From NCBI RefSeq assembly GCF_017302275.1, contig NZ_JAFLDR010000004.1, positions 62,001-126,000 on the forward strand: a DNA stretch of 64,000 bases, in the 5' to 3' direction. This document shows, one piece after another, positions 1 to 64,000 of the stretch. This DNA comes from Sulfuritalea sp. (GTDB lineage: Bacteria > Pseudomonadota > Gammaproteobacteria > Burkholderiales > Rhodocyclaceae). Every line of letters starts with the position of its first letter. Positions within the stretch are counted from its first letter, which is position 1. A program made the position numbers and the translations under genes. The notes under the pieces were generated by a model. It had not been told where the DNA came from. It did not search any database and saw only the letters and a program-made list of their open reading frames with translations.

Positions 1-234
1 TGCGAGGTCGGGCGCCTTCGGGGCATCGAAATCGATGTCTTCGACGCCAGTCATCGACAGCAGGTCGGCGATACGGGTGCGCCCACGGGTGAGGCGCTTG
101 TAGTCTTCGAAGCTCAAAAGAACGTGAGCGGGTCGTCCGCGATCGGTGATCACGACCGGGCCGGACTTCGCAGCCTTTTTGGCTTTGCTTGCATCCTGGT
201 TGAATTCACGGCTGGAAAGGGTTGTGAGGGTCAT
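1..234 (-). CDS. Phd/YefM-family antitoxin, C-terminus beyond the window
   Basis: Seventy-eight codons are visible, running off the left edge. The product begins MTLTTLSSREFNQDASKAKK and continues with PVVITDRGRPAHVLLSFEDYKRL. This is the typical N-terminal fold of Phd/YefM antitoxins: a start that binds DNA, a 'VxITxRGxPxxVLxSxEDY' strand-loop-helix, then the acidic toxin-binding tail that starts near the window edge. Family members neutralise a partner toxin (often a VapC/PIN or RelE-type RNase) and repress their own operon. An AGAGG ribosome site precedes the ATG. A near-palindrome GGTACGTTACC at 262-272, just upstream, could be an operator. The toxin gene would lie left of the window and is not visible, so the toxin type is unknown. 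Confidence 0.85.
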   Translation of the reverse strand, partial: MTLTTLSSREFNQDASKAKKAAKSGPVVITDRGRPAHVLLSFEDYKRLTRGRTRIADLLSMTGVEDIDFDAPKAPDLA

Positions 235-261
235 GGCCTTACCTCTTGTCCAATGAATGTA

Positions 262-272
262 GGTACGTTACC
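262..272. promoter_or_regulatory. Near-palindrome upstream of the antitoxin gene
   Basis: GGTACGTTACC lies 28 bases upstream of the antitoxin start codon. Antitoxins of this family autorepress from short palindromes overlapping their promoter, so this is a candidate operator. The only evidence is symmetry and position. Confidence 0.25.
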
Positions 273-282
273 ACAAACTAAG

Positions 283-368
283 GCCGTTCGCGTTGAGCTT
301 GTCGAAACGCAAGCCAGTCAATTCAAGGGCTTCGACCGTTCGACAAGCTCACGGCTCAGCCCGAACGG
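283..368. repeat. Inverted pair of GAGCTTGTCGAA-type repeats
   Basis: GAGCTTGTCGAA at 295-306 is the exact reverse complement of TTCGACAAGCTC at 339-350. The flanks (GCCGTTCGCGTT on the left, GGCTCAGCCCGAACGG on the right) are also related in inverted orientation. The pair could form a long hairpin between the antitoxin gene and the PEP-CTERM gene. Sequences with the core TTCGACAAGCTC are a frequent REP-like intergenic repeat in GC-rich proteobacteria (general knowledge). No protein-coding role is seen here. Confidence 0.6.
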
Positions 369-446
369 TTTGACTTGCTCAGCGTTTTCCTGGGCAAGTT
401 TGGCGAAAAGTCGGCGCTGGCGGTACGGCGATCGTTGCTGGTAGCA

Positions 447-479
447 GGAAAGAAAAGGCCCGTTCATTCGAACGGACCT
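447..479 (-). terminator. Rho-independent terminator of the PEP-CTERM gene
   Basis: Read on the minus strand, AGGTCCGTTC, loop GAAT and GAACGGGCCT form a 10-bp stem with one G-U pair, followed by TTTTCTTT. It lies 33 bases past the stop of the PEP-CTERM gene. Confidence 0.8.
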
Positions 480-511
480 AGATCTCTCTCGCGTTAGTGG
501 AGCGGGGCGAA

Positions 512-1333
512 CTATCGCGCGCAACTCCGGCGCCGTCGCGCCAGCCCGACCAAGCCGAGGCCGGCGAGGAGCATGGCGTAGGTTTCTGGTTCGGGCACGG
601 CGGTGACCGCAACGCCGATGTCACCCTCATGGACGGCGATCGCCAGCCGCTGGCCGCTCAGGTCGACCTTGCTGAACATGAACTGGCCGCCATCGGCGGG
701 AACGAAGGCCCAGGCATAGACGGTGTTCGGCGCGTACTCCTGGCCGAACCAGTAGTAGGTCGCCAGGGTCGGGGTGATCAGGTCTTCGAAGTTGCTGAAG
801 TTGCCGGTGTTGGTAAGGCCGTAGTCGATGCCCATGATGCCGGGTCGCACGGCGCCGGCGGTGGTGTATTTGCCGACATTGCCGAGCGTTTCGTGGAACA
901 GGTGGGCCAGTTCGCTATACACCGTGGCGCCGGACTTGGTCAGGGAATTGTGGCCACAGTCGGTGCCGCCGGCGAAGCTGAAGTTGCAGCCGGCCGTTCC
1001 GGTGTCGAGCATCTTCGGCAGGCGCCATTCGGTGTAGCCGCCGAGGGCGAGGTTTCCCGCCCAGGACATCGCCGCGCCCCAGGTCAGGTTGCCGCCGGCG
1101 TAGACGTAGGGCACCTGGTTGGCGTTGGCCAGGTTGGCATTGGCGTCGGCCAGCCAGGTGATGTTGAGCACGGTGTCGTAGAAGGCATCGGCGACGTTGT
1201 CGCCGGTGAGGTCGCGCGCCTGCAGGGTGGATTCCCAGGTGCCCTGGCCGGGGATCGGGCCGGCCAGCGCCGGCGCGGCGATCAGGATCGGGACAAGGGC
1301 GCAGCCGGTGCGCAGGATTCGGAATCGGGCCAT
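512..1333 (-). CDS. PEP-CTERM sorting domain protein
   Basis: This 273-residue exported protein has a signal peptide (about 1-24, ending APALAG) and a C-terminal PEP-CTERM sorting signal from about residue 246: VPEPETY, a hydrophobic helix, then an Arg cluster (RRRR). PEP-CTERM proteins are recognised by an exosortase (XrtA/EpsH type) and are often tied to exopolysaccharide or biofilm surfaces; no exosortase is in the window. The middle contains a WRLPK motif and a Trp/Gly-rich segment reminiscent of DUF1566/Lcl-type adhesin domains, which is a weaker assignment. A GAGGAG ribosome site precedes the ATG. The gene stands alone, with its own terminator and a divergent neighbour. Confidence 0.85.
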   Translation of the reverse strand: MARFRILRTGCALVPILIAAPALAGPIPGQGTWESTLQARDLTGDNVADAFYDTVLNITWLADANANLANANQVPYVYAGGNLTWGAAMSWAGNLALGGYTEWRLPKMLDTGTAGCNFSFAGGTDCGHNSLTKSGATVYSELAHLFHETLGNVGKYTTAGAVRPGIMGIDYGLTNTGNFSNFEDLITPTLATYYWFGQEYAPNTVYAWAFVPADGGQFMFSKVDLSGQRLAIAVHEGDIGVAVTAVPEPETYAMLLAGLGLVGLARRRRSCAR

Positions 1334-1457
1334 CGTGTGTCTCCTCGGGCAGGGGGCCGATGGCGCCGAGTCTAAGGGCGGCGCGGGTGCCGGCGCAATA
1401 GTTCGTTCGGGCTATCCAAAGGGGATTTTCGGCGGAATCACTTGAGGCTTCTATAAA

Positions 1458-1477
1458 ACCTGTCATTTCTGACAGGT
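1458..1477. promoter_or_regulatory. 20-bp perfect palindrome in a divergent promoter region
   Basis: ACCTGTCA, four bases (TTTC), then TGACAGGT is a perfect 8-bp inverted repeat in the 237-bp gap between the PEP-CTERM gene (minus) and the J-like protein gene (plus). It looks like a dimeric regulator site rather than a terminator because no T-tract follows. The regulator is unknown. Confidence 0.4.
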
Positions 1478-1570
1478 GCTTTCCTGCGCCGGACCTGATA
1501 AGTTCCGGCCATTCAAATTGCGTGCGCCGCCGGCGCGGCCTTCCATCAGGTTTCCACTGAATTCAATGTC

Positions 1571-2542
1571 ATGAACACAAGCAAGGTACTCAAGAAGATC
1601 GCGGACGAGATCGGCACCGGGCGGCAGGACCTGGAGGTTTGGACCTGGGCGCTGGCGGAAGCCGGCGGCGACGGCGAGAAGGCCGCGGCGCACTACGTGC
1701 AGCGGCGCATGGCGGCCCTCGCGGCAAAGGAGCCGGAGCCGGATTCCCCCGAGGCCAAGTTGGCCCGCCTGCGCGCGGAGATTCGCCGGCAACTGGCGCT
1801 GCAAAACCGCAAGTCGCTGTACTCGGTGCTGGGCGTGCCGGCCGATGCGGGCGACACGGAGATCGCGCGGACCATCGCGCTGCGGGTCGATGCGGGGGCG
1901 TCGCTCGATGCCGAAACGCGCTACGCGGTGGAAATCCTCGGCAATCCGCAAGCGCGCGAGCAGTTCGACAGGAACCTGCTGGGCCAGTTGAGCACCCGCT
2001 TCGTCGCCGCCGCGCGGACGAGCGACATGGCCGACCCCGAACCGGTCGTCTCGCGCGGCGCCCGCTGGCAGGCGTGGCTGGCGGTTGGGCTGGTGGTGCT
2101 CGGCGCCGGCTACCTGTGGCAGGGCCACAGCCGCGACATGGCGGAACGCGAAGTGCGCCTGAAGGAAGTCGAGGCGCACAAGGAGGAGGTTCGCCTCAAG
2201 GCCCAGGCCACCGAGCGGCTGGTCGAAACCCGTGCCATGCAGGTCGAGGCCTCGATCGAGCAGCAGCAGCGGGCCAACGAGCAGCGCGAACGGATGGTGC
2301 AGGAATCCATCCAGCGCCAGGACCGGCAGAACTTCGAATCGGCGCTGCGCCAGGAACAGCGTGCGGAGCAGGCGGAACAGCGTCGGGTACAGGCCGAACA
2401 GGCGCGGACGCTGGCGGAAATCCGGCGCCGCGATGCCGAAGCCCAGGCGGCGACGCGGGTGATCCGGCAACAGGCGATCCAGGATGCGATGGCGCGCGGC
2501 AACCACAACGAGGCGCAACGCCTGCGCAGCCAGCAATATTGA
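1571..2542 (+). CDS. Membrane protein with degenerate J-like domain and long coiled coil
   Basis: The 323-residue product has four parts. An N-terminal helical part (1-75) is followed by a segment at about 81-135 (KSLYSVLGVPADAGDTEIAR) that resembles the first helices of a DnaJ domain but lacks the HPD tripeptide needed to stimulate DnaK. One transmembrane helix lies at about 166-183. The Glu/Arg/Gln-rich C-terminal half (187-310) should form a long coiled coil. No family is recognised with confidence. By architecture it would be an inner-membrane protein with the J-like part on one side and the coiled coil on the other. The start is the ATG preceded by TTCAATGTC, without a strong ribosome site. 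It is transcribed alone, divergent from the PEP-CTERM gene. Confidence 0.7.
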   Translation: MNTSKVLKKIADEIGTGRQDLEVWTWALAEAGGDGEKAAAHYVQRRMAALAAKEPEPDSPEAKLARLRAEIRRQLALQNRKSLYSVLGVPADAGDTEIARTIALRVDAGASLDAETRYAVEILGNPQAREQFDRNLLGQLSTRFVAAARTSDMADPEPVVSRGARWQAWLAVGLVVLGAGYLWQGHSRDMAEREVRLKEVEAHKEEVRLKAQATERLVETRAMQVEASIEQQQRANEQRERMVQESIQRQDRQNFESALRQEQRAEQAEQRRVQAEQARTLAEIRRRDAEAQAATRVIRQQAIQDAMARGNHNEAQRLRSQQY

Positions 2543-2563
2543 GCTCCGGCGTCCGGGCGCAGG

Positions 2564-2615
2564 AAAGTCGGTGCCCCACCAAGACGACTTCCTCCGGCCG
2601 CAGGCGCTGCGGCGC
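2564..2615 (+). repeat. Dispersed AGTCGG repeat, long form (divergent copy)
   Basis: AAAGTCGGTGCCCCACC, then GACTTCCTCCGG and GGCGCTGCGGCG, matches in order the long copies at 15281-15335 and 18525-18573. It lies in the gap between the J-like gene and the methyltransferase gene. Confidence 0.6.
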
Positions 2616-2678
2616 GCGGGCGCGGTCGGGGGCTCTCGCAGTACTATCCGTCCTCCATCTACCTACGGAATCGTTCCC

Positions 2679-3305
2679 ATGAATCAGGAAACCCGCTGGA
2701 ATACGCGCTACCGCGATGCCGGCGACGACTACCTGTTCGGCACCGAGCCGAACCGCTTCCTGGCGCATCGCGCCGACTTGTTGCGCAATGGCCGCTCGGC
2801 CCTGTGCGTGGCCGATGGCGAGGGGCGCAATTCGGTCTGGCTGGCGGAGCAGGGGCTGGAGGTCACCGCCGTTGAGATATCCTCCTTCGCCGTGGAAAAG
2901 GCGCGCCGGCTGGCCGCCGGGCGCGGCGTCGATATCCGTTTCGAGCTGGTCGACATGCTGGCGCCGGGCTGGCCGCCGGCGCCGCTGCACGGCCTGTTCG
3001 ACTGGGTGATCGGCGTCTTCATCCAGTTCACCGGCGCCGTCGATCGCGCGCGGCAGTTCGCGGCGATGAAGCAACTGACTGCCCGCGGCGGACGCATCCT
3101 GTTGCAGGGGTACACCCCAAAGCAACTCGAGTACGGCACCGGCGGCCCCGGCGTGCTCGAAAACCTCTATACCGCCGACATCCTGCGCGCAGCCTTTGCC
3201 GACTGGGTCGTCGAGGAACTGGTCGAGTACGAGGACGAGATCGTCGAGGGCTTTGGCCACAAGGGGCGCTCGGCGCTGATCGGGCTGGTTGCGCGCAAGC
3301 CCTGA
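2679..3305 (+). CDS. Class I SAM-dependent methyltransferase
   Basis: The protein has 208 residues. A glycine-rich SAM-binding motif I (ALCVADGEGRNSVWLAEQG, about 40-58) is followed by an acidic residue in TAVEIS at the end of strand 2, as in class I Rossmann methyltransferases. The order of elements resembles small TehB/thiopurine-type methyltransferases, but the substrate cannot be read from the sequence. The reading frame stays open upstream, but the family-like N-terminus (MNQETRWNTRYRDAGDDYLFG, close to the usual 'FWdxry...y.yG..PN') sets this ATG as the start. The gene is followed by a convergent prmB. Confidence 0.85.
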   Translation: MNQETRWNTRYRDAGDDYLFGTEPNRFLAHRADLLRNGRSALCVADGEGRNSVWLAEQGLEVTAVEISSFAVEKARRLAAGRGVDIRFELVDMLAPGWPPAPLHGLFDWVIGVFIQFTGAVDRARQFAAMKQLTARGGRILLQGYTPKQLEYGTGGPGVLENLYTADILRAAFADWVVEELVEYEDEIVEGFGHKGRSALIGLVARKP

Positions 3306-3328
3306 GCGGCGGGGGATTGCGGGCAATG

Positions 3329-3352
3329 CAAGTCGGCGCCGACGCTACGGCA
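3329..3352 (+). repeat. Dispersed AGTCGG repeat, short form, overlapping the prmB stop
   Basis: AAGTCGGCGCC followed by GCTACGGC. The prmB stop codon (TAG, complement of 3345-3347) lies inside this copy, so the repeat supplies the end of the prmB frame. Confidence 0.6.
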
Positions 3353-4247
3353 CCGGGGGCAGGTCTTCCCGGGTGACGAGAAAAATCTTGCCCGTCGCGT
3401 GCTCGGTATCGAGCCAGACGGCATTGAGCTCGGGGAAGGCGGCAGTCACCAGGTTCTGGTTGTGGCCGACCTCGATGGCGATCACGCCGCCCGGATTCAG
3501 GTGGGCGGCGGCTTCGGCGAGGATGCGGCGTACCACGTCGAGACCGTCGGGGCCGGCGGCCAGGGCCAAGGCAGGCTCGTGGCGATACTCCGCGGGCAGC
3601 GCGTCCATCGCCTGCGCCGTGACGTAGGGCGGGTTACAGACGATCAGGTCGTAACGCTTGCCGGGCACGGCGGCGAACAGGTCGGATTCGATGGCCTTCA
3701 CGCGCTCGTTGAGGCCGTAGTCGGCGATGTTGCGGCAGGCCACCACCAGCGCGTCCGGCGAGATGTCGATGGCATCAATGGCGGCATTGGGGAAGGCGTG
3801 GGCCATCAGCACGGCGAGGCAGCCCGAGCCGGTGCACAGGTCGAGCGCGGAGCCGACCGCGTCGGGATCCTCGATCCAGGGCGCGAAGCCGTCTTCGAGG
3901 AGTTCCGCGAAGTAGGAGCGCGGCACGATCACGCGCTGGTCGACATAGAAGCGGAACTCGCCGAGCCAGGCCTCATGCAGCAGGTAGGCGGTGGGCATGC
4001 GATGGGCTACGCGCTGCTGCAGCATGTCGAGTAGCGCCAGGCGTTCGCCGTGGGTCAGTCGCGCGTCGAGCCAGGGCTCGAGCGTGTCGCGCGGCAGGTG
4101 CAGGGTGGCCAGCACCAGCCAGACCGCCTCGTCCCAGGCATTCTCGGTGCCGTGGCCGTAGCTGAGCCCGGCTTCGTTGAAGCGGCTGACGGCCCAGCGC
4201 AGCCAGTCGCGAATGGTGACCAAGTCGTCGGTGGCGCTGTTGATCAT
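3345..4247 (-). CDS. prmB: 50S ribosomal protein L3 glutamine N5-methyltransferase
   Basis: The 300-residue protein belongs to the HemK/PrmB family, which methylates the side-chain amide of a glutamine; PrmB acts on ribosomal protein L3. SAM motif DLCTGSGC (136-143) and the hallmark NPPY (205-208), which positions the amide nitrogen, are both present. The N-terminal helical domain (1-100) with AWDEAVWLVLATLHLP matches PrmB more closely than the release-factor enzyme PrmC. The length is typical. It is the last gene of the minus-strand dap run. The final codons and the stop fall in a dispersed repeat, so the last few residues may not be ancestral. Confidence 0.92.
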   Translation of the reverse strand: MINSATDDLVTIRDWLRWAVSRFNEAGLSYGHGTENAWDEAVWLVLATLHLPRDTLEPWLDARLTHGERLALLDMLQQRVAHRMPTAYLLHEAWLGEFRFYVDQRVIVPRSYFAELLEDGFAPWIEDPDAVGSALDLCTGSGCLAVLMAHAFPNAAIDAIDISPDALVVACRNIADYGLNERVKAIESDLFAAVPGKRYDLIVCNPPYVTAQAMDALPAEYRHEPALALAAGPDGLDVVRRILAEAAAHLNPGGVIAIEVGHNQNLVTAAFPELNAVWLDTEHATGKIFLVTREDLPPVP

Positions 4248-4317
4248 GGGCGTGAAGGGCCTCCAGCGTGGCGGACGAAGCGACCCGTCGCTGTCGAGCG
4301 CAGGGAGCTAACAGTCA

Positions 4318-4335
4318 CCCCCGCCCGGGCGGGGG
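4318..4335. terminator. GC-only perfect palindrome between dapE and prmB
   Basis: CCCCCGCCC joined directly to GGGCGGGGG is an 18-base perfect palindrome, followed by more G-runs. It lies 18 bases beyond the dapE stop. It could pause or end transcription, but there is no T-tract, so it may only weaken read-through into prmB. Confidence 0.4.
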
Positions 4336-4352
4336 TTGGGGGGTGGGGGCGA

Positions 4353-5534
4353 TTAAATCGCTTTCTTGTCATTGGGGGAGGCGTGGGAGAACAGCAGGCG
4401 CTCGAACGTGAGTTCGTAGATGCGCGCCAGCGGTTCGAGGTCGGCGACCGCGACGCGTTCGTCGATCTTGTGGATGCTGGCATTGACCGGTCCGAACTCC
4501 ACCAGTTGCGGGCAGATATCGGCGATGAAGCGGCCATCCGAAGTGCCGCCGGTGGTCGACAGTTCGGTGGCGACGCCGGTGGCTTCGGCGGAGGCCGCCG
4601 CCAGCGCGATGCAAAGTTCGCCGCGCGGGGTCAGGAAGGGCCTGGCGCCCAGCGTCCAGGCGATCTCGTAGTCGAGGCCGTGGCGCTCGAGCAGGGCATG
4701 GACGCGCGCTTGCAGGCCGTCGACCGTACTGGCGGTGGAAAAGCGGAAGTTGAAGTCGATCACGAAGCTGCCGGGCACCACGTTGCCGGCGCCGGTGCCG
4801 GCGTGGGCGTTTGAGACCTGGAAGCTGGTGGGCGGAAAATACTCGTTGCCGGCATCCCAGGTGGTGGCGGCGAGTTCGGCCAGGGCCGGCGCCGCCAGGT
4901 GCACCGGGTTCCTCACCAGCTGCGGGTAGGCAACGTGGCCTTGCACCCCGCGCACCGAAAGCTTCGCCGAGAGCGAACCGCGGCGGCCGTTTTTCATGGT
5001 GTCGCCGAGGCGGGCGACGCAGGTCGGCTCGCCGACGATGCAGAAGTCGATGGTTTCGTTGCGCGCCTTGAGCGCTTCCACCACGCGCACCGTGCCGTCG
5101 ATGGCGTCGCCTTCCTCGTCGGAGGTGAGCAGCAATGCCAAAGAGCCGGCGCCGACCGCGTTTGCCAACTCGCGGCGATTTATCAGCCGTTCCATGCCGA
5201 TGATGCAGGCGGCGATCGAGGTCTTCATGTCGGCCGCGCCGCGCCCGTAGAGATAGCCGTCACGTATGGTCGGCTCGAAGGGCGGCGAGGTCCATTGATC
5301 CAGCGGTCCGGTCGGCACCACGTCGGTGTGGCCGGCGAAGCAGATCAGGCGACCGGCGGGTTTGCCAGCGGGGTCGCGCCGCGCCCAGAGGTTCGACACG
5401 CCGCCGGCATCGATGCGCTCGATGCTGAACCCGAGCGGCACCAGCCACGAGGCGATCAGGTCGAGGCAGCCGGCATCGTCGGGCGTGACCGACGGGCGCG
5501 CGATCAGCGCCCGCGCTTTTTCCAGCACCTCCAT
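4353..5534 (-). CDS. dapE: Succinyl-diaminopimelate desuccinylase
   Basis: The enzyme hydrolyses N-succinyl-LL-2,6-diaminopimelate to LL-diaminopimelate and succinate in lysine and cell-wall precursor synthesis. It is a di-zinc M20 peptidase-family enzyme of 393 residues. Metal ligands and catalytic residues are in place: H69 and D71 in GHTDVVP, D102 in GRGAADMK, E140-E141 in SDEEGD, and the late His in [11 protein letters not shown]. The length matches the family. It lies downstream of pilU on the same strand after 145 bases with no clear promoter. Together with dapC and dapD it gives three of the steps of the succinylase branch. Confidence 0.96.
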
Positions 5535-5679
5535 CAGATGTCGCGAACGAATCTGCTGCGCGACCGTATTGCGGCGTTGCTCATTCGCTCACTCCTTGCC
5601 TATCCATTTGATATGTCTCGTCGTTCGCTCAATCGCGCCTTGCTCTCCGGCCTGCTCGCGACGATTCCTTCACAACATC

Positions 5680-6864
5680 CTAGCTGCCCATGTCCAGCTT
5701 GAAATCGCTGAAGGAACCGGGCGCGGTGGACTTGGTGTAGTCGGGTGCGGCGCCGGGCTTGTCGGCTTGTGCGCCGGCGCCCTCGGCCGCCGCCGCTCCC
5801 GGTGCCGCCGCGTTGTTGATCACCTGCTGCAGGTTGTTGGCCGAGTCGGCGTTGGCCAGGGCTTCTTCGAGGGTGATGACGCCGGTGCTGTACAGCGAAT
5901 ACAGGCTTTGCTCGAAGGTCTGGCTGCCCGGCACCATGCTCTTTTCCATGGCGTCCTTGATTTCCGCAAGGTCGCCCTTTTCGATCAGTTCGGCGATGTA
6001 GCGCGAATTGAGCAGCACCTCGATGGCAGGGATGCGCCCGCCATCGGGCTTTTTGCACAGGCGCTGCGAGATCACGCACTTGAGCGTCACCGCGAGGTCG
6101 GCCAGCAGCGAGGGGCGGTTCTCCAGCGGGTAGAAGCTGATGATCCGGCTCATCGCGTGGTAGCTGTTGTTGGCATGCAGCGTCGCGAGGCAAAGGTGGC
6201 CGGATTGTGCGTAGGCGATGGCCTGGCTCATGGTGTCCTTGTCGCGGATCTCGCCGATGAAGATCACGTCGGGGGCCTGGCGCAGCGCGTTTTTCAGCGC
6301 GATCTGGTAGGCCTTGGTGTCGGTGCCGACTTCGCGCTGGTTGACGATGGACTTCTTGTTCTTGAAAAGGAACTCCAGCGGATCCTCCAGCGTCAGGATA
6401 TGGCCAGAGGCGGTCTCGTTGCGGTGGTCGATCATCGACGTCAGCGTCGTCGATTTGCCGGAACCGGTGGCACCGACCATCAGGATCAGGCCACGCTTTT
6501 CCATGATGACGTCCTTGAGGACGGGTGGCAGGCCGAGGGTCTCGAATTTCGGAATGTCCACCGGGATATAGCGCGCCACCAGTGCCGGCGTGCCGCGCTG
6601 GAAGAAGCAGGAGAGCCGGAAAACGCCGACGTCGGGCGCCACGACGCGCGTCTGCAGTTCCTTTTCGCGATCGAACTCCGCCATCTGGTCCGCGCTGAGC
6701 ACTTCGGCGAGCAGGTTCCTCACCGTCGCGGCATCGAGGATGGCCGGATTGATCGGCACCGAGTTGCCCAGCAGCTTGATGGTGATCGGGGCGCCGACCG
6801 ATAGAAACAGGTCCGAGGCCTTCTTCTCGGCCATCAAGTGAAACAGTCTGTCCATCGTGCCCAT
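5680..6864 (-). CDS. pilU: Twitching motility ATPase PilU (PilT-like)
   Basis: This hexameric cytoplasmic ATPase helps retract type IV pili. The protein has 394 residues with Walker A GATGSGKST (131-139), an Asp box, Walker B in DVIFIGEIRD, and the His box around LATLHANN. The N-terminal MDRLFHLMAEKKASDLFLS is typical of PilU rather than PilT. The C-terminal 45 residues are Ala/Gly-rich and probably disordered. The start is the ATG at 6864, preceded by GGGAGA; the frame is open further upstream into dapD, but that part has no family resemblance. Only 17 bases separate it from dapD, so it is probably co-transcribed with lysine biosynthesis genes. No other pilus gene is in the window. Confidence 0.93.
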   Translation of the reverse strand: MGTMDRLFHLMAEKKASDLFLSVGAPITIKLLGNSVPINPAILDAATVRNLLAEVLSADQMAEFDREKELQTRVVAPDVGVFRLSCFFQRGTPALVARYIPVDIPKFETLGLPPVLKDVIMEKRGLILMVGATGSGKSTTLTSMIDHRNETASGHILTLEDPLEFLFKNKKSIVNQREVGTDTKAYQIALKNALRQAPDVIFIGEIRDKDTMSQAIAYAQSGHLCLATLHANNSYHAMSRIISFYPLENRPSLLADLAVTLKCVISQRLCKKPDGGRIPAIEVLLNSRYIAELIEKGDLAEIKDAMEKSMVPGSQTFEQSLYSLYSTGVITLEEALANADSANNLQQVINNAAAPGAAAAEGAGAQADKPGAAPDYTKSTAPGSFSDFKLDMGS

Positions 6865-6881
6865 GGTGCGGTCTCCCGGTT

Positions 6882-7700
6882 TTAGTCGCGCAGCAGTTCG
6901 TTGATGCCGGTCTTGGCCCGCGTCTGCGCATCGACGCGCTTGACGATGACGGCGCAATACAGGCTGTACCTGCCGTCGGCCGACGGCAGGTTACCGCTGA
7001 CCACGACCGAGCCCTCCGGAATGCGACCATACATGACTTCGCCCGTGGCGCGGTCGTAGATCTTCGTGCTCTGGCCGATATACACGCCCATCGAGATCAC
7101 GCAGTTGTCCTCGACGATGACGCCCTCGACCACTTCCGAGCGGGCGCCGACGAAGCAGTTGTCGCCGATGATGGTCGGGTTGGCCTGCAGCGGCTCCAGC
7201 ACGCCACCGATGCCGACGCCGCCGGACAGGTGCACGTTCTTGCCGATCTGCGCGCAGGAGCCGACGGTGGCCCAGGCGTCGACCATGGTGCCTTCATCGA
7301 CGTAGGCGCCGATATTCACGAAGCTGGGCATCAGCACCACGTTTTTCGCGATGAAGCTGCCGCGCCGCGCCACGGCCGGCGGCACCACGCGGAAGCCGCC
7401 CTTCTGGAAGGAATGCGTGTCGTAGTTGGCGAACTTGGTCGGCACCTTGTCGAAGTAGCGCATCGGGCCGCCGTCCATCAGCACGTTGTCCTCGAGGCGG
7501 AAGGAGAGCAGCACGGCTTTCTTGATCCACTGGTGCGTGGTCCAGGCGCCGTCGATCTTCTCCGCGACGCGCAGCGTGCCGGCGTCCAGTTCGCCGAGGA
7601 CGTGGGCCACGGCGTCACCGATGCGGGCGGGCGCCTTGCCGGGGCTCAGGCTGGCACGGTCTTCCCAGGCCTGCTCGATGGTTTGCTGCAGTTCGTTCAT
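6882..7700 (-). CDS. dapD: Tetrahydrodipicolinate N-succinyltransferase
   Basis: The enzyme transfers succinyl from succinyl-CoA to tetrahydrodipicolinate, the step before DapC. The product has 272 residues. An N-terminal helical domain is followed by a left-handed beta-helix of hexapeptide repeats (about 100-240, e.g. [20 protein letters not shown]). The conserved [11 protein letters not shown] segment is present. The ATG at 7700 was chosen because [16 protein letters not shown] is the family N-terminus. It lies 11 bases after dapC and 17 before pilU, which indicates an operon. Confidence 0.97.
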
Positions 7701-7711
7701 GCTGGAATCCT

Positions 7712-8914
7712 TCAAAGAGATTGACAGAAATCGTTGATGCGCCGCGCCGCTTCGAGGCATTCCTCGTGGCTGGCGACCAGTGCGATGCGGATGAAGTCGG
7801 CGCCCGGGTTGATGCCATTGGCCTCGCGCGCAAGGTAGCTGCCGGGCAGCACCACGACGTTCTTACGGCGCAGCAGCTCGCGCGCGAAATCGGTATCGGG
7901 TATCGGCGTTTTCGCCCACAGGTAGAAGCCCGCGTCGGGGATCTGGCAGTCGAGGTGGCGCGCGACCAGCGGCGTCACCTCGTGAAACTTCTCGGCGTAC
8001 ATGCGGCGGTTGTCGCGCACGTGGGCCTCGTCGTTCCAGGCGGCGATGCTGGCCGCCTGCACCGCCGGGTTCATGGCGCTGCCGTGGTAGGTACGGTAGA
8101 GCAGGAATTTCTTCATGATCGCCGCGTCGCCGGCGACGAAGCCGGAGCGCAGGCCGGGCACGTTGGAGCGCTTCGACAGGCTGGAGAAGATCACCAGATT
8201 GCGGTATTCGGCACGTCCCAGTTGCGCGGCGGCGGTCAGCCCGCCCAGCGGCGGCTTGGCCTCGTCGAAATGAATCTCGGAATAGCACTCATCGGAGGCG
8301 ATGACGAAGCCGTGGCGATCGGAAAGTTCGAACAATGCCTTCCACGCGGCCAGGTCCATCACCTTGCCGGTCGGGTTGGCCGGGGTGCAGACATACACCA
8401 GTTGCACGTCGCGCCAGGTGGCCGCGGGCAGCTCGCTCCAGTCCATGGCGAAGTTGTTGTGCGGCACGGTATTGAGAAACACCGGCTGGGCGCCGGCGAG
8501 CAGGGCCGCGCCTTCGTAGATCTGGTAGAAGGGGTTGGGGCAGACCACCTTCGCCGCTCCGCCGTTGCGGTCGATCACGGTCTGGGCGAAAGCGAACAGC
8601 GCCTCGCGCGAGCCATTGACCGGGACCACCTGCGTCGAGAAGTCGGGCGCCGGCACGGCATAGCGGCGCGCGACCCAGGCGGCAATAGCCTGGCGCAGCG
8701 CATCGCCGCCCTGGGTAGTGGGATAGTTGGCCAGTCCTGCGAGGTTGTCGGCCAGCGCGCGCTGGATGAAGGGCGGCGTCGGATGCTGCGGTTCGCCGAT
8801 GGACAGCTTGATTTCCTTGAAAGTCGGCGCCGGCGGTACGGCGGCGAACAAGTGGCGCAGCTTTTCGAAGGGATAGGGCTGCAGGCGGTCGAGGTCGGGA
8901 TTCACGTCTGTCAT
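7712..8914 (-). CDS. dapC: Succinyldiaminopimelate transaminase
   Basis: This PLP enzyme of aminotransferase fold type I makes N-succinyl-LL-diaminopimelate, using glutamate as amino donor. The product has 400 residues. Schiff-base lysine K248 lies in [16 protein letters not shown], the cofactor Asp/Tyr in [10 protein letters not shown], and the N-terminal [11 protein letters not shown] is characteristic of DapC. It is the first gene of the dapC-dapD-pilU transcript; a TATAAT box lies just upstream. The codons for PPAPTFKEI near residue 28 coincide with a copy of the dispersed repeat. Confidence 0.94.
8819..8845 (+). repeat. Possible dispersed AGTCGG repeat inside dapC
   Basis: GAAAGTCGGCGCCGGCGG followed by TACGGCG matches the short repeat consensus inside the dapC frame (about residues 24-33, a variable stretch ahead of the conserved LSIGEP motif). 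In-frame acquisition is possible, but convergence by codon use cannot be excluded. Confidence 0.4.
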
Positions 8915-8934
8915 GGCAAATTGGGCTAGGCCGC

Positions 8935-8940
8935 ATTATA
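8935..8940 (-). promoter_or_regulatory. Candidate -10 box for dapC-dapD-pilU
   Basis: TATAAT on the minus strand, about 20 bases before the dapC ATG. No good -35 box is seen, and the implied leader would be very short. Confidence 0.4.
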
Positions 8941-9012
8941 CGAGGCGGCCCCCGCATCGATGGCGGCGGATTTCCGGTAAATTGCCGCCTGATCAACAGG
9001 ACGGAGGATGAC

Positions 9013-9678
9013 ATGGGACAAATGATCGATTTCAAGCGCCCGGACGGCAGCGCCTGCCGCGGCTACCTGGCGAGTGCGGGGCAGGGCCGCCCCGGCGTGG
9101 TGGTGATCCAGGAATGGTGGGGGCTCAACGACCAGATCTGCGGCATCGCCGATCGCTTCGCCCGTGCCGGCTACAACGCGCTGGCGCCCGACCTGTTTCA
9201 GGGCCGCGTCACGCAGCAGCCCGATGAGGCCAGCCACCTGATGAACGGCCTCGATTTTCCCGGCGCCACGCACCAGGACATCCGCGGCGCGGTCGAGCAC
9301 CTGAAAGGCATGGGTGGCAAGGTCGCGACCATGGGCTTCTGCATGGGCGGCGCGCTGACCATCGGGGCGGCGGTGCATGTGCCGAACATCGCGGCGGCGG
9401 TATGCTTCTATGGCATCCCACCGAAAGAGTTTGCCGACCCGGCCAACATCCGCATTCCCTTCCAGGGTCACTTCGCCAGCAAGGACGACTGGTGCACGCC
9501 GGCCGCGGCCGACGCGCTGGACGCGGCCATGCGCGCCGCCGGCAATCCTCCAGAACTGTACCGCTACGAAGCCGATCATGCCTTCTTCAACGAGCGGCGC
9601 GGCGAAGTCTATGACGCGGCCTGCGCCAACCAGGCCTGGGAGCGCATGGCAGCCTTTCTCGCCAAGCATCTGGGCTGA
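9013..9678 (+). CDS. Dienelactone hydrolase family protein
   Basis: The product is an alpha/beta hydrolase of 221 residues. Its catalytic triad is typical of dienelactone hydrolases: Cys nucleophile C110 in GFCMGG, an Asp in SKDDW (158-159) and H189 in ADHAFF. The conserved N-terminal VIQEWWGLND (oxyanion region) and the YGIPP loop are also present. Members hydrolyse dienelactones in chloroaromatic degradation, but many chromosomal copies have other or unknown ester/lactone substrates. No aromatic ring-cleavage genes are adjacent. The gene is transcribed alone and followed by strong hairpins. Confidence 0.9.
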   Translation: MGQMIDFKRPDGSACRGYLASAGQGRPGVVVIQEWWGLNDQICGIADRFARAGYNALAPDLFQGRVTQQPDEASHLMNGLDFPGATHQDIRGAVEHLKGMGGKVATMGFCMGGALTIGAAVHVPNIAAAVCFYGIPPKEFADPANIRIPFQGHFASKDDWCTPAAADALDAAMRAAGNPPELYRYEADHAFFNERRGEVYDAACANQAWERMAAFLAKHLG

Positions 9679-9738
9679 CCCGTGCCTTTGAAAGCCATCG
9701 TCGAACCATGAAACGCTCCCACCCTTGTCCCGTCATGC

Positions 9739-9782
9739 GCGGGCAAATTCGGCCCGCCCCCCTTCGCCCCCCTCGCGGGGGG
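9739..9782. terminator. Two consecutive GC-rich hairpins after the hydrolase gene
   Basis: GCGGGC (9739-9744) pairs with GCCCGC (9752-9757). CCCCCC (9767-9772) pairs with GGGGGG (9777-9782) over a TCGC loop, followed by TT. The position 60-100 bases after the stop suggests termination, although the T-tract is minimal. Confidence 0.45.
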
Positions 9783-9846
9783 TTACCAATCGGCTCGCTG
9801 CGCTCGATATCACCGGCGACCCGATCTACAGTTTTCCGTTGATAAC

Positions 9847-10302
9847 GTGCCGACCCCCGAACTGACGCCCGCCGACTGGGTGAACATCAGCTTGACAGAA
9901 GCGCTGCTGGCGCGCGACGGGCCGCCACTCTACGTCGCCGCCAAGCTCGGCTGCCTGGCCGCGGTGAAGGTGATGTGCGAGGCCGGCAGCAACGTCGAGG
10001 TGCTCGGCCCGAAACGGGAACGTCCGCTGCATGCGGCGGCGGCCGGCGGGCATGACAGCATCGCGGCGACGTTGGTCAGCGCCGGTTGCGAGGTCGATGC
10101 CCAGGACGAGGACGGCAACACGGCGCTGATCACGGCCGTGCTGCACGGCCACGCCGCGCCGGTGGAGCTGCTGCTGGCGGTGGGCGCCGACATGGATGTC
10201 ACGCGCGTGGACGGTTTGACCGTGGTCGATATCGCCCAGCTACCGGGAACCCCGGGCGGCATTCGCGAACTGATCCTGCTCGGGCAGGAAGCGCTTGAGT
10301 AA
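9847..10302 (+). CDS. Ankyrin repeat protein
   Basis: This 151-residue protein has about three ankyrin repeats: PPLYVAAKLGCLAAVKVMCEAG, RPLHAAAAGGHDSIAATLV and NTALITAVLHGHAAPVELLL, each with the TPLHxAA-like helix-turn-helix spacing. There is no signal peptide. Ankyrin repeats bind partner proteins; the partner is not evident. The start is taken as GTG at 9847; a later start would remove only non-repeat residues. The downstream deoxyribosyltransferase gene overlaps its stop by eight bases, so the two are probably translationally coupled. Confidence 0.75.
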   Translation: MPTPELTPADWVNISLTEALLARDGPPLYVAAKLGCLAAVKVMCEAGSNVEVLGPKRERPLHAAAAGGHDSIAATLVSAGCEVDAQDEDGNTALITAVLHGHAAPVELLLAVGADMDVTRVDGLTVVDIAQLPGTPGGIRELILLGQEALE

Positions 10303-10786
10303 ACTGTATCTGGCCGGGCCCGACGTGTTTCGTCCGGACGCCGCCGCGTGGGCCGCACACGCCGTCGCCCGCTGCCACGAATGCGGCCATCGGGCACTGG
10401 TCCCGCTCGACGCCGCCGGCGCGACCGCCGGCGACATCTACCGCAACAACCTGCTTCTGATTGCCGAGGCCGATGTCGTGCTGGCCAACCTCAACCCGTT
10501 CCGCGGCGACGAACCCGATTCCGGCACCTGCGTCGAAATCGGCTATGCGCTCGCGCTGGGCAAGCCGGTGATCGGCTACGCCGAAGACCTGCGCCCCCTG
10601 CGCGAGCGGCTGGGCGCCAGCGGGCCGGGGGCCGATGGCCGTTACCGGGATGGTGCGGGCAATGCCGTGGAAGACTTCGGACTGCCCCGCAACCTGATGT
10701 TGGCGGTGCCGCTGCAACTGGTACAGGGCGGAATCGCGGTGGCGCTTGCGGCGCTGGAGCGATCAGCGTCGGGTCAGGAGCCGTGA
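10295..10786 (+). CDS. Nucleoside 2-deoxyribosyltransferase family protein
   Basis: The protein has 163 residues. LYLAGPDVF at the N-terminus and NPFRGDEPDSGTCVEIGYA (about 68-86) are the nucleotide-binding loop and acidic catalytic region of the PF05014 family, which includes deoxyribosyltransferases and DNPH1/Rcl-type hydrolases. They cleave or exchange the N-glycosidic bond of 2'-deoxynucleosides or dNMPs. The best start is the TTG at 10295, which overlaps the ankyrin stop and begins exactly at the family's SKLYLAGP. It ends just before the convergent yaeQ-like gene. Confidence 0.8.
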   Translation: MSKLYLAGPDVFRPDAAAWAAHAVARCHECGHRALVPLDAAGATAGDIYRNNLLLIAEADVVLANLNPFRGDEPDSGTCVEIGYALALGKPVIGYAEDLRPLRERLGASGPGADGRYRDGAGNAVEDFGLPRNLMLAVPLQLVQGGIAVALAALERSASGQEP

Positions 10787-10791
10787 CGGCA

Positions 10792-11343
10792 TCAATCCGT
10801 CGCAGGGGCCATCCGTACTTCCGGCACGATGCGGGTGCTTTCTCCATCGACGATCAGCCATAGCTCGCCGTCCTGCAGCGTGCATTGCACCTGCATGCCG
10901 CGCTCGGCCAGCGCCGCCAGCGCGCGCGTGTCCCCGGCGGCGAGGTTGATCACCGTCAGCTTGTCCTGGCGCCGCAGCGCGGCCTGGTTCTGCTGCCACC
11001 ACATGTCGGCGACGCGACCGCCGTAGGTCAGGACCACGACCTTGTCCGATCGTCCGCAGGCGCGACGGACGCGCTTTTCGTCGGGCAGTCCGACGTCGAT
11101 CCAGAGTTCGATGGCGCCGGTCAGGTCCTTGCGCCAGACGTCGGGTTCGTCTTCCGAGGAGAGGCCCTTGCCGAACACCAGCGCCTCGTCGGCATGCATG
11201 GCGAAGGCCAGCACGCGCACCATCATGCGCTCGTCGGTTTCCGAGGGATGGCGGGCGACCGTCAGCGCGTGGGTCTGGAAGTAGTTGCGTTCGAGGTCGG
11301 CGATTTGCAGCTCGACCTTGTAGATTGTCGACTTGAGGGCCAT
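10792..11343 (-). CDS. yaeQ: YaeQ family protein
   Basis: The 183-residue product matches the YaeQ family: MALKSTIYKVELQIADLERNYF at the start, then SETDERMMVRVLAFAMHA and DEPDVWRKDLTGAIELWIDVG. The fold is related to PD-(D/E)XK nucleases (family knowledge), but the cellular role is unsettled. The start ATG at 11343 coincides with the family start; eight extra upstream codons are open but unsupported. It is a single gene, convergent with the deoxyribosyltransferase gene. Confidence 0.92.
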   Translation of the reverse strand: MALKSTIYKVELQIADLERNYFQTHALTVARHPSETDERMMVRVLAFAMHADEALVFGKGLSSEDEPDVWRKDLTGAIELWIDVGLPDEKRVRRACGRSDKVVVLTYGGRVADMWWQQNQAALRRQDKLTVINLAAGDTRALAALAERGMQVQCTLQDGELWLIVDGESTRIVPEVRMAPATD

Positions 11344-11474
11344 GGTGGCAGCGCGAAACGGCGCCACATTAGACTACAGATCGGAGCCTGGGGAACTGCG
11401 TAGCGCAGGATACGGGTCATCGGCGTCGCCTGCGGCTACGGGGCGGGCCTTCCACACTCCCAGGACGCTCGGAA

Positions 11475-11660
11475 ATGCGGCGTGCCCTGCACTTTCTCGA
11501 CGACCTGGCGGGCGCCGAACTGGCCGCAGCGCTGACACTGGCCGACGGCGACGAACGCCTGCTGGCGCTGGAGAGCGTCGAATACAACCCCTATCGCGAC
11601 GCAGGCTTCGTCACCGCCCGCGCCATCCTCGACCTGTGCCGCTCGCTGATCGAAATTTGA
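11475..11660 (+). CDS. Small hypothetical protein
   Basis: This 61-codon frame encodes a product beginning MRRALHFLDDLAGAELAAAL and ending ILDLCRSLIEI. Third positions are GC-rich, as in neighbouring genes. It would be a small, acidic, helical protein with no membrane segment. No family is recognised. There is no strong ribosome site, and it may be a remnant of a longer gene. Confidence 0.4.
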   Translation: MRRALHFLDDLAGAELAAALTLADGDERLLALESVEYNPYRDAGFVTARAILDLCRSLIEI

Positions 11661-11856
11661 CTTTCGCCGCACGAGGGCATACATTGAAGCTGCGTTCGAC
11701 TTGAAGGCATTTCAAGGAGGAACTTAGCGCTGAACAACACTTGCCATTCCATCGTTCTTCGCTGCACCCGGAAGTCTCTCTGACTTCAGCCCGATTGGGT
11801 CGCGCCATTTGAATTTCAGCTTGCGGGCGCATGACAAATTCGCTAAAGCGACAAGC

Positions 11857-11896
11857 AAAAAGCCTGTTTTGACGATATTGCCGAAACAGGCTTTTT
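11857..11896. terminator. Bidirectional rho-independent terminator
   Basis: AAAAAGCCTGTTT (11857-11869) and AAACAGGCTTTTT (11884-11896) form a perfect 13-bp stem around a 14-base loop, with A- and T-tracts on both sides. It serves selO from the right and could end transcripts coming from the left. Confidence 0.85.
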
Positions 11897-11930
11897 GCCG
11901 TTCACTGCCTGCGAAAACCAGGACGGATCA

Positions 11931-13565
11931 TCAGGAACTGCACGACAGCGCCGAGCAGCCGGCCTTGTTGCGCGCCCATTCGGGCTGGCGCGCGGCCAGT
12001 TCCTCGTGTTCCGGCTGCTCATCGCAGGGGTGTTCGAGCACCTTCATCAGGCGCTCGAGGACCGAGGTGTCGCCCTGTTCAGCCGCATCGATGGCGAGTT
12101 GGGCCAGGTAGTTGCGCGGCACGTACTTCGGGTTGGCGTGATTCATCCGGGTACGCCGCGCGGCCGCCGGCTCCCCGTCGCGCCGCACGCGGTCGAGGTA
12201 GCGGCGCAGCCAGGGCAGCAGGCGCGCGCCGGCTTCGTCGCCCGCATAGAAGGCGTCGCGCAGCGGCGCCAGCAGGGACTCGCCGTCGCTGTCCGCCGCA
12301 GGGCCATCAAGGGGCAGGTCGGCCAGCCGGCGGTAGAACAGCGTCATGTCGATGGACGCCTGCGGCAGCAGGTTCTCCAGGTCGTCGAGCAGGGCGGCAT
12401 CGCTTTCGTCGATGGCGAGCAGGCCCAGCTTGTCGGCGGTGATGCGGTTCGAGGCCATGGCGAAGGTGCGGTTGAATTCGCGCAGGCCGGCTTCGAGGTC
12501 GGTGTGCTTCGGGATCAGCGGCAGCAGGGCCTCGGCCAGGCGGATCAGGTTCCATTGCGCGATCGCGGGCTGGCGGCCGAAGCAGTAGCGCCGCATCTGG
12601 GCGTCGGTGGTGTTCGGCGTCCACTCCGGATCGTAGCGTTCGAGCCAGCCGTAGGGTCCGTAATCGATGGTGAGGCCGAGGATCGACATGTTGTCGGTGT
12701 TCATCACGCCGTGCACGAAGCCGACGCGCATCCATTCCGCCACCATGCGCGCGGTGCGGCGGCAGACCTCGGCGTACCAGTGCGCGTACACCTCGGGCGA
12801 GGGCGCGCCGAGCGTGGGGAAGTGCGTGGCGATCGTGTGGTCCGCCAGGCGTCGAAGTTCGTCCGTTTCGTCGTGGGCGCCGTGGATCTGGAAATTGCCG
12901 AAACGCAGGAAGGAGGGCGCGACGCGGCAGACGATGGCGCCCGGTTCGTCCTTCGCGTTGCCGTCGTAGAACATGTCGCGCTCGACCGGCTCGCCCGTGG
13001 CGACCAGCGACAGCGCGCGTGTGGTGGGTACGCCGAGGTGGTGCATGGCTTCGCTGCAGAGGAATTCGCGCAAGGAGGAACGCAGCACCGCGCGCCCGTC
13101 TGCATGGCGCGAATAGGGCGTGCGGCCGGCGCCCTTGAGCTGCAGTTCGTGATGGCGGCCGTCGGCGCCGCGCAGTTCCGCCAGCGTCGTGGCTCGGCCG
13201 TCGCCGAGCTGGCCGGCCCAGTTGCCGAACTGGTGGCCGCCATAGCGTGCGGCATAGGGCTGCATGCCCGGCAGCACGAGATTGCCGGCAAGGACGTCGA
13301 CGCTGGGTGCGGTTGCCGAGGCCGGGCGGGCAAGGCCGAGCAGGGCGCCCACGGCATCGCTCCAGGCCAGCAATCGGGGTGCCGCGACCGGCGCAGGTTC
13401 GACGTGGCTGTAGCAGGCATTGCGCACCGGGCGCGGAACGTCGCGCCGCAGCGGATCGGCCGGCAGTTCGCGCACGAAGCGGTTGTCGAAGCGTTCCGCC
13501 AGCGCGGGGTCGCAGAGGTCGAGCAGCGGGGCAATGCCGGATGGGTGACGCGGGATGTCGTTCAT
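11931..13565 (-). CDS. selO: Protein adenylyltransferase SelO
   Basis: This pseudokinase-fold enzyme transfers AMP from ATP to Ser/Thr/Tyr of proteins involved in redox homeostasis (family knowledge). It has 544 residues. Family hallmarks are GGHQFGNWAGQLGDGRA, the SLREFLCSEAMHHLG region, HGVMNTDNMSILG and the metal-binding DYGPYGWLE. The C-terminus ends with CSALSCSS; its cysteines occupy the redox region where some homologues carry selenocysteine, so this is the cysteine form. The start at 13565 is supported by the family N-terminus (LLDLCDPALAERFDNRFV follows). A repeat copy sits just upstream. Confidence 0.94.
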   Translation of the reverse strand: MNDIPRHPSGIAPLLDLCDPALAERFDNRFVRELPADPLRRDVPRPVRNACYSHVEPAPVAAPRLLAWSDAVGALLGLARPASATAPSVDVLAGNLVLPGMQPYAARYGGHQFGNWAGQLGDGRATTLAELRGADGRHHELQLKGAGRTPYSRHADGRAVLRSSLREFLCSEAMHHLGVPTTRALSLVATGEPVERDMFYDGNAKDEPGAIVCRVAPSFLRFGNFQIHGAHDETDELRRLADHTIATHFPTLGAPSPEVYAHWYAEVCRRTARMVAEWMRVGFVHGVMNTDNMSILGLTIDYGPYGWLERYDPEWTPNTTDAQMRRYCFGRQPAIAQWNLIRLAEALLPLIPKHTDLEAGLREFNRTFAMASNRITADKLGLLAIDESDAALLDDLENLLPQASIDMTLFYRRLADLPLDGPAADSDGESLLAPLRDAFYAGDEAGARLLPWLRRYLDRVRRDGEPAAARRTRMNHANPKYVPRNYLAQLAIDAAEQGDTSVLERLMKVLEHPCDEQPEHEELAARQPEWARNKAGCSALSCSS

Positions 13566-13602
13566 GGTGCGGTGCCGGGAGTGGGCCGGAAGGTGGCCAA
13601 CC

Positions 13603-13633
13603 AAAAGTCGGCGCCGGCGACACGGCGTTTTTA
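13603..13633 (+). repeat. Dispersed AGTCGG repeat, short form
   Basis: AAAAGTCGGCGCCGGCGACA followed by CGGCGTTTTT. This is the closest copy to the consensus. It lies between selO and the nuclease gene. Confidence 0.75.
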
Positions 13634-13652
13634 CCCGTGCACCGGTCGAATA

Positions 13653-14234
13653 TCAACCTTGCGCACAGTGGGGTGGCAGCCTGGTGATATATGGCTTGTT
13701 TTCTCGTTTGCGCCACTGCCAGGGCGGGACCGGCGCTGCGTCCCGCCATAGCCCGAGGCGCCGGTTGCGGGCGTCGAATTCGGCATATTCGTAGTAGCCC
13801 TGTTCAGCCAGCGGTTGCTCACGGCGCTCGTCGCGGAACCACCAGGCGAGGCCCGCTTCCAGTTGCAACAGCGCGGCGTCGCGCGTCGGCGGGCATGTCG
13901 CGCAGCCCGCCGGCGCAACCGTGACGCGGCCGACGGTGCGGCCATAGGTGTCCTGCTTGCGGCGTTCGACCGCGATGCGCCGGCCGAGCAGCAGGTCGCT
14001 CAGGCCCTGGCGCGATTCCTTGCCGAAGGCCTGCTTCAGGTCGGGCGCATCGATGCCGGCGAGACGAACGGTATGGCGGGTCTTGAGCGCGTCCTCGACG
14101 ACGACGATGTCGCCGCGAGCCACCTCGACCACGGTGGCCTGGAAGGTTTCGCACCGCGCCACGGGCGCGGCGAGCAGGCCTGCCAGGACCAGCCACGGCA
14201 GGCAGCGGCGGAACACCGACCGAACATCGATCAT
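13653..14234 (-). CDS. Exported thermonuclease (staphylococcal nuclease fold)
   Basis: The product has 193 residues with a hydrophobic signal segment (about 10-30, ending APVARC). The SNase core follows with RLAGIDAPDLKQAFGKES, DTYGRTVGRVTV and AGLAWWFRDE; the Arg/Glu/Asp set of calcium-dependent SNases is present (RLAGIDAPD, GKES, DTYGR). It would cleave DNA or RNA in the periplasm or outside the cell. The frame is open for 200 more codons upstream, but the signal peptide sets the ATG at 14234. The Cys just before the mature part could also act as a lipidation site, although the preceding residues are not an ideal lipobox. Confidence 0.85.
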   Translation of the reverse strand: MIDVRSVFRRCLPWLVLAGLLAAPVARCETFQATVVEVARGDIVVVEDALKTRHTVRLAGIDAPDLKQAFGKESRQGLSDLLLGRRIAVERRKQDTYGRTVGRVTVAPAGCATCPPTRDAALLQLEAGLAWWFRDERREQPLAEQGYYEYAEFDARNRRLGLWRDAAPVPPWQWRKRENKPYITRLPPHCAQG

Positions 14235-14426
14235 GGCGGGATCGCTCCAGGCGCCGCACGCGACGGCGGGCAGCCATGCTACCAAAGGCGGTCCGCCCTG
14301 GCGGTCGATCGCGATTGACGCGGTCGTGGCAGCTGCGGGATACTCCGTGCCCACGCCGATGCGGCCGGGATTGCGAAATCCCGCGGCGCGGCGGTGACTT
14401 TGGAAACGAACGGGGAGGCGGGGCGC

Positions 14427-14864
14427 ATGGCGCTGATTCAGTGGGGTGTGGATTGTTACACCGGTCTGCCGGAAGTGGATCGCCAGCATCAAGAACTGTA
14501 CGCGCTGGTCAATCGCCTGGACGCGGCGAAGGCCGGTCGCGGCGAGATGCTGGAACGGGTGCTGAACGAGCTGGGCGACTACGTCCGTGACCATTTTGCG
14601 CTGGAAGAGAAACTGATGCGCGACGCGGGCGTCGATGCCGCGCACCAGGACGAGCATCTTGCCGCCCACGCGGTGTTTGTCGAACGCCTCGGCGAGTTCC
14701 GCCGCCACAGCGTCGCCGGCAGTGACGCCGCCGCCGACGAGGTGCTGGCCTTTCTTACCGCCTGGCTGAAGCAGCACATCCAGTGGGCGGACCGCAAGAT
14801 GGCGATGGAAATCCACAAGCGGATGGGGACCGAGGCGCCGCACAACATGTTCGCCCATTTCTGA
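14427..14864 (+). CDS. Bacteriohemerythrin
   Basis: This 145-residue four-helix di-iron oxygen-binding protein retains all seven iron ligands at canonical spacing: H21, H56, E60, H77, H81, H117 and D122. Single-domain bacteriohemerythrins carry or sense oxygen, often in microaerobic or motile bacteria. A GTG 33 bases upstream is possible, but the ATG at 14427 has a strong GGGGAGG site eight bases away and matches the usual N-terminus (MALIQWG). Confidence 0.92.
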   Translation: MALIQWGVDCYTGLPEVDRQHQELYALVNRLDAAKAGRGEMLERVLNELGDYVRDHFALEEKLMRDAGVDAAHQDEHLAAHAVFVERLGEFRRHSVAGSDAAADEVLAFLTAWLKQHIQWADRKMAMEIHKRMGTEAPHNMFAHF

Positions 14865-14889
14865 GGCGAAGCCGCGCGGCCATGGCGCT

Positions 14890-15222
14890 TCAGTGCAGCA
14901 GGGTCAGGTGCGGTGCTTCGCGCCGCCCGACATTTACCACGATCACGTGCGACCCGAGCAGGACCACGCTGCCGCGGCATCGATCGTCGCCGGTATCGCT
15001 ATAGTCGAAGGCGTAGGCGCGGCGCAGCAGCAGGCGGCCGTCGTCGTCGCGGGCCAGGCGCAGGCTGCTGATCGACACCGTGTCGTCCAGCAGTTGCAGG
15101 TTTTCGGCATCGCAGGCGGCCTTCGCGGCGCGCACGCCGATTTCGCGCACGTGGATGCTGTCGAACCACAACCAGGCCAGCGCGCCGAGTACCACGAAGC
15201 TGATGATCTCAAAGGTGGGCAT
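14890..15222 (-). CDS. DUF3301 family protein
   Basis: The protein has 110 residues with an N-terminal membrane anchor (about 4-20, IISFVVLGALAWLWF). The conserved motif follows: RAAKAACDAENLQLLDDTVS and RLARDDDGRLLLRRAYAFDYS. This matches DUF3301, a proteobacterial family of small membrane-anchored proteins of unknown function. The gene stands alone, convergent with the hemerythrin gene. Confidence 0.85.
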   Translation of the reverse strand: MPTFEIISFVVLGALAWLWFDSIHVREIGVRAAKAACDAENLQLLDDTVSISSLRLARDDDGRLLLRRAYAFDYSDTGDDRCRGSVVLLGSHVIVVNVGRREAPHLTLLH

Positions 15223-15280
15223 GTGCCGATCTTACCTGTCGCGCGCTGCTTGCGCTCCGGGCCGTGCCGTCGATTCGCCA

Positions 15281-15335
15281 GAAAATTCGGCACCCCACAG
15301 GGGCTTCCTTCGGTCGCTGGCGACACGGCGTCCTT
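15281..15335 (+). repeat. Dispersed AGTCGG repeat, long form
   Basis: GAAAATTCGGCACCCCAC, then GGGGCTTCCTTCGGTCGC and TGGCGACACGGCG. It aligns base for base over most of its length with the inverted copy at 18525-18573 inside the iorB-like gene. It lies in the promoter region of the CreA gene. Confidence 0.75.
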
Positions 15336-15416
15336 GAATCGCGGCGCGAGCAGGTAGACTGCGCCGGCCCACCGCCTCGGCCGGCGGACGGGGCGACCAA
15401 CAGTTCGGAGCGAAAA

Positions 15417-15887
15417 ATGGAAATCCCATGGCATCGGGTGGCATCCCTGGCGTTGCTGCTGTTTTGTGCGGCAGGCGTGCGGGCGGAACAGGTCGCTTGC
15501 GTGACGACGGCCTGGAAGCTGATCGGCTCCAACCACCGGATCTGCGTCGAAGCCTTCCACGATCCGAAGGTGCCGGGCGTCACCTGCCACGTCAGCCAGG
15601 CGCGTACCGGGGGTGTCGCCGGAAGCTTCGGCCTGGCGCAGGACCCGTCGGAGTTCTCCCTGGCCTGCCGCCAGACCGGGCCGATCGTCCTGCCGGAGAA
15701 GCTGGGCAAGGACGAGACGGTATTCGCCGAGGACACCTCCATCCTGTTCAAGGAAACCCGGGTGGTGCGCCTGTGGGACGAGAAGAACCGCGTCCTGGTC
15801 TACCTCGCGATCAGCCGCAAGCTGATCGAGGGCGCGCCGGCGAGCAGCATTTCGACGGTGCCGGTGATGCCCTGGGGCGGGCGCTAG
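15417..15887 (+). CDS. creA: CreA family exported protein
   Basis: The 156-residue product has a signal peptide (1-22, ending GVRA). The mature part shows the CreA signature: VTTAWKLIGSNHRICVEAFHDPKVPGVTCHVSQA and ARTGGVAGSFGLAQDPSEFSLACRQTGPI. Its function is unknown despite frequent conservation in proteobacteria. The start ATG at 15417 has GGAG seven bases upstream and begins the signal peptide; the open frame further upstream runs into a repeat copy. Confidence 0.9.
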   Translation: MEIPWHRVASLALLLFCAAGVRAEQVACVTTAWKLIGSNHRICVEAFHDPKVPGVTCHVSQARTGGVAGSFGLAQDPSEFSLACRQTGPIVLPEKLGKDETVFAEDTSILFKETRVVRLWDEKNRVLVYLAISRKLIEGAPASSISTVPVMPWGGR

Positions 15888-15927
15888 GCGCTGCAGCCGG
15901 GCGCCGCCGGTCAGCCTCGCTTGCCGC

Positions 15928-16359
15928 TCAGCCTTTCGGCCAAAGGACCATCTGCGTGCAGCGGAACAGCGCGATCTTCTTGCCGTTCGCCTCGTCGGTG
16001 ACCACGGCATCCCATACCTGGGTGTTGCGGCCGAGGTGCTGGGCGGTGGCCAGGCAGGCGATGCTGCCTTCCGACACGGTGCCGAGGTGGTTGCTCTTCA
16101 GTTCGATGGTGGTGAAGGACTGCGCGCCCTTGGGCAGGTGGGCCATGGTGGCGTAGCCGCAGGTCGTGTCGGCCAGCGCCACGATGCTGGCCGCATGGAG
16201 GAAATCGTTCGGCGCGAAATGCAGCTTCTTCACCGGCATGCGGCTGCGCAGCGAGTTTTCCAGCAGTTCCAGCATCTCGATGCCGAGATAGCCGGGCAGG
16301 TATTCGCCGCCGCGCCGGTTCAGCACTTCGATGGTGACGTCGTCGCGCAGCTTGCCCAT
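15928..16359 (-). CDS. PaaI-type hotdog thioesterase
   Basis: The 143-residue hotdog-fold protein contains FAPNDFLHAASIVALADTTCGYATMAHLP, the helix-and-loop that carries the catalytic Asp/Asn in the PaaI/YiiD group, and an ELKSNHLG strand. It probably hydrolyses acyl-CoA esters; the substrate is unknown. A small hypothetical gene ends 19 bases upstream on the same strand, so the two may be co-transcribed. Confidence 0.8.
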   Translation of the reverse strand: MGKLRDDVTIEVLNRRGGEYLPGYLGIEMLELLENSLRSRMPVKKLHFAPNDFLHAASIVALADTTCGYATMAHLPKGAQSFTTIELKSNHLGTVSEGSIACLATAQHLGRNTQVWDAVVTDEANGKKIALFRCTQMVLWPKG

Positions 16360-16378
16360 GGCGGTGTCCTTTTCCGGA

Positions 16379-16627
16379 TTACAGCTTGCTGCCGAAGGCC
16401 CGGACGATCATCGGCCACGTCGCAGGGCTGTCCCAGTCCTTGGCGTCGTAGTGCTTGGCCAGCACAGGGCCCTGCGCGGCGATCAGCAGGATCAGCGGGA
16501 TGCGGTTGGCGCCGAGCATGTTCCCGAGCTCCAGGCGCGCCTCGCGCAGCGTGCCCGGCGTGGCGGCACAGGCGGCGAAGGCGAGCGCAAGCGAAGGGGC
16601 GGTCGCGGCGATGAGTTTTTGAATCAC
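16379..16627 (-). CDS. Small hypothetical protein
   Basis: The frame has 82 codons from a GTG at 16627. The product has an Ala-rich hydrophobic start (LIAATAPSLALAFAACAATPG), then a helical part (ELGNMLGANRIPLILLIAAQ) and AKDWDSPATWPMIV. It could be anchored in or exported through the membrane, but the signal is not clear. No family is recognised. It is supported by GC-rich third positions and by its tight spacing to the thioesterase gene. A later ATG at MLGANRIP is an alternative start. Confidence 0.5.
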   Translation of the reverse strand: MIQKLIAATAPSLALAFAACAATPGTLREARLELGNMLGANRIPLILLIAAQGPVLAKHYDAKDWDSPATWPMIVRAFGSKL

Positions 16628-16731
16628 GGCGATATCCGGCAATGGAATCTGGCTACCGATTCTAGGACATGTTCCGGTCTGGCCGGCGAGCCATGTTGAC
16701 GTCGGGAAGCGAGGTGGGCGAGGCACCCTCT

Positions 16732-16793
16732 GGAAAAGTCGGCGCCGGTGACACGGCATTGCGCAGTGCCGTGCCGCCAGCGCCGACTTTCCA
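16732..16793. repeat. Head-to-head pair of dispersed AGTCGG repeats
   Basis: AAAAGTCGGCGCCGGTGACA, then CGGCATTGCG, is mirrored by CGCAGTGCCGTGCCGCC and AGCGCCGACTTTCC. The two copies face each other and can fold into one long hairpin. It lies just beyond the end of the Old Yellow Enzyme gene and may act as its terminator. Confidence 0.75.
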
Positions 16794-16800
16794 CCAGGCT

Positions 16801-17871
16801 TCAGGCGGGCAGGGCCGGATAGTCCGTGTAGCCCTTGGGGCCGGGGCTGTAAAAGGTGGCCGGGTCGACGGCGTTGAGCGCCGCGCCGGCCTTGATCCGC
16901 GCCGGCAGGTCCGGGTTGGCGAGGAAGGCGGTGCCGAAGGCGATGGCGTCGAGTTTGCCCGCGGCGACTGCGGCCTCGCCCTCGGCCGGGGTGTAGCCCA
17001 TGTTGCCGACCAGTACGCCCCGGTAGGCGGCGCGCACCGGGGTCAGCACGTCGCCTTTCTGCCTGCCGAAGAAATCGCCGCGCATCAGGTGCAGGTAGGC
17101 CAGCTTGCAGTCGTTGAGCCGCGTCGCCAGCCAGGTGGCGAGCCCGACCGGGTCGCTGTCGATCATGTCGTTGTAGCTGTTGAGCGGCGAGATGCGCAGG
17201 CCAACGCGGTCGGAACCCCAGACCTCGCTCACTGCGGCGATCACTTCCAGCATCAGCCGCGCTCGGTTCTCCAGCGCTCCGCCATAGGGGCCGCTGCGCC
17301 GGTTGCTGCCGTCGCGCAGGAACTGGTCGAGCAGGTAGCCATTGGCGCCATGCACCTCGACGCCGTCGAAGCCGGCCGCCCTGGCGTTGTCGGCGGCCGC
17401 GCGGAAGCCGGCGACGATGCCGGGGATTTCGGCGTCGTCGAGCACGCGCGGCACGACGTAGGGCTGTTTGCCCTGCGGCGTATGCACGGTGTCGTTGGTG
17501 ATCGCCAGCGCGCTGGCGCTGACCGGTTGCTTGCCGCCGTTCAGCAGCGGATGACAGGCGCGGCCGCCGTGCCAGATCTGCAGGAAGATGCGCCCGCCGG
17601 CGGCATGCACCGCGTCCGTTACCAGCTTCCAGCCGGCGACCTGCGCCGGGCCGTAGATGCCGGGTTCGCGCCAGAAGGCCGAGTTGCCCTCCACGGCCAT
17701 GGTCGCCTCGGCGATCAGCAGGCCGGCGCTGGCGCGCTGCGCGTAGTGCTCTGCCATCAGGGCGTTGGCGACGTGCTCCTCGCCGGCGCGGCAGCGCGTC
17801 AGCGGGGCCATGAAGATGCGGTTGGGGGCGGTTAGGGCGCCGAGGCGCAGGGGATCGAACAAGCTCGTCAT
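16801..17871 (-). CDS. Alkene reductase, Old Yellow Enzyme family
   Basis: This FMN-dependent NAD(P)H oxidoreductase of the NemA/OYE group has 356 residues. The N-terminal LFDPLRLGALTAPNRIFMAPLTRCRA carries the flavin-contacting strand. The central GFDGVEVHGANGYLLDQFL carries the substrate-binding His-x-x-Asn pair, and GNMGYTPAEGE and AFGTAFLANPDL form the phosphate-binding end. Such enzymes reduce activated C=C bonds or nitroesters. The ATG at 17871 starts at the family N-terminus. The gene is divergent from the iorAB-type genes with only 67 bases between, so shared regulation is plausible. Confidence 0.93.
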   Translation of the reverse strand: MTSLFDPLRLGALTAPNRIFMAPLTRCRAGEEHVANALMAEHYAQRASAGLLIAEATMAVEGNSAFWREPGIYGPAQVAGWKLVTDAVHAAGGRIFLQIWHGGRACHPLLNGGKQPVSASALAITNDTVHTPQGKQPYVVPRVLDDAEIPGIVAGFRAAADNARAAGFDGVEVHGANGYLLDQFLRDGSNRRSGPYGGALENRARLMLEVIAAVSEVWGSDRVGLRISPLNSYNDMIDSDPVGLATWLATRLNDCKLAYLHLMRGDFFGRQKGDVLTPVRAAYRGVLVGNMGYTPAEGEAAVAAGKLDAIAFGTAFLANPDLPARIKAGAALNAVDPATFYSPGPKGYTDYPALPA

Positions 17872-17938
17872 GGGGGCATCCGAAAGGTGGCAAACCGGTG
17901 CATCATAACCGCTGGCAAAACCCCGACGGAGTCCGCGC

Positions 17939-18412
17939 ATGGTTACCCTCAAAGTCAATGGCAAGCCGCGCCAGCTTGATGTCTCGCCCGACACGCCCCT
18001 GCTCTGGGCTTTGCGCGACACGCTGCAACTCACCGGCACCAAGTACGGCTGCGGCCAGGCGCTGTGTGGCGCCTGCAACGTTCATGTCGATGGCGTGCCG
18101 ACGCGCTCCTGCGTCACGCCGGTCTCCGCCGTGGCCGGGCGCAGCATCACCACCATCGAGGCGGTCGATGCCGGCCGGGTCGGCCGCGCGGTGCAGGAGG
18201 CCTGGCGCGAGCTCGATGTCGTGCAGTGCGGCTACTGCCAGTCCGGCCAGATCATGAGCGCCGTGGCGCTGCTGGCGGCGAACCGCAAACCAAGCGATGC
18301 CGACATCGACAACGCGATGGCCGGCAACCTTTGCCGCTGCGCCACCTACCAGCGCATCCGCGCCGCGATCCACGAGGCGGCGCGCAAGCTCGGCAAGGAG
18401 AAGCAGGCATGA
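17939..18412 (+). CDS. Molybdenum hydroxylase small subunit, 2Fe-2S (IorA-like)
   Basis: The 157-residue protein contains both iron-sulfur clusters of this family: a plant-ferredoxin type ([17 protein letters not shown] with a fourth Cys in RSC) and a helical one (CGYCQSGQ ... NLCRCATY). It passes electrons from the molybdenum subunit to an acceptor, as in isoquinoline 1-oxidoreductase. The final bases overlap the next start (ATGA). No FAD subunit is present, which fits the two-subunit IorAB/aldehyde-dehydrogenase type that feeds a membrane cytochrome. Confidence 0.93.
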
Positions 18413-20628
18413 ACGCGCCCGTTATCGAGAACCTGAGCCGCCGCGGCTTCCTGCAGGGTGTCGGCGGATTGACGCTGGGCTTCTGCATTTCCGCGCCGCT
18501 GGGACCGGCCGCGCTGGCCAGGATCGCCGTCGCGCCAGCGACCAAAGGAAGCCCCCGTGGGGCGCCGACTTTCGGCTTCAACGCATTCCTGCGCATCGGC
18601 AGCGACGACACGGTGACCGTGATCTCCAAGCACCTCGAAATGGGGCAGGGCACCTACACCGGCCTGGCGACGATACTCGCCGAAGAACTCGACGCCGACT
18701 GGAAGGCGGTGCGCGTCGAGGGTGCACCGGCCGACGCCAGCCGTTACAACAACCTGTTCTGGGGCCCGGCGCAGGGTACCGGCGGCAGCACCGCGATAGC
18801 CAACTCCTGGGGCCAGTTGCGCGCCGCCGGCGCCACCGCGCGCGCCATGCTGGTGGCTGCAGCGGCCAAGCGCTGGCAGGTGCCTGCCTCCGAGATCACG
18901 GTGCGCGATGGCGTGGTCATGCATGCCGCCTCCAGGCGCCGCGCGCGCTTCGGCGAACTGGCCGAGGCGGCGGCGCAAGAGAAGCTGTTGATCGACGTGG
19001 CGCTGAAGAAGCCATCCGAGTTCCGCCTCGTCGGCCGTCATGCGCGGCGCCTGGACAGCGCCGACAAGGTCAATGGCAAGGCGCAGTTCACGCAGGACGT
19101 GCAGTTGCCCGGCATGCTGGTCGCGGTGGTCGCCCATGCGCCGCGCTTCGGCGCCGTGCTGCGCGGTTTCGACGGCGCGGCGGCGAAGCGGGTCAAGGGT
19201 GTGGCGGACGTGGTGCAGATCCCCTCGGGCGTCGCCGTGCTGGCGAGCGATACCTGGTCGGCGAAAAAGGGGCGCGACGCGCTCAAACTCGATTGGGACG
19301 AAGCCAAGGCGTTCAAGCTCGGCACCGACGAGATCCTGGCGAAGTACCGGGAACTGGCGAAGAAGCCGGGACTGGTGGCCCATGCGTCAGGAGACGTCGA
19401 CGCGGCCTTCGCCAAGGCGGCCAAGGTGATCCGCGCCGAGTTCGACTTCCCCTACCTGGCGCACGCGGCGATGGAGCCGATGAATTGCGTGGTTCGGCGC
19501 ACGGCCGAGGGCTGCGAGGTGTGGAACGGTGAGCAGCTGCACACCGGCGACCAGTACGCGCTGGCCGCCGTGTTCGGCCTCAAGGCCGAGCAGGTCAAGA
19601 TCAACATGCTCTACGCCGGCGGCAGCTTCGGTCGGCGCGCCAACACCAGGTCGGACTATGTGGTCGAGGCGGCGAACATCGTCAAGGCGATCGATGGCCG
19701 CGCGCCGGTCAAGCTGGTCTGGCTGCGCGAGGACGACATGCGCGGCGGCTACTACCGGCCGCTGTTCCACCACGCGCTGGAAGCCGCGATCGACGCCGAG
19801 GGCCGGCTCGCCGGCTGGCGCCATCGCCTGGTCGGCCAGTCCATCCTCAAGGGCTCGCCCTTCGAGGGCATGGTCAAGAATGGCATCGACGCCGTCTCGG
19901 TCGAGGGCGCGGCCAACCTGCCCTATGCGATCCCCAACATGCGCGTCGACCTGCATTCGCCCGATGACATCGCCGTGCCGGTGCTGTGGTGGCGCTCGGT
20001 CGGGTCTTCACACACCGCCTATTCGACCGAGGTCTTCCTCGACCAGGCAGCCAAGGCCATGGGCAAGGATCCGGTGGCGTTGCGCCTGGAACTGCTGGCC
20101 AAGCATCCGCGCCATGCCGCCGTGCTGCGCCTGGCGGCCGAGAAGGCCGGCTGGGACAAGCCGCTGGCCCCGGGCAAGCCGGGCACGCGGCGCGGCCGCG
20201 GCGTGGCCGTGCATGAGTCCTTCCATTCCTATGTCGCCGAGGTGGCGGAGGTGACGGTGGCCGCCGACGGCACACTGACGGTCGACCGCGTGGTCTGCGC
20301 CGTCGATTGCGGCATCGCCGTTAACCCCGACAACGTGCGTTCCCAGGTCGAGGGCGCGGTCGGCTTCGCGCTCTCTGCCGCCCTCTATGGCGAGATCGCG
20401 CTCAAGGACGGCGTGGTGACCGCCGGCAACTTCGATGCCTATCCGATCCTGCGCATCAACGAGATGCCCAAGGTCGAGGTGCACATCGTTCCCTCGCCAG
20501 CCGATCCCACCGGCATCGGCGAGCCACCCGTGCCGCCGCTGGCGCCGGCCGTGGCGAATGCCATCGGCGCCGCGACAGGCAGGTATCCGGGACGGCTGCC
20601 GTTTCGCGCGGAGGATCTCAAGGTCTGA
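18409..20628 (+). CDS. Molybdenum hydroxylase large subunit (IorB-like), Tat-exported
   Basis: The 739-residue subunit binds the molybdopterin cofactor and carries out hydroxylation or aldehyde oxidation. A twin-arginine signal is present ([20 protein letters not shown], residues 9-28), so the heterodimer is probably exported folded to the periplasm. Family motifs include [31 protein letters not shown] and [18 protein letters not shown] near the C-terminus. The true substrate is unknown. Residues about 39-55 ([16 protein letters not shown]), between the signal and the mature domain, are encoded by a long repeat copy. The start overlaps the IorA-like stop by four bases. Confidence 0.92.
18525..18573 (-). 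repeat. Dispersed AGTCGG repeat, long form, inside the iorB-like gene
   Basis: Read on the minus strand: GAAAGTCGGCGCCCCACGGG, then GGCTTCCTTTGGTCGC and TGGCGCGACGGCG. It is nearly identical to the long copy at 15281-15335. It lies in frame between the Tat signal and the mature enzyme. Confidence 0.75.
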
Positions 20629-20629
20629 G

Positions 20630-20654
20630 CGCCGTATTGCCGGCGCCGACTTTT
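20630..20654 (-). repeat. Dispersed AGTCGG repeat, short form
   Basis: On the minus strand AAAAGTCGGCGCCGGCAATA followed by CGGCG. It begins two bases after the iorB-like stop codon. Confidence 0.7.
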
Positions 20655-21103
20655 GGGTCTGCGCAGCAGATTCGGCGGATCACCGCTCCGTGTGTGTTCC
20701 AACTGGCGGGCTGCAGAGCGTCGCCGCTGCAAGGTAGGCGGACGCAGCAGTTCCACGGGCGCCAGGCAGAGCCGCAATCGACCATCGTGCGCCTGTTCGC
20801 GTCGTCCACCCCTGCGGTGGATGATGCGGCGCGACTGAAGGGCTTTCATGATCCGGCGGTGAGCCACCTGCTGGCAAGTTCTGGACGCCGTAAAGTGCCA
20901 GGTGAGCCAAGCCTGCAGAGGCAACTGCCATGTGTCCTCTAGGTGTCATCCCCGGAAGGCAATTCCCGCCGGTGGCGAGCATCCTTTTTTGCACCTTGTC
21001 GAGTCTGTCTCCCGGGTGGTGTTTGGCGCAAGGCGCGGGTTATGGCCTTCATTGCGGACTTGAGCCATACTTTCCGGCATTTCCCAGCCACCGAAAGTCC
21101 GCC
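20655..21103. other. Non-coding gap between iorB-like and glycine-zipper genes
   Basis: No convincing gene is seen in this stretch of about 450 bases; open frames lack family resemblance and good starts. It holds a short hairpin (TCCACC at 20805-20810, GGTGGA at 20816-20821). The last 100 bases should contain the promoter of the glycine-zipper gene, but no clear -10/-35 pair stands out. Confidence 0.5.
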
Positions 21104-21664
21104 ATGAAAACCCGCCTTAGCCTCCTGTTCGCCGCCACCTTCCTCGCCAACCTGGTTTTCGCCGCCGATGCGCCGGCCAGCGCGGCCGAGAAGCGCTATG
21201 CCGAGGATCGCAAGCTGTGCGCCGACGAATCCTCGTCGAGCGCGCGCATGCAATGCCTGCGCGACGCCAAGGCCGAGTACGACAAGACAGTCGGCGCCGG
21301 CGTCACGGCGAAGCCGGCCGTGGCAAAGACCTGCGAGGGCTGCGGCAGGGTGGTTGCGGTGTCGGTGGTGGAGAAGGATGGCGAGGGCAGCGCGGTCGGC
21401 ATGGTCGCCGGCGGCGTGGCGGGGGCCCTGCTTGGCAACCAGATCGGCAAGGGCGCCAGTCGCGACATCGCGACCCTCGCCGGTGCGGCCGGCGGCGCCT
21501 ATGCGGGCAACAAGATCGAGCAGAAGGTGAAGGCGGTCAAGCGCTGGGACGTGGTGGTGCGCTTCGACAACGGTACCGAGAAGTCCTACAGCTTCGACAA
21601 GGACCCCGGTTTCGCCATCGGCAGCGACGTGAAGTCTGCCGGCAACAGCGTTGTTGCCCGCTGA
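21104..21664 (+). CDS. Glycine zipper 2TM domain exported protein
   Basis: This 186-residue protein has a signal peptide (1-20, ending LVFA). A Cys pair lies in CEGCGRVV, and a glycine-zipper region follows (GMVAGGVAGALLGNQIGKG ... AGAAGGAYAGNKIE) typical of SlyB/PCP-like envelope proteins. A C-terminal beta part (RWDVVVRFDNGTEKSYSF) ends it. It probably sits in the outer membrane or periplasm; the role is unknown. The ATG at 21104 begins the signal peptide; open sequence upstream is unsupported. Codons for TVGAGVTAKP coincide with a possible repeat copy (21287-21312). Confidence 0.85.
   Translation: MKTRLSLLFAATFLANLVFAADAPASAAEKRYAEDRKLCADESSSSARMQCLRDAKAEYDKTVGAGVTAKPAVAKTCEGCGRVVAVSVVEKDGEGSAVGMVAGGVAGALLGNQIGKGASRDIATLAGAAGGAYAGNKIEQKVKAVKRWDVVVRFDNGTEKSYSFDKDPGFAIGSDVKSAGNSVVAR
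21287..21312 (+). repeat. Possible dispersed AGTCGG repeat in the glycine-zipper gene
   Basis: ACAGTCGGCGCCGGCGTCAC followed by GGCGAA differs from the consensus at few positions. It is in frame in a linker region of the protein. Confidence 0.4.
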
Positions 21665-21685
21665 GCGTCGGCCGTCGGGCCGGGC

Positions 21686-22015
21686 TCAGCGGTAGTGGAT
21701 CGCCAGCCAGACCGAGGGCTGTGCCGGGTCGGTCCAGTCCACCCGGTGGCGGCGATGCGCCGCGATGTCGAGCCAGTCGCCGGGCGCCAGGGTGCGCGGC
21801 GCGGCTTCGTCTTCGAACCGGATTTGCGCGGCGCCCGATAGCAGCAACACCCACTCGGCCACCTCCTGGTCGTACCAGAAGCCCGGCGGACTGGCTTGGC
21901 CGGTGGATACGATGCGCTCCACCCGGAAGCCGGAGCGCGCCAGCAGTTCCTCGAACGTCTCGCCGGTATCCGCCGCCTCGGCCAGGCTGGCGAGGAGGTT
22001 GCCGCTGGTAGCCAC
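21686..22015 (-). CDS. Cupin domain protein
   Basis: The 109-residue single-domain cupin contains GFWYDQEVAEWVLLLSGAAQIRFEDE and APGDWLDIAAHRRHRVDWT, corresponding to cupin motifs 1 and 2. The usual metal-binding His of motif 1 is partly replaced, so metal binding is uncertain. It starts with GTG two bases after the stop of the YjdM-like gene, indicating co-transcription. Confidence 0.8.
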   Translation of the reverse strand: MATSGNLLASLAEAADTGETFEELLARSGFRVERIVSTGQASPPGFWYDQEVAEWVLLLSGAAQIRFEDEAAPRTLAPGDWLDIAAHRRHRVDWTDPAQPSVWLAIHYR

Positions 22016-22017
22016 GC

Positions 22018-22356
22018 CTAGGCCTTTTTCACGAACTCGGACTTCAGTCCCATTTGTCCGATGCCGTCAATCCGACAGTCGATGTCGTGGTCGCCGTCCA
22101 CCAGGCGGATGTTCTTGACCTTGGTGCCGACCTTGACCACCGAGGAGGAGCCCTTGACCTTGAGGTCCTTGATCACGGTGACCGTGTCGCCGTCCTGCAG
22201 CAGGTTGCCGTTGGAATCGCGCACCACGCGCACCTCGTCCGGACCGGCGGCGGCCTGGCAGGGCCACTCGTGGGCGCATTCCGGGCAGACGAAGTTGTCG
22301 CCATCCGCGTAGGTGAATTCGGATTTGCATTGCGGACAGGGTGGCAGGCTGCTCAT
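22018..22356 (-). CDS. yjdM: Zinc ribbon protein YjdM (PhnA family)
   Basis: The 112-residue protein has an N-terminal zinc ribbon with two Cys pairs ([21 protein letters not shown]). The C-terminal KOW-like barrel carries [16 protein letters not shown] and [21 protein letters not shown], the signature of YjdM, formerly called PhnA. The function is unknown; the link to phosphonates is historical and probably wrong. It is the first gene of a two-gene unit with the cupin gene. Confidence 0.93.
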
Positions 22357-22436
22357 GGGCTTCTTTCGCTGACGTGGGCTCTTGGTCGTAAATGCTACTA
22401 CGCCGGGTTCGGTCGCCGGGCGTTCGGACCGTTCGG

Positions 22437-22452
22437 CCAGCGCCGACTTTCG
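22437..22452 (-). repeat. Partial dispersed AGTCGG repeat
   Basis: Only CGAAAGTCGGCGCTGG (minus strand) is recognisable, upstream of the yjdM-like gene. The gap 22357-22625 otherwise shows nothing. Confidence 0.4.
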
Positions 22453-22625
22453 TGCCGGCGTGTGCGGTCTGCCGGTTCCTGAGTCGTCCACCCTTCGACA
22501 TGGACATACTCGCAGCATTGCCGCATTCCCGGCGGCCGGGCAATGTACAGCCGCAAACCGAGCGCACCATGCGTCAGCGGCCGGTCGTGGCGAACGGAAC
22601 TTCCGCGGCCATGGAAAGGGCGTCG

Positions 22626-22907
22626 CTATCGCGGCCGATCGTCGCCGGGGGGCAGCTTGTCATCGATCGCTCGGTAGTCTTCGATGACCACGGCTTCGCC
22701 ATCGATCACCTGGCCGCTGGCCGCCCGATCGCGAGCGGCCTGTTCCCGCATGGCCCGCCGCAATTTGCGGGTCTTCCACGCCAGGTAACTCCAGACCGCA
22801 AGCCCGAGCACCGCAATTGCGGCGAACAGCACCAGCGAGAACATGAAGCCGAGCACCAGCAGGACGGAGCCGGCGATCAGCGCAAACAGGTTTCGGATCA
22901 CGTTCAT
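22626..22907 (-). CDS. Small inner-membrane protein
   Basis: The 93-residue product has hydrophobic residues 4-45 ([39 protein letters not shown]), enough for two transmembrane helices, then a basic segment ([17 protein letters not shown]) and an acidic tail. No family is recognised. The ATG at 22907 begins directly at the membrane part; an upstream ATG would add 17 polar residues. Confidence 0.6.
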
Positions 22908-22966
22908 GTCTCCGGCAACGGTCGACGCGGACCGTGTTTCCATCGAGGATACTGCCACCAGAAATG

Positions 22967-22992
22967 CAAAAAGCCCAACCTAGGGCTGGGCT
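22967..22992 (-). terminator. Terminator of the tRNA-Asn gene
   Basis: On the minus strand AGCCCA ... TGGGCT form a stem whose inner CC/GG can also pair, followed by TTTTT. It lies 28 bases after the tRNA. Confidence 0.7.
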
Positions 22993-23019
22993 AAGTGCTG
23001 GAACAAAAACAAAATTCTT

Positions 23020-23095
23020 TGGCTCCTCGACCTGGGCTCGAACCAGGGACCTACGGATTAACAGTCCGGCGCTCTACCGACTGAGCTATCGAGGA
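23020..23095 (-). tRNA. tRNA-Asn (GTT)
   Basis: The gene has 76 bases with encoded CCA. The acceptor stem TCCTCGA pairs with TCGAGGA; the D arm is AGCTCAGTCGGTAGAGC; the anticodon loop CTGTTAA carries GTT; the T arm is CCTGGTTCGAGCCCAGG. All four stems are intact. Confidence 0.97.
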
Positions 23096-23112
23096 ACATT
23101 CAAGAGGCGCGG

Positions 23113-23141
23113 ATTATAGCCGCGCCTGTTTTTGCCCGCAA
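23113..23141 (-). promoter_or_regulatory. Promoter of tRNA-Asn
   Basis: On the minus strand TATAAT (23113-23118) is preceded 17 bases away by TTGCGG (23136-23141). Transcription would begin about ten bases before the tRNA. Confidence 0.6.
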
Positions 23142-23149
23142 TAGCCGGA

Positions 23150-24352
23150 TCAGCTTTTCAGCACGGTGGCGATGGCCTTGGCCACGTAATCGATGTTGCG
23201 CGTGTTGAGCGCGGCGACGCAGATGCGGCCGGTGCTGACGGCGTAGATGCCGAACTCGGTTTTCAGGCGCTCGACCTGGGCCGCCGTCAGCCCCGTGTAG
23301 CTGAACATGCCTCGCTGCACCTTGATGAAGTCGAAGCCCGTGGCGCCGGCGGCGCTGAGCTTGTCGACCAGGCTCATGCGCATGGCGCGGATGCGATCGC
23401 GCATGCCAGCCAGTTCGTCTTCCCACTGCTGGCGCAGTTCCGGGCTGGCGAGCACGGCGGCGACCACGGCGCCGCCGTGGGTGGGCGGGTTGCTGTAGTT
23501 GGTGCGGATCACGCGCTTGACCTGCGACAGCACGCGCGCCGACTCGTCCTTGCCGGCGGTGACGATGGTCAGCGCGCCGACGCGCTCGCCATACAGCGAG
23601 AAGGACTTGCTGAAGCTGCTGGAGACCACGAATTGCAGGCCCGAGGCGGCAAACAGGTCGAGGGCAATGGCGTCCGGCTTGATGCCGTCGGCGAAGCCCT
23701 GGTAGGCCATGTCGATGAAGGCGACGAGATCGCGCTGCCTGACGAGGTCGACGACTTCCGTCCATTGCGCGGCCGAGAGGTCGGCGCCGGTGGGATTGTG
23801 GCAGCAGGCGTGGAGCACGACGATGGACTTGGCCGGCATCGCCGCCAGCGCGGCCTTCATGCCGGCAAAATTGACGCCGCGCGTGGCGGCATCGTAGTAG
23901 GCGTAGTTGTCGACCGTGAAGCCGGCGGATTCGAACAGGGCGCGATGGTTTTCCCAGCTCGGGTCGCTGATGTAGACCTTGGCCTCGGGCAGCAGGCGCT
24001 TCAGGTAGTCGGCGCCGACCTTCAGCGCGCCGGTGCCGCCCAGGCATTCGCAGGTGATGGCGCAGCCGGCGGCGAGCAGTGCGGAATCCTTGCCGAAGAG
24101 CAGGTTCTGCACCGCGTTGTTGTAGGCGGCGATGCCCTCGATCGGTTGGTAGCCGCGCGCCGGCTGGGTTTCCAGGCGGGCCTTTTCGGCGGCCTTGACG
24201 GCGCCCAGCAGCGGGATCTTGCCGTCGTCGCCGAAATAGACCCCGACGCCGAGGTTGACCTTGTTCGGATTGGCGTCGGCGTTGAAGGCTTCGTTGAGGC
24301 CCAGGATGGGGTCGCGGGGGGCCATTTCGACGGTGGCGAAGAGTGAGGACAT
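23150..24352 (-). CDS. Aromatic/aspartate aminotransferase
   Basis: This PLP aminotransferase of the AspC/TyrB subgroup has 400 residues. The PLP lysine K249 is in SSSFSKSFSLYGERVGAL. HNPTGADLS and FIDMAYQGFADG hold the cofactor Asp/Tyr, and the substrate-binding Arg lies near the C-terminal end (STGRICVAALN). It transfers amino groups between aspartate or aromatic amino acids and 2-oxoglutarate. AspC and TyrB cannot be separated by eye. It is divergent from uvrB across 151 bases holding a repeat copy. Confidence 0.92.
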   Translation of the reverse strand: MSSLFATVEMAPRDPILGLNEAFNADANPNKVNLGVGVYFGDDGKIPLLGAVKAAEKARLETQPARGYQPIEGIAAYNNAVQNLLFGKDSALLAAGCAITCECLGGTGALKVGADYLKRLLPEAKVYISDPSWENHRALFESAGFTVDNYAYYDAATRGVNFAGMKAALAAMPAKSIVVLHACCHNPTGADLSAAQWTEVVDLVRQRDLVAFIDMAYQGFADGIKPDAIALDLFAASGLQFVVSSSFSKSFSLYGERVGALTIVTAGKDESARVLSQVKRVIRTNYSNPPTHGGAVVAAVLASPELRQQWEDELAGMRDRIRAMRMSLVDKLSAAGATGFDFIKVQRGMFSYTGLTAAQVERLKTEFGIYAVSTGRICVAALNTRNIDYVAKAIATVLKS

Positions 24353-24376
24353 GGGGGCTCCGGATACTGAATGAAT

Positions 24377-24403
24377 GAAAGAGTCGGCGCGGGCGCTACG
24401 GCG
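24377..24403 (+). repeat. Dispersed AGTCGG repeat, short form
   Basis: GAAAGAGTCGGCGCGGGCGC followed by TACGGCG. It lies in the divergent gap between the aminotransferase gene and uvrB. Confidence 0.65.
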
Positions 24404-24503
24404 AATTTATGTTGCAGCGCAAAGCGCGCAATAATACCCGATAGGCGCGGGCGGTTTCATCAGGATTTGATCGGCTTTCCATAAATAAACAAGAGGGTAG
24501 GTC

Positions 24504-26572
<2,069 letters not shown>

Positions 26573-26576
<4 letters not shown>

Positions 26577-27049
26577 CCGTGCACAAGGTGCTGTTCGTTT
26601 GTACAGGGAACATCTGCCGATCACCGACGGCCGAGGGGGTGGCACGCGACCTGGCACGCCGGCTTGGCGTCGAGCAGCGTTTCGAGTTCGATTCGGCCGG
26701 TACCCATGGCTATCACATCGGCGATCCACCCGATCCGCGCACCGTGGCCGCCGCGCGCAAACGCGGTTACGATCTCGCACACTTGCGTGCTCGGCGCGTG
26801 ACGGAGTTCGATTTCCTCCGTTTCCACCATGTGCTGGCGATGGGACATGACCATCTGCAGTGGTTGCGACGCGCTTGTCCGCCCGAGCAACGCGACAAGT
26901 TGCGGCTGTTTCTCGATTTCAGCCGGCGCTTCGACGGCAGGGAAGTTCCCGATCCTTATTACGGCGGACCCGACGGCTTCGAGCAGGTGCTGGACATGGT
27001 CGAGGATGCGGCAAGCCAACTGATCGCCCAACTGACGGCAAAGGCCTGA
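26573..27049 (+). CDS. Low molecular weight protein tyrosine phosphatase
   Basis: The 158-residue enzyme has the P-loop [13 protein letters not shown] with nucleophile C10 and R16, and the general acid D127 in DPYYGG, as in LMW-PTPs. It dephosphorylates phosphotyrosine; in bacteria such enzymes often counter tyrosine kinases of exopolysaccharide synthesis, but no such genes are adjacent. The ATGA overlap with uvrB indicates coupling. Confidence 0.94.
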
Positions 27050-27077
27050 AGCGCGGCATTGCCAAGCCGGGGCCACG

Positions 27078-27110
27078 AAAATGCAACGGGCGCCCTTGGA
27101 CGCCCGTTGC
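27078..27110 (-). terminator. Rho-independent terminator of rne
   Basis: On the minus strand GCAACGGGCG and CGCCCGTTGC form a perfect 10-bp stem over an eight-base loop, followed by ATTTT. It lies between the convergent phosphatase gene and rne. Confidence 0.75.
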
Positions 27111-27128
27111 TGCGATGACCGAAGCGTA

Positions 27129-29870
27129 TCAGTCGCGCTTGGTTTCCACCATCTGCAATGGTTCGCTGACGATGGTCGCGGCCGGTTTCGGCTTGCGGCC
27201 GAGAGGCTGCACCGGTGCGAAGTTGTCAGCCGCCGGGGCGCTGTGGCTGGTTTCGATCATCACCAGGCCGACTTGTTGCAGCGATTCCTTGATGTCGGCC
27301 GCGGCGGGTGCCGGCGGAACGATGATCGGATCGGCCGCCGGCGCCGGCGCAACCGCGACGGCGACCGTTGCCGGGATGGCAACCGGCTGCGGCGCGGGTT
27401 CGACGGCGACCGGTTCCGCCACTTCGACTGCTTCCACGGCGGCTGGGACGACGGTTTCCATGATTGCCGCTTCGATCGGGGCGGGAATCTCGGTCAAGGC
27501 GACGGGAACCGGCTCGGCGGCGGGTATCGGCGCCATGATCGGGGCCGTGGCCTCGACGGTGACGGCAGGTGCGGTGTATGCTTCCGTGTCCCCGGCCGGG
27601 AGGGCTGCGCCAACGTCGCCGGCGACAACTCCGGCGGCAACTTCGGGCGCGCTGCCTTCCTCGCTGCGGCCACGGCCGCGGCCGCGGCCGCGGTTGCGGC
27701 GCCCGCTACGGGCCTCGCCGTCGGCAGGGGCGGAATCCCCAACAGTCGGCGCCGGCGCCACGGCGTTTTGCATGCCATTTGCGTCGTTGCGCGGCTGGCG
27801 TGGCTCACGCGGTTCCCTCGGCTCGCGGCCTTCCTTGGGCTCACGTGGCGGACGTGGCTCACGTGCTTCCCTGGGTTCACGGACCTCGCGTGGTTCCCGA
27901 ACTTCGCGCGGCTCGCGAGCCTCCCGCGGTTCGCGCGGCTTGCGGTTGCCCGCATCGCCTTGCTCGTCGCGCTTTGCCGCCAGGCGTGGCGTTTGCTCCA
28001 TCTTTTCCTTGCGCTCGCCGTTTTCGCGGTTGTCACGTCCGTCGCGTCGATTGTTGCGATCGCGTCCGCCCCGTCCGCCATCACGGTTGCGATCGCGATT
28101 GCCCTCGCGGCGAGGCGCCCGCTCGGTCTTCTCTTCACTGACCACGGGGGCTTCCACCTTCGGACCGCCGGTGAATATCGACAATAGCTTGCTGAAGAAG
28201 CCAGGCTGGCTCACTGGTACGGGCGGCGTGGCGGGCTTGGGTTCGACGATGGGTGCCGGCTGGTCGGGGGTGATGCCCTTGACCGCGGCTTCGATCCTGG
28301 CGGGCTTGGCTTCGGCGTTGGCCGAGGGCGGCTGATAGTTCTCTTCGATGGGCTTTTCGGCCATCTGGTAGCTGGCCAGTGCCATGCCTTCGGCATTGAG
28401 CTGGTCGTGGCGCAGGCGGACGATCTCGTGGGCCGGAGTTTCCAGGTGGCGATTCGGCACGATGACCAGATTGACGCGGTGACGCATCTCGATGCGCGAG
28501 ATATCCACGCGCTTCTCGTTGAGCAGGAAGGTGGCGACGTCCACCGGAACCTGACAGTGCAGGGCGCCGGTGTTTTCCTTCATCGCCTCTTCCTCGAGGA
28601 TGCGCAGGATGTGCAGCGCGGCGGATTCGGTGCTGCGGATGTGGCCAGTGCCGGTGCAGCGCGGGCAGGTGATGTAACTGGTCTCGGCGAGCGCCGGGCG
28701 CAGGCGCTGGCGGCTGAGTTCGAGCAGGCCGAAACGGCTGATCTTGCCGGTCTGGACGCGGGCGCGGTCGTGACGCAAGGCATCGCGCAGGCGATTCTCG
28801 ACCTCGCGCTGGTTCTTGGTCGATTCCATGTCGATGAAGTCGATCACGATCAGGCCACCGAGGTCGCGCAGGCGCAGTTGGCGGGCGATTTCGTCGGCGG
28901 CTTCGCAGTTGGTGCGGAAGGCGGTTTCCTCGATGTCGCTGCCCTTGGTGGCGCGGCCCGAGTTGACGTCGACCGAGACCAGGGCCTCGGTGTGGTCGAT
29001 GACGATGGCGCCGCCGGAGGGCAGGGTGACTTGCCGCGAATAGGCGGATTCGATCTGGTGTTCGATCTGGAAACGCGAGAACAGCGGCACGTCGTCGTGG
29101 TAACGCTTGACGCGATTCACCGTACCCGGCATCACGTGCGCCATGAACTGCTGCGCCTGCTCGAAGATGTCGTCGGTGTCGATCAGGATCTCGCCGATCT
29201 CCGCGTGGAAGTAATCGCGGATGGCGCGGATCACCAGGCTGGACTCCTGGTAGATCAGGAAGGCGCCGCTCTGGGCCTTGGCCGCGCCGTCGATTGCGTT
29301 CCACAGCTGGAGCAGGTAATTGAGGTCCCACTGCAGTTCTTCGAGATTGCGGCCAATACCTGCGGTGCGGGCGATGAGGCTGGTGCCGCTGGGTACCACC
29401 AGTTGGTCCATCACTTCGCGCAGTTCCTGGCGGTCTTCGCCCTCGACGCGGCGCGAGACGCCACCGCCGCGCGGATTGTTGGGCATCAGCACCAGGTAAC
29501 GGCCGGCCAGCGATACGTAGGTGGTCAGTGCCGCGCCTTTGTTGCCGCGCTCGTCCTTTTCGACCTGGACGATCAGTTCCTGGCCGTTGCTGAGGGCGTC
29601 CTGGATACGCGCCTTGCCGGGGTCGACGCCGGGCTTGAAATAGTTGCGGGAAATTTCCTTGAACGGCAGGAAGCCGTGGCGCTCGGCGCCATAGTCCACG
29701 AAGGCGGCTTCGAGGCTGGGCTCGATGCGTGTGATGACTGCCTTGTAGATGTTGCTCTTGCGCTGTTCCTTGTTGGCCGATTCGATGTCGAGGTCAATCA
29801 GTTTCTGACCATCGACGATCGCAACGCGGAGTTCCTCGGCCTGCGTCGCATTGAAAAGCATGCGTTTCAT
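27129..29870 (-). CDS. rne: Ribonuclease E
   Basis: This endonuclease is the core of the RNA degradosome and processes mRNA, rRNA and tRNA. It has 913 residues. The N-terminal catalytic half contains an S1 domain (about 36-120), catalytic D301 and D344, and the Zn-link Cys pair C402/C405 (CPRCTGTG), all at nearly the numbering of the E. coli enzyme. The C-terminal half (from about 530) is disordered: a GFFSKLLSIF membrane-targeting-like helix, an Arg/Asp/Asn-rich RNA-binding stretch, a tandem REPRE-type repeat, an Arg/Gly box and an Ala/Pro/Val-rich tail. The ATG at 29870 is preceded by GGGAGC. A dispersed repeat copy encodes part of the tail. Confidence 0.97.
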   Translation of the reverse strand: MKRMLFNATQAEELRVAIVDGQKLIDLDIESANKEQRKSNIYKAVITRIEPSLEAAFVDYGAERHGFLPFKEISRNYFKPGVDPGKARIQDALSNGQELIVQVEKDERGNKGAALTTYVSLAGRYLVLMPNNPRGGGVSRRVEGEDRQELREVMDQLVVPSGTSLIARTAGIGRNLEELQWDLNYLLQLWNAIDGAAKAQSGAFLIYQESSLVIRAIRDYFHAEIGEILIDTDDIFEQAQQFMAHVMPGTVNRVKRYHDDVPLFSRFQIEHQIESAYSRQVTLPSGGAIVIDHTEALVSVDVNSGRATKGSDIEETAFRTNCEAADEIARQLRLRDLGGLIVIDFIDMESTKNQREVENRLRDALRHDRARVQTGKISRFGLLELSRQRLRPALAETSYITCPRCTGTGHIRSTESAALHILRILEEEAMKENTGALHCQVPVDVATFLLNEKRVDISRIEMRHRVNLVIVPNRHLETPAHEIVRLRHDQLNAEGMALASYQMAEKPIEENYQPPSANAEAKPARIEAAVKGITPDQPAPIVEPKPATPPVPVSQPGFFSKLLSIFTGGPKVEAPVVSEEKTERAPRREGNRDRNRDGGRGGRDRNNRRDGRDNRENGERKEKMEQTPRLAAKRDEQGDAGNRKPREPREAREPREVREPREVREPREAREPRPPREPKEGREPREPREPRQPRNDANGMQNAVAPAPTVGDSAPADGEARSGRRNRGRGRGRGRSEEGSAPEVAAGVVAGDVGAALPAGDTEAYTAPAVTVEATAPIMAPIPAAEPVPVALTEIPAPIEAAIMETVVPAAVEAVEVAEPVAVEPAPQPVAIPATVAVAVAPAPAADPIIVPPAPAAADIKESLQQVGLVMIETSHSAPAADNFAPVQPLGRKPKPAATIVSEPLQMVETKRD
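27741..27770 (+). repeat. Dispersed AGTCGG repeat inside rne
   Basis: AACAGTCGGCGCCGGCGCCA followed by CGGCGTTTTG. Antisense to the repeat it encodes NAVAPAPTV in the disordered tail of RNase E. Confidence 0.65.
27790..27950 (-). repeat. Tandem REPRE-coding repeat in rne
   Basis: About 160 bases of degenerate tandem units encode PREPREAREPREVREPREV and onwards, in steps of about five to six codons. DNA units such as CGTGGCTCACG and CGCGGCTCGCG recur. This is an expansion of the Arg-rich RNA-binding region. Confidence 0.7.
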
Positions 29871-30342
29871 GTGTGCTCCCGCGCGCATTCACTGCAGGAG
29901 GGCACGACAAATCGCACACGGCGGGCGTCAGGACGCGGGCAGTGTGTCTCGGGTTTGCGTTTGGCTTGACAGTTTCATGACGCCTTTGTTATCGCGTGGC
30001 AAACGGGGTTGTCGACTTGTCTTCGGTAAAGCGGTCGCTGACTCATGATCAGCGTCCGGCAAACTGTGCCCAACTTTGTGCGTGTGTAGCGCGCAATCAA
30101 GTAGTATCGCTCTTTCGGGCGAGCGAAATACCCTGTGGTTCGCGGCTTGCGTGCCGGTCGGTTTGTGATTCCGACGGCCATCTTGATGGTGCTTACGTAA
30201 GCTTGTCGCCTCTTTGCATACGGTCGCTGGAATGCGAAAGCAAAAGCGGCAACAACATCCCGGAAACCGTGCCACCGACGCCACTTCGGGCCGCCGGGCA
30301 CACCGTCACGGGACGGCTAACCAAGCGGTCAGTATATTGCAA
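29871..30342. other. Divergent regulatory gap between rne and rluC
   Basis: These 472 bases hold no supported gene. It probably carries the long rne leader, which in gammaproteobacteria folds into hairpins that mediate autoregulation by RNase E. A 6-bp hairpin (TCGCTC at 30107-30112, GAGCGA at 30121-30126) and a perfect palindrome GCTTACGTAAGC (30191-30202) are visible. Homology to the known rne leader cannot be judged by eye. Confidence 0.55.
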
Positions 30343-31305
30343 ATGAAGGACTTAAGCAAAGATTCGGTTACATGGCTTGAGGTCGGCGAGGACGCCGAAG
30401 GCCAACGCATCGACAACTTCCTGATGCGCATCGCCAAAGGCGTACCCAAGAGCCATATCTATCGCGTCCTGCACAGCGGCGAGGTTCGGGTCAACAAGGG
30501 TCGCGTTCCCGCCGAATATCGCTTGAAAGTCGGTGACCGCCTGCGGGTGCCGCCCATCCGTACCGCCGAGCGTCCATCCCAGGTCGCTGTTCCCGCACGG
30601 GATTTCGACATCGCATTCGAGGACGAGGCGCTCATCGTGGTGGACAAGCCCTCGGGCGTCGCCGTGCACGGCGGCAGTGGCGTGTCCTTCGGCGTCATCG
30701 AACAATTGCGTCGGGCGCGGCCGCTGGCGAAATTCCTCGAGCTGGCCCATCGGCTGGACCGCGAAACCTCGGGTCTGCTGGTGGTGGCCAAAAAGCGGGC
30801 TGCCCTGACCAGGCTCCATGACATGTTTCGCGACGGCGGAATAAGCAAGCGCTACTTCGCCCTGGTCAAGGGAAGCTGGCGCAACGAACTGCAGCACGTG
30901 CGCCTGCCCTTGCACAAGTATCTGACGGCCGAAGGCGAGCGCCGGGTCAGCGTCAATAAGGAAGGCAAGGCCGCGCATTCCATCGTGCGCCTGGTGGCAC
31001 GCTGGGAGAATTTCAGCCTGGTCGAGGTCGAACTGAAGACCGGCCGTACCCACCAGATTCGGGTTCATCTGGCGCATTTGGGCTTTCCGATCGCTGGCGA
31101 TGACAAGTACGGCGATTTTTCACTCAACAAGGCGTTGCAGAAGACCGGACTGGGCCGCATGTTCCTGCATGCGGCGAAGCTGGCGCTGCCGCACCCGCTC
31201 ACCGGAGCGCCGCTGGAGCTGGAATCGCCGCTGCCCGAGGAGCTGCGCGCCTTCGTCGAAAAACTGGACAGGAATGAAACGGGAACGTATGGCCAAACGC
31301 TTTGA
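30343..31305 (+). CDS. rluC: 23S rRNA pseudouridine synthase RluC
   Basis: The enzyme makes pseudouridines at 955, 2504 and 2580 of 23S rRNA (E. coli numbering). It has 320 residues. An N-terminal S4 RNA-binding domain (about 18-78, IDNFLMRIAKGVPKSHIYRVL) is followed by the catalytic domain with the active aspartate D139 in AHRLDRETSG, plus RYFALVKG and GRTHQIRVHLAHLGFPIAGD. The ATG at 30343 is the family start; sequence upstream belongs to the promoter region. Divergence from rne is also seen in E. coli. Confidence 0.95.
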   Translation: MKDLSKDSVTWLEVGEDAEGQRIDNFLMRIAKGVPKSHIYRVLHSGEVRVNKGRVPAEYRLKVGDRLRVPPIRTAERPSQVAVPARDFDIAFEDEALIVVDKPSGVAVHGGSGVSFGVIEQLRRARPLAKFLELAHRLDRETSGLLVVAKKRAALTRLHDMFRDGGISKRYFALVKGSWRNELQHVRLPLHKYLTAEGERRVSVNKEGKAAHSIVRLVARWENFSLVEVELKTGRTHQIRVHLAHLGFPIAGDDKYGDFSLNKALQKTGLGRMFLHAAKLALPHPLTGAPLELESPLPEELRAFVEKLDRNETGTYGQTL

Positions 31306-31945
31306 ATTGATCGTCTTCGACTGGGACGGCACCCTGATGGATTCCACCGGCGCCATTGTTGCCAGCATCAAGGCGGCGGCGCGGGATCTCGGCCTGGAGC
31401 CGCCCTCTGACGAGCGCGCCAACCACATCATCGGGCTTGGCCTGATCGATGCCCTGCGCCATGCCCTGCCCGATCTGCCGCGCGAACTCTATCAGGATGT
31501 GGCGCTGCGCTACCGCCAGCACTACATGGCGCGGGACCATGAACTCCTTCTGTTCGACGGTGTCGAGGGATTGATCGATGAGCTGGCCGATGCGGGTTAC
31601 ATGCTCGCCGTCGCCACCGGCAAGACGCGCAAGGGACTCGATCGTGCCTTCGAGGTCAGCGGGCTGGGTTCTCGGTTCCATGCGTCGCGCTGTGCCGATG
31701 AGTGCCATTCCAAGCCGCATCCGCAGATGCTCGAACAGCTGATGGACGAGTTCGGCGTGGCGCCGGGGGCCACATTGATGATCGGCGATACCACGCATGA
31801 CCTGCTGATGGCGAGGAACGCCGGGGTTCCCGCGCTGGGGGTTGCTTACGGCGCACATCCGCGCGAAAGCCTGGAGGCGCAAGCTCCGCTTTTTTGTGCG
31901 GCCGACGTGGCCGAACTGGCGGGTTGGCTGCGGCAACAGGCTTGA
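31289..31945 (+). CDS. HAD-superfamily phosphatase (Gph-like)
   Basis: The protein has 218 residues with HAD motif I VFDWDGTLMDST (D11, D13), motif II around VATGKTRKG and motif IV GDTTHDLLMARNAG. A helical cap lies between motifs I and II, as in phosphoglycolate phosphatase-like subfamily IA. The substrate is uncertain. In many betaproteobacteria such a gene follows rluC, here with a 17-base overlap. An ATG five codons earlier is possible, but 31289 has GGGA at a workable distance. Confidence 0.88.
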   Translation: MAKRFELIVFDWDGTLMDSTGAIVASIKAAARDLGLEPPSDERANHIIGLGLIDALRHALPDLPRELYQDVALRYRQHYMARDHELLLFDGVEGLIDELADAGYMLAVATGKTRKGLDRAFEVSGLGSRFHASRCADECHSKPHPQMLEQLMDEFGVAPGATLMIGDTTHDLLMARNAGVPALGVAYGAHPRESLEAQAPLFCAADVAELAGWLRQQA

Positions 31946-32313
31946 ACCCGGATCGGCGCCTGCTTTGCGCCAGCGACGACCTGGTGGAGGGCGGCCGCGG
32001 TCTGCGTTTTATGGTGGATCGGCACGGTCACAGCGAGCCGGCATTCGCGGTTCGTTTTCGCGGCGAAGCGCGGGCCTATCTGAACCGGTGCGGCCATGTG
32101 CCGGTCGAACTCGACTGGCAGCAAGGCGAGTTCTTCGATCATTCAGGCTTATACTTGATTTGCGCCACGCATGGCGCGCTCTATGCGCCGGAATCAGGGC
32201 GTTGTCTGGGGGGCCGCTGCAACGGAAAGGGTCTGATCGCATTGGCTGTGGTCGAAGACGGCGGGCAAATCTATTTGGTTGAGGAAGGCGGAGAACGTGT
32301 CGGACAGCAATGA
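31942..32313 (+). CDS. Rieske 2Fe-2S protein
   Basis: The protein has 123 residues. The cluster ligands C50/H52 (NRCGHVPVELDW) and C74/H77 (CATHGALYAPESGRCLGG) form the Rieske pattern C-x-H ... C-x2-H. It resembles small ferredoxin-like Rieske proteins without an oxygenase domain. The electron partner is unknown. The TTG at 31942 overlaps the phosphatase stop (TTGA) and is chosen because a longer frame adds no family sequence. Its end overlaps the next gene. Confidence 0.85.
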   Translation: MNPDRRLLCASDDLVEGGRGLRFMVDRHGHSEPAFAVRFRGEARAYLNRCGHVPVELDWQQGEFFDHSGLYLICATHGALYAPESGRCLGGRCNGKGLIALAVVEDGGQIYLVEEGGERVGQQ

Positions 32314-33241
32314 TCAGCAGTGGGAGCGCAAGGTACTCGAGAAGCTGGCAATGGAGGCGCTCGCGGAGCAGCGGCGCGGGCGTCGCTGGGGCATTTTTTT
32401 CAAGTTGCTTGGATTCTCCTACCTGGTGGTGCTGCTGGGCATTGCGATGGATTGGGGGCGCGGTGACGGGATTGCGGAGGGGTCGAAGTTCACCGCCCTG
32501 GTCAATCTCGACGGGGTCATCAAAGCCAGGGGTGATGCGAATGCCGAGCACGTGATCAGCGCCCTGCAGGCCGCGTTCGAGGACAAGCACACGGCAGGCG
32601 TGATCCTGCGCATCAACAGCCCCGGTGGCAGCCCGGTCCAGTCGGGCATCATCAACGACGAGATTCGGCGCCTGCGCGCCAAGCATCCCGAGATTCCCCT
32701 GCATGCGGTCGTCGAGGACGTCTGCGCTTCCGGCGGCTATTACGTCGCCGCGGCCGCGGACAAGATCTTCGTGGACAAGGCCAGCATCGTCGGTTCGATC
32801 GGCGTGCTGATGGACGGCTTCGGTTTCACCGGCACGATGGACAAACTCGGCGTCGAGCGACGCCTGCTGACAGCTGGCGAAAGCAAGGGGTTCCTCGATC
32901 CATTTTCACCGCAGAACGAGAGCCATAAGGATCATGCGAAGCAGATGCTGGGCGAGGTTCACCAGCAATTCATCGACGTGGTCAGGAAGGGCCGCGGCAA
33001 GCGGCTCAAGGAAACGCCCGACATGTTTTCCGGACTGATGTGGAGCGGTGCCAGGAGCATCGAGCTGGGCTTGGCCGATGGCTACGGCACGGTCGAAAGC
33101 GTGGCGCGCGATGTGTTCAAGGCCAGCGACGTTCGCGATTTCAGCGTGAAGCAGAATTTCGCCGAGAAGTTCGCCAAGCAGTTCGGCGCCGACATGGCCG
33201 AAGGCATGGCCAACGTGCTGACGCGGATTACGTTGCGCTGA
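32297..33241 (+). CDS. Signal peptide peptidase, S49 family (SppA-like)
   Basis: The protein has 314 residues, with one N-terminal transmembrane helix (about 36-52). The protease domain follows with INSPGGSPVQS, nucleophile S145 in CASGGYYVAA and the probable base K196 in GESKGFLDPF, giving the Ser/Lys dyad of short SppA proteins that degrade leftover signal peptides. A GTG start at 32297 with GAGGAAGG upstream fits; a TTG six codons earlier is an alternative. It overlaps the Rieske gene by 17 bases and the convergent ppk by 14. Confidence 0.9.
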   Translation: MSDSNDQQWERKVLEKLAMEALAEQRRGRRWGIFFKLLGFSYLVVLLGIAMDWGRGDGIAEGSKFTALVNLDGVIKARGDANAEHVISALQAAFEDKHTAGVILRINSPGGSPVQSGIINDEIRRLRAKHPEIPLHAVVEDVCASGGYYVAAAADKIFVDKASIVGSIGVLMDGFGFTGTMDKLGVERRLLTAGESKGFLDPFSPQNESHKDHAKQMLGEVHQQFIDVVRKGRGKRLKETPDMFSGLMWSGARSIELGLADGYGTVESVARDVFKASDVRDFSVKQNFAEKFAKQFGADMAEGMANVLTRITLR

Positions 33242-35312
33242 CGACGCCGACACCCATGTCGGCCAGCAGGAGTTCCTGTGCGCTGACGCGTTTGCGTCGA
33301 GCCGGCTTGATCCGGTACTCGCCCGTTCCGTTCATTTCCCAGGCCTGGCAGTTGTCGGCCAGGTAGGACTTCAGGCCTTCCTTCAGCACGCGGCGCTTGA
33401 GCTTCGGGTCCAGGACCGGAAAGCTGATCTCTATGCGGCGGAAAAAGTTGCGTTCCATCCAGTCGGCGCTGGACAGATAGATGTCCTGCCTGCCGCCGCC
33501 GTGAAAATAGAAAATGCGGTGGTGTTCGAGGAAGCGGCCGATCACGGAGCGCACCCGGATGTTTTCCGACAGACCCTTGACGCCGGGGCGCAGCGAACAG
33601 ACGCCACGCACGATAAGGTCGATGGTGACTCCCGCAGCGCTGGCGTCGTAGAGCGCTTCGATGATCTCCGGTTCGAGCAGGGAGTTCATTTTTGCGATGA
33701 TGCGTGCTGGATGGCCAGCGCGGGCGGCGTCGATTTCGCCCCGGATCGCCTCGAGCATTCTTGGGTGCAATGAGAACGGCGCCTGCCATAGGTGCTTCAG
33801 GGCAGTGGCCTTGCCCAGACCGGTGAGTTGTTTGAATACCTCGTTCACGTCGTCGCCGATTTCCGTGTTGGCGGTCAGCAAGCCGAAGTCGGTGTAGAAG
33901 CGCGTGGTGCGCGGATGGTAGTTGCCCGTACCGAGGTGAATGTAGCGGCGATAGCCGTGATCCTCGCGGCGCAGCACCATCAGCATCTTGGCATGCGTCT
34001 TGTAGCCGACTACTCCGTACACCACGTGCGCGCCCACCTGCTCGAGACGGGCGGCGATCGACAGGTTGGCTTCCTCGTCGAAGCGCGCCATGAGTTCGAC
34101 CACCACGGTGACTTCCTTGCCTTTTTCCGCGGCGCGCAGCAGGTGTTCCATCAGCACCGAGTCGGTACCGGTGCGGTAAACGGTCATCTTGATCGCGACC
34201 ACCTGAGGGTCGTCGGCCGCCTGCTGCAGCAACTGGATCACCGGGCTGAATGACTGGAACGGGTGGTGCATCAGGATGTCGTGCTTGCGGATGCTGGCAA
34301 AAATGTCGTAGCGCTTGGCCAACACTTTCGGCAGTCCGGGCTGGAACGGCGGATACATCAGGTCCGGTCGATCGACCTGGTCGGGGACCGACATCAGGCG
34401 CACCAGGTTGACGATGCCCGGTACGCGGTACAGGTCACTGCGTTCGAGGTCGAACTGCTGCAGCAGGAACTCGGTCATGACCTCGGAGCAGTTGTCGGCT
34501 ACCTCGAGGCGCACGGCATCACCGAAGTGGCGCTGCGGCAATTCGCCCTGCAGCGCAATACGCAGGTTCTTGACCTCCTCGTCATCGACGAACAGGTCGG
34601 AATTGCGCGTGACGCGGAACTGATAGCAGCCGAGCACGTTCATGCCGGCGAACAATTCGTCGACATATTCGTGCATCACCGACGAGAGGAAGACGAAACC
34701 ATAGTCGAAGCCGCAAAGGTCCTTCGGCAACTGGATCACGCGGGGCAGGGCGCGCGGCGCCTGCACGATGGCGGCGCCGGAGTTGCGGCCGAAGGCATCG
34801 GTGCCTTCCAGTTCGATGGCGAAGTTGAGGCTCTTGTTCAGGACCCGTGGAAAGGGATGCGAGGGGTCCAGCCCGATCGGAGTCAGCACCGGCATCACTT
34901 CCCTGCGGAAGTATTCACGTATCCAAATGCGCTGTTCGTCGTTCCACAGGCTGCGGCGGACGAAGGCTATGCCCTCGGCAGCCAGAGCCGGCAGGATTTC
35001 GTCATTGAGCAGCACGTACTGCTCCGCGATCAGCGCGTGTGCCTGTTCCGTGACGCGCCGGAACACGTCATGCGCCGGAAGGCCGTCGGCGCTCGCGGTG
35101 TGGCTCGCCAGCTTGATCTGCTCCTTGAGGCCGGCAACGCGGATTTCGAAAAACTCGTCGAGGTTGGAGGAGACGATGCACAAGAAGCGCAAACGCTCCA
35201 GCAAGGGTACGCGATCGTCGGCGGCCTGGGCCAGCACGCGCCGATTGAACGCCAGCAGCGATAGCTCGCGATTCAGGAAATGTTCGTTGGCAAAGCGGCG
35301 CGCGGTCGACAT
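33228..35312 (-). CDS. ppk: Polyphosphate kinase 1
   Basis: The enzyme reversibly builds long-chain polyphosphate from ATP. It has 694 residues. The N-terminal FLNRELSLLAFNRRVL, the autophosphorylated H440 in YKTHAKM, the conserved RRYIHLGTGNYHPRTTRFYTD and C-terminal RGVCSLRPGVKGLSENI with SVIGRFLEHHRI are all diagnostic of PPK1. The length is standard. It is divergent from ppx across 115 bases, so synthesis and degradation genes share a control region. Its last codons overlap the sppA-like gene on the other strand. Confidence 0.97.
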   Translation of the reverse strand: MSTARRFANEHFLNRELSLLAFNRRVLAQAADDRVPLLERLRFLCIVSSNLDEFFEIRVAGLKEQIKLASHTASADGLPAHDVFRRVTEQAHALIAEQYVLLNDEILPALAAEGIAFVRRSLWNDEQRIWIREYFRREVMPVLTPIGLDPSHPFPRVLNKSLNFAIELEGTDAFGRNSGAAIVQAPRALPRVIQLPKDLCGFDYGFVFLSSVMHEYVDELFAGMNVLGCYQFRVTRNSDLFVDDEEVKNLRIALQGELPQRHFGDAVRLEVADNCSEVMTEFLLQQFDLERSDLYRVPGIVNLVRLMSVPDQVDRPDLMYPPFQPGLPKVLAKRYDIFASIRKHDILMHHPFQSFSPVIQLLQQAADDPQVVAIKMTVYRTGTDSVLMEHLLRAAEKGKEVTVVVELMARFDEEANLSIAARLEQVGAHVVYGVVGYKTHAKMLMVLRREDHGYRRYIHLGTGNYHPRTTRFYTDFGLLTANTEIGDDVNEVFKQLTGLGKATALKHLWQAPFSLHPRMLEAIRGEIDAARAGHPARIIAKMNSLLEPEIIEALYDASAAGVTIDLIVRGVCSLRPGVKGLSENIRVRSVIGRFLEHHRIFYFHGGGRQDIYLSSADWMERNFFRRIEISFPVLDPKLKRRVLKEGLKSYLADNCQAWEMNGTGEYRIKPARRKRVSAQELLLADMGVGVVSAT

Positions 35313-35427
35313 TGGAAGAAGTTGTGGTTATGGGGGGCGGAAGCGGGAATTCTACCGGGGCAGGGAGCAGCAAATATTACAGTCATGTAGCGACGGACGG
35401 GAATCCGCGAATCGGTAGAATTGGATC

Positions 35428-36912
35428 ATGGCCTACGAACTGATCGCCGCTGTCGACCTCGGCTCCAACAGCTTTCGCCTTCAGGTGGGGCGGATCGTCG
35501 CCAACCAGATCTATCCCCTGGACGGGCTCAAGGAATCGGTGCGGCTGGCTGCCGGCCTTACCCCGGACAAGCGCCTCGATGCGGCGGCGCAGAAGCGCGG
35601 CCTGGACGCCGTTGCGCGCTTCGCCGAACGCCTGCGCGATTTCGACCCCGGTGCGGTGCGTGCGGTGGCCACCAATACGCTGCGCGTGGCAAAGAATGCC
35701 GAACAGTTCCTGGAAAAGGCGGAGGCGGCGCTGGGTTTTCCGATCGAGGTGATTGCCGGGCGGGAGGAGGCGCGACTGATCTATCTTGGCGTCGCCCACA
35801 CCCTGGCCAGACCCGAGACCCGGCAGATGGTGGTGGATATCGGCGGCGGTTCGACCGAATTCATCATCGGCCAGAACCTCGATCCTATCCGTCTGGAATC
35901 GCTCTACATGGGCTGCGTCAGCTTCAGCCTGCGTTTCTTTCCCGACGGACGGGTGGACAAGTACGCGTTTCGCGAGGCCGAATTGGCGGCGCGGCGGGAA
36001 CTGCAAGCCATCGTCCACCAATTCCGCGAATCCGGCTGGGACGAAGCCATCGGTTCATCCGGAACCGCCAAGGCCCTGGTCGACCTCCTGGAGTTGAACG
36101 GCTGGTCGGACCACGGCCTGACCCGGGACGGACTGGAAAAGCTGCGCGGCGAGTTGCTGCGTGCGGGAAATGCGGCGCGCCTGAAACTGCAGGGCCTGCG
36201 TCCGGATAGGATTCCGGTGTTGCCGGGCGGGTTGGCCATCATGTCGGCCATCTTCAAGGAGTTCGGGCTGGAGCGGATGGCGTTTTCCGAGGGGGCGCTG
36301 CGTCTCGGCGTGCTGTACGACCAACTCGGGCGCTTCCATCACGACGACCTGCGAGAAGCGACCGTGAATCGCTTCATGCAGCGCTACGACGTGGATCGTC
36401 GTCAGGCGGCGCGCGTTGGGCACACGGCAATCGGCTTGCTCGGCCAACTGGTGCCCGCGAGTCGGGAGGCCGGGAACACGGATGCGCAGTTTCTCGTCTG
36501 GGCCGCGCGCTTGCATGAAGTGGGAATATCCGTGGCGCATTCCAGTTACCACAAGCATAGTGCCTACATCCTGGGCAATGCCGACATGCCGGGGTTTTCC
36601 CGGCGCGACCAGGCCCGCTTGTCACGGCTGGTGCTGGCCCATCGCGGCAAGCTGGAACGCGCACAGCCGCTGCGTGGCGAGGCGCCGGAATGGACGCTGA
36701 TCTTCTGCCTGCGGGCGGCGGTGCTGCTGCATCGGTCGCGCGACGACCAGCCGTTGCCGGCGCTGGCCGCGAGTTTCACTCGCAGCGGATTCCAATTGAC
36801 GCTGGGTTCCCGCGGCCTGGACGATTTGCCGCTCACGGCGGCGGCGCTGGAGGACGAGGCACAACAATGGAGCGGAATCGGCGGCGAACTGCGGATCAAT
36901 CGAAACGCCTGA
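35428..36912 (+). CDS. ppx: Exopolyphosphatase
   Basis: The enzyme removes terminal phosphates from polyphosphate and may also hydrolyse pppGpp (Ppx/GppA family). It has 494 residues. The ASKHA ATPase-fold motifs are present: AVDLGSNSFRLQVG (about 8-21), the GREEARLIYLGV loop and VDIGGGSTEF. The C-terminal HD-like helical domain starts near residue 315. It is divergent from ppk. Confidence 0.96.
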   Translation: MAYELIAAVDLGSNSFRLQVGRIVANQIYPLDGLKESVRLAAGLTPDKRLDAAAQKRGLDAVARFAERLRDFDPGAVRAVATNTLRVAKNAEQFLEKAEAALGFPIEVIAGREEARLIYLGVAHTLARPETRQMVVDIGGGSTEFIIGQNLDPIRLESLYMGCVSFSLRFFPDGRVDKYAFREAELAARRELQAIVHQFRESGWDEAIGSSGTAKALVDLLELNGWSDHGLTRDGLEKLRGELLRAGNAARLKLQGLRPDRIPVLPGGLAIMSAIFKEFGLERMAFSEGALRLGVLYDQLGRFHHDDLREATVNRFMQRYDVDRRQAARVGHTAIGLLGQLVPASREAGNTDAQFLVWAARLHEVGISVAHSSYHKHSAYILGNADMPGFSRRDQARLSRLVLAHRGKLERAQPLRGEAPEWTLIFCLRAAVLLHRSRDDQPLPALAASFTRSGFQLTLGSRGLDDLPLTAAALEDEAQQWSGIGGELRINRNA

Positions 36913-36935
36913 CCACCGCCGGCAGCGTGCGTGGC

Positions 36936-36941
36936 TATAAT
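36936..36941 (+). promoter_or_regulatory. Candidate -10 box for the mla-like operon
   Basis: Perfect TATAAT, 37 bases before the start of the permease gene. No good -35 box is present at the normal distance. Confidence 0.45.
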
Positions 36942-36978
36942 CGGCCGCTCTCCAATCGCATCCGCAGGCACCCCAACG

Positions 36979-38097
36979 ATGTCCGTCGCGCGCATTGAAC
37001 TGGTCATTCACGATGACGAACGCGTGGTCAGGCTGTCCGGGCTGTGGACGCTGGCGACCACGTCAAATGACGCGACCAGCCTTGCCGCGGAACTGAAGGA
37101 CGCCGCGCAACCCGGAGCCGGCTGGGATTGCCTCGGCCTCGAAGCGATCGACAGCGCCGGCGCCATGTTGCTCTGGCGCGCCTGGGGCAGGAAGCTGCCC
37201 GGGTTTCTGCTGATTCGGCCCGAACACCGGCGCGTATTCGAACGCATCGAAGCCGCCGATCACGAGCCGCGCCCGGTGGACGCCCCGATTTCGCCGCTGC
37301 ACGGCGTGATCGTGGTCGGCTCGGCAACCATCGGCATTGGCCGCCATGTGATGGACTTCCTGGCCCTGATCGGCCAGTTCGGACTCAACCTGGTGCATGT
37401 TCTGCGCTTTCCCGCGGACCTGCCGCGCCGCGAGATTTCGGCCAACCTTTACAAGAGCGGCGTGCGTGCGATGCCGGTCACAGCCCTGGTCGGATTCCTC
37501 ATCGGTGTGGTGCTGTCCTACCTTTCGGCGCTGCAGCTCAAGCAGTTCGGTGCCGACATCTTCATCGTCAACATCATTGGCCTCGGCATCGTGCGCGAAC
37601 TAGGTCCGGTGCTGGTGGCGATCCTCGTTGCCGGTCGTTCCGGATCGGCAATGACCGCGCAGCTTGGCGTAATGCGCGTTACGGAAGAAATCGACGCCCT
37701 GGCGACGATGGGCGTGCAGCGCGGATTGCGGCTGGTGTTTCCCAAGGTGGTGGCGCTGATCGTCGCCTTGCCCCTGCTGGTGTTGTGGAGCACGGCGATC
37801 GCCCTGATCGGCGGCATGGTTTCCGCCCAGGTCCAACTCGACATTTCGTACGGGTTCTTCTTTCAGACCCTGCCGCGCGTGGTGCCGGCCGCCAACCTCT
37901 GGATCGGATTGGCCAAGGGGGCGGTGTTCGGCATGTTCATCGCTCTGGTGGCCTGCCACTTCGGGCTGCGCGTACGACCGAATACCGAAAGCCTGTCTTC
38001 CAACACCACGGCCTCGGTAGTTTCCGCGATCACCGTGGTCATCATCCTCGATGCCTTCTTTGCCATCGCTACGCGCGGCATCGGCTTGCCGATGTAA
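36979..38097 (+). CDS. MlaE-type lipid ABC permease with N-terminal STAS domain
   Basis: The product has 372 residues. The first ~110 (MSVARIELVIHDDERVVRLSG, WDCLGLEAIDSAGAMLLWRAW) form a STAS/MlaB-like domain. The rest is an MlaE permease with five or six membrane helices, including the signature GLGIVRELGPVLVAILVAGRSGSAMTAQLG and EEIDALATMG. The fusion joins functions that are separate MlaB and MlaE proteins in E. coli. It works with the ATPase, MCE protein and lipoprotein encoded next to move phospholipids or other lipids across the envelope. Ten bases separate it from the ATPase gene. Confidence 0.92.
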   Translation: MSVARIELVIHDDERVVRLSGLWTLATTSNDATSLAAELKDAAQPGAGWDCLGLEAIDSAGAMLLWRAWGRKLPGFLLIRPEHRRVFERIEAADHEPRPVDAPISPLHGVIVVGSATIGIGRHVMDFLALIGQFGLNLVHVLRFPADLPRREISANLYKSGVRAMPVTALVGFLIGVVLSYLSALQLKQFGADIFIVNIIGLGIVRELGPVLVAILVAGRSGSAMTAQLGVMRVTEEIDALATMGVQRGLRLVFPKVVALIVALPLLVLWSTAIALIGGMVSAQVQLDISYGFFFQTLPRVVPAANLWIGLAKGAVFGMFIALVACHFGLRVRPNTESLSSNTTASVVSAITVVIILDAFFAIATRGIGLPM

Positions 38098-38106
38098 TTT
38101 CGCGGT

Positions 38107-38892
38107 ATGAACACTCCCGTGATCCGCATTCGAGAGCTTTCCACCCGCTTCGGTGAGGTGTGGATCCACAAGGGACTCGATCTTGCCGTCGAGCGCGGCG
38201 AAATGGTGTCGCTGGTGGGCGGTTCCGGCAGCGGCAAGACCACCCTGCTGCGCATGGTGGTCGGCTTGCTGCTGCCGGACAAGGGCGGCATCGAGCTCTT
38301 TGGCGAACCGCTGTTCGGCGGCGGCATCGCCCGCGAGCGCGAGTTGCGCCAGCGGTTTGGGGTCCTGTTCCAGCACGGTGCGCTGTTTTCCGCCTTCAAC
38401 GTGTTCGACAACATCGCCTTTCCGCTGCGGGAACTCAAGCGCTACGACGAAGATGCAATCCACGATCTGGTGATGCTCAAGCTGTCGATGGTGGAATTGC
38501 TGCCGCGCCACGGCCGCCTTATGCCGGCCGAACTTTCCGGCGGCATGGTCAAGCGCGTCGCGCTGGCGCGCGCACTGGCGCTGGAGCCGGAATTGCTTCT
38601 GCTCGACGAGCCGACCGCGGGACTCGACCCCGACCGCTCCGACAGCTTCGTGCGCCTGATCCGCATGCTGGGCGAGGAACTCGGCCTCACCGTGATGCTC
38701 GTTACCCATGACCTCGATACCCTGGCCGCACTGTCGACCAAGGTCGCCGTGCTGGCCGAGCAGCGTATCCTCGCCTACGGCAGCATCGACGAAATCATGC
38801 ACATCGACCATCCCTTCATCCGCAATTTTTTCCTTTCCGAGCGCAGCGTGCGCGCCCTGCAGAATTCCGGGCTTCCGGCTGTGCCAAACTGA
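38107..38892 (+). CDS. MlaF-type lipid ABC transporter ATPase
   Basis: The 261-residue ATPase has Walker A GGSGSGKTT (38-46), signature AELSGGMVKRVALARALA and Walker B LLLLDEPTAGLDP. It pairs with the permease just upstream. The MlaF-like Q-loop region (FQHGALFSAFNVFDNIAFPLREL) matches MCE-system ATPases. Confidence 0.93.
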   Translation: MNTPVIRIRELSTRFGEVWIHKGLDLAVERGEMVSLVGGSGSGKTTLLRMVVGLLLPDKGGIELFGEPLFGGGIARERELRQRFGVLFQHGALFSAFNVFDNIAFPLRELKRYDEDAIHDLVMLKLSMVELLPRHGRLMPAELSGGMVKRVALARALALEPELLLLDEPTAGLDPDRSDSFVRLIRMLGEELGLTVMLVTHDLDTLAALSTKVAVLAEQRILAYGSIDEIMHIDHPFIRNFFLSERSVRALQNSGLPAVPN

Positions 38893-38896
38893 GACC

Positions 38897-39844
38897 ATGG
38901 AAAACAGATCCCACGCGCTTGCTGCCGGAATATTCACGCTGCTGTTCGGCGTCGCTGCCGCCATCGCCATCTGGTGGCTGGGCCAGAGCGACGCCTCGAC
39001 CACGACCTATGTCCTCGAAACGCGACGCAATGTGACCGGACTAAACGTCCAGGCGCAGGTCCGCTATCGCGGCATTCGCGCCGGCAAGGTGGCGGCGATC
39101 GAGCCGGATGCGGCCGACCCGCGCCTGATCCTGGTCACCATCAGTGTCGACAATCGTTTCAGGCTGACCCGTGCCAGCACCGCGACGCTCGGTTACCAGG
39201 GCGTCACCGGCCTCGCTTACGTGCAGATCGAGGATGACGGTTCGTCGGTCGAGCCGCTGGCGGCCAAGGATGGGGTCATGCCCCGCCTGGCGCTCAAACC
39301 CACCTTGTTCGATACGCTGGGTGACAAAGCGGGCGGTATCGTCGGCCAGATAGATACCGTTGCGCTGCGCCTGGCGCAGTTGCTGGATGAGAAGAACCTG
39401 CGCAACCTTTCGCGTACGCTGGACAACCTCGCCAATGCGTCCGACGGGCTGCGCGAGATGCCGGCGATCCTGGCGTCGATGCGTGAAGTTCTGTCGGCGT
39501 CGAACCTGCGCAGCCTGCGGCAAGTCCTCGCCCATGTCGAGAAGACCGCCGGCGAAACCGCGCCGCTCGCCACGGAGATGCGCGAACTGGTAAAGACCAT
39601 GGGTGGCCTGGCACGGCGTGTCGACCAATTGGCCGGGAGTACCGGCGAGCAGCTTGCGACCAGCACATTGCCACGCGCGAATGCGCTGATGGATGAACTG
39701 GCGGCCAGTTCGCGCCAGTTGAACCGCGTCCTCGATGGCCTCGAAAACAATCCGCAAATGCTCTTGTTCGGCCGTGATGCGGCGGCTCCCGGGCCGGGCG
39801 AACCAGGTTTTTCGGCGCCCGCGACGCGTGCCGGCGTCAACTGA
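38897..39844 (+). CDS. MCE-domain (MlaD-like) lipid transport protein
   Basis: The 315-residue protein has one N-terminal transmembrane helix (about 8-27). An MCE domain follows (about 38-118: YVLETRRNVTGLNVQAQVRYRGIRAGKV ... TGLAYVQIEDD), then a long helical C-terminal part that could form a needle or coiled coil (residues 150-290). The C-terminus is Pro/Gly-rich. MCE proteins form hexameric rings or tubes that conduct lipid between membranes. It is four bases after the ATPase gene. Confidence 0.9.
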   Translation: MENRSHALAAGIFTLLFGVAAAIAIWWLGQSDASTTTYVLETRRNVTGLNVQAQVRYRGIRAGKVAAIEPDAADPRLILVTISVDNRFRLTRASTATLGYQGVTGLAYVQIEDDGSSVEPLAAKDGVMPRLALKPTLFDTLGDKAGGIVGQIDTVALRLAQLLDEKNLRNLSRTLDNLANASDGLREMPAILASMREVLSASNLRSLRQVLAHVEKTAGETAPLATEMRELVKTMGGLARRVDQLAGSTGEQLATSTLPRANALMDELAASSRQLNRVLDGLENNPQMLLFGRDAAAPGPGEPGFSAPATRAGVN

Positions 39845-39898
39845 GTTGCACAACGCCAGTCGAATGTGCCGAATCAACCAATGAATGAGGGGGAATCG

Positions 39899-40504
39899 AT
39901 GAAGACGTGGCTGCTTGCACTGTGCGCCGGGATCTTGCTGGTGGCATGTGCTGCGAATCCGCGGGCCGGGGACGTGGTCCACTATGATTTTGGCAGTTCG
40001 GGCGCGGGCGGCACTGCCTGGCCCGTTTCGCCTGGTGCGGTGGAAGTTCAGGCGGCGTCATGGCTTGCGGGACCTGCGATGCATTATCGGCTCGGCTTTG
40101 CCGAACCTCTGCGCCGCCAGAGCTATGCAGGCAGCCGTTGGGCGGCCGCTCCGGCCGAATTGCTGGAAAGCGCGCTGAGGCGTCGCCTGGCGGCAGTGGA
40201 CCCGAACGCGCGTGGCGCGGGGTGCCGGCTGCAACTGGTGCTTGACGAGTTCGAGCAGCGCTTCGACGACCTGCAGAACAGCCAGGCGGTGATCGAGCTG
40301 CGCGCCCAGTTGGTGCCGGCACGCGGTGGCGATTCCCTGGTGCGCCGCGGCTTTCGCAGCGCGCGGCCGGCGGCCACCGCCGATGCGCGCGGCGGCGCAG
40401 GCGCGGCACGTGATGCCGTGCAGGCACTGGGTGACGATCTGGGTCGCTGGCTGGCCGATCTTGCGCGCGAAAATCCCGGCATCCTTGATCGTTGCCGGAC
40501 CTGA
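39899..40504 (+). CDS. ABC-type transport auxiliary lipoprotein (PqiC-like)
   Basis: The protein has 201 residues with a lipoprotein signal (MKTWLLALCAGILLVACAAN; the lipidated Cys follows LLVA). The domain SPGAVEVQAASWLAGPAMHYRL ... RRQSYAGSRWAAAPAELLESAL matches the PF03886 auxiliary lipoproteins of MCE/Pqi systems. It would sit in the outer membrane as the receiving end of the lipid path. GAGGGGG precedes the ATG. It takes the place of MlaC/MlaA, neither of which is here. Confidence 0.85.
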   Translation: MKTWLLALCAGILLVACAANPRAGDVVHYDFGSSGAGGTAWPVSPGAVEVQAASWLAGPAMHYRLGFAEPLRRQSYAGSRWAAAPAELLESALRRRLAAVDPNARGAGCRLQLVLDEFEQRFDDLQNSQAVIELRAQLVPARGGDSLVRRGFRSARPAATADARGGAGAARDAVQALGDDLGRWLADLARENPGILDRCRT

Positions 40505-40526
40505 CCGACCTGACTGGAATTCCCCC

Positions 40527-42164
40527 ATGAGCAATCCCTACGCTTCAGGACTGGACAAGAACCCGGCGAACTATGTTCCGCTGACGCCGCTATCCTTCAT
40601 CGAGCGCTCGGCTTATATCTATCCCGACCACGTGGCCACCATCCACGGCGAGCGACGCTACACCTGGCGCCAGGAATACGAGCGGGCCCGGCGCCTGGCT
40701 TCAGCGCTGGCCGCTCAGGGAGTCGGCGCCGGCGACACGGTGGCGGCGATGCTCAACAACACGCCGGAGATGTTTGAGTGCCATTTCGGCGTGCCGATGT
40801 GCGGCGCCGTGCTCAATACGCTCAACACGCGCCTCGATGCGGAGACCATCGCCTTCATGCTCAACCACGGCGAGGCAAAGGTACTGATCACCGACCGCGA
40901 ATATTCTCCGATGGTGAAGAAGGCGCTGGCCGAACTGGGTCGCGAGATCTTCGTCGTCGATGTCGACGACCCCGAATACTTCGGGCCCGGCGAGCGCCTC
41001 GGCAGCATAGCCTTCGAGGCTTTCATCGCCGGCGGCAATCCCGACTATGCGTGGCAGACACCCGCGGACGAGTGGGATGCGATTTCGCTCAACTATACCT
41101 CGGGCACCACCGGCAACCCCAAGGGCGTGGTCTATCACCATCGCGGCGCCTATCTCAATGCCTTGTCCAACATCGTTTCCTGGGGCATGCCACCACAGGC
41201 GATCTACCTGTGGACGCTGCCGATGTTCCATTGCAACGGCTGGTGCTTCCCGTGGACCGTGGCGGCGAACTCGGGCACCAATGTCTGCCTGCGCCGCGTT
41301 GATCCGAAGCTGATTCTCGATGCCATCCGCGAACACAAGGTCAGCCATTACTGCGGCGCGCCCATCGTGCATTCGATGCTGATCAGCGCCCCGGCCGAGT
41401 GGCGCGCCGGGATCAACCACAAGGTGTCGGCGCTGGTCGCTGCGGCGCCGCCACCGGCCGCCGTGATCGAGGGCATGAACCAGATCGGCTTCAACATCAC
41501 CCATGTCTACGGCCTGACCGAAACCTACGGCCCGGCGGCGGTCTGCGCCAAGCACGAGGCCTGGCTCGATCTGCCGCTCGATGAACAGGTGCGTCTCAAT
41601 GGCCGCCAGGGCGTGCGCTACCACTGCCAGGAAGGCATCACCGTGATGGACCCGGAGACCATGCAGTCCGTACCCTGGGACGACCAGACCATGGGCGAGA
41701 TCATGTTCCGCGGCAACATCGTGATGAAGGGTTACCTGAAGAACCCCAAGGCTACCGAGGAAGCCTTCCGTGGCGGCTGGTACCACACCGGCGACCTCGC
41801 CGTGATGCAGCCCGACGGCTACGTGAAGATCAAGGACCGCAGCAAGGACGTGATCATTTCCGGCGGCGAGAACATTTCCTCGATCGAGGTCGAGGACATG
41901 CTCTACCGCCATCCGGCGGTGATGGGCGTCGCCGTGGTTGCCACGCCCGACCCCAAGTGGGGCGAAGTGCCCTGCGCCTTCATCGAGCTGCGCGAGGGAG
42001 CGACGGTGACGGCCGAGGAACTGACCGAGTTCTGCCGCGAGCGGATGGCCCGCTTCAAGGTACCCAAGCGCTTCATTTTCGAGCCGCTGCCGAAGACATC
42101 GACCGGCAAGATCCAGAAGTTCGTGCTGCGCGAGAAGGCAAAGTCCACTGCCGCCATCGAGTAA
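40527..42164 (+). CDS. Acyl-CoA synthetase (AMP-forming)
   Basis: The enzyme has 545 residues and activates a carboxylic acid to its CoA thioester via an acyl-adenylate. Motifs: P-loop YTSGTTGNPKGVVYHHRGAY (about 188-207), HVYGLTETYGPA, GWYHTGDLAVMQPDGYVKIKDRSKD and the catalytic Lys in KTSTGKIQKFVLR. It most resembles fatty/short-chain or methylthiopropionate-type ligases, with FHCNGW as in that group; the substrate is not certain. It is followed by an enoyl-CoA hydratase gene after 25 bases, suggesting a beta-oxidation-like route. Confidence 0.93.
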   Translation: MSNPYASGLDKNPANYVPLTPLSFIERSAYIYPDHVATIHGERRYTWRQEYERARRLASALAAQGVGAGDTVAAMLNNTPEMFECHFGVPMCGAVLNTLNTRLDAETIAFMLNHGEAKVLITDREYSPMVKKALAELGREIFVVDVDDPEYFGPGERLGSIAFEAFIAGGNPDYAWQTPADEWDAISLNYTSGTTGNPKGVVYHHRGAYLNALSNIVSWGMPPQAIYLWTLPMFHCNGWCFPWTVAANSGTNVCLRRVDPKLILDAIREHKVSHYCGAPIVHSMLISAPAEWRAGINHKVSALVAAAPPPAAVIEGMNQIGFNITHVYGLTETYGPAAVCAKHEAWLDLPLDEQVRLNGRQGVRYHCQEGITVMDPETMQSVPWDDQTMGEIMFRGNIVMKGYLKNPKATEEAFRGGWYHTGDLAVMQPDGYVKIKDRSKDVIISGGENISSIEVEDMLYRHPAVMGVAVVATPDPKWGEVPCAFIELREGATVTAEELTEFCRERMARFKVPKRFIFEPLPKTSTGKIQKFVLREKAKSTAAIE

Positions 42165-42189
42165 TCAAGGTGATCCCGAGGAGACAAGT

Positions 42190-42984
42190 ATGAACGCACC
42201 CGAAACCCTGGCCCCGCTGCTATTGCGTGAAGATCGCGACGGCGTGACCACGCTGACGCTGAACCGGCCGAGCCAGTTCAATTCCCTGTCCGAGGAGATG
42301 CTGAGCGAATTGCAGGCGACCCTGGATGCGATCGCTCGCGATCCATCGCTGCGTGTCGTCGTCATCGCCGGCGCCGGCAAGGCCTTCTGCGCCGGCCACG
42401 ACCTCAAGCAGATGCGCGCCAACCACTCCAAGGCCTACATGCAGAAGCTGTTCAAGCAGTGCGGGCGGATGATGATGACCCTCGTCGCGATGCCGCAGCC
42501 GGTGATCGCCCGCATCCACGGCATCGCCACCGCGGCGGGTTGCCAGCTGGTCGCCATGTGCGACCTGGCGGTGGCGGCGGACGGCGCCAGGTTTGCCGTC
42601 TCCGGTGTCAATCTCGGCCTGTTTTGTTCGACGCCCTCGGTTGCACTGGGACGCGCCATGGGCCGCAAGCAGGCCATGGAGATGCTGCTCACCGGCGACT
42701 TCATCGATGCGGCCGAGGCGCAGCGGCGCGGGCTGGTCAATCGCGTCGTGCCGCTCGAGCAGCTCGACGCGGAAGTGAAGAAACTCACCGATTCGATCTG
42801 TGCCAAGTCCGCCGTCGCCATCGGCATGGGCAAGCAGATGTTCTACAAGCAACTGGAAATGGGCCTGGAAGGCGCCTACCAGCTTGCTTCGGAGACCATG
42901 GCTTGCAACATGATGTCCGAGGACGCCGGCGCCGGCATCGACGCCTTCATGGACAAGCGCAAGCCGGAGTGGAAGCATCGCTGA
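42190..42984 (+). CDS. Enoyl-CoA hydratase/isomerase family protein
   Basis: This 264-residue crotonase-fold protein has the oxyanion-hole segments KAFCAGHDLKQMRA and HGIATAAGCQLVAMCDLAVAADGARFAVSGVNLGLFCSTPSVALGR. The two glutamates typical of hydratases are not both obvious (one falls at Asn/Cys positions), so isomerase or another crotonase activity is possible. It sits between two acyl-activating genes. Confidence 0.9.
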   Translation: MNAPETLAPLLLREDRDGVTTLTLNRPSQFNSLSEEMLSELQATLDAIARDPSLRVVVIAGAGKAFCAGHDLKQMRANHSKAYMQKLFKQCGRMMMTLVAMPQPVIARIHGIATAAGCQLVAMCDLAVAADGARFAVSGVNLGLFCSTPSVALGRAMGRKQAMEMLLTGDFIDAAEAQRRGLVNRVVPLEQLDAEVKKLTDSICAKSAVAIGMGKQMFYKQLEMGLEGAYQLASETMACNMMSEDAGAGIDAFMDKRKPEWKHR

Positions 42985-42990
42985 CGTACT

Positions 42991-43016
42991 GAAGAGTCGG
43001 CGCTGGCGCAACGGCG
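42991..43016 (+). repeat. Dispersed AGTCGG repeat, short form
   Basis: GAAGAGTCGGCGCTGGCGCA followed by ACGGCG. It fills nearly the whole 41-base gap between the hydratase gene and the fusion gene. Confidence 0.65.
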
Positions 43017-43025
43017 ATTGAGGGG

Positions 43026-45818
43026 ATGACGCAGTCGCCATCCGCTGATCCGGCATCGAGCCTGCTCGCGCTGGTCGACGGGCTTGTCGCCGAGTTGAGG
43101 CCGGGTGCGCGCGCGATGGCCCGGCTGGACAGCCGGTTGGACAGGGACCTGGGGCTGGACAGCCTGGCCCGGGTCGAGTTGCTGGCGCGCATCGAAGCCA
43201 CATTCGGCATCCGCTTGGGCGAGGCCCTGCTCGGCAGCGCCGAGACGCCGCGCGACCTGCTCGCCGCCATCGTCGGCGGTGGCGAGGTCGGGGCCGATGA
43301 CCGCCCACACGAGCGCCGTGCGGCGCTGGATTCGAGCCATACGGATGTTCCGGACCAGGCGGCAACCCTGGTCGAGGTTCTGCTTTGGCATGCGCGGCAA
43401 CATCCGGCGCGGCCGCATGTCCTGTTCCAGCGCGGCCCGACGGAAATCGTGACGCTGACCTACGATGATCTGCTGGCCACCGCGCGCCGGCTTGCTGCCG
43501 GCTTGCGCGACCGCGGCGTGCGGCCTGGGGATTTCGTCGCGGTGATGCTGCCGACCGGGCTGGAGTTCTTCCACTCCTTCTACGGCATCCTGCTCGCGGG
43601 CGCCGTACCGGTGCCGATCTACCCGCCGACGCGGCCGGGCCAGATCGAGGATCACCTGCGACGCCAGGCCGGGATCCTGAAAAACTGCGAAGCGGTCGCG
43701 CTCGTGAGCTTCGATGCCGCGCGCATGGTGGCCCACATACTTTCCAGCCTGGTGCCCAGCCTGCGCACGGTGACCACGGCGGAAGACCTTTGCCGGGCGG
43801 GCGCCGACGGGGTAGGGCAGCTTGACCATCCCGGCACGCCCGGGGAGATCGCCTTCCTCCAATACACGTCGGGTTCGACCGGCAGCCCCAAGGGCGTGAC
43901 GCTCGATCACCGCAACCTGCTGGCCAACATCCGGGCCTGGGGCGAGGCCGTCGCCTTGACCCCGGCCGACGTGGTGGTCAGCTGGCTGCCGCTGTACCAC
44001 GACATGGGCCTGATCGGCGCCTGGCTGGGCAGCCTGTATCACGCCTGCCCGTTGGTGTTGATGTCGCCGCTGGATTTCCTCGCGCGCCCCGAACGCTGGC
44101 TGTGGGCGATCCACGAGCATCGCGGTACCGTAACCGCCGCACCCAACTTCGCTTTCGAACTGTGCCTGCGCCATCTCGACCCGCAGCGACTGCAGGGCCT
44201 GGACCTGGCTTCCTGGCGCTACGCAGCGAACGGTGCCGAACCGGTGGCGGCCGATACGCTGGCCCGCTTTGCCGCGGCCTTTCGTCCTTACGGCTTTCGC
44301 GGCCAGGCGCTGGCGCCGGTTTATGGTCTCGCCGAATGTTCGGTCGGGCTCGCCGTCTCGCCGCCGGGTCGCGGCCCGCTGATCGACCGGGTGCAGCGTG
44401 AGGCATTGGCCCTGGGCGAGGCACTCCCGGCGGCGAACGATGACGCGGAGGCGTTGCAGATCGTGGCCTGTGGCCGGCCACTGCCCCGCCACCAGGTACG
44501 CATCGTTGACGCTGAAGGCCGCGAATTGCCGCCACGCCGCGTCGGTCGCCTGGAATTCCGTGGCCCCTCGGCGACGCGCGGCTACTACCGCAATGCGGAG
44601 GCCACCGCCTTGCTCATGCGCGATGGCTGGCTGGATTCCGGTGACCTGGCATACCTTGCCGATGGCGACATATATATCGCCGGCCGCCTCAAGGACATGA
44701 TCATCCGCGGCGGGCGCAACCTCTACCCCTACGAGTTGGAAGACGCCGTCGGCGGCCTGCCCGGCGTGCGCCGCGGCTGCGTCGCCGTGTTCGGTGCCAA
44801 GGTGTCGGGGCTGGGGACAGAGAAACTGGTGGTGGTGGCCGAAAGCCGATTGACGGATGCCGCGGCAAGACAGGATCTGGTCCGGCGCATCGATGCATTG
44901 GCGGTGGATCTGCTCGGCGCGCCGCCGGACGAAGTGGTGCTGGCGGCGCCCAACTCCGTACTCAAGACCTCCAGCGGCAAGATCCGGCGCGCGGCCACGC
45001 GGGATGCGTATTGCGGCGATGGCTTCGGTCATCGTCCGCGGGCTCCGTGGCGACAGTTGCTGCGCCTGGCGGTGGCCGGAGCCTGGCGCCGCCTGGACAA
45101 CTTCGGCGCGATGCTGTACGGCGTTTATGCATGGGGCATTCTCGGCGCGTTGGTGGTGCCGTTTGCCGCCATCGCACTCCTGGTACCCGGCCTTGGCTGG
45201 CGCTGGCGCTGCTGCGCTGGCCTGGTGCGGACCGCTTTGCGCCTGTGCGGCATCCCGCTACAGGTGGATGGACTGGAGCGCCTGCTGCCCGGCCCCCAGG
45301 TTTTTGTCGCCAACCACGCCAGCTACATCGATGGTTTGATCGTGATCGCGGCGCTGCCGTTCCCCGTCGCCTTCGTCGCCAAGGCCGAATTGGCCAGCCA
45401 CCCGCTGGCGGGCCGACTCCTGCGCCGCTTTGGCGTGGAGTTCGTCCAGCGTTTTGACGTTCGCCAGGGGGTGGATGACGTGCGTCACCTGGCCGTGCTT
45501 GCCGCCACGAGGCCCTTGTTCTTCTTTGCCGAAGGAACCTTCACGCGGAGGTCCGGGCTGCGAACATTCCGGCTCGGCGCGTTCCAGATTGCCGTGCAGA
45601 ACGGCCTGAGCGTCACGCCGGTCGCTCTCGCGGGTACCCGTGATGTCCTGCGCGACGAGTCCTGGCTGCCGAAGCGAAGTGGCGTCCGTGTCAGCATCGG
45701 TGAAGCTGTCGCCGTCCAAGGCGATGGCTGGGCCGCCGCGCTGCGCACGCGTGATGCGGCACGAGCGGTGATCCTCAGGGAATGCGGCGAACCGGATCTC
45801 GGTGGCGATGAGGCGTGA
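43026..45818 (+). CDS. ACP / AMP-dependent ligase / PlsC acyltransferase fusion
   Basis: The 930-residue protein has three domains. Residues 1-85 form an acyl-carrier domain with the phosphopantetheine serine S46 in DLGLDSLARVEL. Residues about 110-660 form a fatty acyl-AMP ligase type domain (YTSGSTGSPKG 280-290, PLYHDMGLIGAWLG, RGGRNLYPYELE, SSGKIRR). Two hydrophobic segments follow near 690-735. Then comes a PlsC-type acyltransferase with NHASYID (763-769) and FAEGT (834-838). This suggests that a fatty acid is activated, loaded on the in-cis carrier and passed to a lysophospholipid or other acceptor at the membrane. Not in a polyketide cluster. The exact product is inferred. Confidence 0.88.
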   Translation: MTQSPSADPASSLLALVDGLVAELRPGARAMARLDSRLDRDLGLDSLARVELLARIEATFGIRLGEALLGSAETPRDLLAAIVGGGEVGADDRPHERRAALDSSHTDVPDQAATLVEVLLWHARQHPARPHVLFQRGPTEIVTLTYDDLLATARRLAAGLRDRGVRPGDFVAVMLPTGLEFFHSFYGILLAGAVPVPIYPPTRPGQIEDHLRRQAGILKNCEAVALVSFDAARMVAHILSSLVPSLRTVTTAEDLCRAGADGVGQLDHPGTPGEIAFLQYTSGSTGSPKGVTLDHRNLLANIRAWGEAVALTPADVVVSWLPLYHDMGLIGAWLGSLYHACPLVLMSPLDFLARPERWLWAIHEHRGTVTAAPNFAFELCLRHLDPQRLQGLDLASWRYAANGAEPVAADTLARFAAAFRPYGFRGQALAPVYGLAECSVGLAVSPPGRGPLIDRVQREALALGEALPAANDDAEALQIVACGRPLPRHQVRIVDAEGRELPPRRVGRLEFRGPSATRGYYRNAEATALLMRDGWLDSGDLAYLADGDIYIAGRLKDMIIRGGRNLYPYELEDAVGGLPGVRRGCVAVFGAKVSGLGTEKLVVVAESRLTDAAARQDLVRRIDALAVDLLGAPPDEVVLAAPNSVLKTSSGKIRRAATRDAYCGDGFGHRPRAPWRQLLRLAVAGAWRRLDNFGAMLYGVYAWGILGALVVPFAAIALLVPGLGWRWRCCAGLVRTALRLCGIPLQVDGLERLLPGPQVFVANHASYIDGLIVIAALPFPVAFVAKAELASHPLAGRLLRRFGVEFVQRFDVRQGVDDVRHLAVLAATRPLFFFAEGTFTRRSGLRTFRLGAFQIAVQNGLSVTPVALAGTRDVLRDESWLPKRSGVRVSIGEAVAVQGDGWAAALRTRDAARAVILRECGEPDLGGDEA

Positions 45819-45854
45819 TGGCGGAGCATCGCAGCGGTGAGTCGGTGCGATGTT

Positions 45855-46166
45855 TCAGCAGCATGCGGCGGCGACACGATGCAGCTTTTCGATTACGACG
45901 AGCGCCTCTACCATGCTGTTGACCGGAATCATGGCTTCGCGGCCGCTGCCGAAGGCGCCACCAACGCAAGAGATCTTTGGTTCACAGCGAGTAGGCTCGA
46001 CGAACTGGATGATGCCGAGGTTGATCCAACGCCGCTTGCCCGTTTCGTCAATCGGCACTTCGTGGACACAGAAGGCCGTGAAGCCGGGAATCACCGGCTG
46101 GGCGTAGCCCGTCGCCGTGCCGGCGGCTGTTTCACCTACCACCAGAAATGTCCGAAACAGGCTCAA
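45855..46166 (-). CDS. Uncertain ORF of unknown function
   Basis: A 103-codon frame starts at TTG 46166 with GGAGG six bases upstream on the minus strand. The product (MSLFRTFLVVGETAAGTATG ... EVPIDETGKRRWINLG ... IPVNSMVEALVVIEKLHR) has protein-like composition and GC-rich third positions, but no family is recognised and the opposite strand is also open. It occupies the otherwise empty 527-base gap between the fusion gene and the transporter operon. The rest of the gap (46167-46345) should hold the promoter of the transporter operon; none was identified. Confidence 0.3.
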   Translation of the reverse strand: MSLFRTFLVVGETAAGTATGYAQPVIPGFTAFCVHEVPIDETGKRRWINLGIIQFVEPTRCEPKISCVGGAFGSGREAMIPVNSMVEALVVIEKLHRVAAACC

Positions 46167-46345
46167 GGGAGTCCTCCACCGCGAGCGCAGGATCGGCTCG
46201 CCGAAGGGCAACGCAGACTCGTTCGAAGGCTGGCGCCGTGGATGATCCCACAGGCTTGCGCATTCGAGAGCGCCACCGCATAATCGACCGACACAACAAT
46301 TCATGTGTCGCCGACCGGCGCACCCATCCCGACGACTGGCGCTTG

Positions 46346-47125
46346 ATGGCAGACGATTGCATTCTGGAGACGAAGGGTCTCGTCAAGGAATTTCGCGGTT
46401 TCGTGGCGGTCAATGGCGTAGACCTCAAGGTCAGGCGCGGGCATATCCATGCGCTGATCGGTCCCAATGGCGCAGGCAAGACCACCTGCTTCAACCTGCT
46501 GACCAAGTTCCTCGAACCGACACGCGGCAGTATACATTTCAACGGCGTCGACTTTACCCGCGATACTCCAGAGCGTATCGCGCGGCGCGGTATCGTGCGC
46601 TCCTTCCAGATCTCCGCCGTGTTTCCGCATCTCACCGTGCTGGAGAACGTGCGCATCGCATTGCAGCGCAATCTGGGCACCAGCTTCCATTTCTGGAAGT
46701 CCGATCGCAGCCTTGACCAGCTCAACGGCCGCGCCATGGAACTACTGACCTCGGTCGGACTGGAAGCCCATGCCGGCATGGTGACAGTGGAGATGCCCTA
46801 CGGCCGCAAGCGTGCGCTGGAAATCGCCACGACCCTGGCGCTCGACCCGGAACTCATGCTTCTCGATGAACCCACCCAGGGCATGGGCCATGAAGACGTG
46901 CACCGGGTCATGGAGCTGATCAAGCAGGTGTCGGCCAACCGCACCATCCTCATGGTGGAACACAACATGAAGGTGGTGGCCGGAATTTCCGACACGCTGA
47001 CCGTGCTCGCGCGTGGCTCGGTGCTGGCCGAAGGGCCTTACGCCGAAGTGGCGGCCAATCCCCTGGTAATCGAGGCTTACATGGGTACCGAGGTCGCGGA
47101 ACTGGCCTCGCCGGCGGGTCACTGA
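46346..47125 (+). CDS. livG: Branched-chain-type ABC transporter ATPase LivG
   Basis: The 259-residue ATPase has Walker A GPNGAGKTT (39-47), signature MPYGRKRALEIATTLA and Walker B LMLLDEPTQGMG. The insert typical of LivG (around FHFWKSDRSLDQLNGRAMELL) is present. It is one of two ATPases of the five-gene HAAT-type importer. The ATG at 46346 was chosen because ILETKGLVKEFRGF follows directly; the longer open frame upstream has no family match. It overlaps livF by one base (TGATG). Confidence 0.92.
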   Translation: MADDCILETKGLVKEFRGFVAVNGVDLKVRRGHIHALIGPNGAGKTTCFNLLTKFLEPTRGSIHFNGVDFTRDTPERIARRGIVRSFQISAVFPHLTVLENVRIALQRNLGTSFHFWKSDRSLDQLNGRAMELLTSVGLEAHAGMVTVEMPYGRKRALEIATTLALDPELMLLDEPTQGMGHEDVHRVMELIKQVSANRTILMVEHNMKVVAGISDTLTVLARGSVLAEGPYAEVAANPLVIEAYMGTEVAELASPAGH

Positions 47126-47832
47126 TGAGCGCTACCGAGTTCCTCCGCGTATCCGACCTGCATGCGTTCTACGGCGAGTCCCATGTGCTGCATGGCATGG
47201 ACTTCGCGGTGCGGCGCGGCGAATGCATTTCCCTGCTCGGCCGCAATGGTGCGGGGCGCACCACCACCCTGCGCGCGATTCTCGGCCTGACCGGACGGCG
47301 CACCGGCTCGATCATGCTCAACGGGCGCGAAGTGATCAACATGCCCTCGCATCGCATTGCCCAGCTTGGCGTCGGCTACTGCCCGGAAGAGCGCGGCATC
47401 TATGCCAGCCTGAGTTGCGAGGAGAACCTGCTGTTGCCGCCGCAGGTCGCCAGCGGCGGACTGACACTCGACGAGATCTACGAGATGTTCCCCAACCTCA
47501 AGGAACGTCGCAACAGCCAAGGGACGCGGCTGTCGGGTGGCGAGCAGCAGATGCTGGCGATGGCACGCATCCTGCGCACCGGGGCGCGCCTGCTGCTGCT
47601 GGACGAGGTGTCGGAAGGCCTGGCGCCGGTGATCGTGCAGAAAATAGCCGAGGTCATCCGCCAACTCAAGGAACGTGACTACACCATCATCCTGGTCGAG
47701 CAGAATTTCCGCTTTGCCGCCCCCCTGGCCGATCGCATGTTCATCGTCGAGCACGGCCAGGTGGTAGCGGAAATCCTGCAGGGCGAGATCGAACAGAAGC
47801 AGGATTTGCTGCAGGAATACCTCGGGGTCTGA
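47125..47832 (+). CDS. livF: Branched-chain-type ABC transporter ATPase LivF, Walker A Lys to Arg
   Basis: The 235-residue ATPase of the LivF subfamily has signature TRLSGGEQQMLAMARIL, Walker B LLLLDEVSEGLAP and His switch residue position near IILVEQNF. Its Walker A reads GRNGAGRTT (39-47): the phosphate-binding lysine is replaced by arginine, R45. Similar GRNG-GR variants are, to my knowledge, found in some LivF-like proteins; how they bind ATP is not settled here. The codon is CGC, clear in the sequence. The partner LivG has a normal Walker A. Confidence 0.92.
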   Translation: MSATEFLRVSDLHAFYGESHVLHGMDFAVRRGECISLLGRNGAGRTTTLRAILGLTGRRTGSIMLNGREVINMPSHRIAQLGVGYCPEERGIYASLSCEENLLLPPQVASGGLTLDEIYEMFPNLKERRNSQGTRLSGGEQQMLAMARILRTGARLLLLDEVSEGLAPVIVQKIAEVIRQLKERDYTIILVEQNFRFAAPLADRMFIVEHGQVVAEILQGEIEQKQDLLQEYLGV

Positions 47833-47872
47833 CGCTTCCGGCCCTGATCATTTTTTTCAAGGAGGAGACACC

Positions 47873-49102
47873 ATGATGAAACGCAAGCTGCTGGCCCTGA
47901 CCCTTTCCGCGTTGTTCCTGCCGGCCGCCGGGTCCGCGCTGGCGCAGGCCGGAAAGATATCCGGCGACGTGGTCAAGATCGCCGTGCTGACCGACATGTC
48001 CGGCGTGTATTCCGCGCTGGGCGGAAAGGGTTCGGTGCTGGGGGCCGAGATGGCGATCGAGGATTTCAAGGCCAAGTTCAAGCCCAAGTTCAAGATCGAA
48101 CTTGTCTCCGCCGACCACCAGAACAAGGCCGACGTGGGTTCCAACAAGGTCCGCGAGTGGTACGACACTCAGGGCGTGGACATGGTCACGGACGTTCTGA
48201 ATTCCGGCGTGGCGATTGCCGTGGCCAAGGTCACCACGGAAAAGAACAAGATCATGCTCAACACCGGCGCCGCGTCGACACGCCTGACGAACGAGGATTG
48301 CGCGCCCAGCAACGTGGTGCACTACGTGTATGACACCTACGCGCTGGCCAACGGCCCCGGCAAGGCGGTGACCAAGCAGGGCAAGGACAGCTGGTTCTTC
48401 CTGACCGCCGACTACGCCTTCGGCCATTCGCTGGAAAAAGATACTACCGATGCGGTCAAGGCCAACGGCGGCAAGGTGCTCGGTGCCGTCCGCCATCCGC
48501 TGAATGCGTCGGACTTCTCGTCCTTCCTGCTCCAGGCCCAGGCGTCGAAGGCAAAGGTGGTCGGCCTCGCCAACGCCGGTGGCGACACCATCAACTCGAT
48601 CAAGGCGGCCAACGAGTTCGGCCTGACCAAGAACCAGACCGTGGTCGGCCTGCTGACGACCATTGTCGACATCCATGCGCTCGGCCTGCCTACCACGCAA
48701 GGCATGATGTTCACCGAGGGCTTCTACTGGAACCTGAACCAGGAAACGCGCGAATTCAGCCGCCGCTTCTTCAGCAAGCACAAGGGGATGCCCAACATGC
48801 TGCCCGCCGGTACCTATTCGGCGGTTTTGCATTACCTCAAGGCGGTGCAGGCGGCCGGTACCGACGATACGGCGGCGGTGATGAAGCAGATGAAGGCCAC
48901 GCCGATCAACGACGCCTTTGCCAAGGGCGGCAAGATTCGCGACGACGGCCGCATGATCCATGACATGTACCTGGTCGAGGTCAAGAAGCAGAGCGAGTCG
49001 AAAGAGCCGTGGGACTACTACCACGTGAAGCAGGTGATTCCCGCCGAGGAGGCGTTCCAGCCGATGGCGCTGTCGCGCTGCGCCGCCGTGGCGAAAAAGT
49101 AG
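47873..49102 (+). CDS. Branched-chain-type ABC transporter substrate-binding protein
   Basis: The 409-residue periplasmic binding protein of type I fold has a signal peptide 1-25, ending SALAQA. VVKIAVLTDMSGVYSALGGKGSVLGAEMAIED and FFLTADYAFGHSLEKD are typical of Leu/Ile/Val-type and aromatic-acid binders. The neighbouring CoA ligase and hydratase genes suggest that the ligand may be an organic or aromatic acid rather than an amino acid (inference). AAGGAGGAG precedes the ATG. Confidence 0.9.
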   Translation: MMKRKLLALTLSALFLPAAGSALAQAGKISGDVVKIAVLTDMSGVYSALGGKGSVLGAEMAIEDFKAKFKPKFKIELVSADHQNKADVGSNKVREWYDTQGVDMVTDVLNSGVAIAVAKVTTEKNKIMLNTGAASTRLTNEDCAPSNVVHYVYDTYALANGPGKAVTKQGKDSWFFLTADYAFGHSLEKDTTDAVKANGGKVLGAVRHPLNASDFSSFLLQAQASKAKVVGLANAGGDTINSIKAANEFGLTKNQTVVGLLTTIVDIHALGLPTTQGMMFTEGFYWNLNQETREFSRRFFSKHKGMPNMLPAGTYSAVLHYLKAVQAAGTDDTAAVMKQMKATPINDAFAKGGKIRDDGRMIHDMYLVEVKKQSESKEPWDYYHVKQVIPAEEAFQPMALSRCAAVAKK

Positions 49103-49130
49103 GCCGTCTGCCAATGCAGGGGATGTTCGC

Positions 49131-50018
49131 ATGACGGAGATTTTCGGCGTACCCATACAGGCCCTGTTCGGCCAGCTCATGCTCGGGCTGGTCAACGGGT
49201 CCTTTTATGCCGTTCTGAGTCTTGGGCTGGCCGTGATCTTCGGCATGCTGAACATCATCAACTTCGCCCATGGCGCCCTTTACATGACCGGCGCCATGCT
49301 GGCCTGGATATTTCTCGAATACCTTGGCGTCGGCTACTGGTGGTCGCTGCTGCTGGCGCCGGTTTGCGTTGGCCTGATCGGCATCGCCATCGAGCGACTG
49401 ATGCTGCAATGGCTGTACAAGCTCGACCACCTTTACGGCCTGTTGCTGACCTTCGGCCTGGCGCTGATGATCGAAGGCCTGTTCCGCGATCTGTATGGCG
49501 TCGCCGGCCAGCCCTACTCGATCCCCGAGGAACTGTCCGGCGCCTTCAACCTCGGCTTCATGTTCCTGCCCAAGTATCGCGCCTGGACCATCGTCGCTTC
49601 GCTGTCGGTCTGTCTGTTGACCTGGTACATGATCGAAAAGACGAGGCTCGGCGCCTATCTGCGTGCCGCCACCGAAAACCCCAGGTTGACGCAGGCTTTC
49701 GGCATCAACGTGCCGCTGATGGTGATGCTGACCTACGGCTTCGGCGTCGGCCTCGCCGGATTTGCCGGCGTGCTGGCCGCCCCGGCTTCCCAGGTCGGGC
49801 CGCTGATGGGCTCCAACCTGATCATCGTTGTCTTCGCCGTGGTCGTGATCGGCGGCATGGGTTCCATTCTCGGTTCGGTGGTAACGGGCCTCGCGCTCGG
49901 CATCATCGAGGGCATGACCAAGGTTTTCTGGCCGGAAGCCAGTGCCACCGTGGTGTTCATGATCATGGCGGTGGTGCTCATGATCCGTCCGGCCGGCCTG
50001 TTCGGGAGGGAGAAATGA
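49131..50018 (+). CDS. livH: Branched-chain-type ABC transporter permease LivH
   Basis: The 295-residue protein has about eight hydrophobic segments. LVNGSFYAVLSLGLAVIFGMLNIINFAHGALYM at the N-terminus and GSNLIIVVFAVVVIGGMGSILGSVVTGLALG near the C-terminus are family signatures (the latter is the ATPase-contact loop). Its stop overlaps the livM start by four bases. Confidence 0.94.
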   Translation: MTEIFGVPIQALFGQLMLGLVNGSFYAVLSLGLAVIFGMLNIINFAHGALYMTGAMLAWIFLEYLGVGYWWSLLLAPVCVGLIGIAIERLMLQWLYKLDHLYGLLLTFGLALMIEGLFRDLYGVAGQPYSIPEELSGAFNLGFMFLPKYRAWTIVASLSVCLLTWYMIEKTRLGAYLRAATENPRLTQAFGINVPLMVMLTYGFGVGLAGFAGVLAAPASQVGPLMGSNLIIVVFAVVVIGGMGSILGSVVTGLALGIIEGMTKVFWPEASATVVFMIMAVVLMIRPAGLFGREK

Positions 50019-50953
50019 GCCGGCGCGTCAGCATTGCCTACCTGATCGGACTCGGCTTGCTGCTGCTGGCGCCGATGTTCATCTATCCGATCCTGGTGAT
50101 GAAGGTGCTGTGCTTCGCGCTGTTCGCCTGCGCCTTCAACCTGCTGCTGGGATTTACGGGTCTGCTGTCCTTCGGCCACGCGGTGTTCCTCGGCAGCGCC
50201 GCCTATGTCACCGGCCACGCCCTGAAGGTATGGGAGTTGCCGACCCTGCTCGGCCTGCTGGCCGGCGCCGGCGCCGCGACGCTGCTGGGCTGGGTGATCG
50301 GCAGCCTCGCCATCCGCCGCCAAGGCATCTATTTCGCCATGGTGACGCTGGCACTGGCGCAGATGGTGTTCTTCTTCTTCCTGCAAGCGCCCTTTACTGG
50401 TGGCGAGGACGGCCTGCAGGGCGTGCCGCGCGGAACCCTGTTCGGCCTCGACCTGGCCGACGACATCAACCTCTACTACCTGGTGCTGGCGATTTTTGCC
50501 GGCGCCTTCTGGCTGATCCAGCGCACCATCCATTCGCCTTTCGGGCAGATCCTCAAGGCCATCCGCGAAAACGAACCGCGTGCAATTTCTCTCGGCTACG
50601 ACGTGGCGAAGTACAAGCTGCTGGCCTTCGTGCTGTCCGCGGGGCTGGCCGGCCTCGCCGGGGCGACCAAGACCCTGGTGTTCAAGTTCGCCACGCTGAC
50701 CGACGCCCACTGGCACACCTCGGGCGAGGTGGTGCTGATGACGCTGCTGGGCGGCATGGGCACCGTGTTCGGGCCGGTGGTGGGGGCGACGGTCATCGTC
50801 ACGCTGCAGAACGAACTGGCCGACAAGGTCGGGTCGCTGGTCACGGTGATCATGGGAGCGATCTTCGTCATCTGCGTGCTGGCTTTCCGCCGCGGCATCG
50901 TCGGCGAATCGCTGGCGCTATACCAGCGCATGATCGGTCAGAAGAGCCGCTGA
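50015..50953 (+). CDS. livM: Branched-chain-type ABC transporter permease LivM
   Basis: The 312-residue protein has multiple membrane helices. FNLLLGFTGLLSFGHAVFLGSAAYV, the coupling region GQILKAIRENEPRAISLGYDV and LLGGMGTVFGPVVGA are family signatures. GGGAGGGAGAA precedes the ATG, which overlaps the livH stop. This is the last gene of the transporter operon livG-livF-binding protein-livH-livM. Confidence 0.94.
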   Translation: MSRRVSIAYLIGLGLLLLAPMFIYPILVMKVLCFALFACAFNLLLGFTGLLSFGHAVFLGSAAYVTGHALKVWELPTLLGLLAGAGAATLLGWVIGSLAIRRQGIYFAMVTLALAQMVFFFFLQAPFTGGEDGLQGVPRGTLFGLDLADDINLYYLVLAIFAGAFWLIQRTIHSPFGQILKAIRENEPRAISLGYDVAKYKLLAFVLSAGLAGLAGATKTLVFKFATLTDAHWHTSGEVVLMTLLGGMGTVFGPVVGATVIVTLQNELADKVGSLVTVIMGAIFVICVLAFRRGIVGESLALYQRMIGQKSR

Positions 50954-50998
50954 AAGTTCCCAAAGGGACGCAGGGCACTGGCGCCGGCAACACGGCAC
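50952..50998 (+). repeat. Dispersed AGTCGG repeat, degenerate long form
   Basis: TGAAAGTTCCCAAAGGGACG, then CACTGGCGCCGGC and AACACGGCACC. The outer parts match the consensus; the middle differs. It starts at the livM stop codon. Confidence 0.5.
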
Positions 50999-51006
50999 CG
51001 TTGCCG
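50985..51006. terminator. Hairpin between convergent livM and dsbB
   Basis: CGGCAAC (50985-50991) and GTTGCCG (51000-51006) form a perfect 7-bp stem over an eight-base loop. No T-tract; it lies partly in a repeat copy. A weak bidirectional terminator is the likeliest role. Confidence 0.4.
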
Positions 51007-51008
51007 CA

Positions 51009-51512
51009 TCAGGGCTTGCGCAGCAGGGCCACCAGCATGGCCAAGGTCATGGCGCTGAACGCCGTCAGCGACCATTCCGCAATGGACAGGCCGAGGAACT
51101 TCCAGCCGGCCTCCGAGCACAGGCCGGATGCCTCGAACATCATCGGCCATCGCGTGCCGGCCCAATTCACGAAATGCTCCCACCACGGCTGGTCGGCGGT
51201 GCAATTCACGCCCTTGGCGAAACGTTGCAACCAGGTCTGGTAGGCCGCGATCCAGACTCCGGTCGCCGCCGTGGCGGCCATGACGAGCGCCATCAGACGT
51301 CGCGGCTGCTTTGATCCGGCGAGCATCCAGGCGGCACCCGATTCCAGCACCAGCAGCAGGTAGAGCATGCGCTGCAGGATGCACAGCGGACAGGCGGCCA
51401 GGTTCAGCGTCTGGGCCAGCACCACGCCTCCGGCGACCAGCCCCAGCGCCGTTGCGCCCGTGACGGCGAACAGGCCGCGCGGGGCGAGCAGGAGGGCGGA
51501 CGCCAGAGGCAT
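51009..51512 (-). CDS. dsbB: Disulfide bond formation protein DsbB
   Basis: This four-helix inner-membrane protein of 167 residues reoxidises DsbA and passes electrons to quinone. CPLC (C41, C44) is the quinone-side pair. The second pair is in GVNCTADQ and ASGLCSEAG. It begins three bases after the dsbA stop, so the two form an operon with dsbA first. Confidence 0.95.
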   Translation of the reverse strand: MPLASALLLAPRGLFAVTGATALGLVAGGVVLAQTLNLAACPLCILQRMLYLLLVLESGAAWMLAGSKQPRRLMALVMAATAATGVWIAAYQTWLQRFAKGVNCTADQPWWEHFVNWAGTRWPMMFEASGLCSEAGWKFLGLSIAEWSLTAFSAMTLAMLVALLRKP

Positions 51513-51515
51513 CGC

Positions 51516-52160
51516 CTACTTGCCCTTGCGCTCCTTGCGCACCTTGTCGACGATCGCTTCGGTGATCCTCAGCAGGTCCTGATAGCTGCTGGCGGCCTCG
51601 TTGTTGACCAGAAAGCGCCCGTCGACGGCAATGGACGGCACGCCGCCGATCCGGGCGGCGCCGGCGTCCTGGTCGGCGCGCTGAACCTTGGCCTGCATGG
51701 AAAAGCCGCTGAAGGCTTCGGCGAACTTCTTGGCGTCGGCGCCCTTGCTCGCTACCCAGGAGAACACGGCCTCGTCCGTCTTGAACTGGACGCGCTGTTC
51801 ATGGATCGCGACGAAGACTGCGGCGTCGAGCTTGGCCAGGTCGCCGGTGGCTTCGAGCGCGTAGAAGATCTTCGAAAGGCGCGCCCACTCGGGGCGGTTG
51901 AAGCTCACCGGAATCCGGCGGAAGCTGACATCCTTGGGCAGGCTGGCGGCCCACTGGCTGATGGTGGGATGGAAATCGCTGCAATGATTGCAGCCGTAAG
52001 AGAAAAACTCGACGACCTCGATCTTGTCCTTGGGGCTGGCCAACGGGGGAGCAATAGCCTTGTACTCCTTGCCGGCCTGCGGTTCGGCGGCATGGCCGAG
52101 GCCGGGTGCGAGTAGCGCGGGAAGAAGGACGGCGAACAGCAGGGCAATCAGTTTCTTCAT
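51516..52160 (-). CDS. dsbA: Thiol:disulfide interchange protein DsbA
   Basis: This periplasmic oxidase of 214 residues has a signal peptide 1-24 (ending LGHA). The active site is C57-N-H-C60 in FFSYGCNHCSDFHP, and the cis-Pro loop is GGVPSIAVDG. It introduces disulfides into exported proteins and is recycled by DsbB from the adjacent gene. The ATG at 52160 begins the signal peptide; the open frame upstream is not family sequence. Confidence 0.95.
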   Translation of the reverse strand: MKKLIALLFAVLLPALLAPGLGHAAEPQAGKEYKAIAPPLASPKDKIEVVEFFSYGCNHCSDFHPTISQWAASLPKDVSFRRIPVSFNRPEWARLSKIFYALEATGDLAKLDAAVFVAIHEQRVQFKTDEAVFSWVASKGADAKKFAEAFSGFSMQAKVQRADQDAGAARIGGVPSIAVDGRFLVNNEAASSYQDLLRITEAIVDKVRKERKGK

Positions 52161-52310
52161 GAAAATCTCCGTGTAAAAGTGCTTGGAGCGGAATTCTAAG
52201 ACAGCGTTCCCCATACAATGATGAAAGAGTGATTTTTTTGGCGTCGGCCGCGGCAAAGCGGCGTGGCCCGATTGCATTGCGGGCTTGCCGGAATTGAAGG
52301 AGCGATTGGG

Positions 52311-53225
52311 ATGGACCGTTTGGCGGCAATGCAGGCTTTTGTCAGGGTGGCCGAAGCCGGCAGTTTCACGGCGGTGGCGGACCAGATGAATGTCGCGCGC
52401 TCCGCGGTGACGCGCCAGATCGCCGCGCTGGAAGCGCACCTGGGCGTCAAGCTGATGGCGCGCAGCACGCGGCGCCTGTCATTGACCGAAGCGGGCGCGA
52501 CCTACCTGGAAGAGTGCCGCGCCATCCTCGACCGCATCGCCGAGGCCGAAGGCGGCCTGGCCGGCGAGCGTCAGACCCTGCGCGGCACCATTCGCACCAC
52601 GGTGCCGCTGTCCTTCGGCCTGTTGCACCTGACGTCGCTGATCCTGGAGTTTTCGCAGGCGCATCCGGACATCCGCATCGACCTTGACTTCAACGACCGG
52701 CGCGTCAACCTGATCGAGGAGGGCATGGACCTCGGCTTGCGCATCACCGACCGGCTGCCCGACACCACCGTGGCGCGGCACCTGACGACCTGCCGCTCGG
52801 TGGTGGCCGCCGCGCCCGACTACCTGCGCCGGCATGGCGAACCGCGACATCCGGACGAACTGGCGCGGCACGACTGCCTGGCCTATTCGCTGACCTCGCG
52901 CAGCAGCTGGACCTTCCTGGTCGATGGCCAGCCGCATGCCGTCGAGATACGCGGGCCGATCACCGCCAACAACGGCAACGCGTTGCTCGAAGCCGCGCTG
53001 CGCGGCATGGGCATCCTCTACGGTCCGACCTTCATCGTCGCCGAGGCGATACGCGCGGGCACGATGGCGCCCATCCTCAAGGACTATCCGCTGCCCCTGC
53101 TGGGCATGTTCGCCGTGTTTCCCGGCAATCGCTTCGTACCGTGGCGCGTGCGCAGCTTCGTCGATTTCCTTGCCTCCCGCCTCGGTCCCGAACCCTACTG
53201 GGATCTTGGACTCGAACTGGGCTGA
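52311..53225 (+). CDS. LysR-family transcriptional regulator
   Basis: The product has 304 residues. An N-terminal winged helix-turn-helix (MDRLAAMQAFVRVAEAGSFTAVADQMNVARSAVTRQIAALE, 1-41) is followed by a LysR effector domain of the CrgA/DmlR-like group (GTIRTTVPLSFGLLHLTSLILEFSQAHPDIRIDLDFNDR). Its target may be the aldolase gene three bases downstream or other genes; in this arrangement it is co-transcribed with the aldolase. The effector is unknown. Confidence 0.92.
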   Translation: MDRLAAMQAFVRVAEAGSFTAVADQMNVARSAVTRQIAALEAHLGVKLMARSTRRLSLTEAGATYLEECRAILDRIAEAEGGLAGERQTLRGTIRTTVPLSFGLLHLTSLILEFSQAHPDIRIDLDFNDRRVNLIEEGMDLGLRITDRLPDTTVARHLTTCRSVVAAAPDYLRRHGEPRHPDELARHDCLAYSLTSRSSWTFLVDGQPHAVEIRGPITANNGNALLEAALRGMGILYGPTFIVAEAIRAGTMAPILKDYPLPLLGMFAVFPGNRFVPWRVRSFVDFLASRLGPEPYWDLGLELG

Positions 53226-53228
53226 GCC

Positions 53229-54017
53229 ATGGACATGCCGAAAAACCTCTTCAAGCAGCGCCTGCGCGAGAAGCGCCTGCAAGTCGGGCTGTTCGTCGGC
53301 CTCGCCAGCCACTACAGCATGGAGATACTCGCCGGCGCGGGTTTCGACTGGCTGGTGATCGATGCAGAGCATACGCCCAACATTCCCGCCAGCGTTCTGC
53401 CGCAATTGCAGGCCGCTGCCTCCTATTCGCCGCAACTGCTGGTGCGCCCGATGAACCATGATCCGGCGTTGATCAAGCAGTACCTCGACATCGGAGCGCA
53501 GACCCTGATGCTCCCACTGGTCGACGATGCGGAACAGGCCGGGGCGCTGGTGCGTGCCATGCGCTATCCGCCACAGGGTATCCGCGGCGTCGCATCTTCC
53601 ATGGCGCGGGCCGCATGCTGGAATGGCGTCGAGGGCTACGTGCGGCAGGCCAATGACGAAGTCTGCCTGGTCGTGCAGATCGAAACCCGACAGGGACTGG
53701 AGAACCTCGACACGATCCTCGCCGTCGAGGGAGTCGATGCCGCCTTCATCGGTCCCGCCGACCTCGCGGCGTCGCTCGGCCACCTCGGCGACTCCGGGCA
53801 CCCGGAAGTTCGGGCGGCCATCGAGGCTGCGCTGCAACGAATCGCCGCCTCGGGCAAGGCCGCCGGGGTATTCGTCACCGACCCGCAGTTGGCCCGGCAC
53901 TATTGCAGTTGCGGCGCCGGCTTCATCGCCGTCGGCGGCGATACCACGTTGTTGCGCAATGCGGCCGTCAAACTTGCCGCCGCGTTTCGCGACGACGGGG
54001 CCGGAGTCGCGCGCTGA
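53229..54017 (+). CDS. HpcH/HpaI-type aldolase
   Basis: The 262-residue class II pyruvate aldolase contains GLFVGLASHYSMEILAGAGFDWLVIDAEHTPN, the metal-binding Glu in VQIETRQGLEN and the Asp in AFIGPADLAASLGH. It cleaves 4-hydroxy-2-oxo acids, e.g. 4-hydroxy-2-oxoheptanedioate in homoprotocatechuate degradation, to pyruvate and an aldehyde. The following gene is a semialdehyde dehydrogenase, which could oxidise the succinic semialdehyde released. Confidence 0.92.
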   Translation: MDMPKNLFKQRLREKRLQVGLFVGLASHYSMEILAGAGFDWLVIDAEHTPNIPASVLPQLQAAASYSPQLLVRPMNHDPALIKQYLDIGAQTLMLPLVDDAEQAGALVRAMRYPPQGIRGVASSMARAACWNGVEGYVRQANDEVCLVVQIETRQGLENLDTILAVEGVDAAFIGPADLAASLGHLGDSGHPEVRAAIEAALQRIAASGKAAGVFVTDPQLARHYCSCGAGFIAVGGDTTLLRNAAVKLAAAFRDDGAGVAR

Positions 54018-54090
54018 CTTCTGGCACTACTACCTCGCTGGCGGGCAATACGGCAAAATCCGGCCTCTGTCGACACGACGAAAGCCTGCC

Positions 54091-55533
54091 ATGAAGAATC
54101 CCGAACTCCTGCGCAATGCCTGCCTGATCGGCGGCGAATGGCTGGCGGCCAACGGCGCCATTATCGAGGTGCGCAATCCGGCCAATGGCCAACGGGTCGG
54201 CTCGGTGCCGAATTTCGGCGCGGCCGAGACGCAACGGGCCATCGATGCGGCGCAGGCCGCTTTTCATCCATGGCGGGCGAAGACGGCGGCGGAACGGGCG
54301 AAGATCCTCAAGCGCTGGTTCGAACTGATGATGGAGCACCAGGACGAGCTGGCGCGGCTGATGACGGCGGAGCAAGGCAAACCGCTGGCCGAAGCGCGCG
54401 GCGAGATCGCCTATGCGGCCTCCTTCATCGAGTGGTTCGCCGAGGAGGCGCGGCGCGTATATGGCGAGGTGATTCCGTCGCCGCTGCCCGACCGTCGCCT
54501 GATCGTGCTGAAGCAGCCGGTCGGTGTCTGTGCCGCGATCACACCGTGGAATTTTCCCGCGGCGATGATTACGCGCAAGGTGGCTCCTGCACTGGCGGCC
54601 GGCTGTACCATGGTGGTCAAGCCGGCCGAGCAGACGCCGCTTTCCGCGCTGGCGCTGGCCTGGCTCGGGCAGCAGGCAGGAATCCCGCCCGGGGTGCTCA
54701 ACATCATCACGGGCGACCCGGTGGCGATCGGGGGCGAACTGACCTCGAACCCGAAGGTGCTGAAACTGTCCTTCACCGGCTCCACCGAGGTCGGCCGGCT
54801 CTTGATGGCGCAATGCGCGCCGACGATCAAGAAGCTGTCGCTGGAACTCGGCGGCAATGCACCTTTCATCGTGTTCGACGATGCCGACCTGGATGCGGCG
54901 GTTGCCGGGGCCATGCTGTCGAAGTATCGCAACACCGGGCAAACCTGCGTCTGCACCAACCGATTCCTGGTGCAGGAAGGCGTCCAGGAGGCCTTCGCAC
55001 GGAAACTGGCCGTCGCCGTCGGTGCGCTCAAGGTAGGCGACGGCACCGAGGAAGGCGTGACGCAGGGTCCCCTGATCGACGGCTCGGCGCTGGCCAAGGT
55101 CGAGGAACTGCTGGCCGATGCGCTGGCCAAGGGTGCCCTGGTGCTATGCGGTGGCCGGCGCCACGCCCGCGGCGGCACCTTCTTCGAACCGACCGTGATC
55201 GCCGGTGCGACCGCCGCGATGCGCCTGGCGCGCGAGGAGATCTTCGGCCCGGTGGCACCGATCTTCAGCTTCAAGGACGAGGCGGAGGCGGTGTGCATGG
55301 CCAACGACACCGAGTTCGGCCTTGCTGCCTATTTCTACAGTCGCGACATAGCGCGCGCCTGGCGCGTGGGGGAAGCGCTAGACTATGGCATGGTCGGCGT
55401 CAATTCCGGGGTGATTTCCAACGAGGTGGCGCCCTTTGGTGGCATCAAGCAATCCGGGTTGGGCCGCGAAGGCTCGCGCCATGGCATCGAGGAATACCTG
55501 GAGATGAAATACCTGGCGATGGCCGGCTTGTAA
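54091..55533 (+). CDS. gabD: Succinate-semialdehyde dehydrogenase-type aldehyde dehydrogenase
   Basis: The enzyme has 480 residues and belongs to the NAD(P)-dependent aldehyde dehydrogenase family. General base E252 is in LELGGNAPF and the catalytic C286 in NTGQTCVCTNR. FTGSTEVG and APFGGIKQSGLGREGS are typical of the GabD subgroup. Next to the HpaI-type aldolase, it probably oxidises succinic semialdehyde to succinate. It follows the aldolase by 73 bases. Confidence 0.92.
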   Translation: MKNPELLRNACLIGGEWLAANGAIIEVRNPANGQRVGSVPNFGAAETQRAIDAAQAAFHPWRAKTAAERAKILKRWFELMMEHQDELARLMTAEQGKPLAEARGEIAYAASFIEWFAEEARRVYGEVIPSPLPDRRLIVLKQPVGVCAAITPWNFPAAMITRKVAPALAAGCTMVVKPAEQTPLSALALAWLGQQAGIPPGVLNIITGDPVAIGGELTSNPKVLKLSFTGSTEVGRLLMAQCAPTIKKLSLELGGNAPFIVFDDADLDAAVAGAMLSKYRNTGQTCVCTNRFLVQEGVQEAFARKLAVAVGALKVGDGTEEGVTQGPLIDGSALAKVEELLADALAKGALVLCGGRRHARGGTFFEPTVIAGATAAMRLAREEIFGPVAPIFSFKDEAEAVCMANDTEFGLAAYFYSRDIARAWRVGEALDYGMVGVNSGVISNEVAPFGGIKQSGLGREGSRHGIEEYLEMKYLAMAGL

Positions 55534-55589
55534 GCATCCCGTCACGACGCGGGTGCTACCATGGTTTTCCACCTGACCGGCCCGGCACC

Positions 55590-56222
55590 ATGATTCCGTT
55601 TGAAGTCCTGCTCGCTTTCCTCGCCGCCTCGGCGCTGATCACCATCGCGCCCGGGCCGGACAACCTGATGGTGCTGTCGGTCGGCATCAGTCGCGGACGC
55701 ACCGCCGGGATCGGTTTCGGGCTGGGCTGCGCGCTGGGGTGTTTTGTCCATACGCTGTGGGCCACGCTGGGCATAGGCGCCGTGGTGCTGGCCTCGGAAG
55801 AGACCTTCACCACGCTGAAAATGGCCGGTGCGGCCTACCTTGTGTACATCGGCATCCAGGCCTGGCGCCATGCAGGAAAGATGGCCATGATCCAGCTCGA
55901 TCCGGCGGCGGCGGAGCCGTTGTCGGTGCACCTGCGTCGCGGCTTCATCGCCAATGTGGTGAACCCGAAGGTCGCCCTGTTCTTCATCGCCTTCCTGCCG
56001 CAGTTCGCCGACCCGACGCGCGGCGCCGTGTGGCCGCAACTGCTGCTGCTGGGAGCGCTCTTTGCCGCGCTGACCGTGGCGATCTTCGGCACCCTGGGCT
56101 GGTTTGCCGGAAGCGTCGGTGCGCGCCTCCAGAAGAAGCCGGTTCTGGCGGTCTGGCTCGATCGTTGCGCGGGCGCCATCTTTTTCCTGCTGGCCCTGCA
56201 CCTGGCGACTTCCGGCCGCTGA
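55590..56222 (+). CDS. LysE/RhtB-family exporter
   Basis: The 210-residue inner-membrane protein has about six hydrophobic segments. The N-terminal ALITIAPGPDNLMVLSVGISRGRTAGIGFGLGCALG and GFIANVVNPKVALFFIAFLPQF are LysE-family signatures. Members export amino acids or related metabolites; the substrate is unknown. Confidence 0.9.
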   Translation: MIPFEVLLAFLAASALITIAPGPDNLMVLSVGISRGRTAGIGFGLGCALGCFVHTLWATLGIGAVVLASEETFTTLKMAGAAYLVYIGIQAWRHAGKMAMIQLDPAAAEPLSVHLRRGFIANVVNPKVALFFIAFLPQFADPTRGAVWPQLLLLGALFAALTVAIFGTLGWFAGSVGARLQKKPVLAVWLDRCAGAIFFLLALHLATSGR

Positions 56223-56250
56223 AAGCCGGCCGCCGGTTTCGGCTGCCGCG

Positions 56251-56682
56251 TCAACCTCGCGTGTTCGACTGCAGCGAAAACTCCGCCAGTTCGATCTTCG
56301 CCGCCGGTTTCCAGCCCTTCTTGCGGTGTTCCGCAACGATGTTGGTGAATATTCCCCCACGCACGTAAAAGCGGGCAGCGAGTCGCATGAAGCGCGGCTG
56401 CGTGGCGCGCACCAGGTCGTCAAGGATGCGGTTGGTCACATCCTCGTGGAAATGGCCCTCGTCGCGAAAACCCCAGATGAAGAGCTTGAGGCTTTTGAGC
56501 TCGACGCAGAGTTTGTCGGCGACGTAATCGAGGGTCAGCACGGCGAAGTCCGGCTGCCCGGTCTTGGGGCAAAGACAGGTGAATTCCGGGATTTCCATGT
56601 GGATCTGGTAATCCCTGTGCGGCGCCGGATTGGCAAAGGTTTCCAGGAAGGTGGAACGGGTCCGGGCGGAGGGTTTTGGCAT
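56251..56682 (-). CDS. queF: 7-cyano-7-deazaguanine reductase
   Basis: The 143-residue enzyme reduces preQ0 to preQ1 with NADPH in queuosine synthesis. It is the short (unimodular) type. The catalytic C38 is in [12 protein letters not shown], and [26 protein letters not shown] carries the substrate Glu and NADPH motif. The ATG at 56682 was chosen; the open frame upstream overlaps the smc promoter. It is divergent from smc with 92 bases between. Confidence 0.95.
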
Positions 56683-56717
56683 GCTCTGGGGCCGCAGGTA
56701 AGAGGGGCGGGACGGAT

Positions 56718-56723
56718 TATAAT
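56718..56723 (+). promoter_or_regulatory. Candidate -10 box for the smc operon
   Basis: Perfect TATAAT 51 bases before the smc GTG. No convincing -35 box. Confidence 0.45.
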
Positions 56724-56774
56724 GGCGCGCCAGATCCACGGCTTCTTCGCGATCATCTTTCCGGTTCATCCCAC

Positions 56775-59700
56775 GTGCGTCTATACAAGCTGAAACTCTC
56801 GGGCTTCAAGTCCTTTGTCGAGCCCACCACGGTGCTTTTTCCGGGCCAGCTGGCCGGGGTCGTCGGTCCCAACGGTTGCGGCAAATCCAACATCATCGAT
56901 GCCGTGCGCTGGGTGCTGGGCGAATCCAAGGCCTCGGAACTGCGCGGCGAGTCGATCCAGGACGTGATCTTCAAGGGATCGGGCAATCGCAAGGAAGTCT
57001 CCCGCGCCGCGGTCGAACTTCACTTCGACAATGCCGCGGGTCGCGCCGCCGGCCAGTGGAGCCAGTACGCCGAGATCACCGTCAAGCGCGTGCTCGACCG
57101 CGAGGGCAATTCCAGCTACTACATCAACAACCTGCACGTCCGTCGCCGCGACGTGATCGACCTCTTCCTCGGCACCGGCCTGGGGCCGCGAGCCTACGCC
57201 ATCATCGGCCAGGGCATGATTTCGCGCATCGTCGAGGCCAAGCCCGAGGAACTGCGCTTCTTCCTCGAAGAGGCGGCCGGCGTCACCAAGTACAAGGAAC
57301 GCCGCCGGGAAACCGAACATCGCCTGGAAGACGCCCGCGAGAACATCGCCCGCGTCGATGACATCCGCAACGAACTCAAGAAGCAGGTCGAGCACCTTCA
57401 GGCGCAGGCCGCCGTGGCACAGCAGTATCGCGGCCTGCACGAGGAGATGTCGCGCAAGCAGACCCTGCTCTGGCTGAAGAAACGCAATGACGCACGCAGC
57501 GACGGCCAGCGCCTGTCGCGCCAGGTCGAGGAAGCCGTCACCCGGGTCGAGGCCGAAACCGCGCAGTTGCGCGAAATCGAAGCACGCGTCGAGCACTCGC
57601 GCGAGAGCCACTATTCGGCGTCCGATGCGCTGCATGCCGCGCAGGCGGAAATGCATGCCGCGACCAACGAGGTCGGCCGGCTGGAAAGCGAATTGGGCCA
57701 TCTGCGCGATTCACGCAGCCGGTTGGAAACGCGGCTGGCCCAACTGGGTGCTGAACAAAGCCACTGGAGCGGCCAGCAGGCGACCCTGGCGGAAGATTCG
57801 GCGCGCTGGAACGCGCTTCTGGATAACTCCCGCAATCGTGTCGCCGCCGCTGCCGCGCGCCACGAGGAGGCTGCCGCGCGCCTGCCGGAGTGCGAGGACG
57901 CGGTGCAAAGTGCCGGCGGCGATGTCACCGAGGCCCGTCGCGCCCTGAGCGAGGCCGAGCAGGCCTTGCGCCTGGCCGAGGCCGATCGCGGTCATGCCCA
58001 GCGCGCACTTGAAAATCTTGCCCAGCGGCGCGGCCGGCTGGAACAGGACAAGCAAGCGCTCGGCGCGCCCGACCCTGCGCAACTGGCCGCGTCGCGCGAG
58101 GCCGAGGCACGCGGCGCCGAAGCGCTCGACGTGGCGCAGGAACGCCTGACCGAACTGCAATCCACCGTGCCTGGAGCGGAAGCCGCGCTGCGCGCGGCAC
58201 GCGAATCCCTGCAGGCGGCGCATCGCGGCCTGACCGAATCCCGTGCCCGCCACGATGCCTTGGCCCAGCTGCAGGCCAAGGTGGCCAAGGGCGGGGAGAT
58301 CGGTGACTGGCTCAAGGCGCGCGGGCTCGCCGAAGCGAAACCCCTGTGGCAGTCGATCCAGGTCGAGGCGGGCTGGGAAACCGCGGTCGAGGCGGTGTTG
58401 CGCGAGCGCTTTTCGGCGCTGGCCGCCGATCCCGAAACGCTGCGTGCGGCGCTGCAATCGCCTCCACCGGCGATTCTGACCCTGGCCGTGACTTCCGCAT
58501 TGGCGGCAGCAAGTGCGCCGATGGAAAGCCTGCGCGCCAAGGTGCGCTGCGAGGATGCGCGCTGGAACGGCGTGCTCGACGAATGGCTGGCCGAAGTGTC
58601 GGTCAGCGAGGATCTCGCGGCCGGCTTGCCGCTGGCAACTGGTTGCCGCGTTTCGCGCGCGGGCCATTTGCTGACGCCGGCCGGCCTCACGCTGTATGTC
58701 CCCGATGCCAAGACCCACGGTGTCATCGAACGCCAGCGCGAGATCGACGATCTCGCCGCGCAACTCGACGCGCGTGCCGAAGCGGAAGATATCGCGCGCG
58801 CGCGCCAGCAGGGCGCGGAACAGGAACTGGCCGAGTTGCAGGTCCAACTGACGAGCGCCCGGCGTGCCCTGCAGGAAGCCCAGCAGGCCCTGCACGCTGC
58901 CCAGGTCGAGGCGCTGAAGCTGGCCCAGGCCCAGGCGCGCTACGAGGAACGCAGCGCGCAGATCGACCGCGACCTGGCAGAGTTGCAGCGGCAGGAGGAA
59001 ATCGAGAAGGCGCGCATCGGGCGCGCCGACGACGAGGGAGAACTGCAGCGCGAGCGCCTCAGCGCCGTGCGCGAGCGCGTCGAGCGCGCCATCGACCTGC
59101 ACCGGCAGAGGGACATGGCGCTGCGCGACGCGCGGGCGGTCGAGACCCAGCTCGGGCGCGAGTTGCAGGAAGCCGGGTTTTCCGAGCGTGAATGCCTCTC
59201 CAAACTCGATGACAACGGCCGCGCGGCGGCGACGGCCAGCAGCCAGTTGCAGCGCATCGACGCCGAAACCGCGGCGGCGCGCACCGAGGTCGCCGGCATC
59301 AGCGACACCGTGCTGCAGGAACAACTGCATGCGGCGCTGGATGCGCGCGGCATCAAAGAGTCGGCGCTGGCGGAACGGCGCAACGTGCTCGAAGCGGCGG
59401 CCGGCGAACTGCGCAACCTCGACGAACAGCGCCTGCGGCTGGAGCAGGGCCTGACGCCGCTGCGCGACAAGATCAGCGACTTGCGGCTCAAGGCCCAGGC
59501 GGCGCAGCTCAACGAGGAGCAGTACCGCGAGCGCCTCGCCGAAGTACGCGTCGTCAGCGAGGCGGACGAAGCCCCCTTCCTCGGCGAACTTTCCGCGGGT
59601 GGCGCCGATAGGCTCAAGGACAGCGTCCTGCAGGGCGACATCGCGCGGCTCACCGCCGAAATCGAAACGTTGGGCCCGGTCAATCTTGCGGCGCTGGAGG

Positions 59701-60296
59701 AACTCGCCACGGCGTCCGAGCGCAAGAGCTTCCTCGATGCGCAGTCCGCCGATCTGGCCGAGGCCATCGGCACGCTGGAGGACGCCATCCGCCGCATCGA
59801 CCGCGAAACCCGCGAGCAGTTGCAGGAGACCTACAACACGGTCAACCTGCATTTCGGCAACCTGTTCCCGCAGCTCTTCGGCGGCGGCGAAGCGCGGCTG
59901 ATACTGACCGGCGACGAAATCCTCGATGCCGGCATCCAGATCATGGCGCAACCGCCGGGAAAGAAGAACACCACGATCCACCTGTTGTCCGGCGGGGAGA
60001 AGGCGCTTACCGCGATCGCCCTGGTGTTCGCCATCTTCAACCTGAACCCGGCCCCGTTCTGCATGCTCGACGAAGTCGATGCACCGCTCGACGATTCCAA
60101 CACCGTGCGTTTCTGCGAGATGGTCAAGCGCATGTCCGTGAATACGCAGTTCGTCTTCATTTCGCATAACAAGATCGCCATGGAAATGGCGCAGCAACTG
60201 ATCGGCGTGACCATGCAGGAGCAGGGCGTGTCGCGCGTGGTGGAAGTCGATATCGAAGAGGCGCTGCGCCTCGCCGACGAACAGAAAGTGGCTTGA
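56775..60296 (+). CDS. smc: Chromosome segregation protein SMC
   Basis: This ring-forming ATPase condenses and segregates the chromosome. It has 1173 residues. The N-terminal ATPase part has Walker [10 protein letters not shown] (31-39). A long coiled coil is interrupted by the hinge (about 510-660). The C-terminal part carries signature [16 protein letters not shown] and Walker [16 protein letters not shown]. The start is GTG because [18 protein letters not shown] is the family N-terminus; no strong ribosome site precedes it. zipA follows two bases after the stop. Confidence 0.96.
59355..59380 (+). repeat. Possible dispersed AGTCGG repeat in smc
   Basis: AAAGAGTCGGCGCTGGCGGA followed by ACGGCG is almost the same as the copy at 42991-43016. 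In frame it encodes KESALAERR in the coiled coil, which is also normal coiled-coil sequence, so chance is possible. Confidence 0.35.
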
Positions 60297-60298
60297 GC

Positions 60299-63637
<3,339 letters not shown>

Positions 63638-63641
<4 letters not shown>

Positions 63642-64000
63642 AAAAAGTCACCAAGGCGGTCTTTCCCGTGGCGGGCCTGGGCACCCGCTTTCTGCCGGCG
63701 ACCAAGGCCAGTCCGAAGGAGATGATGCCGATCGTCGACAAGCCGCTGATCCAGTACGCGGTGGAAGAAGCCGTCGCGGCCGGGATCACCGACATGATCT
63801 TCGTCACGGGCCGCTCCAAGCGCGCCATCGAGGACCATTTCGACAAGGCCTACGAGCTGGAGAGCGAACTCGAACAGCGCGGCAAGACCGAGTTGCTGGA
63901 GTTCGTGCGCAACATGATTCCGAAGAACATCAACTGCATCTACATCCGCCAGCCCGAAGCGCTGGGTCTGGGCCATGCGGTGCTGTGCGCCTATCCGGCG
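63638..64000 (+). CDS. galU: UTP-glucose-1-phosphate uridylyltransferase, N-terminal part
   Basis: The first 121 residues are visible, up to the window edge. [45 protein letters not shown] is the nucleotide-binding signature (G-x-G-T-R-F-L-P) of GalU, which makes UDP-glucose for envelope polysaccharides. [18 protein letters not shown] continues the family pattern. AAAGGGAATGG precedes the ATG. Confidence 0.95.

What the first reader, a model, noticed from the sequence alone, without database searches (positions are those of the whole stretch)
2564..59380. Dispersed short repeat family with core AGTCGGCGCC ... ACGGCG
At least ten copies are visible in 64 kb, at 2564, 3329, 13603, 15281, 16732 (double), 18525, 20630, 24377, 27741 and 42991; weaker ones lie at 8819, 21287, 22437, 50952 and 59355. 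They occur in both orientations, mostly in gaps or at gene ends. The element is short (about 25-55 bases) and contains no gene. I cannot assign it to a known named family. It resembles REP/MITE-like elements in size and dispersion, but the internal palindrome is limited (GGCGCC).
Basis: seen in the sequence. Interest (0 to 1): 0.72.

Follow-up and report, generated by a model that had tools for sequence, protein, structure and literature searches.

The report
DNA-uptake-sequence-like motif in Sulfuritalea relatives
A 24-letter DNA word is scattered hundreds of times through the genomes of a group of environmental bacteria, inside and between genes, and it looks more like the self-recognition tags that some bacteria use when taking up DNA than like a jumping element.

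Summary
The repeat is real. Its unit is a 24-mer, AAAGTCGGCGCYGGCGNNACGGCG (about 34 bits). G000 holds 650 copies at <=2 mismatches, equally on both strands; the reversed control holds 0. All 31 genus genomes have it (34-650), as do two sister genera, one with its own dialect (...ACGGCA); the other family genera sampled hold 0-2.
It is not a typical REP/MITE: no hairpin; most copies lie inside genes, in several frames (30 of 52; 59 of 80). Several genic copies align without a gap to homologues lacking the motif (BirA, RF1, QueA, DegT), so they arose by substitution; of 11 sites where some relative lacks the motif, one shows a clean empty site. Spacing is more even than random in one of two samples.
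This resembles DNA uptake sequences (DUS/USS). I propose a third, longer one; uptake is untested.
Against: copies lie unusually often beside Y1-transposase (RAYT-like) genes, and some homologues are a few residues shorter at the motif.

The parts
407..430 (+). 24-mer copy, exact, intergenic
2564..2614 (+). degenerate long form (left head with 1 mismatch, insert, right tail with 2 mismatches)
3329..3352 (+). 24-mer copy, 3 mismatches, overlaps a gene end
8820..8843 (+). 24-mer copy, exact, inside the gene at 7712-8914 (-)
13604..13627 (+). 24-mer copy, exact, touching the start of the SelO gene (11931-13604, -)
15283..15330 (+). long form (48 nt); the orthologous site in G014 is a degenerate short form, 24 nt shorter
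16735..16758 (+). 24-mer copy, 2 mismatches, left arm of an inverted pair, intergenic
16767..16790 (-). 24-mer copy, 1 mismatch, right arm of the inverted pair (8-nt gap)
18525..18572 (-). long form (48 nt) inside the molybdopterin-binding gene 18409-20628; the site is 24 nt shorter (short or near-short form) in G008, G009, G014, G018
20630..20653 (-). 24-mer copy, 1 mismatch, 1 nt after the stop of 18409-20628
21287..21310 (+). 24-mer copy, 1 mismatch, inside gene 21023-21664
22427..22450 (-). 24-mer copy, 3 mismatches, inside gene 22018-22491
24380..24403 (+). 24-mer copy, 2 mismatches, upstream of uvrB; same place in 20 of 23 aligned genomes, about 27 nt missing in G010, G013, G017
27742..27765 (+). 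24-mer copy, 1 mismatch, inside the RNase E gene 27129-29888 (-), in a region of variable length
40719..40742 (+). 3-mismatch copy inside gene 40485-42164; possibly a coding coincidence
42993..43016 (+). 24-mer copy, 1 mismatch, in the gap between genes 42190-42984 and 43026-45818
50953..50997 (+). mosaic: AGTTCCC..GGGACGCA segment in place of the left half, then the right half of the 24-mer
59357..59380 (+). 1-mismatch copy inside gene 56775-60296 (smc by my reading, not from a call); possibly a coding coincidence

Best explanation
The 24-mer is a DNA-uptake-sequence-like motif. Proposed mechanism: in naturally competent cells a receptor on the type IV competence pilus prefers DNA that carries the motif; fragments with a copy or near copy are imported and recombined more often than others. 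Point mutations that improve a site are therefore over-transmitted, so copies build up by substitution at places that tolerate them: loops and linkers in proteins, and gaps between genes. Genera drift to their own dialect, and copies fade where upkeep stops (possibly G017). Shown here: abundance, both strands, genic and intergenic placement, in-place origin at several genic sites, conservation above the flanks with two freer positions, one dialect, even spacing in one of two samples, absence from one low-GC stretch, and presence of ComEC and a ComP-type minor pilin domain. Inferred: natural competence in this genus, the receptor, and the uptake bias. The 48-nt and mosaic copies are read as 24-mers that later received small inserts or hairpin elements.
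For: The most over-represented 12-mer lies in the motif in all four samples tested (200 or 400 kb each of G186, G284, G002, G000). Genome counts 650 vs 0 control; 31 of 31 genus genomes. Sister genera: 159 in G284, 133 and 36 in two g32 genomes, dialect ...RGACGGCA in G186. Genic copies 30 of 52 and 59 of 80, in several frames and both orientations. BirA loop: 14 of 19 orthologues have exactly 24 nt there, including motif-less G017, G021, G025; no gap against solved BirA chains 8f8u and 1bia; RF1, DegT aminotransferase and QueA likewise in their best hits. Clean recount: 34 site groups, 147 site-by-genome states, 115 with the motif, 11 partial, 21 without it at 11 sites; the 21 are 5 same-length (22-26 nt), 5 of 15-33 nt, 2 clean empty (both at site 24380), 9 other, mostly longer. 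Ortholog pairs with the motif on both sides (210 of the 217 ungapped 24-nt pairs; several per site): identity 0.953 at 21 fixed positions, 0.736 at NN, 0.821 in flanks. Spacing CV 0.736 vs 0.985 at random, 0.15% of 2000 simulations as even (G002, 84 copies). No copy in C1:75174-200000, GC about 56-60%. ComEC in 30 of 31 genus genomes; ComP_DUS domain in both genus genomes of the family sample. No Y1 transposase detected in G018 (99% complete, 476 copies).
Against: No uptake or transformation data. 24 nt and about 34 bits is much longer than DUS (12 nt, recall), and a drive model needs partial sites to be favoured, yet few copies have 4 mismatches (4 of 56 and 7 of 87). Copies lie near Y1-transposase genes more than expected (11 of 24 loci; background 8 of 214 genes). 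Inverted pairs, reported in high numbers for DUS dialects (PMC3630211), are rare here (1 in 464 kb, 0 in 400 kb). ComEC and the ComP-type pilin also occur in genera without the motif. The intergenic site 24380 lacks about 27 nt in three genomes. TrmD and GatA have 4 and 2 extra residues at the motif against their best solved homologues (GatA 7 against the second), and IlvD, ungapped over the motif itself, has 8 extra residues directly after it in the best hit. The second ortholog group is a linker of variable length, so weak evidence. Even spacing was not significant in C12 (24% of simulations). IMG/VR contigs also carry copies. One of four other family genomes (G034) has its own over-represented word.
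Confidence: 0.57

Rival explanations
1. REP/MITE-like mobile element moved by the Y1 (RAYT-like) transposases found in most genomes of the genus.
For: Y1_Tnp in 26 of 31 genomes; same-strand copy within 200 bp 3' of the gene in 11 of 24 loci examined against 8 of 214 background genes; about 27 nt missing at site 24380 in three genomes; IlvD with 8 extra residues just after the motif; forms with inserts or hairpins.
Against: No hairpin in the 24-mer (z -0.80); mostly genic; BirA, RF1, QueA and DegT without a gap; clean empty sites at 1 of 11 sites; five genomes without a detected Y1_Tnp hold 34-476 copies; the transposase genes I read have other repeats at their own ends. Three of the 11 loci (L357, L359, L377) share flanks and are not independent.
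Confidence: 0.17
2. Binding site of an unknown chromosomal protein (nucleoid, segregation or recombination), kept by selection at hundreds of places.
For: Sequence conserved above its flanks with two freer positions; even spacing in G002; found in every genus genome searched.
Against: Both strands used about equally in a 400-kb stretch of the one-contig G002 genome (36 +, 44 -), unlike polar motifs; 24 nt and hundreds of copies is beyond the chromosomal sites I know (recall); G017 has 34 copies although its closest relatives on the tree have 335-479, so it seems dispensable.
Confidence: 0.2
3. By-product of base or codon composition.
For: The motif is G+C-rich and one frame (KVGAGxTA) looks like common loop sequence; the copies at 40719 and 59357 may be coding coincidences.
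Against: 0-2 reversed-control matches in G000 against 650-759; 0 copies in 80-100 kb of each of four family genomes of similar GC against 23 and 27 in 100-kb control samples; several frames and both strands.
Confidence: 0.01

Closest known systems
DUS (DNA uptake sequence), Neisseriaceae
   Same: Most abundant repeat of the genome, intragenic and intergenic copies, dialects (PMC3630211: abstract and section 'DUS counts' read); a ComP_DUS-type minor pilin domain is encoded here too.
   Different: 24 nt instead of 12 (recall); unrelated sequence; 34-650 copies at <=2 mismatches instead of about 900-6000; inverted pairs rare; no uptake test.
USS (uptake signal sequence), Pasteurellaceae
   Same: Hundreds to thousands of copies, intragenic ones studied (PMC2346458, start of abstract in a search listing only); even spacing is from recall.
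   Different: Unrelated sequence; no 9-nt core plus A/T-rich arms (recall).
REP elements with RAYT (TnpA-REP) transposases (definition from recall)
   Same: Short, dispersed, both orientations, some copies beside Y1 transposase genes.
   Different: No hairpin in the core, mostly genic, no insertion signature at most sites compared.
Neisserial mosaic repeats and Rickettsia palindromic elements (recall)
   Same: Small in-frame inserts within genes and mosaic forms resemble the 48-nt and AGTTCCC variants.
   Different: This concerns only the rarer variants, not the 24-mer.

Membership tests
DNA uptake sequence (DUS/USS kind) | Strongly over-represented genome-wide, both strands | tested here: met
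   650 (326/324) vs 0 control; top 12-mer in 4 of 4 samples
DNA uptake sequence (DUS/USS kind) | Common inside coding sequence | tested here: met
   30 of 52 and 59 of 80 genic (my own gene calls; 6 of the 30 in one giant frame)
DNA uptake sequence (DUS/USS kind) | Copies arise by substitution in place | tested here: inconclusive
   For: BirA, RF1, DegT, QueA ungapped. Mixed: IlvD ungapped over the motif but 8 residues longer right after it, TrmD +4, GatA +2; HemW not covered. 1 of 11 sites with a clean empty state
DNA uptake sequence (DUS/USS kind) | Lineage dialects | tested here: met
   Consensus in G186 ends ACGGCA with RG at the free positions, matches listed for G061 mostly share it; one dialect, one genus
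DNA uptake sequence (DUS/USS kind) | Depleted in foreign DNA | tested here: inconclusive
   0 copies in 125 kb of low-GC C1, one stretch of unknown nature; some IMG/VR loci rich in copies
DNA uptake sequence (DUS/USS kind) | Even spacing | tested here: inconclusive
   Met in G002 (0.15% of simulations as even), not significant in C12 (24%)
DNA uptake sequence (DUS/USS kind) | Raises DNA uptake and transformation | not testable with these tools
   Needs an experiment
DUS of Neisseriaceae proper | About 12 nt (recall) with a CTG core; inverted pairs in high numbers (PMC3630211) | tested here: not met
   24-nt unit; 1 inverted pair within 200 bp in 864 kb
REP with RAYT | Imperfect palindrome that folds as a hairpin | tested here: not met
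   z -0.80; 42 of 200 shuffles fold at least as well
REP with RAYT | Extragenic | tested here: not met
   Majority genic
REP with RAYT | Flanks a Y1/RAYT transposase gene | tested here: inconclusive
   11 of 24 loci (24 of the 30 fetched gave a gene) have a same-strand copy within 200 bp downstream; mostly one-sided; 5 of 31 genomes without a detected gene
MITE or small insertion element | Clean empty sites | tested here: not met
   Of 21 site-by-genome states without the motif, 2 are clean empty, both at site 24380. In the earlier run 44 of 46 pairs at -2 to -7 are that site
Rfam RNA family | Covariance-model match | tested here: not met
   Only a tRNA at gathering thresholds in the window

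The most novel reading that the evidence does not exclude
A third, independently evolved self-DNA recognition system: Rhodocyclaceae around Sulfuritalea and Sulfurisoma mark their genomes with a 24-nt, about 34-bit uptake sequence, the longest known to me, with a genus dialect and signs of loss in a single lineage.
Probability: 0.52. Interest if true: 0.85.

Novelty: new variant of a known kind. Interest (0 to 1): 0.71.

Why it matters
Uptake sequences are known mainly from Neisseriaceae and Pasteurellaceae, largely bacteria of animal hosts (recall). A third, environmental lineage with a dialect and a species that has nearly lost the motif would allow comparative tests of how such sequences arise, how specific a receptor can be, and whether they serve recombination among kin or are a by-product of biased uptake. 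It would also give a label for telling resident from recently imported DNA in these genomes.

Tried and rejected
Chance/composition: rejected by controls. Polar chromosome motif (Chi/KOPS-like): no clear strand bias in 400 kb of G002 (36 +, 44 -). Terminator made of inverted pairs: 1 pair in the 864 kb of the G000 and G002 samples. Hairpin: no fold, no Rfam family but a tRNA. Protein-level motif: several frames and both strands. Transposition by RAYT: not supported at most sites, but the neighbourhood excess stays unexplained. One search took the wrong strand for many loci; one search replaced it, and there L357 and L377 still show a longer frame and L373 a fragment, L362 and L364 have no downstream sequence, and 6 of 30 loci gave no gene; one search listed 45 matches, of which I held 30 as loci. 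ComP_DUS as a discriminating marker: useless, since it rings in 56 of 61 genomes of the family sample, and the G000 hit is a minor pilin beside other pilin-like genes (my reading). ComEC likewise. De novo word search in G442, G478, G457, G034: best 12-mer z 8, 6, 7, 11 against 17 and 16 in the controls; G034's word may be a repeat of its own and was not followed. In one search many pairs scored 'absent' are alignment shifts of present copies; one search replaced it. Of 19 ortholog groups only 2 had at least 4 orthologues. HemW was uninformative. PHROGs/Pfam on ten proteins of two motif-rich IMG/VR loci found ParB, a cytosine methylase, an HNH endonuclease (PHROGs only) and an RNA ligase, 6 of 10 with no hit; I did not settle whether they are phages. 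Paper searches for a prior description gave none (open-licence PMC only; I looked at the listings and read parts of one paper, PMC3630211).
Full report
OBSERVATION. The window lies at G000:C34:62001-126000 of a 4.41-Mb genome in 88 contigs; its GC is 65.6%. The word AGTCGGCGCC occurs 332 times in that genome, its reversed control 32 times. The full unit, AAAGTCGGCGCYGGCGNNACGGCG, occurs 650 times at up to 2 mismatches (326 forward, 324 reverse; control 0) and 759 times at up to 3 (control 2). In 464 kb of G000 there are 52 copies at <=3 mismatches and in 400 kb of G002 80. Information is nearly confined to the 24 positions (33.9 bits in G002; the base on either side adds 0.43 and 0.58; further out the mean is 0.04). 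The two N positions are much freer; position 12 is T or C, and A/G alternate at the left end.

TWO SIZES. Most copies are 24 nt. A 48-nt form carries about 24 nt (CCCACAGGGACTTCCTTCGGTCGC-like) between left head and right tail. It has 68 copies in G000 and 32 in G014, 0-3 in the other 23 genus genomes and 0 in the 16 genomes of other families in that search. At 18525 four relatives (G008, G009, G014, G018) have a site 24 nt shorter at the same place in the gene, and at 15283 G014 is likewise shorter, so the long form reads as short form plus insert. Other inserts exist: 36 nt inside the motif in G007, and in a mosaic copy in G028; 60 nt in G027 relative to G016.

WHO HAS IT. All 31 genus genomes have it (34 to 650 copies); six other genera of the family have 0-2 and 24 genomes of other families 0-4 at <=2 mismatches. 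Of 399 genomes of the order searched at <=1 mismatch, 24 have any match; besides G000 only G186 (133), G061 (36) and G284 (159) have many, all of the same family; no genome outside the family has more than 5. G186's consensus ends in ACGGCA and prefers RG at the free positions, a dialect. G284's contig C6 has the same length, 539,424, as NZ_BHVV01000006.1 of Sulfurisoma sediminicola, so I take g36 to be Sulfurisoma. The genus name Sulfuritalea for G000 is inference. Samples of 80-100 kb from four other family genomes have 0 copies at <=4 mismatches, against 23 and 27 in 100-kb control samples.

WHERE COPIES LIE. With my own gene calls (coding 91% and 92%), 30 of 52 (G000) and 59 of 80 (G002) copies are wholly inside genes, 18 and 17 intergenic, 4 and 4 overlapping a gene end. 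Six of the 30 lie in one giant open frame of C1. Genic copies use several frames: KVGAGxTA, RRxASADF, AVSPAPTF and ESALAxRR are the usual peptides. Strands are used about equally (28/24 and 36/44). Spacing in G002 is more even than random (CV 0.736 vs 0.985; 0.15% of 2000 simulations), with 8 gaps under 1 kb where 15.8 were expected; in C12 the trend is not significant. The last 125 kb of the C1 sample, with GC 56-60%, has none.

HOW COPIES ARISE. Of 217 ungapped 24-nt ortholog pairs (several per site), 210 carry the motif on both sides; their identity is 0.953 at 21 fixed positions, 0.736 at the two N and 0.821 in flanks. In BirA, 14 of 19 orthologues have exactly 24 nt between the flanks, among them G017, G021 and G025, which lack the motif; the other five have inserts. 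In a second group 14 of 18 orthologues have it; G017, G021 and G025 again lack it, in a linker whose length varies anyway, and G023 has an insert. These three are also the lowest-copy genomes (34, 119, 167). Against solved homologues the motif region aligns without a gap in the best hit for BirA, RF1, DegT aminotransferase and QueA. IlvD is ungapped over the motif (native EEELAQRR against ESALAARR) but has 8 extra residues directly behind it; TrmD has 4 and GatA 2 extra residues at the motif (GatA 7 against its second hit); HemW was not covered. A clean recount over all fetched genus loci gives 34 site groups and 147 site-by-genome states: 115 with the motif, 11 partial, 21 without it at 11 sites. 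Of the 21, 5 have the same length, 5 lie within 15-33 nt, 9 are other (mostly longer), and 2 are clean empty, both at the intergenic site 24380. That site is shared by 20 of 23 aligned genomes, while G010, G013 and G017 lack about 27 nt there. So several genic copies were written by substitution into existing loops; the sample of informative sites is small. On a three-protein tree G017 sits in a fully supported clade with G004, G010 and G013 (335-479 copies), so it has probably lost copies; G021 and G025 were not in that tree.

MECHANISM. The only process I know that writes a long motif into genes and gaps by substitution, on both strands, with lineage dialects, is biased uptake of self DNA during natural transformation (DUS of Neisseriaceae, USS of Pasteurellaceae). 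Frye et al. 2013 (PMC3630211; abstract and section 'DUS counts' read) report DUS as the most abundant repeat in two species, dialects, intragenic copies and more one-off than exact copies; here exact to one-off is 12:21 and 17:32. ComEC is found in 30 of 31 genus genomes and a ComP_DUS-type minor pilin in both genus genomes of the family sample, but both are also common in genera without the motif. Uptake, competence and receptor are inferred, not shown.

AGAINST. Y1-transposase genes occur in 26 of 31 genomes, and 11 of 24 loci examined have a same-strand copy within 200 bp downstream, against 8 of 214 genes with a comparable gap in the G000 and G002 samples; three of the 11 share flanks. In the cases I read, the copies lie outside the transposase's own end repeats. 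This could be insertion near the motif, hitch-hiking, or a real role. Five genomes without a detected Y1 gene still have 34-476 copies. Inverted pairs, frequent for DUS, are rare, and the motif is about twice as long as DUS. Copies also occur on IMG/VR contigs (198 at <=3 mismatches in 1.1 Mb of loci chosen because each has one).

VERDICT. A real, lineage-specific motif that most likely works like an uptake sequence (0.57), not a typical REP/MITE. No earlier description was found in the open-licence PMC library.

Noticed in passing
G000:C1:17577-75173 (-), loci L266-L269: One open frame of about 57.6 kb (roughly 19,000 codons) called as a single gene; probably a giant repetitive surface protein. 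Not checked.
   Followed up: no
G000:C1:75174-200000: Low-GC (about 56-60%) stretch without any 24-mer copy; perhaps an island, plasmid or foreign contig.
   Followed up: partly
L306, L356-L379: Y1-transposase (RAYT-like) genes with own end repeats (GGGGTCAGAGTCATTTGACT or GGGGACAGACCACG types) have 24-mer copies close by far more often than other genes.
   Followed up: partly
genus genomes; window 50955-50982: Mosaic element AGTTCCCNNAGGGACGCA + right half of the 24-mer; stem letters seem to change together (AGTTGCC..GGTAC, AGTTTCC..GGAAC), and G003 has copies spaced 49 nt in tandem.
   Followed up: partly
L316, L315 (site orthologous to window 27742): A strong hairpin repeat GGGGTTATGCCTCTGGCG..CGCCAGAGGCGGTATCCCC-like stands directly before a right half of the 24-mer in the RNase E genes of G002 and G022; the G002 stretch folds well (z -2.94).
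   Followed up: partly
L256, L150 (IMG/VR): Loci of contigs listed as viral with 7 and 6 motif copies at <=4 mismatches; genes include ParB and a C5 methylase (L256), an HNH endonuclease and an RNA ligase (L150): perhaps mobile elements that carry the motif.
   Followed up: partly
G002 first 100 kb (L286-L290): A second over-represented word, AATCTGCGGA (n 9, expected 0.4), with variants such as AATCTGCGAA.
   Followed up: no
G034 (L465-L468): Another genus of the family has its own over-represented words around GCAGCGATGCCCAAC and CTGCGCTCACCCCAACC (7-8 copies in 80 kb).
   Followed up: no
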